Origin: Amyelois transitella
Taxonomy: Eukaryota; Arthropoda; Insecta; Lepidoptera; Pyralidae
DNA: 64,000 bases
Reading direction: 5' to 3'
Assembly (NCBI RefSeq): GCF_032362555.1
Contig: NC_083521.1
Location: 10,081,001 to 10,145,000, forward strand
The notes below the pieces were generated by a model. That model was not told the DNA's origin. It saw nothing but the letters and a program-made list of their open reading frames with translations, and ran no database searches. Each line of letters starts with the position of its first letter. Position 1 is the stretch's first letter. Below, one piece after another: positions 1-64,000 of this stretch. The translations under genes and the position numbers were made by a program.

Positions 1-477
1 TCAATTCTATCGTTGAGGCAAATAGCTGAACGTGGCCTATCAGTCTTTTCAAGCCTGTTGGCTCTGTCTACCCCGCAAGGTATATAGACGTGATTATATG
101 TATGTATGTATGTATGAGCGCTTTACCTCAATCTGTCTGGTACACGCAAGCTCAAATAGTGTAATTTACGATTTCTTGTTGAAATGAAACATAGCAGCTC
201 ATATTTCAGTGGAGTTTTCGAATCAAAAGGCATCAGACGCCGGTGATATAAACCGCAACACGTTCGATTCTCGGCCATTCCGATAATTGAATCGCCGGCT
301 ATTTGTTTCCTTTGTAGCTATTGTTTTAACATTCATAGATAGATTAGCTTGTAACCGCGGTTTTGTTTGTAAACACGTCTGAAATTAGATATTGTTTTCA
401 TTAAGTGACTATCAATGTGTATCAGAAATAAGTGAAAGTTTTTTTAGTTGAACGTTATGGCAACGTAAGCGTCCACT

Positions 478-846
478 AAGGTGGTCGGTGGTCGAATCGG
501 TAATGTGGTTAAAATGCGTGTGGCGCAAAAAAGACACAGGTTCGATTTTCACCCCGGATATGATCAATGAGTATTTCCGAAGTTGTGCACATTAGTTTGA
601 ATACTAACCGATGCTTTTACGCTGAGGGAAAACATCGTGAGGAAACCTGCACATTCAGGCAACGGGATGTGTAGCCATGATCGATCCAATACGGGTTAGA
701 TTTCCCTGCAAAGGTCAGACGGGGAGTAGCTTCGTGTAACAACCTGAGTCACCCAATCCTGGACCCATGGACAAAGGCATACACCCTGCTCCTCTCCAGA
801 GTGGTGAGGATGCAACCGGGACTAAAGCCAGGAGGAAGAAGAAGCA
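478..846 (+). repeat. tRNA-like SINE, first type: reference copy
   Basis: The head has an A-box/B-box-like arrangement ('ggtcgaatcggtaa', 'caggttcgattttcacccc'); the body includes 'gaaaacatcgtgaggaaacc' and ends 'ccaggaggaagaagaag'. Copies: 9785-9945, 10148-10413, 18712-19060, 19810-20025, 28585-28680, 42838-42986, 63030-63140 (+), and 48240-48450, 55790-55945, 57600-57835 (-). Confidence 0.75.
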
Positions 847-3800
847 TCCACTAATTAATTATTTTTTTGGTTAGTAAGCTTCGAATATAGGTACATGTGT
901 TCATAGTATATAAATCACTACATAGTATAAAACAAAGTCGCTATTTTAGTCTGTTTGTCTGTATGCTTAAATCTTTAAAATTACGCAACGGATTTTGATG
1001 CGGTTTTTTGTAACAGGTAGAGTGATTCAAGAGGAAGGTTTTTATGTATAATAACATTTGTAATTTTGCATCCGTGCGAAGCCGGGGCGGGTCGCTAGTA
1101 TAATTATAAATTAAATACTAACTCAACAATAGTATTCTACCTTTTACACAATGACATCTGCTTAGTAGATAACCGCATTTATATCTTGCTTTGGCCGCTC
1201 TCGCACTCCTTTGCATGCAAATATTCTTACAACTGAGCAATTTTAAGGTAAGTGTAAGCCGGCGCTGGCATTTTATCACGCTGTATCTCATTTTACCTCA
1301 GATTTCTCGGCGGTAATCCGGCTCAGCGCCTCTCGAATAAGTGGGCCTTTTCCTGGCAATTTTTTTAAAGAGCCTTGTTAGGCTGCGAGTGAGGTTTGTT
1401 TGTTTTACATTTTCTTATTAAATCCCGCCTTGTTTAGAACCCCTTGAACCCCGGGTTAATTTCCCGTCTACGGAGTTTAAAGTCGTTCCCTTGAGTATTC
1501 AGTTGTATTACCTAAGTTCGGTATTTAGTTCATAAATCCTTGTCAATTTAGCACTGAATTGTAATGGGCTGTTAGATTGATTGTTTAGTCGTGTCATTTT
1601 AGGCGGAGTTAAAAGTAGATTCTTTCATGTTTCCTACATTTGGCGGTAGTAAAAGAACAAAATACCTATCCACACTAATAATAAAGAGGAAAGATTTGTA
1701 TTTTTGTATGTTTGTGTGGAATTAACTAAAAACTACTGGTCCGATTTTGATAAAATTTGGCACAGGTATAGAATAGACCTTCAAAAGTGACATAGGCATA
1801 AATTTGTTTTTACTCTTTGTTTATTTAAAAAAAAACCACAAAAATATGTCCACCCGTGCCAAGCCGGGGCGGGCCGCTAGTTACAAATAAAACTAGTCGT
1901 TTTTTGTATTACTTGCAAATTTATCTGAGTATGTATGATACTCAATCTACGCGATTTCTCCTAAAGTACATACTTATATATGTTTAAGTTAAGTTTTTTT
2001 CTTCTTCCTAATTCATATACCTATAATAACTTCCCATCAGAATTTCACCGGGGACTGCTTAAATATAAAATCCGCACAAGTACACCAGTTGAATGAAATT
2101 GCGAATCGTTAAAGTTTTAGTTTTCTCTTCCGACGGAAAATATATATTACAAATCGTCGGGCAACCGCGATATTGGCGGGTTTTACTGACAAATGCCCGC
2201 CATAACCGGAACGAATGCAAACTTCCCTCCCAGCAGAGGCGCAGTAGTGCTCGCGCCAAGTAAAACTTACTTTGTTCAGATTTTTTGCACCAAAAATAGA
2301 TTTTTTTTAATTTATTTATTTATCTATTATCTATATTGTAACAATCAGCTTACAATAGGCTTACAAACATGGAATTCTTTTTTAGGCGATGGGCCTGTTA
2401 CTATTTGAATCTCAATTCTATCATTAAGCAAAATAGCTGAACGTGGCCATTCAGTCTTTTCAAGACTGTTGGCTCTGCCTACCCTGCAAGAGATATAGAC
2501 GTGACCATATGTATACATACATACATACATATGGTCACGTCCATATCCCATACCATACCATATGTATGTATGTAACAACAGCCGGACTTAATACTAACAG
2601 CATTATCTAAGGGTCTACTATTGGGTTAAGCAGACAACCTTTGTGTGGGTGATAATAAATAATGTGTAATAAACCTGCTTACTATACTTTTAACCTATAC
2701 TGAAATATATACATACCTATAAACTATACTAAATATTTATATATTTCTACTTAATTTCTACTTAAGAGGTAGTCTCTGCCTACCCCTCCTGGAAAGAGGC
2801 GTGATTTTATGTATGTATGTATGTTCTACTTAATTTCGCTACTGATACCTATAGCTTTACCAAGACGCGTATTAAGATCCCTATACATGTGGAGAAACAA
2901 TAATTTTGATGTTCAAACATATGTATAAAAAAGAATCTCAAGTTTATGAGCCTTTCCCTAACTCGCCTTTTATGACATCCATGGGAACGAGATGGAGTGG
3001 TCTTATTCTTTTTTTAATAGGTGCCGGGAACCACACGGCACACATCCATCCGTTTACACACTCCAAAAAATTTACTATAAAAATATAAAACATAAAAGCT
3101 TACATGAAAATCTACGATACCATTACCTTTTCAAATTTATCATTCGACTTTGCAAAGCTCAAACACGTATCCAGTTTCACAATTCCTTTTGTCCTTTTTG
3201 TGTTTTATCTTTATTGTAGTGAATGACTTGGCTCCGTTTTATCACAGAACGTTTCCAATATATTGCATATTTGCTCCACACTTATCAAACAATCCGGTTT
3301 TGGGTGCGCGGTATCAGCCGTCCGTAATATTATATATTATTGACGATCTTCGGGTTTTTTGTTTTCTATTACACATGAGGAAAAGTTGAAATATTCCGTG
3401 AGAAAGAAATCACATAATTTTACTATTCTGATTTTGTAGTTGCGTCGTTTAGGTAAAACGTCGCAAGTAATGGTGATGAAACATAAAAATTCATAGGTTA
3501 ACGACAAATCTTTATTGGACTAGTTTAACAATGTTTATGAGAGCGTGGGTTAAGCTATAGACACGAGATCCAGCAAATAGCCGCCATAGGATAGGAGCGT
3601 TGAAGTAGATAAAAGGACCAAAAAAAGGCACTTATGAAGGGTCCTAGGGAGGTAAAGACCACGGTGGCACTGCGTCTATAAGTACAAAAATCTTGAAATT
3701 GTACATTCTTAAGTTCTTTTGGGTCATGGGCTGTCCTGCTCAATGAGTTTGTGGGCCCTGTCTACCCAGCAAGGGAGATAGACGTAATTATATGTACGTA

Positions 3801-4173
3801 TGTTGTTCGTAATAAATAACCGATTTTAATGAGACTTTTGGCCCTCGGTCTACGTCGACGTCTGTCGATTGGCACATATCAGACTACTCAAAACTTGCTA
3901 CTTTTGACTTTTCCCAGTATCTCCCCCGGGAAGAAGTCTTTCTACAATAAATACCAAATTATATTCTAGCCAAATCATTCGAGGAACAAATTTCGAATGT
4001 CTTAAAAAAGGGAGATGTGATGAGTACCCGTAATCGTCGAATATGCATATAAAGAGTAATGAGTGTTGAGGAAGAGAGAGAGATCTGTAAGGATCGAAGC
4101 GACTGGAAGTCCATAGTCTCCTGCCTACCCTAATGAGAGACAGGCGTAAGGGAAGGTATATATGTATGTTATT
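846..4173. other. Repeat-rich stretch without a gene, downstream of the PhyH gene
   Basis: Contains two CTAGT-ending repeats, a SINE-like copy at 2403, short LINE tail remnants near 2770 and 4100, and AT-rich sequence. The stretches 1100-1670, 1885-2400 and 2830-3720 show no gene-like coding pattern; open frames there are short and lack family similarity. Confidence 0.6.
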
Positions 4174-4444
4174 CTAGCCAGTCCTCTCAAACCTCTTACT
4201 AATACTGGCATCCCTGTCCACATTGATGCCTCTAAGTACCCACCCCTGGCCTGGCCTCGTGGGCTGCTCTCCCACGGGAACATCTTGGGCATCCGCCAGC
4301 TGGGCCAGCAGCATCCTCCTGCGATTGGAAGACCTGTTTGGTGAGCTCCCGTGGACCAGCAGATAGGAGAAGATGACGATGTCCCCACGCTCAGCGACCA
4401 CTGGTGTAGCCTTTTCGAGTGGGAATTTGGACTGAAAAATAAAG

Positions 4445-4475
<31 letters not shown>

Positions 4476-7400
4476 GTCACGTCTATATACCTTACGGGGT
4501 AGAGCCAATAGTCCTGAAAAGACTGAATGGCTACATTCAGCTGCTCGGCTTGATGATGGAATTGAGATCCAGATAGTGACAGGTTGCTAGCCCATCGCCT
4601 TAAAAAAAGGATCGCAATTTCATAAGCCTATCCCTTAGTCGCCTTTCACGAGATCCATGGGAAAGAGATGGAGTAGTCCTATTCTATTTTGTATTGATGC
4701 CGGGAACCACATGGCACTAAATACGGCAAAAATAAAGACAGACAATCAATATACCGTCATAATAAATTGTCAGGTTTTATTAGAGATTACATTTGGCTTC
4801 ACAAGGCCTTCAGCAAACGGCTGAGAGAGACAACGGATGACCCTCGCGCGGGCAGCTCTCTTGCGCAGCGTATTGCTATTGCAATGCAGCGCGGGAATGC
4901 TGCCTGCGTGATGGGAACCCTACTAAGGGGTCCAAACTATTTTTTTTTAAGTTTCAGAATTTTACTTTTTCTTTTAATTAGGCAGATTTATTATTAGTAT
5001 AATTTAGAAATTGTAATAATCACATTTTGTCAACATAATATTATACTATCATAATATTCTAAATACATACTATATACAGAAATATAGAAGAGAAAACTGA
5101 TTGACTAATTTAAAGACTCTTATTAAAGCCAAAAACCGCTGGGTTTGTATATTAGAATCACTATATTATTGAATGATTACAGACGGTGGAGCTGCAAACG
5201 TACCTGGATTTAATGTTATAAATGCAATAGTTACGTATGGTCACGTCTATATCCCTTGCGGGGTAGACAGAGCCAACAGTCTTGAAAAGACTGAATGGCC
5301 ACGTTCAGCTATTTGGCTTAATGATAGAATTGAGATTCAAATAGTGACAGGTTGCTAGCCCATCGCCTAAAAAAGAATCCCAAATTTGTAAGGCTATCCC
5401 TTAGTCGCCTTTTACGACATCCATGGGAAAGAGATGGAGTGGTCCTATTCTTTTTTGTATTGGTACCGGGAACCACACGGCAATAGTTTGATATATGTTT
5501 GGTACTCTTTTGCACAAATTGATTCAGAATTAAACTTTGTCTACGTCTAAATTAGGTGATAACAATAGATGACCGTCTTCTTATCAATATTTTTGAAGTA
5601 ATACTGCTACGACTAAATGCTTACCAATTTTAAGTTATAGGTCAGACGCCAATCATTCTGTGTTAGAACCAGGTAAACTTGCTAAATAACTTAGATTCAC
5701 GTTCCCAGCCGGGGTAGTAGCCTGTTACGGGGTAGACAAAGCCTACAGTATAGCAAAGACTGAAAGGCCACGTTAAGCTGTATGGCTTAATGATGGAATT
5801 GATTCAAATAGTGACAGGTTGCTAATCCATCGCTTATAGGAATAATCCCATATTTTATAAGCCTATCCCTTAGTAGCCTTTGACATCAGTGGGAAAGAGA
5901 TGGAGTGATCTCACCGTTAAGGATGCAACCCAGAATACAGTTGATGATGACCACAAACCTGATCTACGTAGTGGTACTCTCCCTCCTTAGCACCAAAGTC
6001 TTCCAGCGGACCCAGCTTGTGGGAGCCAGGGTAGACGAACAGCCCCCCATTGCCAGGGTTCGCCGCGTCCAGGTGGAGGAACGCTGCGACCATGGAGTCG
6101 TTCTTATGGGGGAAGTAGTGGTAATCCTGGTGATTATACACATAAAAAAGATCTCAACATTTGTGATTCGAATTCGACCCATTTCCAGGTAAAATTCAGG
6201 AGACTTAGCTTTTTCCAACAGCTCTATACCTGCGTTGAACTTATATACATAATCACGTCTATATCCCTTGCGGGGAAGGCAGAGCTGACAGCTTTGAAAA
6301 GACTGGTAGGCCACGTTCAGCTGTTTGGCTTAATGACAAAGTTGAGATTCAAATAGTAACAGGTTTCTAGCCCATCGCCAAAAAAATAATCTCAAGTTTA
6401 TAAGCCTATCCCTTAGTCGCCTTTTACGACATCCATGGGAATGAGGTGGAGTGGTGGTGGTGGGAATTTCAAAAAGTAGTCTTTGTCTATTAGGGTCAGA
6501 TAAACCCTATCCTACCTCCCTACCCTAAACGACCTTCTATGAAGAGAGTTATGAATGTGCATGAAACGGAAGAAGTATGCAAGTAATCTAGCGACCAGCA
6601 CTTGGCACATCAGAGCCTATAAATCCGCAGTTAAAAAGAAAGAATATTCAAATCGGTTCAGTATTACCAAAATTATATCTTTTACAAGCGAAGAAATTAA
6701 CAAAGTAAAAAAACTTTTTTTACAAGTACACGTGTATAAGATACCTGGTGCATCGGATAAGCTGCTCCCTTCTCCGGCGGCTTGAAGTGTGCTTTAGTGT
6801 GGTGAAGAACAATATTCCTGGTTCCCATGACGTCTTCCAGGGCGTCCAGAAGGTTTTTATTGTACAGGAACTGGCCGAAGAGTGCGCTGTGATACTGCAA
6901 ATTGTGAATACCTTTCACCTGTCAAATATTAAGAAAATTGTGATACATCTGAGTATTTTTTATTTATTATTGCATTTTATATTGCCGTGTGGTTCCCGCC
7001 TTCAGTAGAAAAAAGAATAGGACCACTCCATCTCTTTCCCATGGATTTCGTAACAAGCGACTCAGTGATATCCTTGTAAAATTGGAATTTTTCTTTTAGG
7101 CGATGTGCCAGCAATCTCTCCGTCCATCCTATTCGAATCTCAATTCTATCATCAAGCTAAGAAGCTGAACCTGACCTCTCAGTCTTTTCAAGACTGTTGG
7201 CTCTGTCTTCCCCGCAAGGGATATAGACGTGAATATATGTATGTATGTATATAACATTCTTACGTTACTTAGTTACTAACTACTTGCACCAACTCTCGAA
7301 CTCCTGGTATATAGACGGCCTCTGTGGCGCAGCGGTAGTGCGCTTGTCTGTGATACCGCAGGTCCCGGGTTCGAATCCCGGCCAGGCCATGATGAGAAAC

Positions 7401-8134
7401 GAACTTTCTCTGATTGGCCTGGGTCTCGGATGTTTATATATATAAGTATTTATTATAAAATATAGTATCATTGAGTTAGTATCTCGTAACACAAGTTTCG
7501 AACTTACTTCGAGGCTAACTCAATCCGTGTAATTTGTCCCGTATATATTTATTATTATTATTATATAGGTTCCTCATCCTTATAGGATCCTTATAGGCTG
7601 AACCCTGGGCGCTCTCTAGTATAATATAGAAATATCTTATATACTTGTTTTTATCAATAACATTTTAATGATCTTGGTCAAATAGGTCAAGTAATTTAAA
7701 AACATGTTATTGTAACAGATAATTAAGACACTTTTTTATTATTATATTAAAATTGTGATGTAATATACAATAAACAACTATGTAAAAATTGGTTTTTAAC
7801 GATTTTACACAAAAATAACTGGACCGATTGTGGTGAAATTTGGAACGTCGAGAATTTATTGGGAAATTCCCACGTGATGGAAAATGCATGAATGCCCCAT
7901 GCGAAAGCTAGTATATGTATAAAAAACACTCACAGTGTGTGCGCTATCACTCTTCCTATCGTCAGCATCACTGCCCACCCAGGAGCTCTCCATCTTCTCC
8001 TGGCTCTTCCTCAGGAACAGCTCGTCATATTCCAAGGAGATCTGGTCCAACTCCTCGCCAGAGAGTACGTTTTTCAGTAAAATATAACCGTTCTCTTTGT
8101 AAAACTGTTTCTGCTTTTGCGTCAAACGCACCAT
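4174..8134 (-). CDS. PHYHD1: Phytanoyl-CoA dioxygenase domain protein (PHYHD1-like), 4 exons
   Basis: Exons in transcript order: 8134-7934, 6918-6745, 6126-5959, 4431-4174. All junctions are GT/AG and phase 0, giving 266 aa, slightly shorter than the roughly 290 aa of the animal family. The product resembles Fe(II)/2-oxoglutarate-dependent dioxygenases of the PhyH family. The metal-binding H-x-D is His124-Gln-Asp126, formed across the exon 2/3 junction. The distal His is about residue 208 in 'LLVHGSS', and an Arg cluster about ten residues later fits 2-oxoglutarate binding. The N-terminal region has the family's 'FYKENGYILLKNVLS' pattern. There is no signal peptide, so it is probably cytosolic or peroxisomal; the last residues do not form an obvious PTS1. 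The substrate cannot be told from sequence. The three introns carry SINE-like repeats. The start is the first ATG of the conserved N-terminus. The family call is firm; the PHYHD1 orthology is inferred. Confidence 0.88.
4785..4935 (+). pseudogene. Second fragment of the same retroelement C-terminus
   Basis: The plus strand encodes 'RLRETTDDPRAGSSLAQRIA' followed by 'IAMQRGNAACVMGTL', the same motif order as the piece at 34880-35079. It is downstream in the last intron of the PhyH gene and is flanked by repeats. It is a short decayed insertion with no start of its own. Confidence 0.6.
5230..5483 (-). repeat. SINE-like repeat sharing LINE ends: reference copy and list of the others
   Basis: About 260-330 bp, with no tRNA-like head. 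The head ('gccgtgtggttcccggcacc', about 110 bp) matches the 5' UTR of the LINE at 51064. The tail ('ctctg-ctacccc...gacgtgatt-tatgtatg') resembles the LINE 3' end. The middle is unrelated. Other recognisable copies with the tail to the right: 1-114, 2403-2525, 6982-7252, 11770-11960, 12080-12283, 12432-12655, 16835-17095, 19495-19615, 22055-22160, 24955-25022, 26080-26190, 28355-28470, 33355-33470, 45425-45680, 49100-49220, 49570-49765, 54495-54930, 58685-58810, 63740-63845. Opposite orientation: 4440-4715, 5715-5910, 6243-6460, 8447-8545, 10755-10955, 16490-16690, 17930-18190, 18422-18640, 19225-19487, 22915-23090, 24145-24400, 25318-25577, 39300-39425, 60395-60645, 61365-61550, 62033-62290, 63430-63705. 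Confidence 0.85.
7312..7560 (+). repeat. tRNA-like SINE, second type: reference copy
   Basis: The head resembles a tRNA gene: 'ggcctctgtggcgcagcggt' (A box) and 'cgggttcgaatcccggcc' (B box), about 72 bp. A body follows with 'ttattataaaatatagtat' and 'gttagtatctcgtaacacaa'. Copies: 8345-8440, 11220-11470, 17245-17350, 21795-22040 (+) and 20060-20275 (-). Repetition with the same non-tRNA body shows it is a SINE and not a functional tRNA gene. Confidence 0.78.
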
Positions 8135-8889
8135 TTTGTTTAGTTGTTATGAAAATTTACATTTATTTAAAATATTTTTTTAATTTTATTAACAAACAAT
8201 TGACAGCACAAAACACAATATTATTTAGAATATAATAAAGACTAACAGATTTTTTTGCTTTGTATATGTTAAGATATCGAGAATCACAAACTGAATGAGA
8301 TAAAATGATTATGTAATGTATGTATATGTAGTTTTATCTATGTTGACGGCCTCTATGGCGCGGCGGTAACACGCTTGTCTGAGACACCGGAAGTCTCGGG
8401 TTCGAATCCGAACTTTCTCTTATTGGTCTAGGTTTTGAATGTTGATACATACATATTATCACGTCTATATCCCTTGCGGGGTAGACAGACCTAACAGTCT
8501 TGAATGGACTGAAAGGCCACGTTCAGCTGTGTGGTTCAATGATGGGTACACACATTATTATATTAATACTTAATTTTTTACGAAACTTTTCCGCCTTTTT
8601 TTCTAAATTTGCTCTTAGCGCTAGTTTTAGTTAATTCAATTATAGGTTAATCTTGACGTCAATCAGATTTACAAATAATTACAAATATGTTTTATTTGAA
8701 GCTTTGAATTACCTATACATACAAATTAAATTATTTAAATTTGTTTATTTTTACATATAATATCATACCTCCATTCATTCATACTATCACGTCGATATTT
8801 GACGTCGAGAATTGAGATTCAAATAGTGATTATGTTATTTATATATATAATTTGTGATTCAGTTTTGTTTTCTAATAATGTTTTCTTAA
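8135..8889. other. Intergenic region upstream of the PhyH gene
   Basis: The PhyH promoter must lie here. It contains a tRNA-like SINE head at 8345-8440, a partial SINE-like repeat at 8447-8545 and AT-rich sequence up to the Helitron-like repeat at 8890. No gene is seen. Confidence 0.5.
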
Positions 8890-9161
8890 TCTATACTAAT
8901 ATTATAAAGCTGAAGAGTTTGTTTCTTTGTTTGAACACGCTAATCTCAGGAATTACTGATTCGAATTGAAAAATTATTTTTGTATTGAATAGACCATTTA
9001 TCGAGAAAGGCTTTAGGCTATAACACATCACGCTGCAACTATAAGGCACGAAGAAATAATGGAGAAAGTAGAAAAAAAAATTTGGGAAAATTATTCATCC
9101 TTGAGGGCTTTAATGATGCCCAAAATAACTATTCCACGCGGACGAAGTCGCGGGCACAGCT
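8890..9161 (+). mobile_element. Short non-autonomous Helitron-like repeat
   Basis: Starts 'TCTATACTAATATTATAAAG' and ends with the hairpin region 'gcggacgaagtcgcgggc', as lepidopteran LEP1-type Helitrons do. Copies: 17361-17632 (+), 20906-20960 (+, start only), 27099-27367 (-), 32280-32420 (+, start) with an end at 32877-32949, and 50285-50712 (-, holding a LINE tail). Confidence 0.8.
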
Positions 9162-9201
9162 CATCTCTCATGAAGATATGAGAGACACGGGATCCAGTAA
9201 G

Positions 9202-12200
9202 TTATCCATGAGCACGTTTCCTCTGCGCCGTGGTGGGGAAGGTCTGTGACACGTACTGAATGGTCATGTTCCTCTCGTCAATCAAATCCTTCAGGTACCC
9301 TTGCAGCCTCTCCAAAGGGTACCTGGATTTAGACATCGGTTTGAACAAATCCTTAAAGTCCCACGCACATTCGCCGACGTACATTAAATTGTATTCTGGA
9401 AGTAAGAGATACATACATAATATTAGTATTGTTTACCTCTTTCAGTTGATTCAATAAATGTAATCTATTGTGGTCCAGAATGCAGTGAGAGAGGACTTCT
9501 GAACGGAAATTAAACGGGATTTTTCTATTAACGCGAAGGCCTCATTCCTATTATTCTTCATCTCATTTCATGGAAATTTCTTTTTACGCTGACGAAACCC
9601 CAAATTTAAGTACTCGTCTACTAAGTCGTCCGGTGAAAATGCTACAGTGTAGTTTGTTTCGCTTCTACACTTGCTTTGGAAACGTTAGAAGATTTAATTG
9701 GACTTAATTTATGTTAACATCAATAAGCTATTACTTGTATCCAATTTTGAAAATAAATCTATTTCTCAGGCAACTTTATGTGTGACCTTGATCCAATACG
9801 AGTTAACCAGCAAAGGTTGCGGAGTTCACCTGGGAGTCGCTTCGTGTGAAGACCTGACTCACACAATCCTGGAACCGAAGGGCTGACCCCGGGCTCCTCT
9901 GCAGAGCGGTAATGTAACCAAGATCATGGCCAGGAGGATAAGGAGAACACTATTTTATTTTATTATTTTCCACGTTGGTGCCCACGGAAGACCAGCGTTG
10001 TGGTATATACCATGACAAATGCTGTGGGGGGGCTTTGGTACAAAAGTTGTTATACATTAAGGTTTCTGTTGTTGATATAATTATTATTTTGTACCAAATA
10101 AACATTTTTTCTTTCTTTCTTTCTCAATGTACTTGACCTTTTGCTAGGACGTCCTTAATTCGAACCAATGACTATTTCCGAAGTAATGTACCTACATTAA
10201 TTTGAATACTAACCGATGCTCTTACGGTGAGGGAAAAAATCGTGAGAAAACCTGCACATTCAGGCAACTTGATGTGTAAACATGATCGATCCAATACGGG
10301 TTCTCCTGCATAGGTTGCGGAGGTGAGACGGGTGTCGCTTCGTGTAAAAACCTGACTCAATCCATGGTTAAAGGCATACCCCAGGCTCCTCTCCAGACTG
10401 GTTAGGATTCAACCTTTTTCAATGTACTCACGGGAGCCGTAATTCTGCTTGGCACTGCATTCCGCGTTCAGGAACGAGCAGTAAGTCGGGAAGGTTTTGT
10501 ATGCGTATCTCATCTGTGGATACCAGATGTTCTCGTGCTCACCACAGTAGTGAACGCCGGTTTTACTGCAGGAATCGTGACTTATTTGTTTCGATTGTTT
10601 AGCACATACATGCTTAATTCTGAAATAAACATTAATACATAAGGATAAGTCCGCCATTGCGAGTGATTTGTTTTTTTTTTATAACTATGTTCTATTTACT
10701 TGTCACTGTGTAAATTTCTATGCAATAAAGATATTACAAACTAATAAACAAATATACATATAATCACGTCTATATCCCTTGCGGGGGTGGACAGAGCCAA
10801 CAGTCTTGAAAAAACTGATAGGCCACGTTCAGCTATACGGCTTAAAATAGAATTGAGATTCAAATAGTGACAGGTTGCTAGCCCATCGCCTTAAAGAAGA
10901 GTCCCAAGTTTATAAGCCTACCCTTTAGTCGCCTTTTACGACATCCATGAGAAACAGCTGAAGGTCGTTTTCTTGCTGCGATTGGCTGATGGCGTGTGAC
11001 GTTACAAAGGCGGTGACACGTATTTCACGGTGGAGAATAGCACAACCTACCACCGAATAATAGCTCAATAAAATGACGACCTTATTACAAGTACATTAAA
11101 CTTAAAATCTAAAAATGGCTCCTGCTATGTCAGTCATAATATCTGACAGTTCTAATGGCGCGCTCTCACATACTAACAGGCTCCAATAGACTGAAAAGTG
11201 CAGACATACAGTAGTGTAACTTCGAATTCAGATTCGAATCCCGGCCAGAGCATGATGAGAAATGAAACCTCTCTGATTGGCCTGAGTCTTGGATGTTTAT
11301 CTATATAAGTATTTATTATAAAATATAGTATCGTTGAGTTAGTATCTCGTAACACAAGTCTCCAACTTACTTCGAGGCTAACTCAATCTGTGTAATTTGT
11401 CCCGTATAGATATATATATCTAGAGGCACGGCAGTGCCCCCGCCAAGTCGAGCAAAAATTTATTTATTTATTTACTTATAGTCAATACTGTACCTGGTGA
11501 ACAAGTACGGGCACTCATCACCGCAGACGGTGGGGGGCCGCGTGGTGGTGATGTTGGAGAAGTCCCAGTCCCCAGGGTTGCGGATGTGCCACTCTCCATC
11601 TTTCCAGTAGGGCTCATAGCCGTTGTGCGGGTTGTAGATGATTCTTTGGAGAAGGAGCGGGTCGTATGACGGGTCATATCTGCGGAATGTAAGAAATTTC
11701 GGTTCGGAAAGATGTTGTCTCTGCCTACCCCTCCGGGAAAGAGGCGTGATTTTATGTATGTATGTATGTACCACTCCATCCTTTTCCCATGGATGTCGTT
11801 AAAGGCGACTAAGGCTTATAAACTTGGGATTATTTCACTACTTTTTTTAATCTCAATTCTATCATTAAGCTTAACAGCTGAACGTGGTCTGTCAGTCTGT
11901 CAAGACTGCTGGCTCTGTCTACCCCGAAAGGGATTTAGAAGTGATTATATGAATGAATGTAAAAAATTGCTACATAAGGATTTAATGAATTTTGACAAGA
12001 CCATATCTTCAGGCGGCTTGGACAAGTGATTATGTTATAAGTGATTAACATCTTCGTACTGTGTGATTGATAACCCTTAAGAATAAGACCACTCCATCTC
12101 CTTCCCATGGATGTCGTAAAAGGCGAGTAAGGGATATACTAATAAACCTGGTATTCTTTTCCAAGTCACTGTTTGAATTTCAATCCCATCATTGAGTCAT

Positions 12201-13021
12201 ACAGCTAAACATGGCCTTTCTCTTTGTGAGACTACTCTGTCTACCCCGCAGGCGATATAGACGTGATTATAATATGTTCGTCGTATACTTACTTACCTTT
12301 ACTGCAACTTACCCGTGCAGATGCCACGCGTTATTAAAAACTGTAAATAAATAGCGGTTTAGAAAAGTGATTAAGTTATAAGCGATTGACTTACCGCGCG
12401 TATCTCAGCACTTTAGAATAGAAGCTAGTTTAGAATAGGACCGCTCCATCTCTTTTCCATGGATGTCGTAAAAGGAGACTTAAGGGATAGGCTTATAAAC
12501 TTGGGATTCTTCTTTTAGGCGACGGGCTAGCAACCTGTCACTATATGAATCTCTATTCTATCATTAGGTCACACAGCTGAACGTGGCCAATCAGTCTTTT
12601 CAATACTGTTGGCTCTGTCTACCCCGCAAAAGATATAGATGTGATTATATGTGTCTATTTAAATAAATAGAAAATATGATCAAAAATTTTCATACCTTCT
12701 CTTACAGTGAGTGAAAATATTATGAACTATGGGGCAACTGAGACAAAGTCCAAGACTAAGTCTTGAAAAACTCGTAAAATACTAAGTAATAATACTCGTA
12801 ACACACAGAGAAATACTCTGGCGTAATGTAAGGTCTAGAGTGCCCGAAACAGATGATCTTGCATGAAGAGAGTTATGAATGTGGATGAAGCGGAAGAAGT
12901 ACGCAGGGATCGTGGTAAGTAGAAAGATGAAGTCACTGCCTACCCCTCAGGAAAAGACGCGCGATTTATGTATATATGTTAAATACTCACCTAATAAGAG
13001 AACCGCGTACGAATTCGACAT
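9202..13021 (-). CDS. Secreted Kazal-like protein A, 5 exons
   Basis: Exons: 13021-12991, 12340-12313, 11679-11494, 10565-10432, 9395-9202; junction phases 1-2-2-1; 190 aa. It starts with a short hydrophobic signal-like segment (MSNSYAVLLLVFNNAW). A GYEPYWK motif follows at about residues 40-46. Six cysteines are at about 72, 76, 89, 111, 118 and 136. The C-x3-C opening, the 'TYCSFLNAEC' C-x6-C block and the closing 'VGEC' fit a divergent Kazal fold with an enlarged C3-C4 loop. A likely N-glycosylation site is N62 (NIT). Kazal domains usually inhibit serine proteases, but many insect members are non-inhibitory, so function is unknown. The 3' neighbour is the PhyH gene on the same strand; upstream is the divergent paralogue at 16435. 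The first two exons (31 and 28 nt) are tiny and rest on splice sites, phase and the match to the paralogue's structure. Confidence 0.8.
10621..10738 (+). repeat. LINE-like 3' tail with AATAAAG
   Basis: 'aagtccgccattg' through 'aataaagatattacaaac' recurs at about 42628-42725. It resembles the 3' ends of jockey/CR1-like LINEs. A different tail ending in (TTTC)n is at about 9960-10130. Confidence 0.5.
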
Positions 13022-13837
13022 AATGCTAGAATGAATAATGCAAATCTGAATACAAAGTGCAGACAATTCAGATTTTATATTGATTTCATTAAAATACTAA
13101 TGAGGAAACTATATGCAGTTAGATTTAAACAATTCAAACATGGAACCATTTGACTACTTTAAGCTAATTAAGCCAATGACACCCTTATCACAGATACTAA
13201 AGACTTAACTGATAAAAAAATCTTAATATAGTTTAATTTTTGTACTTTCAAACTAAGTACCTTAACTAAGATTGCATTTCCATACTGCCGACGCATACAC
13301 GTTGCAATGTGACTGCATATTTCAATTATTTCCCACGTGACAACGAATAATTTAATATTTATTAACCGTAGGACCGTGATACAAATAAACTGAATTGTTA
13401 CAGTCAGTTAACTTTTGGATAACAACATTATATTTTTTTCTTTTGTAATGTGAATCGTGTGCGGACACAAAGACAGTATTAACATATAAAAAATTCGCGA
13501 ATAGAGCAATTGAAGAAAATATCTTTACTTTAAGTGCAAGCGGCTGAGATCAAGATAAGAATAAAGAAGACACTCGATACTTTTGCTTTGAAAAAAAAAT
13601 CGTTGATATAATTTCTTCCTTCTTGCGTTACCTGGTTACCTCCTCGCCTCTCTGGAGAGGACACCAAGGCATTTGACTATGATCCTGGATAGGATAAGTC
13701 AAGGATACAAAGACAGTATTTACCTATAAAAAAGTTACATTCATTTTTTCTATAGAAAATTTAGGTCGTCAACCAATGTTATAAGAGAAACCATGTTACT
13801 ATTTCGATGTTATAAATAGGTAAGCTATATAGTCCTA

Positions 13838-14040
13838 CTAATATTATAAATGCGAAGGTTTGTGAGAATGTCAGTATGGATGTTTGTTACTCTTTCACGC
13901 AAAAACTACTGAACCGATTACCATGAAATTTGGTATGTAGGTAGCTGAAGACCCAGAATAACACAAAGGCTACTTTTTATCCCAGAGTTCCCGCGGGATT
14001 GATAGGGTTTCCATGCGGACGAAGTCGCGGGCGGCCTCTA
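13838..14040 (+). mobile_element. Second type of CTAGT-ending Helitron-like repeat, two in tandem
   Basis: Begins 'ctaatattataaatgcgaag' and ends 'gaagtcgcgggcggcctcta'. An almost identical copy begins at once (14041) and is split by the hAT element, finishing at about 16339. A reverse copy lies at 62588-62796. Confidence 0.75.
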
Positions 14041-14331
14041 GTATTATAAATGCGAAAGTTTGTGAGTATGTCAGTATGGATGTTTGTTACTCTTTCTCGC
14101 AAAAACTACTGAACCGATTACGATGAAGTTTGGTATGTAGGTAGCTGAAGACCAGTGGCGTAGCGTGCATTGGCGGGACCCCGTATAAAAAATTGTTTGG
14201 GGGCCCTTGTATTGTTTGGGGGTAAAGATTTTTCACAAAAGAAAAAAAATATTGTGAAAAGAAATATTTATTTATCATAACATAATTTAACCTTAATTTA
14301 AAAATTTAATTTTACAAATAAAAATCAAATT

Positions 14332-15864
14332 TTAAATATTCATTCGCCTTGCCTTTTTTTCGGCAAACTGATTTATTAAATCATTTATGGCTGATGATGA
14401 TTTTAGTTTTTCTAAAGTTTCTACCTCTATGGACAATAGTGAGAGGTCTGACAGCCGTTCTTGTCCCATCGAAGTTCTTAAGTAATTTTTTATCATTTTT
14501 AATTTTGAAAAACTTTTTTCTGCAGTTGCGGTTGTAACTGGAAGGGTCAAGAATAAAAAGCATGCTGTGATTACCTCGGGAAAACTAGATGCAAGACTAT
14601 TGAATTTTAGTAGCAATAATTCAATGAGTTCTTTAATGGAATAAATTTTTTGAATTTCAGATTTTAAGCATGTTTTTAGAGCCTTTAATTGGTCACAAAG
14701 ATTAACTGAGATGTCTTTACTGTATTTAACCGACAGTTTTTCGGAAGCGATTAATATCTCTTCGTTTGAAGAAGATAGGAGTTTCTCCGGTTGTAATATT
14801 TCGAACATACTACTCAGGTCGCAAAGGCTCTGAAATCTTTCTTTAGTTTGAGAAATTAATATATCTAAACAGCAATAGTATACATTGACTTTGAAATAGG
14901 ATTCCGGGTCGGAAATTCTCTCATCTTGTGATAACTCATCAAAAAAACGCTTCGTTATCTTTCGCCTACTGTTTTTAAAAACAGTTGTTACCCCCCACTC
15001 TTTTGCTAAATCTTTGGACTCATTTAGCAAACTATTAAATGAAATCTGATTTCTTAATTGGCACAGTCTATTTAAAAGATTACTTAATAAAATACTAGAT
15101 TTCTGTAAGTCATTATTTGTAATAGTGCCGTGTGGTTCCCGGCACTATTACAAAAAAGAATAGGACCACCCCATCTCTTTCCCATGGATGTCGTAAAAGG
15201 CGACTAAGGGATAGGCTTATAAACTTAGGATTCCTCTTTTAGGCGATGGGCTAGCAACCTGTCACTATTTGAATCTCGGTTCTATCATTAAGCCAAATAG
15301 CTGAACGTGGCCATTCAGTCTTTTCAAGACTGTTGGCTCTGTCTACCCCGCAAGGGATATAGACGTGATCATATGTATGTATGTATGTATGTATTATTTT
15401 CATGCTGTAGAGCTTTAGAAATAGGATTAATAATTTCAAATAGTGAAGAAAAAAATGTAACGAGCACTAAGAAATTATAACTCTCTAAAATATTAATTAG
15501 GTATATTTTTACATTCTTCACGTTCATCTTTTTTATTTGAAATTAAATTTAGTTGGTACAAAGTTTTCATGATAAGTAAAAAATTTTTCTTCACCGATAA
15601 TAAAGCATCGTTCCTAGAAGACCATCTGGTTGGACATACCTTTTTAAGGGTAATCAAATATTTTTCAGATGGATCGTCACTTAGCATAGCCCAGCGTTTT
15701 ATACTATTGCCAAAAAAAGTATATATTTCTTCTAAATTATCGAAAAAAGTCGATACTTCACGAACGTGTCTCGCAGTTCTCTTACTTTTACAAATCGCTA
15801 CTAATATTGTTAAACCAGAAGAACAATATTGTTTGTACTGAATTACAATGTAGGTAATGCACAA
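14332..15864 (-). pseudogene. Broken hAT transposase (ZMYM1-like)
   Basis: The 232-aa open stretch at 15030-14332 ends in the hAT dimerisation region ('PVTTATAEKSFSKLKMIKN' followed by 'SDLSLLSIE'). The frame continues upstream of its first Met to the edge of an inserted repeat and resumes beyond it ('EIINPISKAL'). An upstream piece at 15864-15493 has 'KVCPTRWSSRNDALL', a pattern usual in ZMYM1-like hAT transposases. The reading frame is destroyed by the insertion at about 15124-15400, and the N-terminal part is missing or not open, so the element is non-autonomous now. Confidence 0.85.
15124..15400 (+). mobile_element. SINE-like repeat inserted in the hAT transposase
   Basis: A nearly full-length copy of the window's commonest repeat. 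It runs from the 'gccgtgtggttcccggcac' head, which can fold back on itself, through the conserved middle ('gatgggctagcaacctgtca', 'ctgttggctctgtctacccc') to a (TATG)n tail. It splits the transposase frame, so it is younger than the hAT insertion. Confidence 0.85.
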
Positions 15865-16434
15865 TTACATAAAACGCGTAAATAAACACTGCACTGCACT
15901 CCGTGGTTTAACATCAAATGTAGAGTATGGACGTACACGTACATCGTGATATCGATTTTATTATTGAGGGATTCCCCGCTGAGTTGCAGATGAAGTAAGT
16001 AAAACGGGGAAGTCCCGCAGCCCGCCATAACGATGTAGAGTGTTGCCAACTTTTGAACGCACGCTTAAGGCGGGATAAAAAGTAATTGCTTTATAGAATT
16101 TTGTCATTTGTAAAATAAAATAAATTAGGAAGTTTTTATTTCTTTTTCCTTACACACTTTGGGGCCCCCGTGGCTCGGGGGCCCCGTATAATTGATACGG
16201 CAGATACGGCGGTAGCTACGCCCCTGCTGAAGACCCAGAATAACATATAGGCTACTTTTTATCCCGGAGTTCCCGCGGAATTGATTGTTACGTTTTGATT
16301 GGGTTTCCACGCGGACGAAGTCGCGGGCGGCCTTTAGTAATAAATAAAACAATAAACACACATGCCAACTAACATTAGACACGAGTGAAATATATAATCT
16401 TTACTTTGCAGTTAAACGTAAAATAATCAGAGAC

Positions 16435-19400
16435 ATGTCGGTGAAATCGGCAATTGTTCTATTAATAACATGTAAGTATATACTACACATACCTACATAC
16501 ATATAACGTCTACATCCCCCGCGGGGTAGACAGAGTCTTGAAAACACTGATAGGCCTTGTTCAACTGTTTGGCTTGACGATAGAATTGAGATTCAAATAG
16601 TGACAGGTTGCTAGCACATCGCCTAAAAGAAGAATCCCAAGTTTATTAGGCTCTTACTCGCCTTTTACGACATTCATTGGAAGGAGATTTAGTGGATATC
16701 CATATAGTATATACAACGTATGTTGTACGTAGTGCATAAAATCACGCCCCTCCCGGACGGGTAGGCAGAAACTACATCTATCCGAATAATTTTCTAAACT
16801 GTACCTATTATTTGGATTTCTACAAACTAAGTGTAGGTGCCATGTGGTTCCCGGCACCAATAGAAAAAAGACTCCACTGCTTCTCCTTCCCATAGATGTC
16901 GTAAAAGGTGACTAAGGGGATAGGCTTATAAACTTGCGATTCTTCTCTTAGGCGACGGGCTAGCAACCTGTCACTTTATATGAATCTCAATTCTATCAGT
17001 AAGCCAAACAACTGAAAGTGGCCTATCAGTAATTTCAAGACTGTTGGCTCTGTCTACACGCAAGGGATATAGACGTGATTATATGTATGTAAATATAAGC
17101 TACCTATTCAATTTGATGATTTTCAACGTTAAAATTTCAGTGGGGTGCCTCAGCTCAGTCCGACGGCAATTCAATCATTACCAGGAGTATTTGGACCAGA
17201 AAAAGGCTTTGAGGCAGCAGTAAGTATTTTTCAGCATAACTTCATTGGCCTGTTTAGCAGTGGTTGTGTTCTTGACTCTACACGTCCCAGATTCGATCCC
17301 CGGTCAGAAGACAAACATTTCTGACTGAACTGCTGGGTCTTGAATGTTTATTTCTTTTAATCTATACTAATATTATAAAGCTGAAGAGTTTGTTAGTTTA
17401 TTTGTTTGTTTGAATGCGCTAATCTCGGGAGCTACTGGTTTGAATTGAAAAATTCTTTTTGTGTTTAATAGACCATTTATCGAGGAAGGCTTCAGGCAAT
17501 TTATCATCACGCTGCAACTATTAGGAAGACGAAGAAATAATGGAAATTGTGAAAAAAACGGGGAAAATTATTCCTCCTTGAGAGCTTATAATAACTATTC
17601 CACGCGGGCCACTTCGTCCGCGTGGAATAGTTATTAAATATACTTAGTTAGAATAAGATTTAGTATCAAAGTCTCGAACATTTTTTGTAGCTAAATCTAT
17701 TTGATTGTCCGATATAATATACCTATATACATACATATATGGGACGATCCCACAGATGTAGCTGAAATTAGAAACGACACAGATTAGAGATGATAAAAAA
17801 AAATATACGTATAGTTAAACCTAATACTGTAGTTAGATTCTTTATTACGCGTTAGTATAGGTAGGTACTTGGTCACCCTGTTCGACCCCCGACGCCCTTA
17901 TGCTAAAAGTTCAAGCTTAACCATAAACATACAAAAATATAGTCACGTCTATATCCCTTACGGGGAAGACAAAGCCATCAGTCTTGAAAAGACTGATAGG
18001 CCACGTTCAGGTTTCTGGCTTGATGATAGAATTGAGATTCAAATAGTGACAGGTTGCTAGCTCATCGCCTAAAAGAGGGATCCCGAGTTTATAAGCCTAT
18101 CCCTAAGTCGCCTTTTACGAAATCCATGGAAAAGAGGAGTGGTCCTTTTCTTTTTTTTTTCTTTTACTGGTTCCGGGAATCACACGGCGCATAAACCATA
18201 AACTTTCAGGAATTCTATGCAAGAATGGAAAAATTCAATGATGAAACGTAAAAAATCTCAGTCTGAGGAGTACTTGGGTCCGAAGAGAGACGTCCACTAC
18301 GACCCCACGTTCGGATACGAGCCGTATTGGAAAACTGGCGATTGGGTGTTCAACAGAACCAGAAATGGCACTCAAGTTTCTTCCTGCGATCAAAAATGCT
18401 TCAACATTTATGAAAAGTACTACCATACATACATACATATAGTCGCGTTTATATCCCTCGCGGTGTAGATAGAGGCAACAATCTTGAAAAGACTGTTTGA
18501 CTGATTGACGTTCAACTGTTTGGCTTAATGATAGAATTGAGATTCAAATAGTGACAGGTTGCTAGCCCATCGCCCAAAAGAAGAATCCTAAGTTTATAAG
18601 CCTATCCCTTAGTCGCCTTTAACGACATCCATGGGAAAGAGATAAAAGTACTATTATAAAGAATATTTTTTCGATACAAAATCTTCTGTATACTATATAG
18701 ATTTATGATCTGTGGTAGAATCTGGAATGTGCCCGGTTAAAACGCGTGATACGCAAGAAGGCATAGGTTCAAATCCCACCTCGGCCATGTACCAATGACC
18801 CTTTTCAAAGTTATGTTCATTACTTTGAACACTAAACGATGCTCTAACGGAGAGGGAAAACATTGTAAGGAAACCTGCACATTCAGGCAACTGGATGTGT
18901 AACCATGTATCCAATACGGATTAGGTTTACCTGCAAAGGTTGCGGAGGTCAGATGGGAGTCACTTTGTGTAAAAACCTGACTCACCCAATCCAGGATCCA
19001 TGGTCAAAGGCATACCCCGGGCTCTTCAGATAGTGAGGATGCGGGACTAAAGCCAGGAGTAAGCAGTATAGATATAAATGCATGTCGGTAGAAAGTTAAT
19101 TTATGGATATCTTTTAGATTCGGTCCAGTATGCGCGAGGAACAAGCGGGGCATGGCCGGGAATTTCACCAACATCTGTGAAGTGAGGAAGGAAAACTGTC
19201 TGAAACATTTAGGTGAGTTTGTGTACATACATACATATAGTCACGTCAATATCCCTTGTGGGGTAGACAGAGCCAACAGTCTTGAAAAGACTGATCGGCT
19301 ACGTTCAGCTATTTGGCTTATTGATAGTATCGAGATCCAAATAGTGACAGGTTGCTAGCCCATTGCCTAAAAAACGAATCCCAAGTTTGTAAGCCTATCC

Positions 19401-20492
19401 CTTAGTCGCCTTTTACGACATCCATGGGAAAGAGATGGAGTGATCCTATTCTTTTTGTATTGGTGCCGGGAACCAAACGGCACCAATACAAAAAAGTGTG
19501 CCACTATTTGAATCTCAATTCTATCATTAAGCCAAACAGCTGAACGTGGCCTTTTCGAGACTGCTGGCTCTGCTTACCCCGCAAGGTATAAAGTCGTGAT
19601 TATATATATGTATGTTAATCATAATCCCTTGCAGAGTAGACAGAGCTAACATTTTCGAAAAGACTTCGAGGGATTACTTGACGAAACTCACCAACACCCA
19701 CAATTACCAAATCTCTTTAATCACTTAATTCTCTTACTATCCTAAGGGGCACGTTTTCATTAACTGTTGAATTTATAAAAATTACAACTATAAAGTTTGT
19801 TGTTGTAACTACTCTTACAGTGAGGGAAAACATCGTGAGGAAACCTGCACATTCAGGAAACTGGATGTGTAACCATGATTGATCCAATACGTGTTAGGTT
19901 TACCTGCAAAGGTTGCGGCGGTCAGATGGCAGTCGCTTCGTGTAAAAACCTGACTCGCCCATACCCCGGACTTCTCTGCAGAGTGGCGAGGATGCAACCG
20001 AGACTAAAATCCAGGAAAAAGAAGACCACTTTTGAGACCACTATAAATAAATACCTATATACCAGACAAATAACTAAAATACTTGTATTACGAGATACTA
20101 ACTCAACGATACTATGTTTTATAACAAATACTTATTTAGATATCCATCCAAGACCCAGGCTAATCGGAGAAAGTTCGTTTCTCATCATGCCCTGGCCGGG
20201 ATTCGAACCCGGGACCTCCGGTGTCTGTCAAAGACAAGCGCACTACCGCTGCGCCTCACAGGCCGTCAACTATAGAGACAGTATAATGGATCTGGCATCA
20301 CTCAAACAGATTGCTTATTTTGCAGGTTGGCTGGTAGTCCACCGTGGGCCGTGCCGCCCCTACCCCAAACACTACCCGTACCCTGGAAAAAGCATGGCCT
20401 ACACGCGGGACCCCATCCACCGCGCAGTGTTATACTTAGCCAATTACTCAATGTCATATTCTCATTTAAAAACTCCCTCACAGAATGGATAA
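16435..20492 (+). CDS. Secreted Kazal-like protein B, 5 exons
   Basis: Exons: 16435-16471, 17141-17219, 18210-18416, 19118-19212, 20326-20492; junction phases 1-2-2-1; 194 aa. The N-terminus (MSVKSAIVLLITLGCLSSV) reads as a signal peptide. A Lys/Gln-rich stretch follows, then GYEPYWK at residues 74-80 and a Kazal-type block with cysteines near 98, 102, 113, 128, 135 and 149. 'FGPVCARNKRG', 'NFTNICEVRKENC' and 'VVHRGPC' give the usual Kazal order PVC...N-x-C-x6-C...C. The exon 3 donor (GTACTA) is weak, but the downstream phase and the unbroken Kazal motif support it. The gene is the divergent twin of the gene at 9202-13021. A second open frame overlaps the end of exon 5 (20485-20625), so the 3' end is the least certain part. 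Confidence 0.8.
17361..17632 (+). mobile_element. Helitron-like repeat, copy in Kazal B intron 2
   Basis: Same start and body as the copy at 8890. The 3' end has become a palindrome ('cgcgggccacttcgtccgcg'), as if two ends met there. Confidence 0.75.
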
Positions 20493-20689
20493 GCATGTGG
20501 TCTTTTGTTCCCACGTGTCTATGGAACAATTCCACGAAAGAATTAATGGTACCTACTGTGGCGACATCACTAATGTAACACAAACTGTCAATCATAGCGA
20601 AGAATATGACGCGCTCGGCCAATAGCAGCGAAGTCTAAATCGCGATTACAAAGATTTTGCGGATTGGAATGTTAATACAAACTCCGATT

Positions 20690-20870
20690 CAACATCGTCG
20701 GAGCCGGGGTTCCCCAGGCATCACACCTACCCTGGCGGAAGATCTTCCCTTTGTGGCGGTCGAGCCCGAATCATCGCTCCCGCTGCAGTACTTTATCCTC
20801 TCTGTAGTTGTATAATAAAAATAATAGAACTAGTGGAACTTCTTAGTAACCTGGTCTACTGAACTATAGT
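20690..20870 (-). repeat. LTR-element-like fragment downstream of Kazal gene B
   Basis: The 'ggcggaagatcttccctttg' stretch and the following 'gcggtcgagcc-gaatcat' recur inverted at 47060-47110. Two distant copies show it is a repeat; its resemblance to an LTR edge is only suggestive. Confidence 0.5.
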
Positions 20871-21230
20871 GGTATATTTTTTCTCAGTCGTCCTTTATTT
20901 AAAAATCTATACTAAGATTATAAAGCTGAAGAGTTTATTTGTTTGCTTGCTATTACGAACGACATAGCAGGATACTTTTTATAATTAATAAATAATGGTT
21001 AACTTTAAGCATTCTTAAAACTGTGTATTTCTATTTTCGTGACCGTTTTTGTGTACAGTCAACCTCATAATAATATCAAGTTACCCTGAACGGAACTCTT
21101 AAGACGTGGTAATAGAGACGAATTCGCAATGAAAACGAACAGGTTTATAATAACGGTTGCAGGTGTTGAAGGTGATGAACATGATTGTTCATCTGATTAA
21201 ATAAGCCTTTCCTCAGCTTGGCATGCCCTA

Positions 21231-21318
21231 CGCCGTTTTGTATCGCGCGAAAAACTATCGCTTGCCCATCATAACAAAAACCGAAAAAGCTAGGTTTTAT
21301 CGCGCGATACAAACGGCG
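21231..21318. repeat. Long imperfect palindrome
   Basis: Arms of about 27 bp (cgccgtttTgtatcgcgcga and its complement) surround a loop of roughly 35-50 bp. It lies between the end of Kazal gene B and the SMC2 3' end. It may be part of a MITE; only one copy was seen here. Confidence 0.75.
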
Positions 21319-21469
21319 TCGCGCGTGCCTTACTACGGGTGCTAACATGTAGAACACCAAACTGTTTCTTACTATTTAATTAGAGGTACGTAAAATAAAT
21401 ACTCATGTAAAATTAAACGAGGTTTTAATATAAAATCATTGTACTTCAACAATCAGAAGCCCAGAACCC

Positions 21470-21538
21470 CAGGCCCCCAGGCCCCCAGGCCCCCAGCCCC
21501 CCAGGCCCCCAGGCCCCCAGCCCCCCAGGCCCCCAGGC
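21470..21538. repeat. CCCCAGG-type minisatellite at the SMC2 stop codon
   Basis: About nine tandem variants of a 7-8 bp unit begin two bases past the SMC2 stop codon (21540-21542). On the SMC2 coding strand these are runs of five or six G separated by short linkers, so the 3' UTR has strong G-quadruplex potential. Confidence 0.85.
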
Positions 21539-21539
21539 A

Positions 21540-24500
21540 TCACCGGCGCGTGTTGACGGTGCGCTGCACCGACGACATGCCGTCCACGAACTTGGTGCGG
21601 AAGAGAACATTGGCGTTGTTGAACATGCCGTCTTTCAGGGAGACGATTATGAACTGGAACAATGATAAAATAACATGTTCATCTTTATTGACCGAAAATA
21701 CAATACGTATTTAGGTATTTACAATACGTATTATACGTATTTTTACAATATGTATTTAGGCGGTGAGGTGGCAACCTGTCACTATTTGAATATTGACGGC
21801 CTCTGTGGCGCAGCGGTAATACGCTTGTCTGTGACATCGGAGGTCCCGGGTTCGAATCCCAGCCAGGGCATGATGAGAAAAGAACTTTTTCTGATTGGCC
21901 TGGGTCTTGGATGTTTATCTATATTAAGTATTTATTATAAAATTTAGTATCGTTGAGTTAGTATCTCGTAACACAAGTCTCAAAGAACTTACTTCGAGGC
22001 TAACTCAATCAGTGTAATTTGTCCCGTATATATTTATATTTATTTATTTAAATATGAATTCTTTCATTAAGCCAAACAGCTGAAAGTGGCCATTCAGTGT
22101 TTTCAAGACTGTTGGCTCTGTCTGCCCCGAAATGGATACGGATGTGATCGGGTGTGTGTAGCACAAAAGTAGGCCTTAATACATACATACTCGTACATAC
22201 ATAAAATGCATGTAATCATGACATTTCAAAAAATAACTAGGATGTTCTTATGCCATCTATAATAGCAGTCCTTACTTAAAAATATAGTCTATTTATTTTG
22301 AATATATAAATTAGCACGATTATATGTAAAATAATGTCGCAAATACCAAGCAGGTAATTAGAGAAATATGTGAAGTCGTATAAAATGAAAAAAAACGTAG
22401 TACATCTAAATGTATAAATGTATAGCGGGCATATAACGCGCATACCGTCGCCACATTGGTTCAACTTATATACCCTCGACTAGGCTCACGTAAGGTATAT
22501 AAGTTGAGAAGTCAGCTTAGACTAAAAAACTATATATTCCGAGGTCTTCGGACTAAGACATTCGGCGATGGCACACCTGTGAGTGTTTGAAATGGTTCTT
22601 CAGCATATGCCCTATATTCTGCGTGTGCGACAGGTCCAACGCGGCGTCCACCTCGTCCAGGATGTAGAGCGGCGCCGGCTTGAACAGCAGCATGGCCAGC
22701 ACCAGCGACAGGGCCACCAGGGAGCGCTGCCCGCCCGACAGTTCCCCCAGGGACTCCTTCCACGTGTTGTTGAAGCCGACTTTCACCTGGAAGAGGGCAG
22801 GTTTACATATTGATAGAGGTATAATTGAGTTTTAATAAGAATTGCGTGTAGCCTTGGCTTTAGTCTGTCTCTTAGTTCAGTTTAACCCAAAGATTTGACG
22901 GTTTGTTATTTGTATACATATAATCACGAGTTTATCGCTTGCGAAATAGACAGAGACAAGAGTCTTGAAAAGATTGATAGGCCACGTTCAGCTGTTTGGC
23001 TTAATGACAGAATTGAGATTTAAATAGTGTCAGGTTGCTAGCCCGTCGCCTAAAAAAAGAATCCCAAATTTTTAAGCCTATACCTTAGTTAGGTGTAGTT
23101 ATTCAAATAAATAAATTATTAGTCTAATTTCGTTAAATCTCGGGCGTTTTCGGTAAGCTTCGGATTGTTTAGTCCGGACGGCGCACGAGCATTTAATTGC
23201 TGCGAACATTTTCATGAACTATGTTTTGTCTCACACGCGACGCGTTTTTATATACCACAGGAATTGTATCAGTGGCTTCCGTGCGTTCACCTATCGTGTT
23301 GCCCGCGGCGCGACCGCTATTAGGTCGCTTTTCGCGTAACTTGTGGAAACGTTATTTTCATACAACCACTCGAAATTCTAAGCATAATATTTACCTATAT
23401 AACGGTTAGAATTTTGAAAGAAAAAGTCCAATCTTATGTCAGAACGCGATATTTTTAACTACATGCATATTAAATATCATTCGAACCGGTCCAGCGGTTT
23501 AGCTGTAAAAGCGTAAAAGACAGAGTTTCGCATACATACATACATACATACATACATACATACATACATAAAATCACGCCTCTTTCCCGGAGGGGTAGGC
23601 AGAGACTACCTCTTTCCACTTGCCACGATCTCTGCATACTTCCTTCGCTTCATCCACACAGAGTTTCGCATCTATATAGTAATGAGGTATGTATGTGGTG
23701 GTTGTGTGCCCGCCCACAGGCTGCAGCACCGACCTCGAGCCCGTCCAGCACGCCGGCCCCGCGCGGCGGCGCCAGGCGCGCCTGCGCGCCCGGCAGCAGC
23801 GCGCTGAAGATGGCGCCGAAGTCCTTCGTCACCTGCGCGCGCGCAACACATTGGGTTACTTGTGGGAAGAGATACCAACTCAAAGAGCCACTTTGTGTAA
23901 AAACCTAACTCACTTATCGAGATCCAAATTCAAATTTTCAAATTCATATTCAAAATTTTTATTCATTATTATGGGACACTTCATATCACTTAATAATTGT
24001 CATATCTTTTGGTTTCACAACAATGTTGACGTTAAGTTTACTGCCGCTTCCAAAGCGTCAGTTCAGTACAGAAGCAACGGTAACAAAATGCACTGACTGC
24101 CGCATTTTCTTCAACAGCGTCAACTTCACAACTATCCAAACTTAAAATACATACGTATAGTCAAGTCTATATCCCTTGCGGAGTAGACAGAGCCAACAGT
24201 CCTGAAAAAACTGAATGGCCACGTTCAGCTATTTGGCTTAATAATAGAATTGAGATTCAAATAGTGACAGGTTGCTAGCCCATCGCCTAAAAGAAGAATC
24301 CCAAGTTTGTAAACCTATCCCTTAGTCGCCTTTTACGACATCCATGGGAAAGGCATGGAGTCGTCCAATTATTTTTTGTATTGGTGCCGGGAACAACAAA
24401 CAGAATACAATTTTTAAATAGAAATAATCCTCAAATTCCTCTCCAGTAGAGGTAAAACTGAGACAATACCAAAACATCGATGATACAGTGTCATCGACTC

Positions 24501-27500
24501 TTGTCTGACCTCTGCAACTTTTTGATGATCAATCACTTCACATTACCTGCGCACACGCCGCCACCAATGTACGCCGTTTCTTCTCGTCCAACTCCGCCAT
24601 CACTTGCACTAGTTTCGCGCGATCGGCTTCCACGATCTTCTTTTTGCGCATCACGTCTTGGTACTGTAAATAAATTTACATATCTATACTTAACGGAGTA
24701 AAGTTTGTTATTTTGATTGTTTGTTCGTAAACGCTACGGACCGAACCTGAAAAATTCTTTCACCGATTTAAAAATACATCGATTCATCTATAAAACGTGA
24801 TAAGAAGTTGTGTATATTCTCTCATTCCTTTTTGTTCTGGTGACGAAAATTCTCGGCGAATCATTCGTAGGTTAAACGACCATTGGCCAGTTTCAGACCT
24901 CAAAATATATCCGAATACAGAACATAACAGGCATATGTGTAGAGATGATTCAGACATTTCAAGACTGTTGGCTCTCTCTACCCCGCAAGGGATATAGACG
25001 TGACCATATGTATGTATGTATGATTCAGACTTGGTCCAGACAACAGCTGTCTTCTGCGAAATGAGCAAACGCTTTTAGTAACTGATTTTAAATTTTCGCG
25101 TTGCATTATACTATTTATAAATAACACAGGTATCAAACGCGCACGTAACATACCTTTATTTTATCTCGGACGTGTCGAATCATGTCACAATGATATGTAG
25201 TCACCGAGCGTCTATAAGCGACGATACGTCTGAGATGTATTACTTAAAAACGTTTGAAGTGTTATTAGTTAGATTTTTTTTAAGTTTAGAGATCGTATAT
25301 CTTCTTTCTCGCTCTCTCAATACATACATACAGTCACGTCTATATGCTTTGCGGGGTAGACAGAGCTACCAGTCTTGAAAAGACTGAATAGCCACGTTCA
25401 GCTATTTGGCTTTACGTTAGAATTGAGATTCAAATAGTGACAGGTTGCTAGCCCATCGCCTAAAATAGAATCGCAAGTTTGTAAGCCTATCCCTTAGTCG
25501 CCTTTTACGACATCCATGGCAAAGAGACGGAGTGGCCCTATCCTTTTTTTGTATTGATGCTGGGAACCACACGGCTCTCAATATTTCTTTGATTCCAACA
25601 TTGCTATGAATCAATGAGAATGCCCTATCAGCCAGCTCCCCACCTGCTCCTCCTCCTTGCCCAGCAGCGTGTGCGCCCTGGCGTTGAGCCCCCGCGCCAG
25701 CTTATCCCTCCGCTCGGTGAGCTGGCCCACCCGCTGCCCCGCCACGGAGGCCTGCCGGGCTTCGAAGTCGTACAGCCCGCCGGCGCAGCCGAAGTACTGG
25801 CGCTCTGATGAAATCCACGGGTTTTCGGTCTCAAGTGATTTTATCTGGATAACAAATGATTTGTTGTAGTATAAAATTTAAAGATGATATGCGAGCCAAT
25901 TGTCTGAAATCCGAGGACGCCGAAAACCGCCGGACCAAGTTGAGAGAGAAAAGTCGAAAGGTGAACCCCGGGCTCCGAAACACTTCTGTGGAAAGTGCAA
26001 CCGGGAACACTCACAGATGTGAGATGAGAAAGATAACTGCCCGTGTCGAAAAATCGAATAAAGTAATCATAAAAATCGACATCTCAATTCTATCATTAAG
26101 CCAAATAGCTAAACGTGGCCATTCAGTCTTTTCAAGCCTGTTGGCTCTGTCTACCCCGCAAAGGATATAGACGTGACCATATGTATGTAAAAATCGGCGT
26201 TTAAGAAAAAATTTAGCCTGTAGCGGGAGCGATATTTCTACTTCTATCATGACCAAACGAAGATCTAACACCAAGCTGCCTGCTGCCTGCTGCCTGAGAG
26301 AATTGCGAATACAGATTGCTACCATTTCCGATCTTTTTCATTCCGTAGACTCCTAAAACAATTTATGAAGAAGATTTATTTATTAAACTAGATAAATTAA
26401 ATGTCTCACCCTCTTATCGCAGTCGGCCGCCTCGCTCTGCAGCTGCTTGACCCTGTAGTCCAGCTCCTTGATGTTCAGCTCCAGCTCGGCGCTGCTCTTG
26501 CCCAGCTGCTCCTTCCTCTGCTGGAGGCGGGCGATGTCGCCGCTGCGGCCGGCGATCTCCGCTTTTTGCTTCTTGATGCGAGATTGAAGTTCTTTGACCG
26601 CTTTCTGGGAATCATCAATATCATCATGTAGAAAAGTCATTATCATCGTCATAATAAAATACTAAACGATGTCTGTAATAGAAAGATTTGGCATAAAAAC
26701 GATGTGGAGGATTTAATACGAATGGCTCTCTTGTTTTTTCATTACTCGACTTGACCATTCTTTTCCTGGATTCAAACAAAATTACTAGAGAATACATTGT
26801 GTCAAACTAATATTATAAATACGAAAGAAAGTATTTTATTTATTTGTTTTTACCTCATTACGCGATATCTTCTGAAGCAATCTTCTTGAAATTTTACATA
26901 TATTATTACGTTTATAATTAAAAGTCTGGAGAAGTACATAGGATTCTTTTCATACCGGTAAAAACTTAAATAAAAACCTGTCTATTTTAGAGAGTGGCGC
27001 ATTAAATTCGCGGGTATGTCTTAGAGTCTAATGAATCATATAGATGGCGCTTTATCCGCACGGGCGTAGTTGCGGGTAAGAGTTAGTATATAAGATATAC
27101 TAGCTGTGCCCGCGCCTTCGTCCGCGTGGAAAACTTATTTCGGACATCATTGTAGCTCTCAAGGATGAATATTTCCCCCGTTTTTTTTCACATTTTCTAT
27201 TATTTCTTTGCTCCTAATAGTTGCAGCGTCATGTTATATAGCCTAAAGCCTTCCTCGATAAATGATCTATTCAACACAAAATAATTTTTTCAATTCGAAC
27301 CAGTAGATCCTGAGATTAGCGCGTTCAAACAAACAAACAAACTCTTCAGCTTTACAATATTAGTATATATATAAATATGAATACCTCAGCAGCGGAATGT
27401 TCTGCGGTACATTGGTCCATGGTGTCCCTCAGCGCTACAGCGGCCAGCGCGGTCTGGTCCAGGGCGGCGCGGCTGTTGGCCACGGCTTGCTCCAGCTCGC

Positions 27501-30500
27501 CAACTTCCAACTTCAGCGTCTCAAACTCCTGTTCTCTCTGCTTCCACGAAGTGCTGTGCTTCTCTGCGTCTTTCTTCGCTTTCTTTAACGTCTCTTCTGC
27601 TTTTTTGAACTCTCTGAAAGAGATAAGTAGATGAATTTAGTAGCGTGCTGCTGAAAACAATCGTGCATCATCAATACAGGCCAGAATAACATGTGAAAAC
27701 ATAATATTAATTTTAATAAATATTCTATGAGCCTTTCAACATTTGGTTTTTAGTCGTGCAAGAGTTTCATTTCAAACAGGATAAATTCCAGTAAACGTAA
27801 TGTTACTGAACCCTGAAGGCTTGTTCCCTTGGCATACTGTATGTATGTCCCTTATTTCTTTAACTTTTAGCTCTAACTCATTAGCCTTAGCAGCGGTTTC
27901 CTTCTGGACTAATTGGTCTACACACAACTTATAGAGCCATAAAAACCTATAATTTCATGTATACCTGTCCTTCATATTCAACACCAACTCCTTAGTGGTT
28001 TCCTTCTGCACTTGCTGATCCCTGGCGACGGTTTCTGTCAGTTCCTGGAGTCGAATCCCAAAGACCTTTAAATTTTACCTACCTCTCTCTATGCCCCTTG
28101 ATATCTTTAACTTTCAGCTCCAACTCCTTAGCCTTGGCAGCGGTCTCCTTCTGCACCTGCTGGTCCCTGGTCACGGTTTCCGTCAGCTCCTGGAGTCGCG
28201 TCCTGAGCGTTTCGATCTCGCCGTGTAACTGTGCGTGGGAGGTTGTCGCGAGACGAGCCTTTATCACTTCTAGCTCGTGACTCATTATCTCGTATCTGGA
28301 AATTGAAATATAAATAAAGTTGTATACAATAAGAATAGCTAGCAACCACTGTTACTGTCACTATTGGAATTTCAATTCCATCATTAAATGAAACAGCTGA
28401 ACGTAGCCATTCAGTCTTTACAAGACTGTCAACTCTGTCTACCTCGAGAAGACGTGATTACATCTATGTATGTACAATAAAAATTCAAAGAAGAAAGAAT
28501 TTAAACAGAAAAGTAAACAGTTAAGTAAAATAATGACTCTATGATCTGTCACTATGATTTAATTTTGGGCCTGGTTCCCCGCAATGATTAGCCGGGCTTC
28601 GTGTAAAAACCTGACTCACCCAAGGATCAAGATCAAAATTCGCTCCCCGGGCCTCTCCAGGGAGGTTCAGATGAACTGTAACGTGAAGCTATGTACGTGG
28701 TATGTCATACTTGTGGTGCGTAGCCGCATAGCTGTCGGCGGCGTGCTGCGCGGCGGCGAGCGCGGCCGCGTCCCGCTCCAGGCGCCGCTCGGCCGCCGCC
28801 AGCTGCTGCTCGGCCGCGCGCAGCTGCTGCAGCTGCACCAGCACCGACCCGCCCTGGACGGCCAATGTATGGTTATAGCGAATTCGGTCAGATTCGATAA
28901 GTAGAAGATTAAATGAATTAATTAATATCATTTATAAATAGTTTGTTGAGTTCGTTTATACAGAGAGATTCGCTTCGGAGAGGTGAGAACGATGATAGAA
29001 TTGACTGACTGATACTACAACCCTAAATAGTGGACCATTCTGGTTTAAATTTGGCCCGCAAATAATACCTGTGATGGTAAGCATTCGCTAAGAAAGGATT
29101 TTTGATCTGGAATTCCCGCGAAAATTGATTTAAGCGGGAATTTTGTTTCACGCGGGCGGTTTCATGAAATATATACAAAAATCCCTTTGTCCAGGTCACG
29201 AAGGTCACGCGGCGCGCCGTGGCCATGTATTGTCAGAACAAGCAGTACATATAACCGGTGAGCACTGACCTTCCCCCTGGCGCCCCCGGACAGAGTCCCG
29301 GCGGGGTCGCACACGTCCCCGTCCAGCGTGACAGCGCGGCGCCGCACCCGCGGGTGGAAGGTCACGCGGCGCGCCGTGGCCATGTATTGTCAGAACAAGC
29401 AGTACATATAACCGGTGAGCACTGACCTTCCCCCTGGCGCCCCCGGACAGAGTCCCGGCGGGGTCGCACACGTCCCCGTCCAGCGTGACAGCGCGGCGCC
29501 GCACCCGCGGGTGGAAGGTCACGCGGCGCGCCGTGGCCATGTATTGTCAGAACAAGCAGTACATATAACCGGTGAGCACTGACCTTCCCCCTGGCGCCCC
29601 CGGACAGAGTCCCGGCGGGGTCGCACACGTCCCCGTCCAGCGTGACAGCGCGGCGCCGCACCCGCGGGTGGAAGGTCACGCGGCGCGCCGTGGCCATGTA
29701 TTGTCAGAACAAGCAGTACATATAACCGGTGAGCACTGACCTTCCCCCTGGCGCCCCCGGACAGAGTCCCGGCGGGGTCGCACACGTCCCCGTCCAGCGT
29801 GACAGCGCGGCGCCGCACCCGCGGGTGGAAGGTCACGCGGCGCGCCGTGGCCATGTATTGTCAGAACAAGCAGTACATATAACCGGTGAGCACTGACCTT
29901 CCCCCTGGCGCCCCCGGACAGAGTCCCGGCGGGGTCGCACACGTCCCCGTCCAGCGTGACAGCGCGGCGCCGCACCCGCGGGTGGAAGGTCACGCGGCGC
30001 GCCGTGGCCATGTATTGTCAGAACAAGCAGTACATATAACCGGTGAGCACTGACCTTCCCCCTGGCGCCCCCGGACAGAGTCCCGGCGGGGTCGCACACG
30101 TCCCCGTCCAGCGTGACAGCGCGGCGCCGCACCCGCGGGTGGAAGGTCACGCGGCGCGCCGTGGCCATGTATTGTCAGAACAAGCAGTACATATAACCGG
30201 TGAGCACTGACCTTCCCCCTGGCGCCCCCGGACAGAGTCCCGGCGGGGTCGCACACGTCCCCGTCCAGCGTGACAGCGCGGCGCCGCACCCGCGGGTGGA
30301 AGGTCACGCGGCGCGCCGTGGCCATGTATTGTCAGAACAAGCAGTACATATAACCGGTGAGCACTGACCTTCCCCCTGGCGCCCCCGGACAGAGTCCCGG
30401 CGGGGTCGCACACGTCCCCGTCCAGCGTGACAGCGCGGCGCCGCACCCGCGGGTGGAAGGTCACGCGGCGCGCCGTGGCCATGTATTGTCAGAACAAGCA

Positions 30501-33500
30501 GTACATATAACCGGTGAGCACTGACCTTCCCCCTGGCGCCCCCGGACAGAGTCCCGGCGGGGTCGCACACGTCCCCGTCCAGCGTGACAGCGCGGCGCCG
30601 CACCCGCGGGTGGAAGGTCACGCGGCGCGCCGTGGCCATGTCGCGGCACACCAGCGTGCTGCCGAACACCCACTGCATGGCGCGGCTGCACGACAACATC
30701 ACACATACATACAGGGTGACTTTTAATTCAACTGCATAAATTTAACTGTTAAGTGTACTCAGCTAAAGGATATTTAAAAACGTTAAAAGAAAAATATCAG
30801 TTCATATTTCAGAAAGTACGAAAAAAATAAATGTATCGAAATCCACGATCCTAAATACGTTATATCACCCCGGCCGGCGGAAAAGCGACGCGTAAGATTC
30901 AGAGGTCAACGACACAATTCATTCAGCTGAGCGATCTCGACAACTCTGTATTTTACTTGATCTTGATACTAGAAAAATAATTTATTTTTCAGACATTTAT
31001 TTACATGTTTAGTTTTAATTTCTTTTTGTAGTATTTATGGTCTTTAATAAAGCGTGTGACTATTTTTGAGGGTTTTTTAAATGTGCAAATGATGACGTTT
31101 AATTTAAATAAAAATAGGCTCAAACAGCTCAGATGCATGGGCATAGTCTATGTTTAAAAGGATGCAGTTGTTTTAAATGTCACCCTGTATATCAAAATAT
31201 AAAATACATATTTTTAACTATCATGTCGACTTATCTCTCATAAACTTTAGAATCACCTGACGTGTGGCGGGTAGGATATGAGGTCCAAGGCCAGCTGCAC
31301 GTTGTCCGCGCCTCCTCCCACGTCCTGCGCCAGTTCGAGCGTCTGTCTGTCTATGACTTGGCCGCTGATCTTGTTCAAAGGTATTATTGTGGTGCGGGAT
31401 TGGAGGTTGCCTTTCTGCAGCAGCAGCTTGCTGGTCACATCAGTGTCCACCACCACGTTGTAAAGCTGGGGGAATTAAATGCGGTTGAATTATTGAATTA
31501 CATTGTATGCTTATTTCAAAACTGTAAAAGTTGAGCTATTTGACAAGTTTTTAAAAACCAGTTCATATTTTTTAGTAGGAGTAAAAAATCTATAATATAA
31601 AAATGAATCGCAGAATGTGTTGGTAAGCGCATAACTCAACAAAGCCTGGACCAATTTGGCCAATTCTTTTTTTTAAATGTTCGTTGAAGTTCGAGGATGG
31701 TTTTTACGAGGAGAAGAACTATAATTATTGCCGGAAAACCCCTAAAAACAGTCCCAAAAGTTTTCTAACTATAACGTAGAGTCAATATGAGCTTTATAGC
31801 TTTTGTACAAAGTTCACTGTTGTCTATCAACGTAGGTGTGTTCAAAACGTCATAATATTTAAATGCACTTTATTATCGCTGTACAAAATTCAAATTCAAT
31901 CATATTTAAATTTCAAATTTAAATTTTTTGCCCGATTATAAAATAGGCAAGAACAAAATACAGCTACATTACAAATATTTTTGACGGAACGAAGTCTGTC
32001 GGGTCCGCTAGTAATTAATAAAAGTTGTATGTTTTAATTGTGGTACATTATTGCTGGAAAAAATCAAATATAAAAATTAATATATCAATAGCGCGCAAAA
32101 AAAAATCGGAATTATTCTTGATAAATAATCCGACCATGATTGTGTCGAATTTGGGCAGGTTTCTGCTGTCTGCTTTTACAAAATCGTTGTCCAAGGCAAA
32201 TGTGTTTGACAGACTTGGTAAAATATTATAATTAAATCACACAAAAACAATGTAAAGCAGTTTCGAAGGCTATTACTATACTAATATTATAAAGCTGAAG
32301 AGTTTGTTTTGTTTGTTTGTTTGTTTGTTTGTTTAAACGCGCTAATCTCAGAAACTACTGAACCGATTTGAATAATTCTTTCACTGTTAGATAGTCTATT
32401 TATCGAGGAAGGCTATAGGCTACATTTTATCCCGGATTTCCTATGGGAAACGTCAACAATGCAGGTGAAAGTTGAATGAGTCTGCCATCTGCGAGCTTTC
32501 CACGCGAACGCTGCGCAAACCAACAAAGATATAGTAAAACAATGTACTAAAGATGTGAAGTACTCATTTTTTGCCACAAAAAAGTCCGCGAGAGCATACA
32601 TCTATCTCTTAAGGTTTACTTACAATAACCACTTTTATGTTCATTTTTTTAGATTATTTTATTTAAGATTAAGTTATTTTGAAACCAGTTTTCTTTAATT
32701 CAGCATTCATCCTTATCCAAATAAATATGTTTATTACTTTCGGCTTTTCATGTAGACTATAATTGCCATTTACAGTATATAAATCAGACGAATAGGTTTT
32801 GAGATATAGTCGTTATAAGCTATTTGCAGCGAAACATTTAATACGGCGAACCAGGAGGATGTTTTTTTTTAGGAGGAGGATGTTTGCAAAAATAAATATG
32901 ATGCCCAAAATAACTATTCCACGCGGACGAAGTCGCGGGCACAGCTAGTCCTCTAATAACACCAGTAGGCGCAAGTAGGCAAATGTCAAGTTTAAGAGCA
33001 AGTGACGTCATCATCTATCCGACCAATCAAGAGCGTTTTGTGTCACGTGACAAACGTTTAAAAACGTGCATTTTTTATAAATAATCATTGTTAATAAATA
33101 ATCATTTTTAAACTCATAATAAATACTGATGACAGTAGTTAACACTATATTTTTCACATTGTCAAATAGCCTATTGCATTCAATAATACAATAGGCTATT
33201 TGACAAAGTGAATAAGAAATGATCGAGTTCCAAACATACATACAACAAAATTTCGTCCACAGTTGATTGGTAGTAAAAGTAAACAATTAATTGATTTATG
33301 TAATTTTAATATTGATCTAAAAAGAATTCAAAGTCACATGTGGTATTGACCACTCAATCTCAATTCTATCAATAAGAATGTGGCCTATCTATATATACAT
33401 AAGTCTTTTCAAGACTGTGGGCTCTGTGTTCCTCGCTAGGGATATAGACACATGACTATATGTGTGTATACATGAAAGATATAATAACATTATTATACCT

Positions 33501-36500
33501 TGCCACCGGCAGCGGTTTCCAAAGCAGTGCAGTAGACGGGATCTTTAACGTCGATCAGCCTACAAATAGTGCCTGTAAGTAAGTGTAATACATATATTAT
33601 TTAATTCCGATGTCATAAATAAAACGAACGAGTCAACAGTTTAGAATGAAATCTGGAACACGATAAACTACATAATAAATTTAAAATGAGCCTTTATATA
33701 GTCAAATTAATATTAATTCACGACGCATTGTTGCCGCACTGTGCCTTCTAACTATCTCACTCACTCTATACAATATATTCTAGAATAGAGTGAGTGTATT
33801 ATCTATACATATAATAAATCTGTAGAAAGGTCAATTCTGTACATTGAAAATATTGAAAAAATAAATAGCAGGGGGTGTTACTGGATCGATACCAAACACA
33901 AAAATGTGATTAAAAAAATTTTTGTCTGTCTGTCTGTATGTTCAGGCATCACGTGAAAACTAACGGTTCGATTTTGATGAAACTTGGTATAATTATACCT
34001 TATTATCCTGGGCGTAAAATAGGATACTTTTTATCCCGAAAAAATACGAAGAAAAAAAAATCTTAATTTTTCAGTTTATCCATAGACGTTGTTCTGTAGA
34101 ACCGCGAACACACGTTGCGTTACCCGCAGTGGATTTAGCGCCGTAACCTGTAGCGCCTAAAGTCGGCTTTGGCTTGAACCGTTTGCTGCACAAGCGGGCC
34201 GCTACTAATAACTATGAAAAAAATACTACATAGCTACATTAATTCCCATCAAGCTGAAAATGAGTATAATTATTTAAAACACAATCAAAAGCATTATTTC
34301 AAAATTCCCCATGATTCCGGTTTAAGGAAAAAAATTTACTCACGGTCAAAGGTAAAAAATGGGTGTATCGCAATTTTCTTTAAAACGGTAAGTTTTTCAA
34401 ATCGGAAAATTACCTCAGACATAAATTGTAGATCATAAAGTTATCTATAAAAAAAAGGTATCAATAATTTTTTTCAACAAAGCTACCGTTTCTGTGATAT
34501 AACGATGCAAAAAGTTGCAAGCGTCATAATATGCATCCGTTTCCTTGCCACCTCTGAGGTAGTGTACTATTAGCGCGTTTTTTTTTTTTACATTTTTATT
34601 ATTAAACTTGAAAAAGTCTGAAATAGGTTAGAATAAACACGTGTTTTCACTACGCAGTGGCACTCAAGACTAACTTTCGTATTTATTATTTAAAAAAGAA
34701 ATAGAATAACCCTAAGTGAAGAAAATCATCTTAGGACAATAATAGAGGTTACAATTATCAAATTCAATGCAATAATCAAATTAAAACTAAAGCTACTTCT
34801 AAAAAGAAGAAAAAAAGATGACTACAAACTAAAATTTAATTTATAAATTGTACAGTTCTTGCATAGCATCAACATGCGGGAATGTGCCCAGAAGGCTGGC
34901 AGCATTGCCAATTCGAATGGCAATGCTGTTTCTCTGAGCCAGATAATTTCCAGCCCTCCGGTCAAGAGATACCTCAATCAGCTTTTTCGACAATTGTCGG
35001 AAAAGCTGATGGGCAGATAGGCCCCCCGGTCCCAGAGTTTCTACCCCAAAAGGTTCAAAAGTATATAGGTAAGATATTACCGATAACTACATACATACAT
35101 ACATACATAAAATCACGACTCTTTCCCGGAGGGGTAGGCAGAGACTACCTCTTTCCACTTGCCACGATCCCTGCATACTTCCTTTGCTTCATCTACATTC
35201 ATAACTCTCTTCATGCAAGGTCGGCGGTTTCGGGTACTTTTGACCTGACCCTTTACCAGGACGTCCTTAATTTGATCAAGATATGTTCGTCTAGGTCTTC
35301 CCACCCCGACCTTTCCCTCCACACTCTCCATGTATATCTGCTTAGTCAACCTGTTTTCATTCATCCTCTCCACATGACCGAACCATCTCAACATACCCTT
35401 TTCTATTCCTGTAACTACATCTTCTTTCACATCACAACATTCCCTTATCACACTGTTCCTTATCCGGTCACTCAATTTCACACCCAACATACTCCTTAAC
35501 GCTCTCATTTCCACTGCATTTATTCTGCTTTCGTGCTTCTTTTGCCATACCCAACTTTCACTCCCATACATTAATGTCGGGACCAACACGCCCCTGTGCA
35601 CAGCCAGTCGAGCCTTTTTGGATAGTTTCTGACTGCTCATAAAGGCATGCAAAGCTCCATTCACCATGTTCCCCGCGTTCACTCTCCTTTCAATATCACT
35701 ATCACACTTGCCATCTGATGTAAACTTTGATCCCGATAACTACATATTTGCGCCTTTTGAGGTTTTTTGCCTCATTTGAACGGCCTTAGATTTAGTAACC
35801 TGAAGATGACACGGCGCAAGTGTGTCGACACAAGTAGCATCCCACACCAAAGGCCGCCCCAATCTCCAGGGTACCAAAGTCATACCATCCGGTCTCTTGG
35901 CATCATCCCGAGCCAGACCGTTTGGTTCTAGGAGGATTATATCATTTAGGGCGGCACGGCGCCCTAAACGGCCGGCACTCCTAGGACATGAGAGGCCGTG
36001 GTGTCCATAGCCGACAACGGCATCCCCGCAAGGACAACTATTATTAAAGACTAACGGTATTTCATGTGTTGAGCATTCTGAGATAAAGCAGCTATACGAC
36101 CCTAGCCACGTACACAATTAAACAGAGAGACAGATGTTGTCTCAAGGTTTCACTACAGTATAAATGAAGGGACTGGGTTTCATTATACTAATGTATATTT
36201 TATATTTTGAATTCAAGTTAAAATTACCGACAGAACAATATTTTTACTTATATTACTGCTACATAGAGTATATACGAGACGTGCTTATGCATATTATGAC
36301 GCTTGCAACTTTTTGCATCGTAATATCTCAGAAACGGTAGCTTTATTGAAAAAAATATTGATTCCTTTTTATAGATATCTTTATGATCTACAATCTATGT
36401 CTGAGGTAATTTTCCTATAAAACTTACCGTTTTGAAGAAAATCGTGAAAAATCCCATTTTCTTACCTTAGACCTTGGGTAATTTTTTTCCTTAAACCGGA

Positions 36501-39500
36501 ATCATGGGGAATTTTGAAATAATGCTTTTGATTGTGTTTTAAACAATTATACTCATTTTCAGCTTGCTGGAAATTAATGTAGCTTCATTCGTATTTTTTG
36601 GTCTAAATTGACCGGACTGAAAATAAAATGGAGAAATAAACCATCTACGCGAAGACCGACATCCGCGCGGACGGAGTCGCGGGGGAAAGCTAGTTCTAGC
36701 TATAGCTAGACTGATAGCTGAAACGGAAGACCGATCGAAGTTGTGTTGTACTGGAAGTCACAACGTTGCATCATCTCCGACAGTTTCTCCACCACATCCC
36801 ATTGTTGCTGCACTGTGCCTTATAACTATCTCACTCACTCTGTACAGTTACCTGAGACGGAAGACGGATCGAAGTTGTGTTGCGGCGGCGTGTACTGAAA
36901 GTCGCAACGTTGCAACCTCGCCGACAGTCCGTCCACCATATCGCGCTGTTGCCGCACTGTGCCTTGTAACTCTCGCACTGATCGCTTCAACTCTGCGTTT
37001 TGTTCTTCGCTGAACTTCATTTGGGAGAGTTCCGCCTGTGAAGTTACAACGATAAAATTTAATGTAAAGATTCATGGTGTGCCGTGTGTTTTCTATTGGT
37101 GCCGAGTAATTCCCGGGACCGATGGCACCATGTATTATAAAATGCTTATCAAGCAAAACAACTTTTGCTAAGGCGTTATTATAATTGGAAGGTCAATATA
37201 TTATAAAATAAGGCAATTATATGGCCATTAACCATACGGCGGCAAATATATCATAGCTTGTATATATATATATATATGTGGGTTGTGAACATTTTTTATT
37301 TAAATTGTTTCGTTATTTTAAGTTATTGTTAGGACTGGCACTTTTTATTTTAGAAGAGTAAATTGATGTAAAATGTCAAAGAAAAAGGATTAGACTTTGA
37401 AGTTTGGAAGATGAAAAAACCTATTAAAGAAACTGAAGGAAATATTTGTTTTACTATATCCAACTGAGTAATCCCACAACTTTTTTGGGGGCTCGTCCGG
37501 GATGGTGCTCAATATTGTGGTGGTCAATATTGGATTGAAGTGAAACAACACGACTGAAGACGAAAAATCAAGACGACTATTTAAGAAGGCAAGTATTAAG
37601 GGAGAAAGCTAAAGAGTCTATAAGGAAAATACAAGAAGAGAATGTGAAGTACTACGATCGGAAGAGAAAAGAGGCTTTTTCTTATGATATTGGAGATTTA
37701 GTAGCGATCAAGAAGACACAGTTCTCACAAGGGAGTAAACTGTATCCTAAGTTTCTAGGACCCTACGAAGTCACCGAAAAGAAACGTAACGACAGATACG
37801 TACTAAATAAAATAGGAACGGCCGAAGGCCCTATTAAGACAACTAGTTCTGCAGATTACATGAAGCCTTGGGTCTCCTCGGAAGATAGTATTTCATCTGG
37901 GACAGATGAATAGTCAGGACGGCCGTGTGGGTTGTGAACATTTTTTATTTAAATTGTTTCGTTATTTTAAGTTATTGTTAGGACTGGCACTTTTTATTTT
38001 AGAAGAGTAAATTGATGTAAAATGTCAAAGAAAAAGGATTAGACTTTGAAGTTTGGAAGATGAAAAAACCTATTAAAGAAACTGAAGGAAATATTTGTTT
38101 TACTATATCCAACTGAGTAATCCCACATATATATAGCTTATCAATTATCAATTCGCTGCTGCCTTCCTTTCTAATAGTGACCATTAGGCTCTGAGCGATC
38201 CTGATACCATTACGGGGCTAAAGATTAGGAATTATAAGGACATTAACCCTATGATGGTATATATTCACCTGTAGTTTATCCACTTGTTGCTGCTGCCTGC
38301 CAATAGCGTCCTGGTCCTGCTGGAACTGCGCGCTGCTGGCCGTGAACTCCCGTTCCAGGGTCTTGAGGCGGTCCGCCGCATGCTTCTTCTCCATCATGCT
38401 CTGAGAGATCCGGGTGGAGGCCTCTGAGGCCTCCGCTTTGGCGGCTGTAAGATTGTAAGACGATATTCGTGAATACGATTCGTTTCTATGAATTTGTAAG
38501 TGATAATAATATGAACATTTAAGTGACCGGTGAGAAGGCGATTGACAGAAGTAATTGGAAAAAAACTTACGTACAGTGCCGACCCCATGTAGAAAGTGGG
38601 AAAAGGTAATGACAAAGAATAATATGAACATTTAACAGAACTACAATTTTTATGAACAAGTTGAGATCTGGGGACACGGGATTTCCTCCCCCCATTTTTC
38701 GAATGGTTTCGTCGTTGGTGGTGCCGTGTGGTTTCCGGCACCAATATAAAAAAGAATAGGAAAGAGATGGAGTGGATCATCTCTTTCCCATGAATGTCGT
38801 AAAAGGCAACTAAAGGATAGGCTTATTAACTTAGCCTAGCCTCTTTCCCGTAGTGGTTAGATAGAGACTGCATTTTTCTACTTGCGACGATCCCTGCATA
38901 CTCTTTTTGCTTCATTGACATTCATCATAACTCTTTTCATGCAAGCTATAATCCACACCTTATTTCATGTATACTTGAATGAATGTTTCTATTTTCACCA
39001 ACAATTTAAAAATGTGCTGGATATCATCAATTCATTTTAAATAGTTTTTGGAACAACTTAAAACCTACATAGGGAATATAATTTTACTCTTTCGCTTAAA
39101 CAAAGCCAAAGTCTTATAAAAAACCAATAGCTTTTAAAAACACCTCACCCATGAGCTGGTCCTGCAGCGATTCAGAAGCTCCCTCAAGCCCCGAGCTGAC
39201 CGCCAGGAACTTCTGCTGGGCTTCAGCTAGCGCTTGCTCGCTGTTCTCACTCGCCGTTCGCAAACTTTCGAACGTTGACGACACCTAGGACAAATAATTT
39301 ATACATACATACAAATGATCACATTTATATTCCTTGCAGGTAGAGAGCCAACAGTCTTGAAAGACTTATAGGCGACGTTCAGCTGTATGGCTTTATGATG
39401 GAATTGAGATTCAGATAGGGTTGCTATCTCTAAAATTTGGAAAACCGGACAAGACGCGTGAAAACCCTGGATTTTAGAGTCCGAAAGCCGGACATGTTAA

Positions 39501-42500
39501 CAAGATCTTTTAAACATATACAATGTAATGCAAAAGACATTTGAATATTAAACAACAAATCAGAACATTTCTAAAGTTTAGACCTACAGCAATGTAAGCG
39601 GCACAAATTTTGACACAGTACTCCCCCCAAGACTGGAGGTCACTTATAAAATGCCTGTTGGTATTGGTGTGGCCCGCACTCACCTCCCCCAGCACCCCCC
39701 TCTTGGCGGCCAGCGCGGCCTCGTCGTCCGCCAGCGCGCGCCGCAGCAGCCGCGCTCGGTGCTCGTGTGACGTCACAGCCTCCTTCGCCCCGCGCAGTGA
39801 CTGTTGGTATTGGTGTGGCCCGCACTCACCTCCCCCAGCACCCCCCTCTTGGCGGCCAGCGCGGCCTCGTCGTCCGCCAGCGCGCGCCGCAGCAGCCGCG
39901 CTCGGTGCTCGTGTGACGTCACAGCCTCCTTCGCCCCGCGCAGTGACTGTTGGTATTGGTGTGGCCCGCACTCACCTCCCCCAGCACCCCCCTCTTGGCG
40001 GCCAGCGCGGCCTCGTCGTCCGCCAGCGCGCGCCGCAGCAGCCGCGCTCGGTGCTCGTGTGACGTCACAGCCTCCTTCGCCCCGCGCAGTGACTGTTGGT
40101 ATTGGTGTGGCCCGCACTCACCTCCCCCAGCACCCCCCTCTTGGCGGCCAGCGCGGCCTCGTCGTCCGCCAGCGCGCGCCGCAGCAGCCGCGCTCGGTGC
40201 TCGTGTGACGTCACAGCCTCCTTCGCCCCGCGCAGTGACTGTTGGTATTGGTGTGGCCCGCACTCACCTCCCCCAGCACCCCCCTCTTGGCGGCCAGCGC
40301 GGCCTCGTCGTCCGCCAGCGCGCGCCGCAGCAGCCGCGCTCGGTGCTCGTGTGACGTCACAGCCTCCTTCGCCCCGCGCAGTGACTGTTGGTATTGGTGT
40401 GGCCCGCACTCACCTCCCCCAGCACCCCCCTCTTGGCGGCCAGCGCGGCCTCGTCGTCCGCCAGCGCGCGCCGCAGCAGCCGCGCTCGGTGCTCGTGTGA
40501 CGTCACAGCCTCCTTCGCCCCGCGCAGTGACTGTTGGTATTGGTGTGGCCCGCACTCACCTCCCCCAGCACCCCCCTCTTGGCGGCCAGCGCGGCCTCGT
40601 CGTCCGCCAGCGCGCGCCGCAGCAGCCGCGCTCGGTGCTCGTGTGACGTCACAGCCTCCTTCGCCCCGCGCAGTGACTGTTGGTATTGGTGTGGCCCGCA
40701 CTCACCTCCCCCAGCACCCCCCTCTTGGCGGCCAGCGCGGCCTCGTCGTCCGCCAGCGCGCGCCGCAGCAGCCGCGCTCGGTGCTCGTGTGACGTCACAG
40801 CCTCCTTCGCCCCGCGCAGTGACTGTTGGTATTGGTGTGGCCCGCACTCACCTCCCCCAGCACCCCCCTCTTGGCGGCCAGCGCGGCCTCGTCGTCCGCC
40901 AGCGCGCGCCGCAGCAGCCGCGCTCGGTGCTCGTGTGACGTCACAGCCTCCTTCGCCCCGCGCAGTGACTGTTGGTATTGGTGTGGCCCGCACTCACCTC
41001 CCCCAGCACCCCCCTCTTGGCGGCCAGCGCGGCCTCGTCGTCCGCCAGCGCGCGCCGCAGCAGCCGCGCTCGGTGCTCGTGTGACGTCACAGCCTCCTTC
41101 GCCCCGCGCAGTGACTGTTGGTATTGGTGTGGCCCGCACTCACCTCCCCCAGCACCCCCCTCTTGGCGGCCAGCGCGGCCTCGTCGTCCGCCAGCGCGCG
41201 CCGCAGCAGCCGCGCTCGGTGCTCGTGTGACGTCACAGCCTCCTTCGCCCCGCGCAGTGACTGTTGGTATTGGTGTGGCCCGCACTCACCTCCCCCAGCA
41301 CCCCCCTCTTGGCGGCCAGCGCGGCCTCGTCGTCCGCCAGCGCGCGCCGCAGCAGCCGCGCTCGGTGCTCGTGTGACGTCACAGCCTCCTTCGCCCCGCG
41401 CAGTGACTGTTGGTATTGGTGTGGCCCGCACTCACCTCCCCCAGCACCCCCCTCTTGGCGGCCAGCGCGGCCTCGTCGTCCGCCAGCGCGCGCCGCAGCA
41501 GCCGCGCTCGGTGCTCGTGTGACGTCACAGCCTCCTTCGCCCCGCGCAGTGACTGTTGGTATTGGTGTGGCCCGCACTCACCTCCCCCAGCACCCCCCTC
41601 TTGGCGGCCAGCGCGGCCTCGTCGTCCGCCAGCGCGCGCCGCAGCAGCCGCGCTCGGTGCTCGTGTGACGTCACAGCCTCCTTCGCCCCGCGCAGTGACT
41701 GTTGGTATTGGTGTGGCCCGCACTCACCTCCCCCAGCACCCCCCTCTTGGCGGCCAGCGCGGCCTCGTCGTCCGCCAGCGCGCGCCGCAGCAGCCGCGCT
41801 CGGTGCTCGTGTGACGTCACAGCCTCCTTCGCCCCGCGCAGTGACTGTTGGTATTGGTGTGGCCCGCACTCACCTCCCCCAGCACCCCCCTCTTGGCGGC
41901 CAGCGCGGCCTCGTCGTCCGCCAGCGCGCGCCGCAGCAGCCGCGCTCGGTGCTCGTGTGACGTCACAGCCTCCTTCGCCCCGCGCAGTGACTGTTGGTAT
42001 TGGTGTGGCCCGCACTCACCTCCCCCAGCACCCCCCTCTTGGCGGCCAGCGCGGCCTCGTCGTCCGCCAGCGCGCGCCGCAGCAGCCGCGCTCGGTGCTC
42101 GTGTGACGTCACAGCCTCCTTCGCCCCGCGCAGTGACTGTTGGTATTGGTGTGGCCCGCACTCACCTCCCCCAGCACCCCCCTCTTGGCGGCCAGCGCGG
42201 CCTCGTCGTCCGCCAGCGCGCGCCGCAGCAGCCGCGCTCGGTGCTCGTGTGACGTCACAGCCTCCTTCGCCCCGCGCAGCGCCGAGCTGGTGGTGGCTTC
42301 CGTCTTCTCCAGGCTCTGCAGTTCAGTTTCCAGTTGCTTGAGAGTGTTGCCGCTTTCCTGTGGAGACCGTTGGTGTGATGATGTAAAGTTACGAGTAACT
42401 CACATACACAAATGTCTTTATTCAAGTTGCGCAGACCTCACAGTCGTAATGTTCAGGGTGATTCAGGGATTGTTGACGATTCAGTTCAATTTTATCAAAT

Positions 42501-45500
42501 AACAATACAAATAACTTGATTAACAATAGTCAGCTACTCTTCTTTTTTAATTATTTATCAAGTTCCTTTATTGTTTGCCGGTTGACTAGAAGAGATCCCA
42601 TCATGGGATGGGATCTCTTCTAGTCATGGGATAAATCCGCCATTGCAAATGATTTATTCTTTTTAAAACTATTTACTTTTTGTTGTAACTGTGTAAATTT
42701 CTGCGCAATAAAGATATTACAAACAAATATATAAGTAAAATTTAAATAAAGCGCATAAAAGTTGAATAAAAATAAATTTGTATGTAGTATTTCAAATCAT
42801 TAACTTTTGTAACATTTTAAGTCTATGCTGGCTTACTAAAGATTTTGGAGGTCAAATGGCAGTCGCTTCATGTAAAAACCTGACTCACCCAATCTAGGCT
42901 TCGTGCCCAAAGCATACCCCAAACGGCTTCTCTCCAGCGAGGTGAGGATGCAACCGGAACTAAACCCAGCAGGAAAAAGAAGCCCTCACACATACCTCAT
43001 CCAATTTCTTATTGAGTTCGGCCACTTGTTTGTCCAGGTCTTTAGCCTCCTTCTTGTTGCTCTCAATCTTCTCCTTTTTGCTCTGAATGTCGTCTTGCAC
43101 CTCTGTGACTTTCGACGCCGCTTCTTTGGCGCTCTCTTCAGCTGACACGTATCTGAAAATAAAACGATTAATGTTAGTGTGTAACCATAAAAACAAAATG
43201 AAGACGGTATGGTATTTTCGGCACTTTAGAATAGAAACCACTCAACAGATATCTCTCTCATCTCTGCGTGTTCCGGGGGGAAAACTTCCACAGAAGTGTT
43301 TCGGGGCCCGGGGTCCGCCTTCCGACTTTTCTCTCACACTTGGTCCAGTTTTTGGCATCCTCGGATTTCAGTCCATTTGCTCGCATATCACCTTTTATGA
43401 CGTCCTGCCCCAGAATCATGGTTACTGATGAATCCTGGCCCCTTTAAAGTGGTGGACGACGCAACCAAGGGAATTACCAGGACGATGAGAGACTATGGGA
43501 TTATGATGACGACTCACTTGTAAGCGATGTAGAGGCGTGTGAGGTTCTCCAGCTCGCGGACCACCTTCTGGTACTCCTGGAACTGGGAGCGCTCGTCTTG
43601 CAGCTTCTGCAGCTTCGGAGCTATGTCTTCTTTAATTATCTGCAGAAAAACAGAGGAATTCAGTAAGCATCCAGAACAACACCAATATTTGTCTGACTCA
43701 CTCACTGTCTCACTAAAGAACACATTTATCTAGTGCAAGCTACATGCTGGTCTGGTAACGAAGATAATACATTCTGTGTGCCAGTTGGTTCTCTTCATTC
43801 ATATGCATATTGTAAAAGAAAATAAAGGAAAAGGCTCATTACATTGGGAGTCTTCTATGGAGCATTAGGCTAGAAATTAGGCACTATTCGAATCATCATT
43901 AAGCCATACTGAACTTGTTTACATAATTATCAAGTATCTTTAGTGTTTGCCAGTTGACTAGCCATACTGAACGAACATGGCCTTTTAGTTATTTTGACAC
44001 TTTTGGCTCTGTCTATCAAATACGGATGTAACTATATGTATGTACAGAAATCACACTAATACTCCATAATTTACAGTCTTTATATCACTACACCAACCTA
44101 TATTATTCTAAATACATACAGGGTGACTTTAAAATCACCTGCATAAATTTAACTGTTAAGTGTTACTCATCTAAAGGATATTTAAAAACGTTAAAAGGAA
44201 AATATCGGTTCATATTTCAGAAAGTACGAAAACAAATAAAAGTATCAAAATCCATGATCCTAAATACGTAATATCACCGCGGCCGGCGGAACAGCGGCGC
44301 GTAAGATTCAGAGGTCAACGACACAATTCATTCAGCTGAGCGATCTCGACAACTCTGTACTTTACTTGATCTTTATACTAGAAAAATAATTTATTTTTAA
44401 GACATTTATTTACATGTTTAGTTTTAATTTCTTTTTGTAGTATTGGTCTTTAATAAATTTGTGACGTAGTTTTTGGGGGTTTTTAAATGTGAAAATGATG
44501 ACGTTTAATTTAAATAAAAATAGGCTCAAACGGCTCAGAAGCATGGGTATAGTCTATGTTTAAAAGGATGCAGTTGTTTTAAATGTCACCCTGTATATTT
44601 TATTTGAATACTAACATCATTTAGCTCCCTCAGTTTGGCATCTTTCTTCTCAATAGTCTTCTGAGCTGCTTGTTTCTTGGCCTCATACATCCTGGTGCCG
44701 GCAGCTTCTTCTACCATTGACAATATCTGCAAGAATAATATTTTTTTTTTATTATAACTACTTTGTGAGACTAGTAGGTGTCACTCGACGATTGTTAACA
44801 AAATATGTCAAATTATTTTAATAAATTAGTGACTAATTAATAGACCCCGAATCACTCTCCAAGTGTTTAAGACTTCACAAATCCTGTAAAGAAATGGGAA
44901 GGTTTTCAACAGGAAATTATTGGCCAAATGTTTAATTGCTTTATGGAAAATTTATTTTATAGGGCTGTCTAAATGCTATTCCTACTAATATTACAAAAGC
45001 AAAAGTGTGTGTTTTGTGGGGTAGAATATAACGTTTCACTTTTTATTATGATGTGAAACGGGACAGCCACAGCTTTAGGCTAAAAACAGCATCGCACGTG
45101 TCATGCAACAGGGGCTAGAAGAACAGTTTACTTAGGTACTTTTTATCTCAAAATTCCCACAGCAAGAAGGCCCCCCAAGGCCTTACCAATAATACAGAGA
45201 TAATATAGAACCTACTTCAGGTGGCTTCATGTTCAGCACTTTGGTGATGCGGCCCTGCATAATGAGGAAGTGGGGGTTGTTCACGTTGAGCTGAACTGAG
45301 CAGAACAGGTCGCTGACCCTCTTATTCTGGACGTTTATGCCATTTATCAGGTACTTGTTCTTGCCTCCCATAACCACCTGCAAAAATATAGGATGGATTG
45401 AATAATTTATATTTTTTTAATGATAAAGGTTGCCATGTGGTTCCTGACACCAATACAAAAAGAATAGGACCACTCCATATCTATCCCATGGATGTTGTTA

Positions 45501-46301
45501 AAGGCTGCTAAGGGATAGGCTTACAAATTCGGGATTTTTTCTAGGTGATGGGCTAGCAACCTGTTGCTATTTGAATCTCAATTCTATCATTCAGCCAAAT
45601 AGCTGAACATAGCCTGTCTTTTTAAGACTGTTGGCTCTGTTTACTCCACAAGGGATATAGATGTGACGTAATGTAAAGGTTGCTTCTTGTTGCCATCATC
45701 ATCATAATCATACTTGGTTTTGATATCCTATTTGTGATGCACCCAGGCAGTAGACTGAAAAGCATTCAGGTGCTAGGGCAAACAAATCATGAAGGTACTT
45801 TTATGTATATCGTCACATCTTTATATGTAAATTAAAGGGCATTCATTAAAGACAACCATAATGTGACTAAACTTAGTTGGCCCAAATTTTACTAGCAGCT
45901 GTTACCTGTCGAGTAACTGTGATTTCATCATGGTTCTCATAACCGATAGGACACTGCTTCTTGTCCCTGTTGTCAAATGTGATGCTAACAGTAGCTTTGG
46001 TGATCCCTGCCTGTCCATGCTTGTATATCAACTCTTGGAGACTTCCAGCCCGAACCTAAAACACAACATTCATATTGGCGGGAGAAATTCATACAAAACA
46101 AACAAGCAAAACCCTGTCAGAAAATAAACTCACGTTTGACAAATTTGTTATTCCTAACACAAAACATATCGAATCCAAAATATTAGACTTCCCAGTGCCG
46201 TTGAGGCCAGTTATTGCATTGAATTCGGGGTCGAAGCCGGTGACTTCAACTCTGTTGCCGTAAGATTTGAATCCGTCTAACACTATTGACTTTATATACA
46301 T
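21540..46301 (-). CDS. SMC2: SMC2, condensin core ATPase, 22 exons, complete
   Basis: Exons in order: 46301-46134, 46055-45906, 45377-45216, 44726-44616, 43639-43518, 43152-42996, 42357-42166, 39284-39149, 38444-38269, 37035-36852, 33572-33499, 31465-31257, 30685-30526, 28853-28711, 28295-28083, 27613-27385, 26604-26410, 25844-25644, 24663-24547, 23832-23734, 22786-22577, 21653-21540. All phases agree and give 1173 aa. The N-terminal Walker A is GLNGTGKS (32-39), and the Q-loop Gln is about 147. Coiled coil occupies about 170-490 and 670-1020. The hinge (about 500-667) includes '[12 protein letters not shown]' and ends '[13 protein letters not shown]'. The C-terminal head has the ABC signature LSGGQ (1082-1086), Walker B 'LYILDE' (D1110, E1111) and 'FIIVSLK'. 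SMC2 pairs with SMC4 and the condensin subunits to compact mitotic chromosomes. Introns carry many transposons. Four exons (7, 10, 13, 15) have duplicated 3' ends downstream. Confidence 0.97.
23534..23658 (-). mobile_element. Short 5'-truncated LINE tail
   Basis: A (CATA)n tract plus the last roughly 90 bp of the LINE 3' end. It is flanked by the 13-bp duplication cagagtttcgcat at 23521-23533 and 23659-23671. It lies in the SMC2 intron between exons 20 and 21. Confidence 0.85.
27099..27367 (-). mobile_element. Helitron-like repeat in the SMC2 intron between exons 16 and 17
   Basis: Reverse orientation: CTAG-type terminus with hairpin at 27100-27125 and the 'ctttaca-atattagtata' start at 27350-27367. 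It ends 18 bp from the exon 16 donor. Confidence 0.78.
27846..27935 (-). repeat. Second decayed duplicate of SMC2 exon 15 3' end
   Basis: Reads '[20 protein letters not shown]' on the minus strand, matching exon 15 '[19 protein letters not shown]'. It lies about 110 bp beyond the first decayed copy and has no splice acceptor. Confidence 0.85.
27960..28060 (-). repeat. Decayed duplicate of SMC2 exon 15 3' end
   Basis: Matches exon 15 from about 28203 to its donor at an offset of 145 bp, and retains a GT donor-like end ('GACAG|GTATAC'). Its reverse strand still reads '[20 protein letters not shown]', a slightly shortened version of the exon's coiled coil. There is no good acceptor in front of it. 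An alternative exon cannot be fully excluded, but decay is more likely. Confidence 0.85.
29200..30639 (-). repeat. 157-bp tandem array built from the 3' end of SMC2 exon 13 (about 9 units)
   Basis: Each unit holds the last 114 nt of exon 13 (38 codons of the hinge end, '[20 protein letters not shown]' through 'GGARGK'), the donor GTCAGT and 43 intron bases. Nine full units are followed by a 27-bp partial one at 29200-29226. Units look identical by eye. The authentic exon is the most upstream copy on the minus strand (30685-30526). No unit has a plausible 3' splice site, so downstream copies should be spliced out with the intron. Confidence 0.97.
30712..31187. mobile_element. MITE, about 476 bp, TA target duplication (copy 1)
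   Basis: It begins CAGGGTGACTTTTAA and ends in the complementary TTTAAATGTCACCCTG, giving about 27-bp imperfect terminal inverted repeats, with TA on each side. No coding capacity was seen. It lies in the SMC2 intron between exons 12 and 13, 26 bp upstream of exon 13. The ends and TA duplication suggest a Tc1/mariner-type non-autonomous element. Confidence 0.85.
31585..32013 (+). mobile_element. Another CTAGT-ending repeat in SMC2 intron 11
   Basis: Runs from 'ctataatataaaaatgaatc' to 'ctgtcgggtccgctagt', a common lepidopteran Helitron-like family with a 'gcgcataactc' body. Related short elements with 'ggggcggg-cgctagt' ends lie at 918-1100 and 1671-1882. Confidence 0.65.
33735..33778 (-). 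repeat. Third, fragmentary copy of SMC2 exon 10 segment
   Basis: The sequence 'gttgccgcactgtgcctt' and the following bases match both exon 10 (near 36950) and its decayed copy (near 36805). It shares with the decayed copy the 'ctatctcactcactct' junction, so it derives from the duplicate, not the exon. The intervening 2.9 kb is largely inserted transposons. Confidence 0.75.
34870..36117 (-). pseudogene. Retroelement C-terminal fragment, split by a LINE
   Basis: The part at 36117-35740 reads '[20 protein letters not shown]', '[16 protein letters not shown]' and '[10 protein letters not shown]'; after the LINE insertion the frame resumes at about 35079-34880 with '[11 protein letters not shown]' and '[19 protein letters not shown]'. 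These patterns recur at the C-terminus of a class of invertebrate reverse-transcriptase-like repeat proteins. I cannot name the element class with confidence. No reverse transcriptase core is present. Confidence 0.6.
35094..35732 (-). mobile_element. 5'-truncated copy of the same LINE
   Basis: Its reverse strand encodes the last roughly 190 residues of the LINE protein at 51354-54464, almost residue for residue ('[20 protein letters not shown]' to the C-terminus), and ends in a (TATG)n tail. The 14-bp sequence ccgataactacata flanks it on both sides (35080-35093 and 35733-35746), a clear target-site duplication from target-primed reverse transcription. It interrupts an older element whose coding remnant resumes on the other side. 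Confidence 0.92.
36715..36845 (-). repeat. Decayed duplicate of SMC2 exon 10 3' end
   Basis: Lies just past the exon 10 donor (exon ends at 36852). It resembles exon 10 bases from about 36979 to the donor, offset by 144 bp, with many substitutions and a small deletion that breaks the frame. It is the same arrangement as the two fresh arrays but older. A further fragment of it is at 33735-33778, beyond a nest of transposons. Confidence 0.88.
37277..38127 (+). mobile_element. Internally deleted Ty3/gypsy-type LTR retrotransposon
   Basis: Two 202-bp LTRs (37277-37478 and 37926-38127) appear identical base for base; both begin TGTGGG and end CCCACA. A primer-binding-site candidate TGGGGGCTCGTCCGGGAT (37486-37503) matches the classic site complementary to the 3' end of tRNA-Pro. 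Only about 450 bp of internal sequence remains, including a 3' pol remnant. Flanks are TATATA on both sides, consistent with a short target duplication but ambiguous in a TA repeat. It sits in the SMC2 intron between exons 9 and 10, antisense to SMC2. Identical LTRs imply a recent insertion of an already deleted, non-autonomous copy. Confidence 0.9.
37588..37913 (+). pseudogene. Remnant of gypsy-type Pol C-terminus (integrase GPY/F-like)
   Basis: An open stretch ending at 37913 contains '[21 protein letters not shown]', '[11 protein letters not shown]' and 'DRYVLNKIG'. This is the usual chromodomain-less GPY/F region at the end of Ty3/gypsy integrases. No protease, reverse transcriptase, RNase H or integrase core remains, so this is a fragment between the two LTRs and not a host gene. 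Confidence 0.8.
39655..42279 (-). repeat. 146-bp tandem array built from the 3' end of SMC2 exon 7 (about 18 units)
   Basis: Each unit holds the last 114 nt of exon 7 (38 codons, '[20 protein letters not shown]' through 'GVLGE'), the splice donor GTGAGT, and the next 32 intron bases. The array is 2625 bp, or 17.98 units, and the units look identical by eye. Only the promoter-proximal unit (42279-42166) is joined to the rest of exon 7; the others fill the following intron. The GC-rich units contrast with the AT-rich intron. 146 is not a multiple of 3, so read-through shifts frame and hits a stop. Confidence 0.97.
43250..43440 (+). repeat. GC-rich dispersed repeat, two copies in SMC2 introns
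   Basis: 'ggggcccggggtccgccttc' through 'ggatttcagtccatttgctc' resembles the reverse complement of 25870-26010. Both copies are in SMC2 introns. The class is unknown. Confidence 0.5.
44119..44593. mobile_element. MITE, about 475 bp, TA target duplication (copy 2)
   Basis: Same orientation and about 95% similar by eye to the copy at 30712, with small indels. TA flanks both ends. It lies in the SMC2 intron between exons 4 and 5, 22 bp downstream of the exon 4 boundary. Confidence 0.85.
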
Positions 46302-47332
46302 CTCGGAAGCGAGAAATACATGAAAGGGTTTTGAAATTCAATAGCACACCGTGCGAACACAAAACAACAACGAATTGCTTCGAAATATAGGAAAACTTGA
46401 AAAGCGGGAACCGTTGTTAGTTTTTAGCGTTTTCAATTTTTTTATCCAATTTCATTGAAATGTCAATCAATGTCATATGTCAAAAGTTCTTGATGGCATG
46501 ACAAAATGTTGCCATATGCATCAACCTCTTAACTTTACTTCAGCGGAGGCCGAAAGAAGATTAGAAAAGAAAAAAAAAGAAATGAAGAATTTCAAAATAA
46601 AGAATGATGTCTGCGGGCCGATCCAATAATCCACGGTCAAGCTCTTGTTTATGTCGTCCTCGCGTTTCCGTACTATTACTATTTTCGTTGCTGTTTCTTT
46701 TAGCCTTATTTTTGTTTGAAGGTTGTGAAACAAAAACCTAAATTCGAGGCATCACAGTCTTCTTCAGTCTTCTCACATTGGCGACGCCGTGATTGGAAGC
46801 AATCTTCATCATCAACTCCAATCCTTACCATCAACACTCCTCACTCTGTAGGTCGGTGAAGTCTTTGAGAGTGAAGTGCGGTCGGAGACAGGACCAGGAA
46901 GCTCGGTGAGTCGGCTGCGATGGACCTACTGCGATACCCAGTTGCTGGCTTCCTGAAAGACTGCTTGCAGAGTGAGGAGTGATGCTGAGGATTGGAGTTG
47001 ATGATGAAGAAGGTTGCTTCCAATCAAGACGGGGTCACCAATGTAGCGGGTCCGATGATTCGGCTCGACCGCCACCAAAGGGAAGATCTTCCGCCTTTCG
47101 GCTAGGTGTTATGCCTGTTATGCCTTTATTTTTTATTTTTTCGTATATTATGTACATTTCGCCACAGATCTTAACATAGTAAAAGAAATTAAAATGAACT
47201 GTCAAATGACTATATGACAATGTCACCGACTTTTGATAGTCCAGTTTTTTTTTATTGAATTTTGTTTTAGGTGGTGGCCGTTATATTGATTTTGTTATTT
47301 ATTATTATTTTATTTTTCTCCTCATTATTATC
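46302..47332. promoter_or_regulatory. Intergenic region between the SMC2 and NUP133 start codons
   Basis: The 1031-bp gap between divergent start codons must contain both promoters. SMC2-proximal sequence (46302-46600) and NUP133-proximal sequence (about 47110-47332) look unique; the middle holds LTR-like and inverted-repeat sequence. No TATA box or other element is claimed. Confidence 0.5.
46781..47043. repeat. Inverted repeat between SMC2 and NUP133
   Basis: Arms of about 75 bp (46781-46853 and 46966-47043) are inverted and about 90% alike. Each contains 'attggaagcaa' and 'catcatcaactccaatcc'. The outer tips 'ttggcgac' and 'ggtcaccaatgt' resemble the leader next to the primer-binding site of insect LTR elements, so this may be two facing LTR-retrotransposon leader fragments. 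Confidence 0.7.
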
Positions 47333-50300
47333 ATGGATTTCGCTAATACTAGTGGAATCCGAAGTCCCTTTTCTCCTCGAGTCAGGCAAGCCATAACAGG
47401 CAGACGGCCTATAGGTTCTACAAAAAAGAACCAAAGGTACTTACTTCATTATAACCTTAAAAATGCTTCTAGTATTCTTCAATATCTAATGGGAATTTTA
47501 ATTTCAGCAAATATATACCATCTCAAGATACTCCCAATGGAGACATTATCTACAAGACGCCGCTGTGTTCAGTGGAGACTTATGGAATGCCCCTTCCTGT
47601 TATGGTTACTGAAACCCTTACATTTGGTAATTTAAATTTTATTTAACTTTTTATAATTAGTATTAATTTTTTTTCTAACTGCCCAATTTCCTTCAGCAAG
47701 TGGAGACGTGAGTGTGCGTTTATCTGCATGTGGGTGGTGCTGGTTGGTGGCCGGGCGGCGGATCCTGGCCTGGCCTCGGGAACCTATGGCCCCATCTGGA
47801 GTGTCATCACCATCAGTGTCTGCGCCAGTTGCCGCCAGAGAACTGACTCTGCCACAGACGGATCTGGCACATAAAGCTGATTTGGTGATGATCTTTTATG
47901 AGGATGGAGCTCAGGTTAGTACACTTACATTGCTAATATTAAAGAGGTCTCAGTAGATAGCATTAAGTAAACAAAGTTCTGTAAGCTTTTACTGGTCTAC
48001 CTTTCATATCTTATATAAAATTCTTGTGCCACAATGTTCATTCCCGTACACCTTCGAAATGTCTTGACCAATTCTCATGAAATTTCGTGAGCATATTGAG
48101 TAGGTCTGAGTATTGGCCAACATTTTTTTATACCCCTAAATTACTTAAAAATTATTTATATGGCAAAATGTTTGCCAGGATAGCTAGTAGCTCCATAATA
48201 AACTCTATTATGAGTAATGGAAATAATCTCCAAACAAACATCCGCCTGTTTGTTTTCTTTCCCTGGCTTTAGTCCCGGTTGCATCCTGACCACTCTGGAA
48301 AGAAGCCTTTCCCTTATCCCTTTGACTATAGAGCTAATGTACATCAATAGTTATTGGTACATGGCTGAGATGGGATTCAAACCTGTGCCTTCTTTGAACC
48401 ACATGCATTTTAACTAGGCACCTTACCAATTCTACCATCAATGCTCTTCAACTAATGTCCACTTGTTTATTGGGTTATAAAGTTCAATAATTTCATACTA
48501 AGTGTGTAGGCAGTGCTCTGGTTTTAATTGGATTCTAGTTATCTGTACCTTCACAGAACCCTCACAATTGCTAGATGCAATAAAATCCCTAAAAACAGTT
48601 ATTAAAACAGTCTTCAATATATTTTGTCATAGATGCCGTCATGTATCGGTGTATCACCAGAAGGCATAGTCCGCTACTGGCCATCAGTAGGCCAGGAGGG
48701 AGTATACACAGACGTGTCAGCAGAATTAGCTGGTCAGGAGTGTGAGCGACTCGGGGAGTACTCGCGAGTTGGTCTCGTGTTGGCAACAACCACTTGTACT
48801 GTGGTGCTGCTGACAACTGCTGTTGTAGGTAAGGAAGTTTAATAGAGTATTAAGTTTTATTGAGACTTTTTAATGAAGTGTTAAACACTTCATAAAAAAG
48901 TCTCAATAATTTGTCATTTCATTTTTAACCTCGACGGAAAAAAGACAAATGAATTAAGCAACTTAATTTTTTTTTATTAAAGATGAACAAGGATCAAATG
49001 TTGTGTGAGTTTTAAGTGGTGAAGGAAGACTGAATGTTGACTTAAATATTTGAGTGAAAACACTGATGGAGAATATTGACGATAATTGAGAGTTTGTTTT
49101 ACGGCACTTTAGAATAAGGCGATTCGCCAGCAACCTTTCACTATTTGACTGAACATGGCCTTTCAGTCTTTTCAAGACTGTTGGCCCTGCAAATGATATA
49201 GACTTAACTATATGTATGTTTGTAGCTTCGCCAGGATTTACATTAACAGGATAATGGTATTGTCATGATATGCGTGTGTGTGTAGAGGGTCGAGCAGTAG
49301 TCCGCCCGCGCACGCTGCGCCCGCCGCACGGCTGGCTGGGCGGCATCGGACGTCGTGTCTCGCTGCTGTTCTTTGGCTCTATGCCGGCACATGCTGACAC
49401 TGTAAGTTTTTTTTTCTGTGTCAAACCCTCTTCAGTATTAGAATGTCACGTGTCAGAAGTTATGCATGAAAAACACGCCTCTTTCCCGGACTTTTCTACA
49501 TTTTTCTGCTTGCCGTGATATTTTAAATATTAAATATATTTTTTTATTTTTTTAAATTAAATATTGTATTAGGCCGTGTGGTTCCCAGCACCAATACAAA
49601 AAAGAATAGGACCACTCCATCTCTTTCCCATGGATGTCGTAAAAGCCGACTAAGGGGTAGGCTTATAAACTTGGTATTCTTCTTTTAGGCGATGGGCTAG
49701 CAACCTGTCACTATTTGAATCTCAATCCTATCTTATATAGATGTGATTATAATGTATGTATGTATTAGGCATTTGTCTTCCATTTCACTTGATAGTAAGT
49801 GATGATGAAAACACAGATGTTAGTTACCCATTTATTCTACTGTTTAATGTTTGCGGACAGTAATCTTCACGGAATATAGACGGCGGTAGTTCATTTGACA
49901 CCTTTTTTAATCCAACCAAAAAGGAACAAAAGATCATTCACATCCTTAATTCTCTTAATGCTAGCTCTAAATACAGCTTCCTACATTGAACAGAAGCTGG
50001 TGGGCGTGGTGGTCCTGGACGAGGACGAGGCGGAGGGCGAGGAGCCGTGCGTGGCGCTGGTGGCGGGCGGCGGCGGCGGGCCGCTGCTGCAGCTGTGGCG
50101 CGGCGCCGCGCTGCACGGCCACAGCCTGCGCCGCCCGCTGCAGGCTCTGTGCGCGCCGCAAGGTGAGCGGACGTCTTGGTATAGCGCCACAGTGCTGTGT
50201 TGAGTTTGTAAATATATACAAGACTTGTATGGTGGTCTCATGATCTTAAATTAAGTTTACATATCACAAATATATTCTTTAAACTAGTTGTGCCTGCGAT

Positions 50301-53300
50301 TTCGTCCGCGTGGAATAGTTGTTTTGGGCATCATTGAAGCCCTCAAGGATGAATATTTTTCCCCGTTCCACATTTACCATTATTTCTTTGCTCCTTATAG
50401 TTGCAGCGTGATGTTATATATAGCCTAAAACCTTCCTCGATAAATGGTATATTCGACGCAAAAAGAACTTTTCAATTCAAACCAGTAGTTCCTGAGATTA
50501 GCGCGTTCAAACAAACAAACTCTTCATACATACATACATAAAATCACGCCTCTTTCCCGGAGGGGTAGGCAGAGATTACCTCTTTCCACTTGCCACGATC
50601 TCTGCATACTTCCTTCGCTTCATCCACATTCATAACTCTCTTCATACAAGCTCGGCGGTTTCGGGTACTTTTGACCTGACCCAAACTCTTCAGCTTTATA
50701 ATATTAGTATAGTTTAGATTCTACCCAAAAAATATGAATTTTAAATATGTTTTTGTATAACAGGCGAGCAGAACAGCGTGGACATAGTGCCGCTAGACGT
50801 GCGCGCGTCGGGCGACACGCTGCTGCTGCTGGTGGCCGCCGTCAACGTGGCGCGCGCGCCGGACGTCAGGTACGCTATTGGTAAGTGTTTATTTTTTTTT
50901 TTTTTTATCTTTATTAGGGAAACAAACAGTTACACGGTTGCGTATTAATATTATCTTATACTGTGGTGCATAAACCAATAAAGTTTCCTCTGTTTACTAA
51001 TACATAGTATCGAAAAGACAAAGAAATTAATATATATAGTTTGTGTGTTAAAACCGGCCGTTTGCCGTGTGGTTCCCGGCACCATTACAAAAGAATAGGA
51101 CCACTCCATCTCTTTCCCACGGATGTCGTAAGAGCCGACTAAGGGATAGACTTGGGATTCCTCTTTAATGTAAATCCCTGCCAATCTAAGGTCTGCCGCG
51201 CCGATGGATGCATGGCTAGGGGCGAGCCTAGTCTCGAGCGTGCCACTTCCGCCATGGGGTTGGGCGACCCCCAGGTAATGGCTAGCCTTACCCTGGCATG
51301 CGGGGCTCTGCTGGGGCGGACAAAATTGTTCCCTTGCGTCTCGTGGGAATCGCATGGATGCAAATTTTTTAAAAGAGCACCTAAATGGCGGCGATGGTGT
51401 CCGCACCCCATCACGTCTCGTTCCCGGCGGGAGCGGTATGCGGTCTGCTGAAAGCCGCTTTGCGACGATGAATGTAAGAGGAGGAATGAAGGATAAGATT
51501 GAGGAAGTATGCCAGATGATGGATGAAAGACGTTTGGATGTGTTGTGCGTGAATGAAACGAAGCGGAAAGGATGCGACGCGACGCAGCACGGCCCTTACA
51601 CGGCGTATTGGTCTGGAATTTCCAGTACCAGCCGAGGCTGTCAAGGGGTCGGTCTAATTCTTTCTGCACGAATGGCTGAGTGCGTGAATGAGTATGAGTG
51701 TGTCAGCCCTCGTCTTCTATGGATTAGGCTGAAAGTTGGAATCACTCGGATCTTCGTTCTAGGTGTTTATGCACCTTGGGATGTGGGTTCGAGGGGTACA
51801 ACATCAGCAAAAAGCGAAAACGAGAAGTTCTGGAATAGTGTAAGAGAAGTATTGAAAGTTACCAAGCCAAATGAGAAGATTATTATGTTAGGTGATTTTA
51901 ATGGATGGGTGGGTGTAAAGCGTGATGGATATGAGAAGGTGCTTGGTGCGTTTGGTGACGAAAAGGTGAATGATAATGGAAGAAGTGTATTAGAAATTTG
52001 TCTAGAGTGGGATCTTTTTGTGTCGAACTCAATGTTTCAACATAAAGAGATCCACACCTACACAAGAGTGGAAGGTATTTTAAAAAGTATGATAGACTTT
52101 GTGATTGTAGATGAAAGATTGAAGAACAAAGTGCTGGATACCCGTGCATATCGCGGTGCTGGCATTGACTCGGACCATTTACTGGTGATATCCCGGATAA
52201 GGGGTATCTTCAATCGCTGGCGGCACAGGGTAAGGGAGCAAACCAGCGCTTTGGAAAGAGTAAAAGTAGAAAATTTGCAAGATATGGATGTAGGTAAGAA
52301 GTATATTAATAGACTGAAGGATGAATTTGAAGATTTAGAGGAAATGAGCGATATTGAAGATGGATGGAAGGAATTTAAAGAAAGAATTGTGAAGGTAGCT
52401 GTTGAAGTGTGTGGTGTAAGTAGAAGAAGGAAAGGAAAAAATCACAAAAATGCGTGGATGAGTAAAGATGTGCAAGAACTTGTGCGATTAAAGAAGAAAG
52501 CATGGCTGGATTTGTTAGCAGCAAAAGCTAACTTAAGAATGCAAGAGGTTATAGATGAAGATGTGATTGAAGCACGTAAGGAATATAAGAAAATGAAAGA
52601 TTTGGTTAAGAAAGCTGTGATTAGAAAGAAAGAAGAGTATAAAGAGGATTTTGATAAAAGGCTATCAGAAGACTTTCAGTCAAATCTGAAAGTATTCTGG
52701 AAATCCGTAAGGTCAGCCCGAGGAAATACTATAACCAGAGAGCTGACTAGGATCAGATGCCAGGATGGTAGCGTTGTGAAAGGAGAAGAATGTGTACTAA
52801 AGATATGGAAGGACTATTTTGAAAGTTTATTTGAAAAAAAGGAAGGAAATAAGAAAGATTTCTGCTATAGCGAAGAAAAAGAGAATGAGATGGAAGGCGA
52901 AATTGAAATGTTCGAAATTGTGGAAGCACTTAAGAGTATGAAAGCGGGAAAGGCTGCTGGGTGTGATAGAGTGTCGGTCGAGATGCTTAAAGCAGGAAAA
53001 GGCGTAGTAGCTAGTCAGTTGTACTGCCTTTTCAATTTGTGTTGGAGAAGCGGCCGAGTACCAAAAGATTGGTGTAAGGCTGTTATCGTGCCACTTTACA
53101 AAGGAAAAGGGTCACAGCTGGACTGCAAAAATTATCGTGGTATAAGCCTGCTTAGCGTCGTCGGCAAATTGTATGCTAAGGTATTGATTAATAGAGTCAG
53201 GAATGAAACTGATGACAAAATATGGGATGCTCAAGCGGGATTTCGAAAGGGAATGGGATGTACTGATCAGGTCTTTTCCTTGCGGTGCATAGCCGAAAAG

Positions 53301-56300
53301 TTTTTGGCCAAGAGTCAAAAAGTCTATTGCACATTCGTAGATCTGGAAAAGGCCTATGACAGAGTTGAGAGGAATGAATTGTGGTCAGCACTTTCTATGC
53401 ATGGGGTGAGCAGTCTCTTAATACGAGCACTGAAATCCTTATATGAGGATTCGAGTGCTTGTGTCAGGATAAACGGAGCGCACACTGAGTGGTTTAAGAT
53501 TGAGAAAGGCGTTAGGCAAGGATGTGTTGCGTCACCGTGGCTGTTCAACCTATTTATGGATAGCTGCTTGACAGATTTGAAAGAGTCTAAAAGTGGATTA
53601 AGGATGAATGAGTTACTCGTCAAATGTCTGCTCTATGCCGACGATCAGGTTATACTGGCGTCATCAGCGGAGGAGTTACAGGAGATGGTAAACTGTATGC
53701 ATGAAGCTTTAAAAGAGAAAGGAATGAAAGTGAACGTAAGTAAAACTAAAACACTGGTTTTTGAAATGGAGAAAGAAATGACAGCATGTAATATTTTGAT
53801 TGGAGGAGAAAGAGTGGAGCAAGTGAAAGAGTTTGTATATCTAGGATCAAAGTTTACATCAGATGGCAAGTATGATAGTGATATTGAAAGGAGAGTGAAC
53901 GCGGGGAACATGGTGAATGGAGCTTTGCATGCCTTTATGAGCAGTCAGAAACTATCCAAAAAGGCTCGACTGGCTGTGCACAGGGGCGTGTTGGTCCCGA
54001 CATTAATGTATGGGAGTGAAAGTTGGGTATGGCAAAAGAAGCATGAAAGCAGAATAAATGCAGTGGAAATGAGAGCGTTAAGGAGTATGATGGGTGTGAA
54101 ATTGAGTGACAGGATAAGGAACAGCGTGATAAGGGAATGTTGTGATGTGAAAGAAGATGTAGTTACAGGAATAGAAAAGGGTATGTTAAGATGGTTCGGT
54201 CATGTGGAGAGGATGAATGAAAGCAGGTTGACTAAGCAGATATACAAGGAGAGTGTGGAGGGAAGGGTCGGAGTGGGAAGACCTAGACGAACGTATCTTG
54301 ATCAAATTAAGGACGTCCTGGTAAAGGGTCAGGTCAAAAGTACCCGAAACCGCCGAGCTTGTATGAAGAGAGTTATGAATGTGGACGAAGCGAAAGAAGT
54401 ATGCAAAGATCGTGGCAAGTGGAAAGAGGTAGTCTCTGCCTACCCCTCCGGGAAAGAGGCGTGATTTTATGTATGTTATGTATGTATGTATGTATTAAAA
54501 CCGTGTGGTTCCCGGCAAAATCGTGCGGTTCCCGGCACCAATAGAAAAAAGAATAGGACCACTCCATCTCTCTCCCATGGATGTCGTGAAAGGCGACTAA
54601 GGAATAGGCTTATAAACTTGGGATTCTTCTTTTAGGCGATTGGCTAGAAACCTGTCACTATTTGAATCTCAATTCTTTCAATCTTAAAGCCAAATAGCTG
54701 AAAATGGCCTACCAGTCTTTACAAGACTGTTGGCTCTGTCTACTGCAAGGGATATAGATAGATAGATAAAACTCTTTATTGCAGCATAAGAGTAAAACAT
54801 ACAAAACAACACAAAGCAGATATAGATGGTACAAAGGCGGACTTATCGCTAAAGCAATCTCTTCCAGTCAACCTTTGGGTAGAAGGAAACCAAACAGGAC
54901 GTATAGACGGGATTATATGTATGTATGTAATAACAACACTGGGAACACTGTCCCCCAGCCCACGTGTGCGTGGCGGACCCCGGCAGCCCCCGCGTGTCGT
55001 CGCTGCTGCCGCTGCGCGCGGGCCCCGGAGCCCCGGGCGCGGACCCCGAGCTGCTGCCCCGCTTCCTGCCGCTGCCCGGCCGCGTGCTGCTCTATGCTTC
55101 CAACTACATCGCCATCGTGTCCAGTAAGCGAACTAACATGTCAAACTAAAGTTCTATATAACTAAAGGTCTTCTATTCTAAGTTTAATTAATATTGTGAA
55201 GTTGACGTTGTTGAAGAAAATGCTGCAGTGCAGTTTGTTACCGCTTCTTCTGCACTGACGCCTTGGAAGCGGCAGTAAACTTAGTTTTTAAGTAATTTAT
55301 TTGACGTCAACCAATGTTGTTAAACCATACGTTTTGACAATTATTAAGCGATATATAGTATCCTATAGTAATGAATAAAAATTTTGAATTTGAATTTTGA
55401 ATTAAAGAAGCCGTCCTTTTTTATTGAATTTATTTGTCTTCTAATTTTATAAAAGATAACGTTGCTGTATGATAACATTGCCGAACTGATATTGACAATA
55501 TCGTTCATGCTTGACGTTTTGAATTTGAAAAAGAAAATAAGTTTAATAGACAAGAGACAACAGAGGGTATTTTGCATAACTATAAAACATTTTTGGCGTC
55601 AAAATTGGGACGTAATGTATTTAATTGCGTGTACGTTGTCGTGTTGTTAACTAATTTACATTGTTTTAAATCCTTGTCATCATCTCGTATTCCATCGTTA
55701 AGCTATACAGTCGAACATGGCATTCTACTCTTTTCGAGATTGTTGGCTCTGTTAACGCCGTATAGAATGGGGATGTTCATTATATCTTCTTTCTCCTCCT
55801 GGCTCTAGTCCCAGTTGCATTCTCACCGCTCTGGAGAGGAGCCCGGGGTTTGCTTTTGACCATGGATCCTGGATTGGGTGAGTCAGGTTTTTACACGAAG
55901 CGACTATAACCTGACCTCCGCAACCTTTGCAGGGGAATCCATCCCGTATTTGACGTCATAATCTAATATATTTAAACAAGCAATATAAATCAGGATCTCG
56001 GAAACGGCTCCAACGATTTTCATGAAAGTTACAGATTAGGGGCTTTTCGGCTCAAGGAATCGATTTATCAAGGTCCTAGGTTCGAGAAAAGCTCGGTTCC
56101 CAAGATATATGAACATTTTAAAAACCGCGTTTTAAGATACTATATCAGCGCCATCTCTGGTAGACCGGGTACTATATTATTAACGTTAATTACAGCGTCA
56201 GGCGCGAACGACAAGCCGGAGTACATCGACGTGAGCTCGGAGAACGACCGCATCCTGACGGCGGAGCTGTGCGGGCGCGTGCCGCTGCTGTTCAGCCGGC

Positions 56301-59300
56301 AGCACGGCGTGCTGGCGCTCGTGCTGGACGACGTCAGGGCCGCGGCGGCCGGCGCGCCCCTCGCCGACGTGTACGACGACAGCCTGTGCCTCTACGACAT
56401 CGATCCCCACGAGGTGACGCTTCTTCGATTGAAGGAATCTCGCACGGCGTGCTGGCGCTCGTGCTAGACGACGTCAGAGTGACGTCAGACATGACGTTAT
56501 TACGTTTGAGACTGTATTAAAGTGGAACTCAGGACTCCGAAGCTTAATGACAGATGGTGTAACTGGTAATGCGCATTATTTTTACGTTGAAACGTAGTTT
56601 TTGAAAGAGAAACGCACAAACACATATTTCTTGGACACCAGACCGGTATTGAGCTTTGCACTACCTAAAAGAATGTTGTCATTCCTTTTTTACGTTACCA
56701 TGCCGGGAATCACACTAACATCTTATTATCGTATTTTTTTTTTAATTCAATAAAGAAATTCACTTGCAGGTCAGCGCAGTAACAACAGACGTTTGCGGCA
56801 AGTTAAAAACTGCCTTCCTGTTCTACGTGCGGCGCGACACAGCCGCCTGCCGCCGCCTGCTGGACGAGCTGTTCCCCCCCGCCGCCGGCGACGAGAAGGA
56901 GCTGGACTCCGTGCTGGACCGCACGGTCATCAGGATCGCCAGGGAGATATTGGATGATATACCAGCGGGGGATCCCAGGTATGTATGTTATAGGTATATA
57001 TGATTCTCTTTCCTGTAGGAATATTGGAAGATCCTCTCTAAGTCTCACACTACATGAACTGAACCTAAATGACAAATTTCTAATTTCTAAATCCACTAAA
57101 AGTAACATACAAACATAAAATCATGCCTGCTACCCGGAGTGGTAGCGGAGACTACATCTTTTCACTTGCCACGATCTCTGCATACTTCCTTCGCTTCATT
57201 CACATTCATAACTCTCTTCATGCAAGCTCGGCGGTGACCTGACCCTTTGCCAGGACGTTCCTAATTTGACCAAAAGTAAATGTTATGAATTTCTTTCGAC
57301 AGATGGAAACAACGCGTGACCGGCCAATCGGCGAACATAGCCCTCGGAAGTTCCGCCGCTTTAGACATCGCGGCGCAATTGCGAGACAAACAGAGGGCGT
57401 TCTCGTTGTTCGTGGAGATGCTCACCAACACCGGCCTCGGCGGCAGGCTGTACCGCGTCACTGACGGTGAGTGTGCTGTTGTACAGCGGCCTGCATGTTA
57501 CCATGTACAGGATTAACACTATTATAAGTTACACTGATGTGTGTATATGTGACTTTACGGCAGTGGCTTGTCTCTAAAATCGTTTTGATGTAAAGCAACT
57601 ACTTCTTCCTCCTGGCTTTAGTCTCAGTTGCATCCTCCCGCTCCGGAGAGGAGCCCGGGGTAAGCTTTTAACCATGTATCCTGGTTTGGGTGAGGTTTTT
57701 TACGCGAAGCGACTCCCATCTGACCTCCGCAACTTTTGCAGGCGAACCTCACCCGTATTGGATCGATCGTTGTTACACATCCAGTTACCTGAATGCGCGG
57801 GTTTCCTCACATTAAGAGCATTTGCTTTAACAGATCAGAGGGATTTTAATGTCGATCTCGACCCATTTTGTTCTTACTTTACATCCTGATCCTGGTAATA
57901 ATAGCCAACCTTGTATAAATTTATGTATTTTGCGTCTTTTTTCCCAGAAACGGACGGGTCAGTGATTAGCACGGAATGCGCCCTGTGCCGGCTGTCGGAA
58001 CAACTGGCTGCCGCCATCGCTCTGCGGAGGCTGCAACGCGGGCCAGCGCAGCAGCTCATCGACGCTGCTATCTACCAGGTGGGAACTGCTGAAGATAATT
58101 ATTGAAGACTAGTGTCATAGACCATTATCTTATCAAACATGAGTTTAGCAACCGTTTAGTTATAAGAGTGCTCTCGTGATTGCTTTTTGTAACAGCGACT
58201 TTTCTTGACTGCCTACTACAAAATCGGGTGTTTGAATTGAAACGAACGCCAACAAATTGATGACTTTTAAATAATATCAACGGCTACCAATGTTGTTTTG
58301 CTTTGATTGAGACTTTAAGGCCAGTTAGTGACGCGCTCACGTAGATATTTTATTTGTTAATATTGTTGTTTTCGGCTAGTATGTCACAGTCATAAATATT
58401 AATGTCATTTAAAAAAAAATGACAATTGTTGTCAAAGAGTAGCGCTATTAGGTTAATTGTATATTTGTTAAAAAAACATGTTTCTTTATGGTGACACCCA
58501 CTTCGCGCCAAATTCAAATATCGAAGGCGTCGTCTCAAGTCCGTGCACTAAGAAACTAGATCGTGGCCGAAAATGTGTATATTTGAAGTAAAAAAAAAAG
58601 TTGTTACTTTTGGCATTAAGGCTACCTGTTGTACATTATTTTAGGTGCGATTAAGTTGAAATAAATAAGTAAACATAAAAATGTATTATAGCGACTAAGG
58701 GAAAGGCTTATAAACTTAGGATTCTATTAGGCGAAGGGCTAGCAACCTGTCACTATTTGTATCTCAATTGTATCATCAAGCTAAACAGCTGATCGAGGCC
58801 TATCAGTCATCAATCAGTCAAAAAAAAAAAAAATTTTTTTATTCATTATTATAGGATACTATTATATCGCTTAATAATTGTCGTATGGTTTAACAACATT
58901 GGTTGGCGTCAAATAAATTACTTAAAAACTAAGTTTACTGCCGCTTCCAAGGCGTCAGTGGAGAAGAAGCGGTAACAAACTGCACTGCAGCATTTTCTTC
59001 AACAACGTCAACTTCACAATATTAAATTATACTTAGAATACTTAGAACAGTCGCAAGGGATCAGACGTGTGTATGTGCAGGTTGTGTGCGGCGGCGACGA
59101 CGGCGAGGAGGAGGCGGAGACGCGCGCGGCGCTGGCGGCGGGCGCGCTGTCGGCGGCGGACGCGTGCTTCCGGCGCGCGTCGCGCGTGTCGCGCGTGCTG
59201 CGCGCGCTGGCCGCCGGCGACGCCGCACACGTCGTGGTGGTGAGTCGGCTGACATCATTCACATTCAAAATTCAAATTCAAAATTCAAATTCAAAATTCA

Positions 59301-62300
59301 AATTCAAATTCAAATTCAAAATTTTTATTCATTTTTATAGGATACTTCCTATCGCTTAATAATTGTCAAAACTTTTAGTTTCACAACATTGATTGACGTC
59401 AAATAATTCACAGAGACTACTTGTGCAAGAGCTAAATCTTGTCGCCGGAGTTAAGTGGAGTGAACTGTACTCGTTTCTTTTCTCTGTTAATTTTTTTTTT
59501 GTTGGTATGTTGTAATGTTTACTTTTTGCTTTATTTGATCGAAAAATTGTGTTCTTGATCTTTTTTAATTAAACATTTATTTTTTATATTCACGTTTCTA
59601 CCTTATTATACGTTATTAAATTGAATCCTTATTATATTGAAATCGATCAAAATTTTGCTTAAAAATTATGTTTGCTGTATGAGGTTTTTAATAATTACTT
59701 TATTGGTATTAATTATTTATTTAAAGGGAAATATACAAGTTAATATTCTGTGAAATGTGTCTCCGAGGATGTTGAGTCAGTGGTTTTATTTTATTAATTT
59801 TTTAAACAGCTACAAAGTCTATGTTGTAGTAAGGAATAAAAACATCATTATATGTATGTTGTATAAACTTGATTAGACAAACAATGTTGACACAATAGAC
59901 AGACTTAATGATAAATGCATTATCTGACAACATTTATTATGCTCCAATTCGTAGAAACTATGATTACGCTATTTAGAATCTTCGCTGTTATTGGCTGAAG
60001 GCGTAGCATGCGCAGCTCTGATTGGCTGATGGCGTTTGACGTAAACATGTCAGCATAGAGACTATAAATTTGGGAGTTGTAACAATACTTTGTTTGTAGA
60101 CGGTGCTGTCAGAGATGCAGACGTGCCGCCTGCAGTGGCAGCAGCCGAACTGTCCTCCTCCCACGGACCTGCTGCCTGCGCTTCTGGACCTGCACAAACG
60201 GACATTCACGTAAGTTATATCTATATTTTTCTTTATTAGATAGTAGATATCGGTCGTCCGAGACTTCGTCCGTTTTTTGTTTATAATATGGCGATGTATG
60301 TTGTATTTCTGGTTCAGCTTAAGTCCGCTTCTCCTTGGCGAGTCGTTTATGTCATGATGGAAGAACTTATCGCAATGATTCTTATTCAATTTACATACAT
60401 AATCACGTCTATATCCCTTGCGGGGACGACAGAGTCAACAGCCTTAAATACTGATAGGCCACGTTCAGTTGTTTGGCTTACTGATAGAATTTAGATTTAT
60501 ATAAAGTGACAGGTTGCTAGCCCGTCGCCTACAGAAAGAATCACAAGTTTATAAGCCTATCCCTAACGCCGCCTTTTACGACATCCATGGCAAAGAGATG
60601 CGAGTGGTCCTATTCTTGTTTTTCTATTGATGCCGGGAACCGCAACTAACTTCAACCTTCAATTAACTTTATTATTAATAAAACCAGGCAATATCTCCCG
60701 GCATGCGCGGACGCGGCCGCGCGCGGCGCGCTGCTGGAGACGGCGCTGCAGCTGAGCGAGCTGCTGCTGGCGGCGGGCGGCGCGCTGCCCGCCGCCCGCC
60801 GCCGCTCCGTGCGCACGCAGCTCATACAGCCGTTCGGTACGTGTGCCCGCCAATAGCAGCGAGGCGTGTGTGGTCATCGGCCAATAGCAGCGAGGCGTGT
60901 GCGGTCATCGCCCAATAGCAGCGAGGCGTGTGCGCTGTGCACTAGACATACGTGACGCACTTACAAACTTTCGCATTTATAATATTAGTAGGATCACATT
61001 AATCCCGGGTTAAAGAAATCTTTATTCTCATAAGAAAAATATTCACTTACATGAGAACTTAGAATCTAGGCTTAGAATATACAAATGTAGGTATGTCGTT
61101 GCGTGCAAGATGCAGTATAAGTACATTTAAAGGTAAATTGACAAACAAGTTTAGTTTATAATTAATAAAAAAACATGTAGGGTAGTAAGGTAATCATTAC
61201 AACCGGACGGCTCACCAAACACTGGTACTAAGCAGCTAATCACTTCTTAAAGAAGTTCCTATCGAGAAGTTCAAATCCTTACTACGGGTTATACAGAGCG
61301 AACTATTTTTAGAAAGACTCATTTTTAGTTGTATGGCTGAATGATTGAATAAAGTTTTTTTTTAAAACACGTTTATATCTCATGCAGGTGTACAGAGCCT
61401 ACAGTTTTGAAAAGTCCACGTTCAGCTGTTTGACTTAATGAAAGAATTGAGATTCAAACAGTAACAGATTGCTAACCCATCGCCTAAAAGAAGAATCCCA
61501 AGTTTATAAGCCTTTCCCGTAATCGCTTTTACAACATCCATGGGATGCGGATTATTTATACATTTTTTCTTATTTTACTGTGTTTTAAATGTACCAAATA
61601 TTTTTTTTTGTCTTCTGAATGATGAATGAATGTGTCACAGTGGAGGAAGGTCAAGTGGAGCGCGCTGCTGTGTTGGCCGAGAAGTTCAAGGACTTCCCCC
61701 TTCTCATTCAGATGTGCGTCTCCAGCGGCGACGTGGACAGACTGTACGGGTACTTGGACAAGTATAGTAACGAGGTAACACAATAGAATAGGATGTATTT
61801 TTATAATAAATGTATAAATAAAGGTATAATTTTTATAATATAAATAATTTATTTATATTATAACTTTTACTGCTTTCAAAGCGCATGTGTAGAAGAAGCG
61901 GCGGAACAAACTACACTGCATCTTTTTCACCGGACGTCAATTGACAAATATAGATCTCTTAATGAATGTAAAACTTATGATTTCAATACGAATATTTCGT
62001 CAAATAAATAAACATAAAATAAGATATTTACATACATACATATAATCAAGTCTATATCCCTTGCGGGGTAGACAGAGCCTACAGTCTTGTAAAGACTGAT
62101 AGGCCACGTTCAGCTATTTGGCTTTAAGATACGATTGAGATTCATATAGTGACAGGCTGGCAGGCAGACTAGCAATAGCCCATCGCTTAAAAGAAGAATC
62201 CCAAGTTTATAAGCCTACCCCTTAGTCGGTTTTTACGACATCCATGGGAAAGAGATGGAGTGGTCCAATTCTTTTTTGTATTGTGCCACACGGATATTTA

Positions 62301-64000
62301 CACACTGTACAAATTATGTCAAGACCATGTCAAAAATGCACAAGCATTTAAGAGGCCATTATGTCAAGCTCGGGCCACACATATTACACATATTACCCCG
62401 CAAGGGATATCGACGTGATTATATGTATGTATGTATGTTTGTATTTAAACAGGGTATATGCGAGACTGCGTTCGCGTGGTTGTGCTCGCATTCTGGGAAG
62501 CATCGCGCGTTGCTGCTGCGCTGTCTCGGCCGGCGGTACCCTGATAGATTGGTAAATGTATTCACTATTGTCATTTATTTATTTACTAGAGGCCGCCCGC
62601 GACTTTCTCCGCGTGGAACTCCGGGATAAAATGTAGCCTATATGTGTTATTCTGGGCCTTCAGCTACCAATAGCTATAAGCTAATAGCTACCAATGCCGA
62701 ATTTCATCGTAATCGGTGCAGTAGTTTTTGCGTAAAGGGTAACAAACATCCATACTGACATACTCACAAACTTTCGCATTTATAATATTAATAGGATTTA
62801 CTAGCTGTCCCGGCAAACATTGTTTTGCCATATAAATAATTTTTAAGTGATTTCTAGTTAAAAAAAAGTTAAGGGCGGACAACCCAAGGGGTATGAAAAA
62901 TAGATGTGGGCCGATTCTCAGACCTACTCAATATGCTCACAAAATTTCATAAGAATCGGTCAAGCCGCTTAGGAGGAGAACATTGTGACACGAGAATTTT
63001 AATTATAAAGTAAATAATTTTATTGCACAAAATAGCGTCGGTGGTCGAATTGGTAAGGTGCGTTTAGAATGCGTGATGCGCAGAATGTTACAAATTCGAA
63101 TCCAATCTCGACCTTGTACCAATGACTATTTTAGAAGTAATTTTTTTACTTATTTTTAAGTTTTTATTTCTCAATATGTTAAAAATACTATGTAGTTTAC
63201 ACAGTGAGAATTGTATGTGCTTAAATATACCCTAAACTATACTATAAAATAATGGTTTTATTCGACAGGTAGCGTGGCTGTCGTCAGTGCCGCAACCACC
63301 GCGGCCCGCTCTTCTAGCGTTGCAACAGCTATCTTCCGGTAGACACCGACTAGCGGCCGTGGCTTACACTGCCCTGGCCGAACAGGAGACGGACTCTGTC
63401 AACAGGATGACGGTATTGGACCAGTTTTAAATATCATCACGTTTTTATCCTTTACGGGGTTACAGAGCCAACAGTTTTGAAAAGACTGATAGGCCACATT
63501 TAGCTATTTAGTTTGATGATAGAATTGAGATTCAAATAGTGAAAGGTTGCTAGCCCATCGCCTAAAAGAAGAATCCCAAGTTTATAAGAATATACCTTAG
63601 TCGCCGTTTATGACATCCATGGGAAAGACATGAAGTGATCCTACTCTTGCCGGGTAATTTTTACTCTTATATATTCTTACTATTGGTACCGGGAACCACA
63701 TAAAGTATAAAATTGATAACTTATTTGGAAGAAACATTTAACCTAGAGTCATTATGGTATTAAACAGTTAAACGTAGCCTTTCAGTCTTTTCGAAACTGG
63801 CTCTATCTACCTCGCAAGGGATATAGACGTTACTAATGTATATGTCGATTGAGTGGTATCAGGGCTTCCCAATTCACATCAGTATAATTTAAATTTATTT
63901 TCAGACAATGGCATCCCTAGGTAAACTCTGCCTGATCGCGTCAGACGACGACGAACCTACTGACCTTTGGAATAAGATAGAGAACCGTCTGGCGCTGAGC
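47333..64000 (+). CDS. Nup133: NUP133 nucleoporin, 19 exons, 3' end off the window
   Basis: Exons: 47333-47436, 47508-47626, 47697-47914, 48633-48828, 49286-49401, 49994-50162, 50764-50880, 54959-55123, 56196-56413, 56770-56978, 57303-57466, 57948-58078, 59081-59239, 60100-60209, 60688-60836, 61641-61774, 62453-62551, 63269-63412, 63905-64000+. Phases agree throughout, giving 939 aa in the window against about 1156 in human, so about 200 C-terminal residues are missing. Nup133 is a scaffold subunit of the Y-shaped (Nup107-160) complex of the nuclear pore. The N-terminal half is beta-propeller-like: 'CSVETYGMPLPVMVTETL', 'ACGWCWLVAGRRILAW', 'WLGGIGRRVSLLFFGSMP'. From about exon 10 on it is helical, for example 'RAAVLAEKFKDFPLLIQMC', matching the Nup133 helical stack. 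The last visible exon is in frame to the window edge. The seventh intron holds a full-length LINE. Confidence 0.95.
50285..50712 (-). mobile_element. Helitron-like repeat interrupted by a LINE tail
   Basis: Terminal 'aactagttgtgcctgcga' at the left and 'cagctttataatattagtat' at the right. The interior is split at 50526-50682 by the short LINE insertion with its own 9-bp duplication. Confidence 0.8.
50526..50682 (-). mobile_element. Short 5'-truncated LINE tail inside a Helitron-like repeat
   Basis: The 157-bp fragment matches the 3' end of the LINE at 51064-54494 on the opposite strand and ends in the (CATA)n tail. It is flanked by the 9-bp duplication aaactcttc (50517-50525 and 50683-50691). 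The Helitron-like repeat sequence continues on both sides. Confidence 0.88.
51064..54494 (+). mobile_element. Full-length RTE-like LINE
   Basis: About 3.4 kb. The 5' end begins with 'gccgtgtggttcccggcacc', the same head found on the abundant SINE-like repeat of this window. A 290-bp 5' UTR precedes the ORF. The stop codon (54462-54464) lies almost at the 3' end and is followed only by a (TATG)n-like tail. A 9-bp match, ttaaaaccg, flanks the element (about 51046 and 54495) and may be the target-site duplication, but a second SINE-like head directly follows, so this is tentative. Confidence 0.85.
51354..54464 (+). CDS. LINE ORF: APE endonuclease plus reverse transcriptase, 1036 aa, unbroken
   Basis: The single ORF has no stop or frameshift. 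An N-terminal APE-type endonuclease carries the catalytic Asn ('ATMNVRG', N40), Glu ('VNETK', E68), 'MLGDFNGW', 'IDFVIVD' and 'SDHLLV'. A central reverse transcriptase includes 'NYRGISLLSVVGKLYAKVL', 'FVDLEKAYDRVER' (from about residue 661), 'GVRQGC' and the catalytic YADD (761-764). The C-terminal part contains '[10 protein letters not shown]'-type sequence typical of RTE-like insect elements. It lies in the sense direction inside the intron between NUP133 exons 7 and 8. There is no gag-like ORF1, which fits the RTE group. The first ATG in frame was chosen; the catalytic Asn is only 40 residues in, so a much later start is unlikely. The RTE assignment is by motif resemblance, not by phylogeny. 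Confidence 0.93.
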   Translation: MDANFLKEHLNGGDGVRTPSRLVPGGSGMRSAESRFATMNVRGGMKDKIEEVCQMMDERRLDVLCVNETKRKGCDATQHGPYTAYWSGISSTSRGCQGVGLILSARMAECVNEYECVSPRLLWIRLKVGITRIFVLGVYAPWDVGSRGTTSAKSENEKFWNSVREVLKVTKPNEKIIMLGDFNGWVGVKRDGYEKVLGAFGDEKVNDNGRSVLEICLEWDLFVSNSMFQHKEIHTYTRVEGILKSMIDFVIVDERLKNKVLDTRAYRGAGIDSDHLLVISRIRGIFNRWRHRVREQTSALERVKVENLQDMDVGKKYINRLKDEFEDLEEMSDIEDGWKEFKERIVKVAVEVCGVSRRRKGKNHKNAWMSKDVQELVRLKKKAWLDLLAAKANLRMQEVIDEDVIEARKEYKKMKDLVKKAVIRKKEEYKEDFDKRLSEDFQSNLKVFWKSVRSARGNTITRELTRIRCQDGSVVKGEECVLKIWKDYFESLFEKKEGNKKDFCYSEEKENEMEGEIEMFEIVEALKSMKAGKAAGCDRVSVEMLKAGKGVVASQLYCLFNLCWRSGRVPKDWCKAVIVPLYKGKGSQLDCKNYRGISLLSVVGKLYAKVLINRVRNETDDKIWDAQAGFRKGMGCTDQVFSLRCIAEKFLAKSQKVYCTFVDLEKAYDRVERNELWSALSMHGVSSLLIRALKSLYEDSSACVRINGAHTEWFKIEKGVRQGCVASPWLFNLFMDSCLTDLKESKSGLRMNELLVKCLLYADDQVILASSAEELQEMVNCMHEALKEKGMKVNVSKTKTLVFEMEKEMTACNILIGGERVEQVKEFVYLGSKFTSDGKYDSDIERRVNAGNMVNGALHAFMSSQKLSKKARLAVHRGVLVPTLMYGSESWVWQKKHESRINAVEMRALRSMMGVKLSDRIRNSVIRECCDVKEDVVTGIEKGMLRWFGHVERMNESRLTKQIYKESVEGRVGVGRPRRTYLDQIKDVLVKGQVKSTRNRRACMKRVMNVDEAKEVCKDRGKWKEVVSAYPSGKEA
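56441..56478 (+). repeat. Partial duplicate of NUP133 exon 9 segment in the following intron
   Basis: About 35 bp ('cacggcgtgctggcgctcgt' onward) repeat exon 9 bases starting at 56303 with one mismatch, at an offset of 140 bp, 30 bp past the donor at 56414. The implied unit is 112 nt of exon plus 27 nt of intron, then a truncated second copy. Confidence 0.85.
57113..57275 (-). mobile_element. LINE 3'-end fragment
   Basis: Matches the last roughly 160 bp of the LINE in reverse orientation, with several substitutions and a small deletion. It lies in the NUP133 intron before exon 11. Other short remnants of the same 3' end are at about 2765-2825, 6527-6580, 11718-11772 and 12850-12978 (+), and 16705-16790, 38848-38950 and 49460-49510 (-). 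Confidence 0.75.
58825..59035. repeat. AT-rich dispersed repeat with 'ttactgccgcttcc' core
   Basis: The core and surrounding 'taataattgtc' and 'ttcttcaacaacgtcaactt' recur at 23930-24140, 55180-55400, 59240-59420 and 61840-61930. The copy at 59240 carries a (TTCAAA)n-like tract at 59258-59330. The family is not recognised. Confidence 0.65.
60850..60935. repeat. 31-bp tandem repeat, 3 copies, beside a NUP133 splice donor
   Basis: The unit starts 'ccaatagcagcgaggcgtgt' and recurs at 60850, 60881 and 60912. It begins 13 bp past the exon 15 donor. The 'ggccaatagcagcga' core also occurs at about 20617. Confidence 0.8.
62588..63012 (-). mobile_element. Two adjoining reverse Helitron-like repeats
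   Basis: 62588-62796 is the type seen at 13838. 62799-63012 is a different type ('ctagctgtcccggcaaacat' end) also present in forward orientation at about 48000-48192. Both lie in the NUP133 intron after exon 17. Confidence 0.65.

What the first reader, a model, noticed from the sequence alone, without database searches (positions are those of the whole stretch)
21540..56478. A recurrent process: exon-end-plus-donor duplication with a 140-157 bp period at five exons
SMC2 exons 7, 10, 13 and 15 and NUP133 exon 9 all show duplication into the downstream intron, with periods of about 146, 144, 157, 145 and 140. Exon parts are about 114, 128, 114, 121 and 112 nt. Copies range from fresh to heavily decayed, so events are spread over time. 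One explanation is survivorship: a duplication spanning an exon's 3' end and donor leaves the first copy intact and the rest are spliced out, so it is tolerated. The tight period, close to nucleosome size, is not explained by that alone and hints at breakage or template switching linked to chromatin or co-transcriptional structure on GC-rich exons.
Basis: partly seen in the sequence, partly recalled or inferred. Interest (0 to 1): 0.92.

Follow-up and report, generated by a model that had tools for sequence, protein, structure and literature searches.

The report
Recurrent exon-end duplications in moth introns
In moths and butterflies, short pieces of genes that span the end of an exon and its splice signal are repeatedly copied side by side into the next intron, sometimes many times over, without apparently harming the gene, although they can confuse automatic gene predictions.

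Summary
The window is Amyelois transitella (my SMC2 model equals the NCBI protein). SMC2 exons 7, 10, 13, 15 and NUP133 exon 9 are each followed by a tandem copy of the exon's last 112-128 nt plus donor and 16-41 nt of intron, periods 146, 144, 157, 145, 140. Two are perfect arrays (18 and 9.2 copies); three are decayed. The same kind of event occurs elsewhere in this genome and in SMC2, NUP133 and KLP61F gene models of 13 other lepidopteran species: 16 of 139 named lepidopteran models against 1 of 207 others. So the recurrence is real and not confined to this locus. The 3' bias is real among cases I could classify (21 to 2, with ascertainment caveats), and tolerance through use of the first donor explains it well. 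The tight 140-157 bp period does not generalise (others about 111-222 bp; single copies 512 and 573 bp away), and no nucleosome link was shown. It is a new variant of known internal tandem duplication. Whether exon ends are preferred over plain intron when duplications arise is the open and most interesting question.

The parts
21540..46301 (-). SMC2 gene, 22 coding exons, 1173 aa
   Evidence: spliced model identical to NCBI A. transitella SMC2 P0001
42166..42357 (-). SMC2 exon 7 (192 nt); its last 114 nt are the first copy of array A
39655..42279 (-). array A: 146-bp unit x 18, perfect; unit = 114 nt exon 7 end + 29 nt intron + 3-nt filler at the junction
   Evidence: TRF; 0 of 2479 mismatches; sequence
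30526..30685 (-). SMC2 exon 13 (160 nt); its last 116 nt are the first copy of array B
29200..30641 (-). array B: 157-bp unit x 9.2, perfect; ends inside a partial copy next to a repeated 7-mer
   Evidence: TRF; 0 of 1285 mismatches; sequence
36852..37035 (-). SMC2 exon 10 (184 nt), source of copy C
36718..36835 (-). copy C: decayed copy of last 128 nt of exon 10, period 144
28083..28295 (-). SMC2 exon 15 (213 nt), source of copies D2 and D3
27968..28058 (-). copy D2: decayed copy, period 145
56198..56413 (+). NUP133 exon 9 (5' end approximate; 3' end from the donor), source of copy E
   Evidence: tblastn with Plodia NUP133; donor position
56442..56477 (+). copy E: surviving 36-nt core of a truncated copy, period 140

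Best explanation
Short local tandem duplications (roughly 110-220 bp) keep arising in lepidopteran genes. When one spans the 3' end of an exon and its 5' splice site, the original exon keeps its acceptor and the first donor, so splicing is unchanged; the extra copies have a donor but no acceptor and are removed with the intron. Such duplications are therefore tolerated, whereas whole-exon or acceptor-side duplications are mostly removed by selection. Some two-copy duplications then expand in place into many identical copies (unequal exchange, replication slippage or repeated template switching), and later decay as neutral intron sequence. Shown: structure, in-place location, range of ages, recurrence in several genes and species, 3' bias among classified cases. 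Inferred: use of the first donor in vivo, selective removal of the other classes, and the breakage and repair step (end joining or template switching, suggested only by a 3-nt filler in array A).
For: In-place copies following their own exon. The 40 SMC2 matches listed for the 327-Mb genome all lie at this locus (39 of 92 first-look candidates were scored); the 9 matches of the array A unit all lie in the array. Further cases in A. transitella: gene 3 on C17 and two in a kinesin gene on C30, a locus chosen from a domain search before its repeats were known. Other species: repeats in SMC2, NUP133 and KLP61F gene models. Units mapped on A. transitella exons end at 0, -1, 0, +2 residues from an exon end (four SMC2 units) and +1, +1, +1, +1, -1 (five NUP133 units, approximate exon ends); two KLP61F units end at exon ends read directly in L035. 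16 of 139 named lepidopteran models against 1 of 207 others, Fisher p = 3e-6 (P0286, a 7-aa low-complexity repeat, not counted). 3'-hit SMC2 exons are long, p = 0.001. Decayed copies C, D2, D3 and those of gene 3 differ from the exon mostly as GC in the exon, AT in the copy; differences in gene 3 fall on third codon positions in 21 of 39 and 22 of 43, as expected for a constrained exon beside a neutral copy.
Against: Domain searches of the own genome show, by eye, no clear fresh partial-exon array among 298 listed matches (kinesin 74, kinase 145, myosin 79; for kinase 130 of 534 and for myosin 65 of 125 candidates were scored), apart from a myosin cluster on C12 that looks like known mutually exclusive exons and one ambiguous kinase pair on C4; so long fresh arrays are uncommon and SMC2 is unusually loaded. 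A second kinesin locus (C19) showed only two SINE-like pairs. Plain tolerance predicts mostly intron-only duplications, yet 8 of 12 non-SINE tandem loci in 325 kb involve exon sequence; 5 of these 8 are the window's own, and outside the window it is 3 of 7. One kinesin copy (573 bp away) shows no donor. No RNA data were seen. In other species only predicted proteins were seen, not DNA. The two Cydia NUP133 cases are probably shared by descent. D differences are 21 of 31 at third positions, somewhat more than a neutral copy would give. For the window alone the exon-length effect is not significant (p = 0.10).
Confidence: 0.72

Rival explanations
1. A mutational bias, not only tolerance, aims the duplications at exon ends (chromatin, transcription, R-loops or replication stalling on GC-rich exons), with a preferred length near one nucleosome.
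For: Five SMC2/NUP133 periods fall in 140-157 bp; 8 of 12 non-SINE tandem loci in 325 kb involve exon sequence; arrays A and B and copy E are very GC-rich.
Against: Five of the eight are the cases for which the window was picked; outside it, 3 of 7. Other periods are about 111-222 bp, and single copies lie at 512 and 573 bp. GC of hit exons is at most weakly higher, p = 0.09 and 0.2; no unusual folding. Exon-anchored pairs also stay detectable longer because one side is conserved (reasoning). Gene content of the flanks is incompletely known.
Confidence: 0.3
2. Nucleosome-sized circular DNA cut from exons is copied by rolling circle and recombined back into its source, giving arrays of identical copies at one stroke.
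For: Unit size and perfect copies; germline circles from oligonucleosomal fragments are reported in mammals (PMC10581685, abstract only).
Against: No copies elsewhere among the matches listed; [quoted passage not shown] periods vary widely.
Confidence: 0.1
3. The copies are functional: alternative exons, decoy donors or splicing regulators.
For: Third-position excess in copies D2/D3 (21 of 31); Ostrinia and Scirpophaga gene models include copies as coding sequence.
Against: Different exons are hit in different species; decayed copies lose frame and differ towards AT; 36 of 40 named lepidopteran SMC2 models show no such repeat.
Confidence: 0.08
4. Assembly or annotation artefact.
For: Perfect multi-copy arrays can be miscounted in assemblies; the other-species cases are gene predictions.
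Against: Decayed copies C, D, E and those of gene 3 cannot be assembly errors; 13 other species show repeats and clean models exist beside them.
Confidence: 0.05

Closest known systems
[quoted passage not shown]
   Same: Local tandem duplication across exon-intron structure, tolerated because splicing removes or absorbs the copy
   Different: There an AGGT-bearing exonic or an intron-exon segment makes a new intron; here the exon's 3' part plus donor is added to an existing intron, which only grows, at times as a many-copy array
Mutually exclusive exon clusters from tandem exon duplication (PMC6071210, abstract read)
   Same: Tandem copies of exon plus flanking intron in one gene
   Different: Copies here lack the original acceptor and decay; no sign of alternative use was seen
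Minisatellites / satellite arrays in introns (general knowledge)
   Same: Arrays A and B are formally perfect tandem repeats with 146- and 157-bp units
   Different: The unit is a coding exon end and each array starts inside its own source exon; all 9 listed genome matches of unit A lie in the array

Membership tests
[quoted passage not shown]
   the SMC2 model with one intron after each hit exon gives the full 1173-aa protein identical to NCBI P0001; no intron is added at the model level
[quoted passage not shown]
Mutually exclusive exon cluster | each copy bears acceptor and donor and keeps an open frame | tested here: not met
   units start inside the exon, so the original acceptor is not copied; copies C, D and those of gene 3 are decayed
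Mutually exclusive exon cluster | copies are used alternatively in transcripts | not testable with these tools
   no RNA data available
Dispersed satellite or transposon-borne repeat | copies of the unit at other loci | tested here: not met
   unit A: 9 matches listed, all in the array; SMC2 protein: 40 matches listed, all at the locus, with 39 of 92 candidates scored
Nucleosome-phased duplication | periods cluster near 145-157 bp beyond this locus | tested here: not met
   other cases at about 111-222 bp and single copies at 512 and 573 bp; few cases, several inferred from protein lags
Nucleosome-phased duplication | breakpoints match nucleosome edges | not testable with these tools
   no nucleosome map available

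The most novel reading that the evidence does not exclude
Lepidoptera carry a lineage-wide germline mutation process that preferentially copies exon ends, not just any intron sequence, into tandem arrays; it keeps seeding exon-derived donor-bearing sequence into introns and so supplies raw material for new exons and donors, while corrupting a noticeable share of gene models.
Probability: 0.3. Interest if true: 0.85.

Novelty: new variant of a known kind. Interest (0 to 1): 0.66.

Why it matters
It gives a lineage in which internal tandem duplication at splice boundaries can be seen at many ages, from perfect 18-copy arrays to relics, with many sequenced species at hand. That makes it possible to test where such duplications arise, how selection through splicing filters them, and how often they become new exons. 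It also has a practical side: 16 of 139 lepidopteran models of three conserved genes contain suspicious repeated segments, most of those classified being exon ends, so annotation pipelines for moths and butterflies would gain from a check for this.

Tried and rejected
Rejected or led nowhere: (1) DNA folding of the units, no signal. (2) GC content of the exon as main driver: weak. (3) Dispersed copies or capture by mobile elements: none among the matches listed. (4) Eight paper searches, two of them not aimed at a prior report (on circular DNA, on intron creation); those aimed at one were (0 papers). I saw the top 8-15 titles and abstract beginnings of each, not all papers found (24, 233, 75, 36 and 22). 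None of the titles seen describes exon-end arrays in lepidopteran introns; this does not show that none exists. (5) A per-gene rate from domain searches: searches give no clear fresh array, checked by eye, and their sensitivity for short or decayed copies is low. (6) blastp mapping of repeat units hid tandem copies by its own culling, so it was redone by pairwise alignment; there the second Cydia strobilella unit did not align and was assigned by its likeness to the C. fagiglandana unit, and the Colias unit (d = -10) was placed by inspection. (7) labelled the frame of gene 3 wrongly; the third-position counts quoted are re-read with the frame that its printed translations show to be open. (8) The lag scan gave 19 loci; I set aside 7 as SINE-derived by eye. 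Its repeat mask also dropped two non-exon loci (window coordinates 13829 and 83420) and the microsatellite-rich kinesin array; with all three counted, the figure would be 9 of 15. (9) A Pfam search failed and was not repeated, so the names SHC-like, KIF3-like and the retroelement names rest on inspection and recall.
Full report
The window and the genes. The window lies at G000:C17:10081001-10145000 of a 327-Mb genome. Splicing SMC2 from the minus strand gives 22 exons and 1173 aa, 100% identical to NCBI SMC2 of Amyelois transitella. NUP133 lies on the plus strand from about 47333.

The five cases. Array A (39655-42279) repeats the last 114 nt of SMC2 exon 7, the donor and 29 nt of intron, with a 3-nt filler at the junction, 18 times at 146 bp. 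Array B (29200-30641) repeats the last 116 nt of exon 13 and 41 nt of intron 9.2 times at 157 bp. Both are perfect: 0 of 2479 and 0 of 1285 copy-to-next mismatches, so they are very recent or kept alike. Exon 10 (period 144), exon 15 (145, plus a third copy at lag 247) and NUP133 exon 9 (140) are decayed. A test of all 22 SMC2 exons on both sides gave 3'-side hits at exons 7, 10, 13 and 15, a weak 21-nt 3'-side match at exon 9, and no 5'-side hit in 44 tests. NUP133, with approximate exon borders, gave one hit in 32 tests.

More cases in the same genome. In 191 kb of flanking C17 (part of it masked) a third gene has an exon followed by two decayed copies at lags of about 209 and 399 bp; copy 2 keeps a GT at the donor place, copy 3 has GC. 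The differences fall on third positions of the open frame, so the exon is coding. In 50 kb of C2, an SHC-like exon (named by inspection) has a 5'-side copy, acceptor plus about 50 nt of exon, 512 bp upstream. In 10 kb around a kinesin gene on C30 (KIF3-like by inspection), picked from a domain search before any repeat was known, an exon end of about 18 nt with its donor is present in four copies 186-222 bp apart, and another exon has an old copy 573 bp downstream in which no donor is recognisable. A second kinesin locus (C19) showed only two SINE-like pairs. I count 8 cases on the 3' side, the donor-less one included, and 1 on the 5' side in this genome.

Other species. Gene models of three conserved genes were searched for tandem repeats of their own sequence (at least four 6-residue words at one lag). 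Lepidopteran names were counted by eye from the listings. SMC2: 4 of 40 named lepidopteran models (Ostrinia nubilalis exons 13 and 16, Arctia plantaginis exon 18, Spodoptera exigua exon 21, Spodoptera litura exon 10) and 1 of 77 others, a crab with a 21-aa unit. NUP133: 7 of 40 against 0 of 72. KLP61F, which lies on another contig (C19): 6 of 59 against 0 of 58, or 5 of 59 without the low-complexity case P0286. Five unnamed models that rank among the Lepidoptera in the first two lists and three in the third were left out; none has a repeat; unnamed models further down stay with the others. Together: 16 of 139 against 1 of 207, Fisher p = 3e-6, in 13 species besides A. transitella. The listings show the best 120, 114 and 120 hits only. 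Models are not independent: the two Cydia species probably share NUP133 events, and one species can have two models. Mapped on A. transitella exons (NUP133 ends approximate), four SMC2 units end 0, -1, 0 and +2 residues from an exon end, and five NUP133 units +1, +1, +1, +1 and -1; two more NUP133 units were placed by inspection; two KLP61F units end at exon ends read in L035. S. litura is the reverse (5' side), Maniola hyperantus NUP133 looks like a whole-exon copy, and Bombyx mandarina NUP133 and several KLP61F units are unclassified. Counting what I could classify, 21 are on the 3' side (8 here, 13 in other species) and 2 on the 5' side (binomial p = 7e-5). Gene predictors may catch the two sides with different ease, and shared events inflate the count.

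How it works. Copies follow their source exon, and no copy elsewhere appears among the genome matches listed (in one search, 39 of 92 candidates were scored), so they arise in place. A copy of an exon end with donor but without acceptor leaves the first donor available and should be spliced out; the NCBI protein agrees with this, but I saw no transcripts. The exonic breakpoint has to fall inside the exon, which fits the finding that SMC2 exons hit on the 3' side in any species are the long ones (160-229 nt, p = 0.001; window alone p = 0.10). In decayed copies the differences are mostly GC in the exon and AT in the copy (C 12 to 2, D2 10 to 3, D3 10 to 0, gene 3 24 to 12 and 24 to 7), and in gene 3 they fall on third positions in 21 of 39 and 22 of 43: a constrained exon next to neutral copies. 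The breakage step is inferred; the 3-nt filler of array A would suit end joining or template switching.

What is not explained. In 325 kb, after setting aside 7 SINE-derived loci by eye, 8 of 12 tandem loci involve exon sequence, although by my estimate exon borders make up only a few per cent of the sequence. Five of the eight are the window's own, for which it was picked; outside the window it is 3 of 7, one of these at a locus chosen for its gene. A longer detectable life of exon-anchored pairs gives perhaps a factor of two (reasoning, not measured). This hints at a bias in where duplications arise, no more. Against a uniform process: 298 domain matches of three other families show no clear fresh array by eye (kinase and myosin lists scored only part of their candidates), while the SMC2 search shows 13 repeated matches for exon 7 and 8 for exon 13. 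So SMC2 is unusually rich in them.

The period. Five values within 140-157 bp in two neighbouring genes are striking, but elsewhere the values are about 190-209 and 186-222 bp at DNA level and about 140, 135 and 111-114 bp as inferred from lags in read-through gene models. Nucleosome involvement is therefore unproven. Units do not fold better than shuffles (z from -0.26 to 0.90).

Known or new. Internal tandem duplication across exon-intron structure is known, as is intron gain by it (PMC4974935, passages read, citing Rogers 1989, Gao and Lynch 2009 and Hellsten 2011) and its role in mutually exclusive exons (PMC6071210, abstract). The recurrent, many-copy, donor-side form across Lepidoptera did not appear among the titles I saw. 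I file it as a new variant of a known kind.

Noticed in passing
51279-54464 (+): A 1061-aa open frame that reads like a non-LTR retrotransposon (endonuclease plus reverse transcriptase) inside a NUP133 intron (family named from recall).
   Followed up: no
37264-38142: Two near-identical stretches of about 230 bp 649 bp apart flanking a retroelement-like open frame in an SMC2 intron; perhaps an LTR-element remnant (named from recall).
   Followed up: no
21467-21538: Nine copies of an 8-bp repeat directly after the SMC2 stop codon.
   Followed up: no
27837-28058: Differences between SMC2 exon 15 and its two intron copies fall on third codon positions in 21 of 31 cases, slightly more than expected for neutral copies.
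   Followed up: partly
29185-29220: Array B ends inside a partial copy, with the 7-mer GTGACCT on both sides of the junction, so its far end is not the original breakpoint.
   Followed up: partly
G000:C12:10167187-10168555: Four tandem matches to the same part of the myosin head domain; looks like the known mutually exclusive exons of muscle myosin (identity recalled).
   Followed up: no
window coordinates 102406-103122 (C17, outside the window): A minisatellite with lags of about 72-76 bp, AT-rich, with no exon recognised in it.
   Followed up: no
Ostrinia nubilalis models P0002, P0235, P0243: This species shows repeated segments in SMC2 and in two KLP61F models at several places, so it may be an especially rich genome for the process.
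   Followed up: partly
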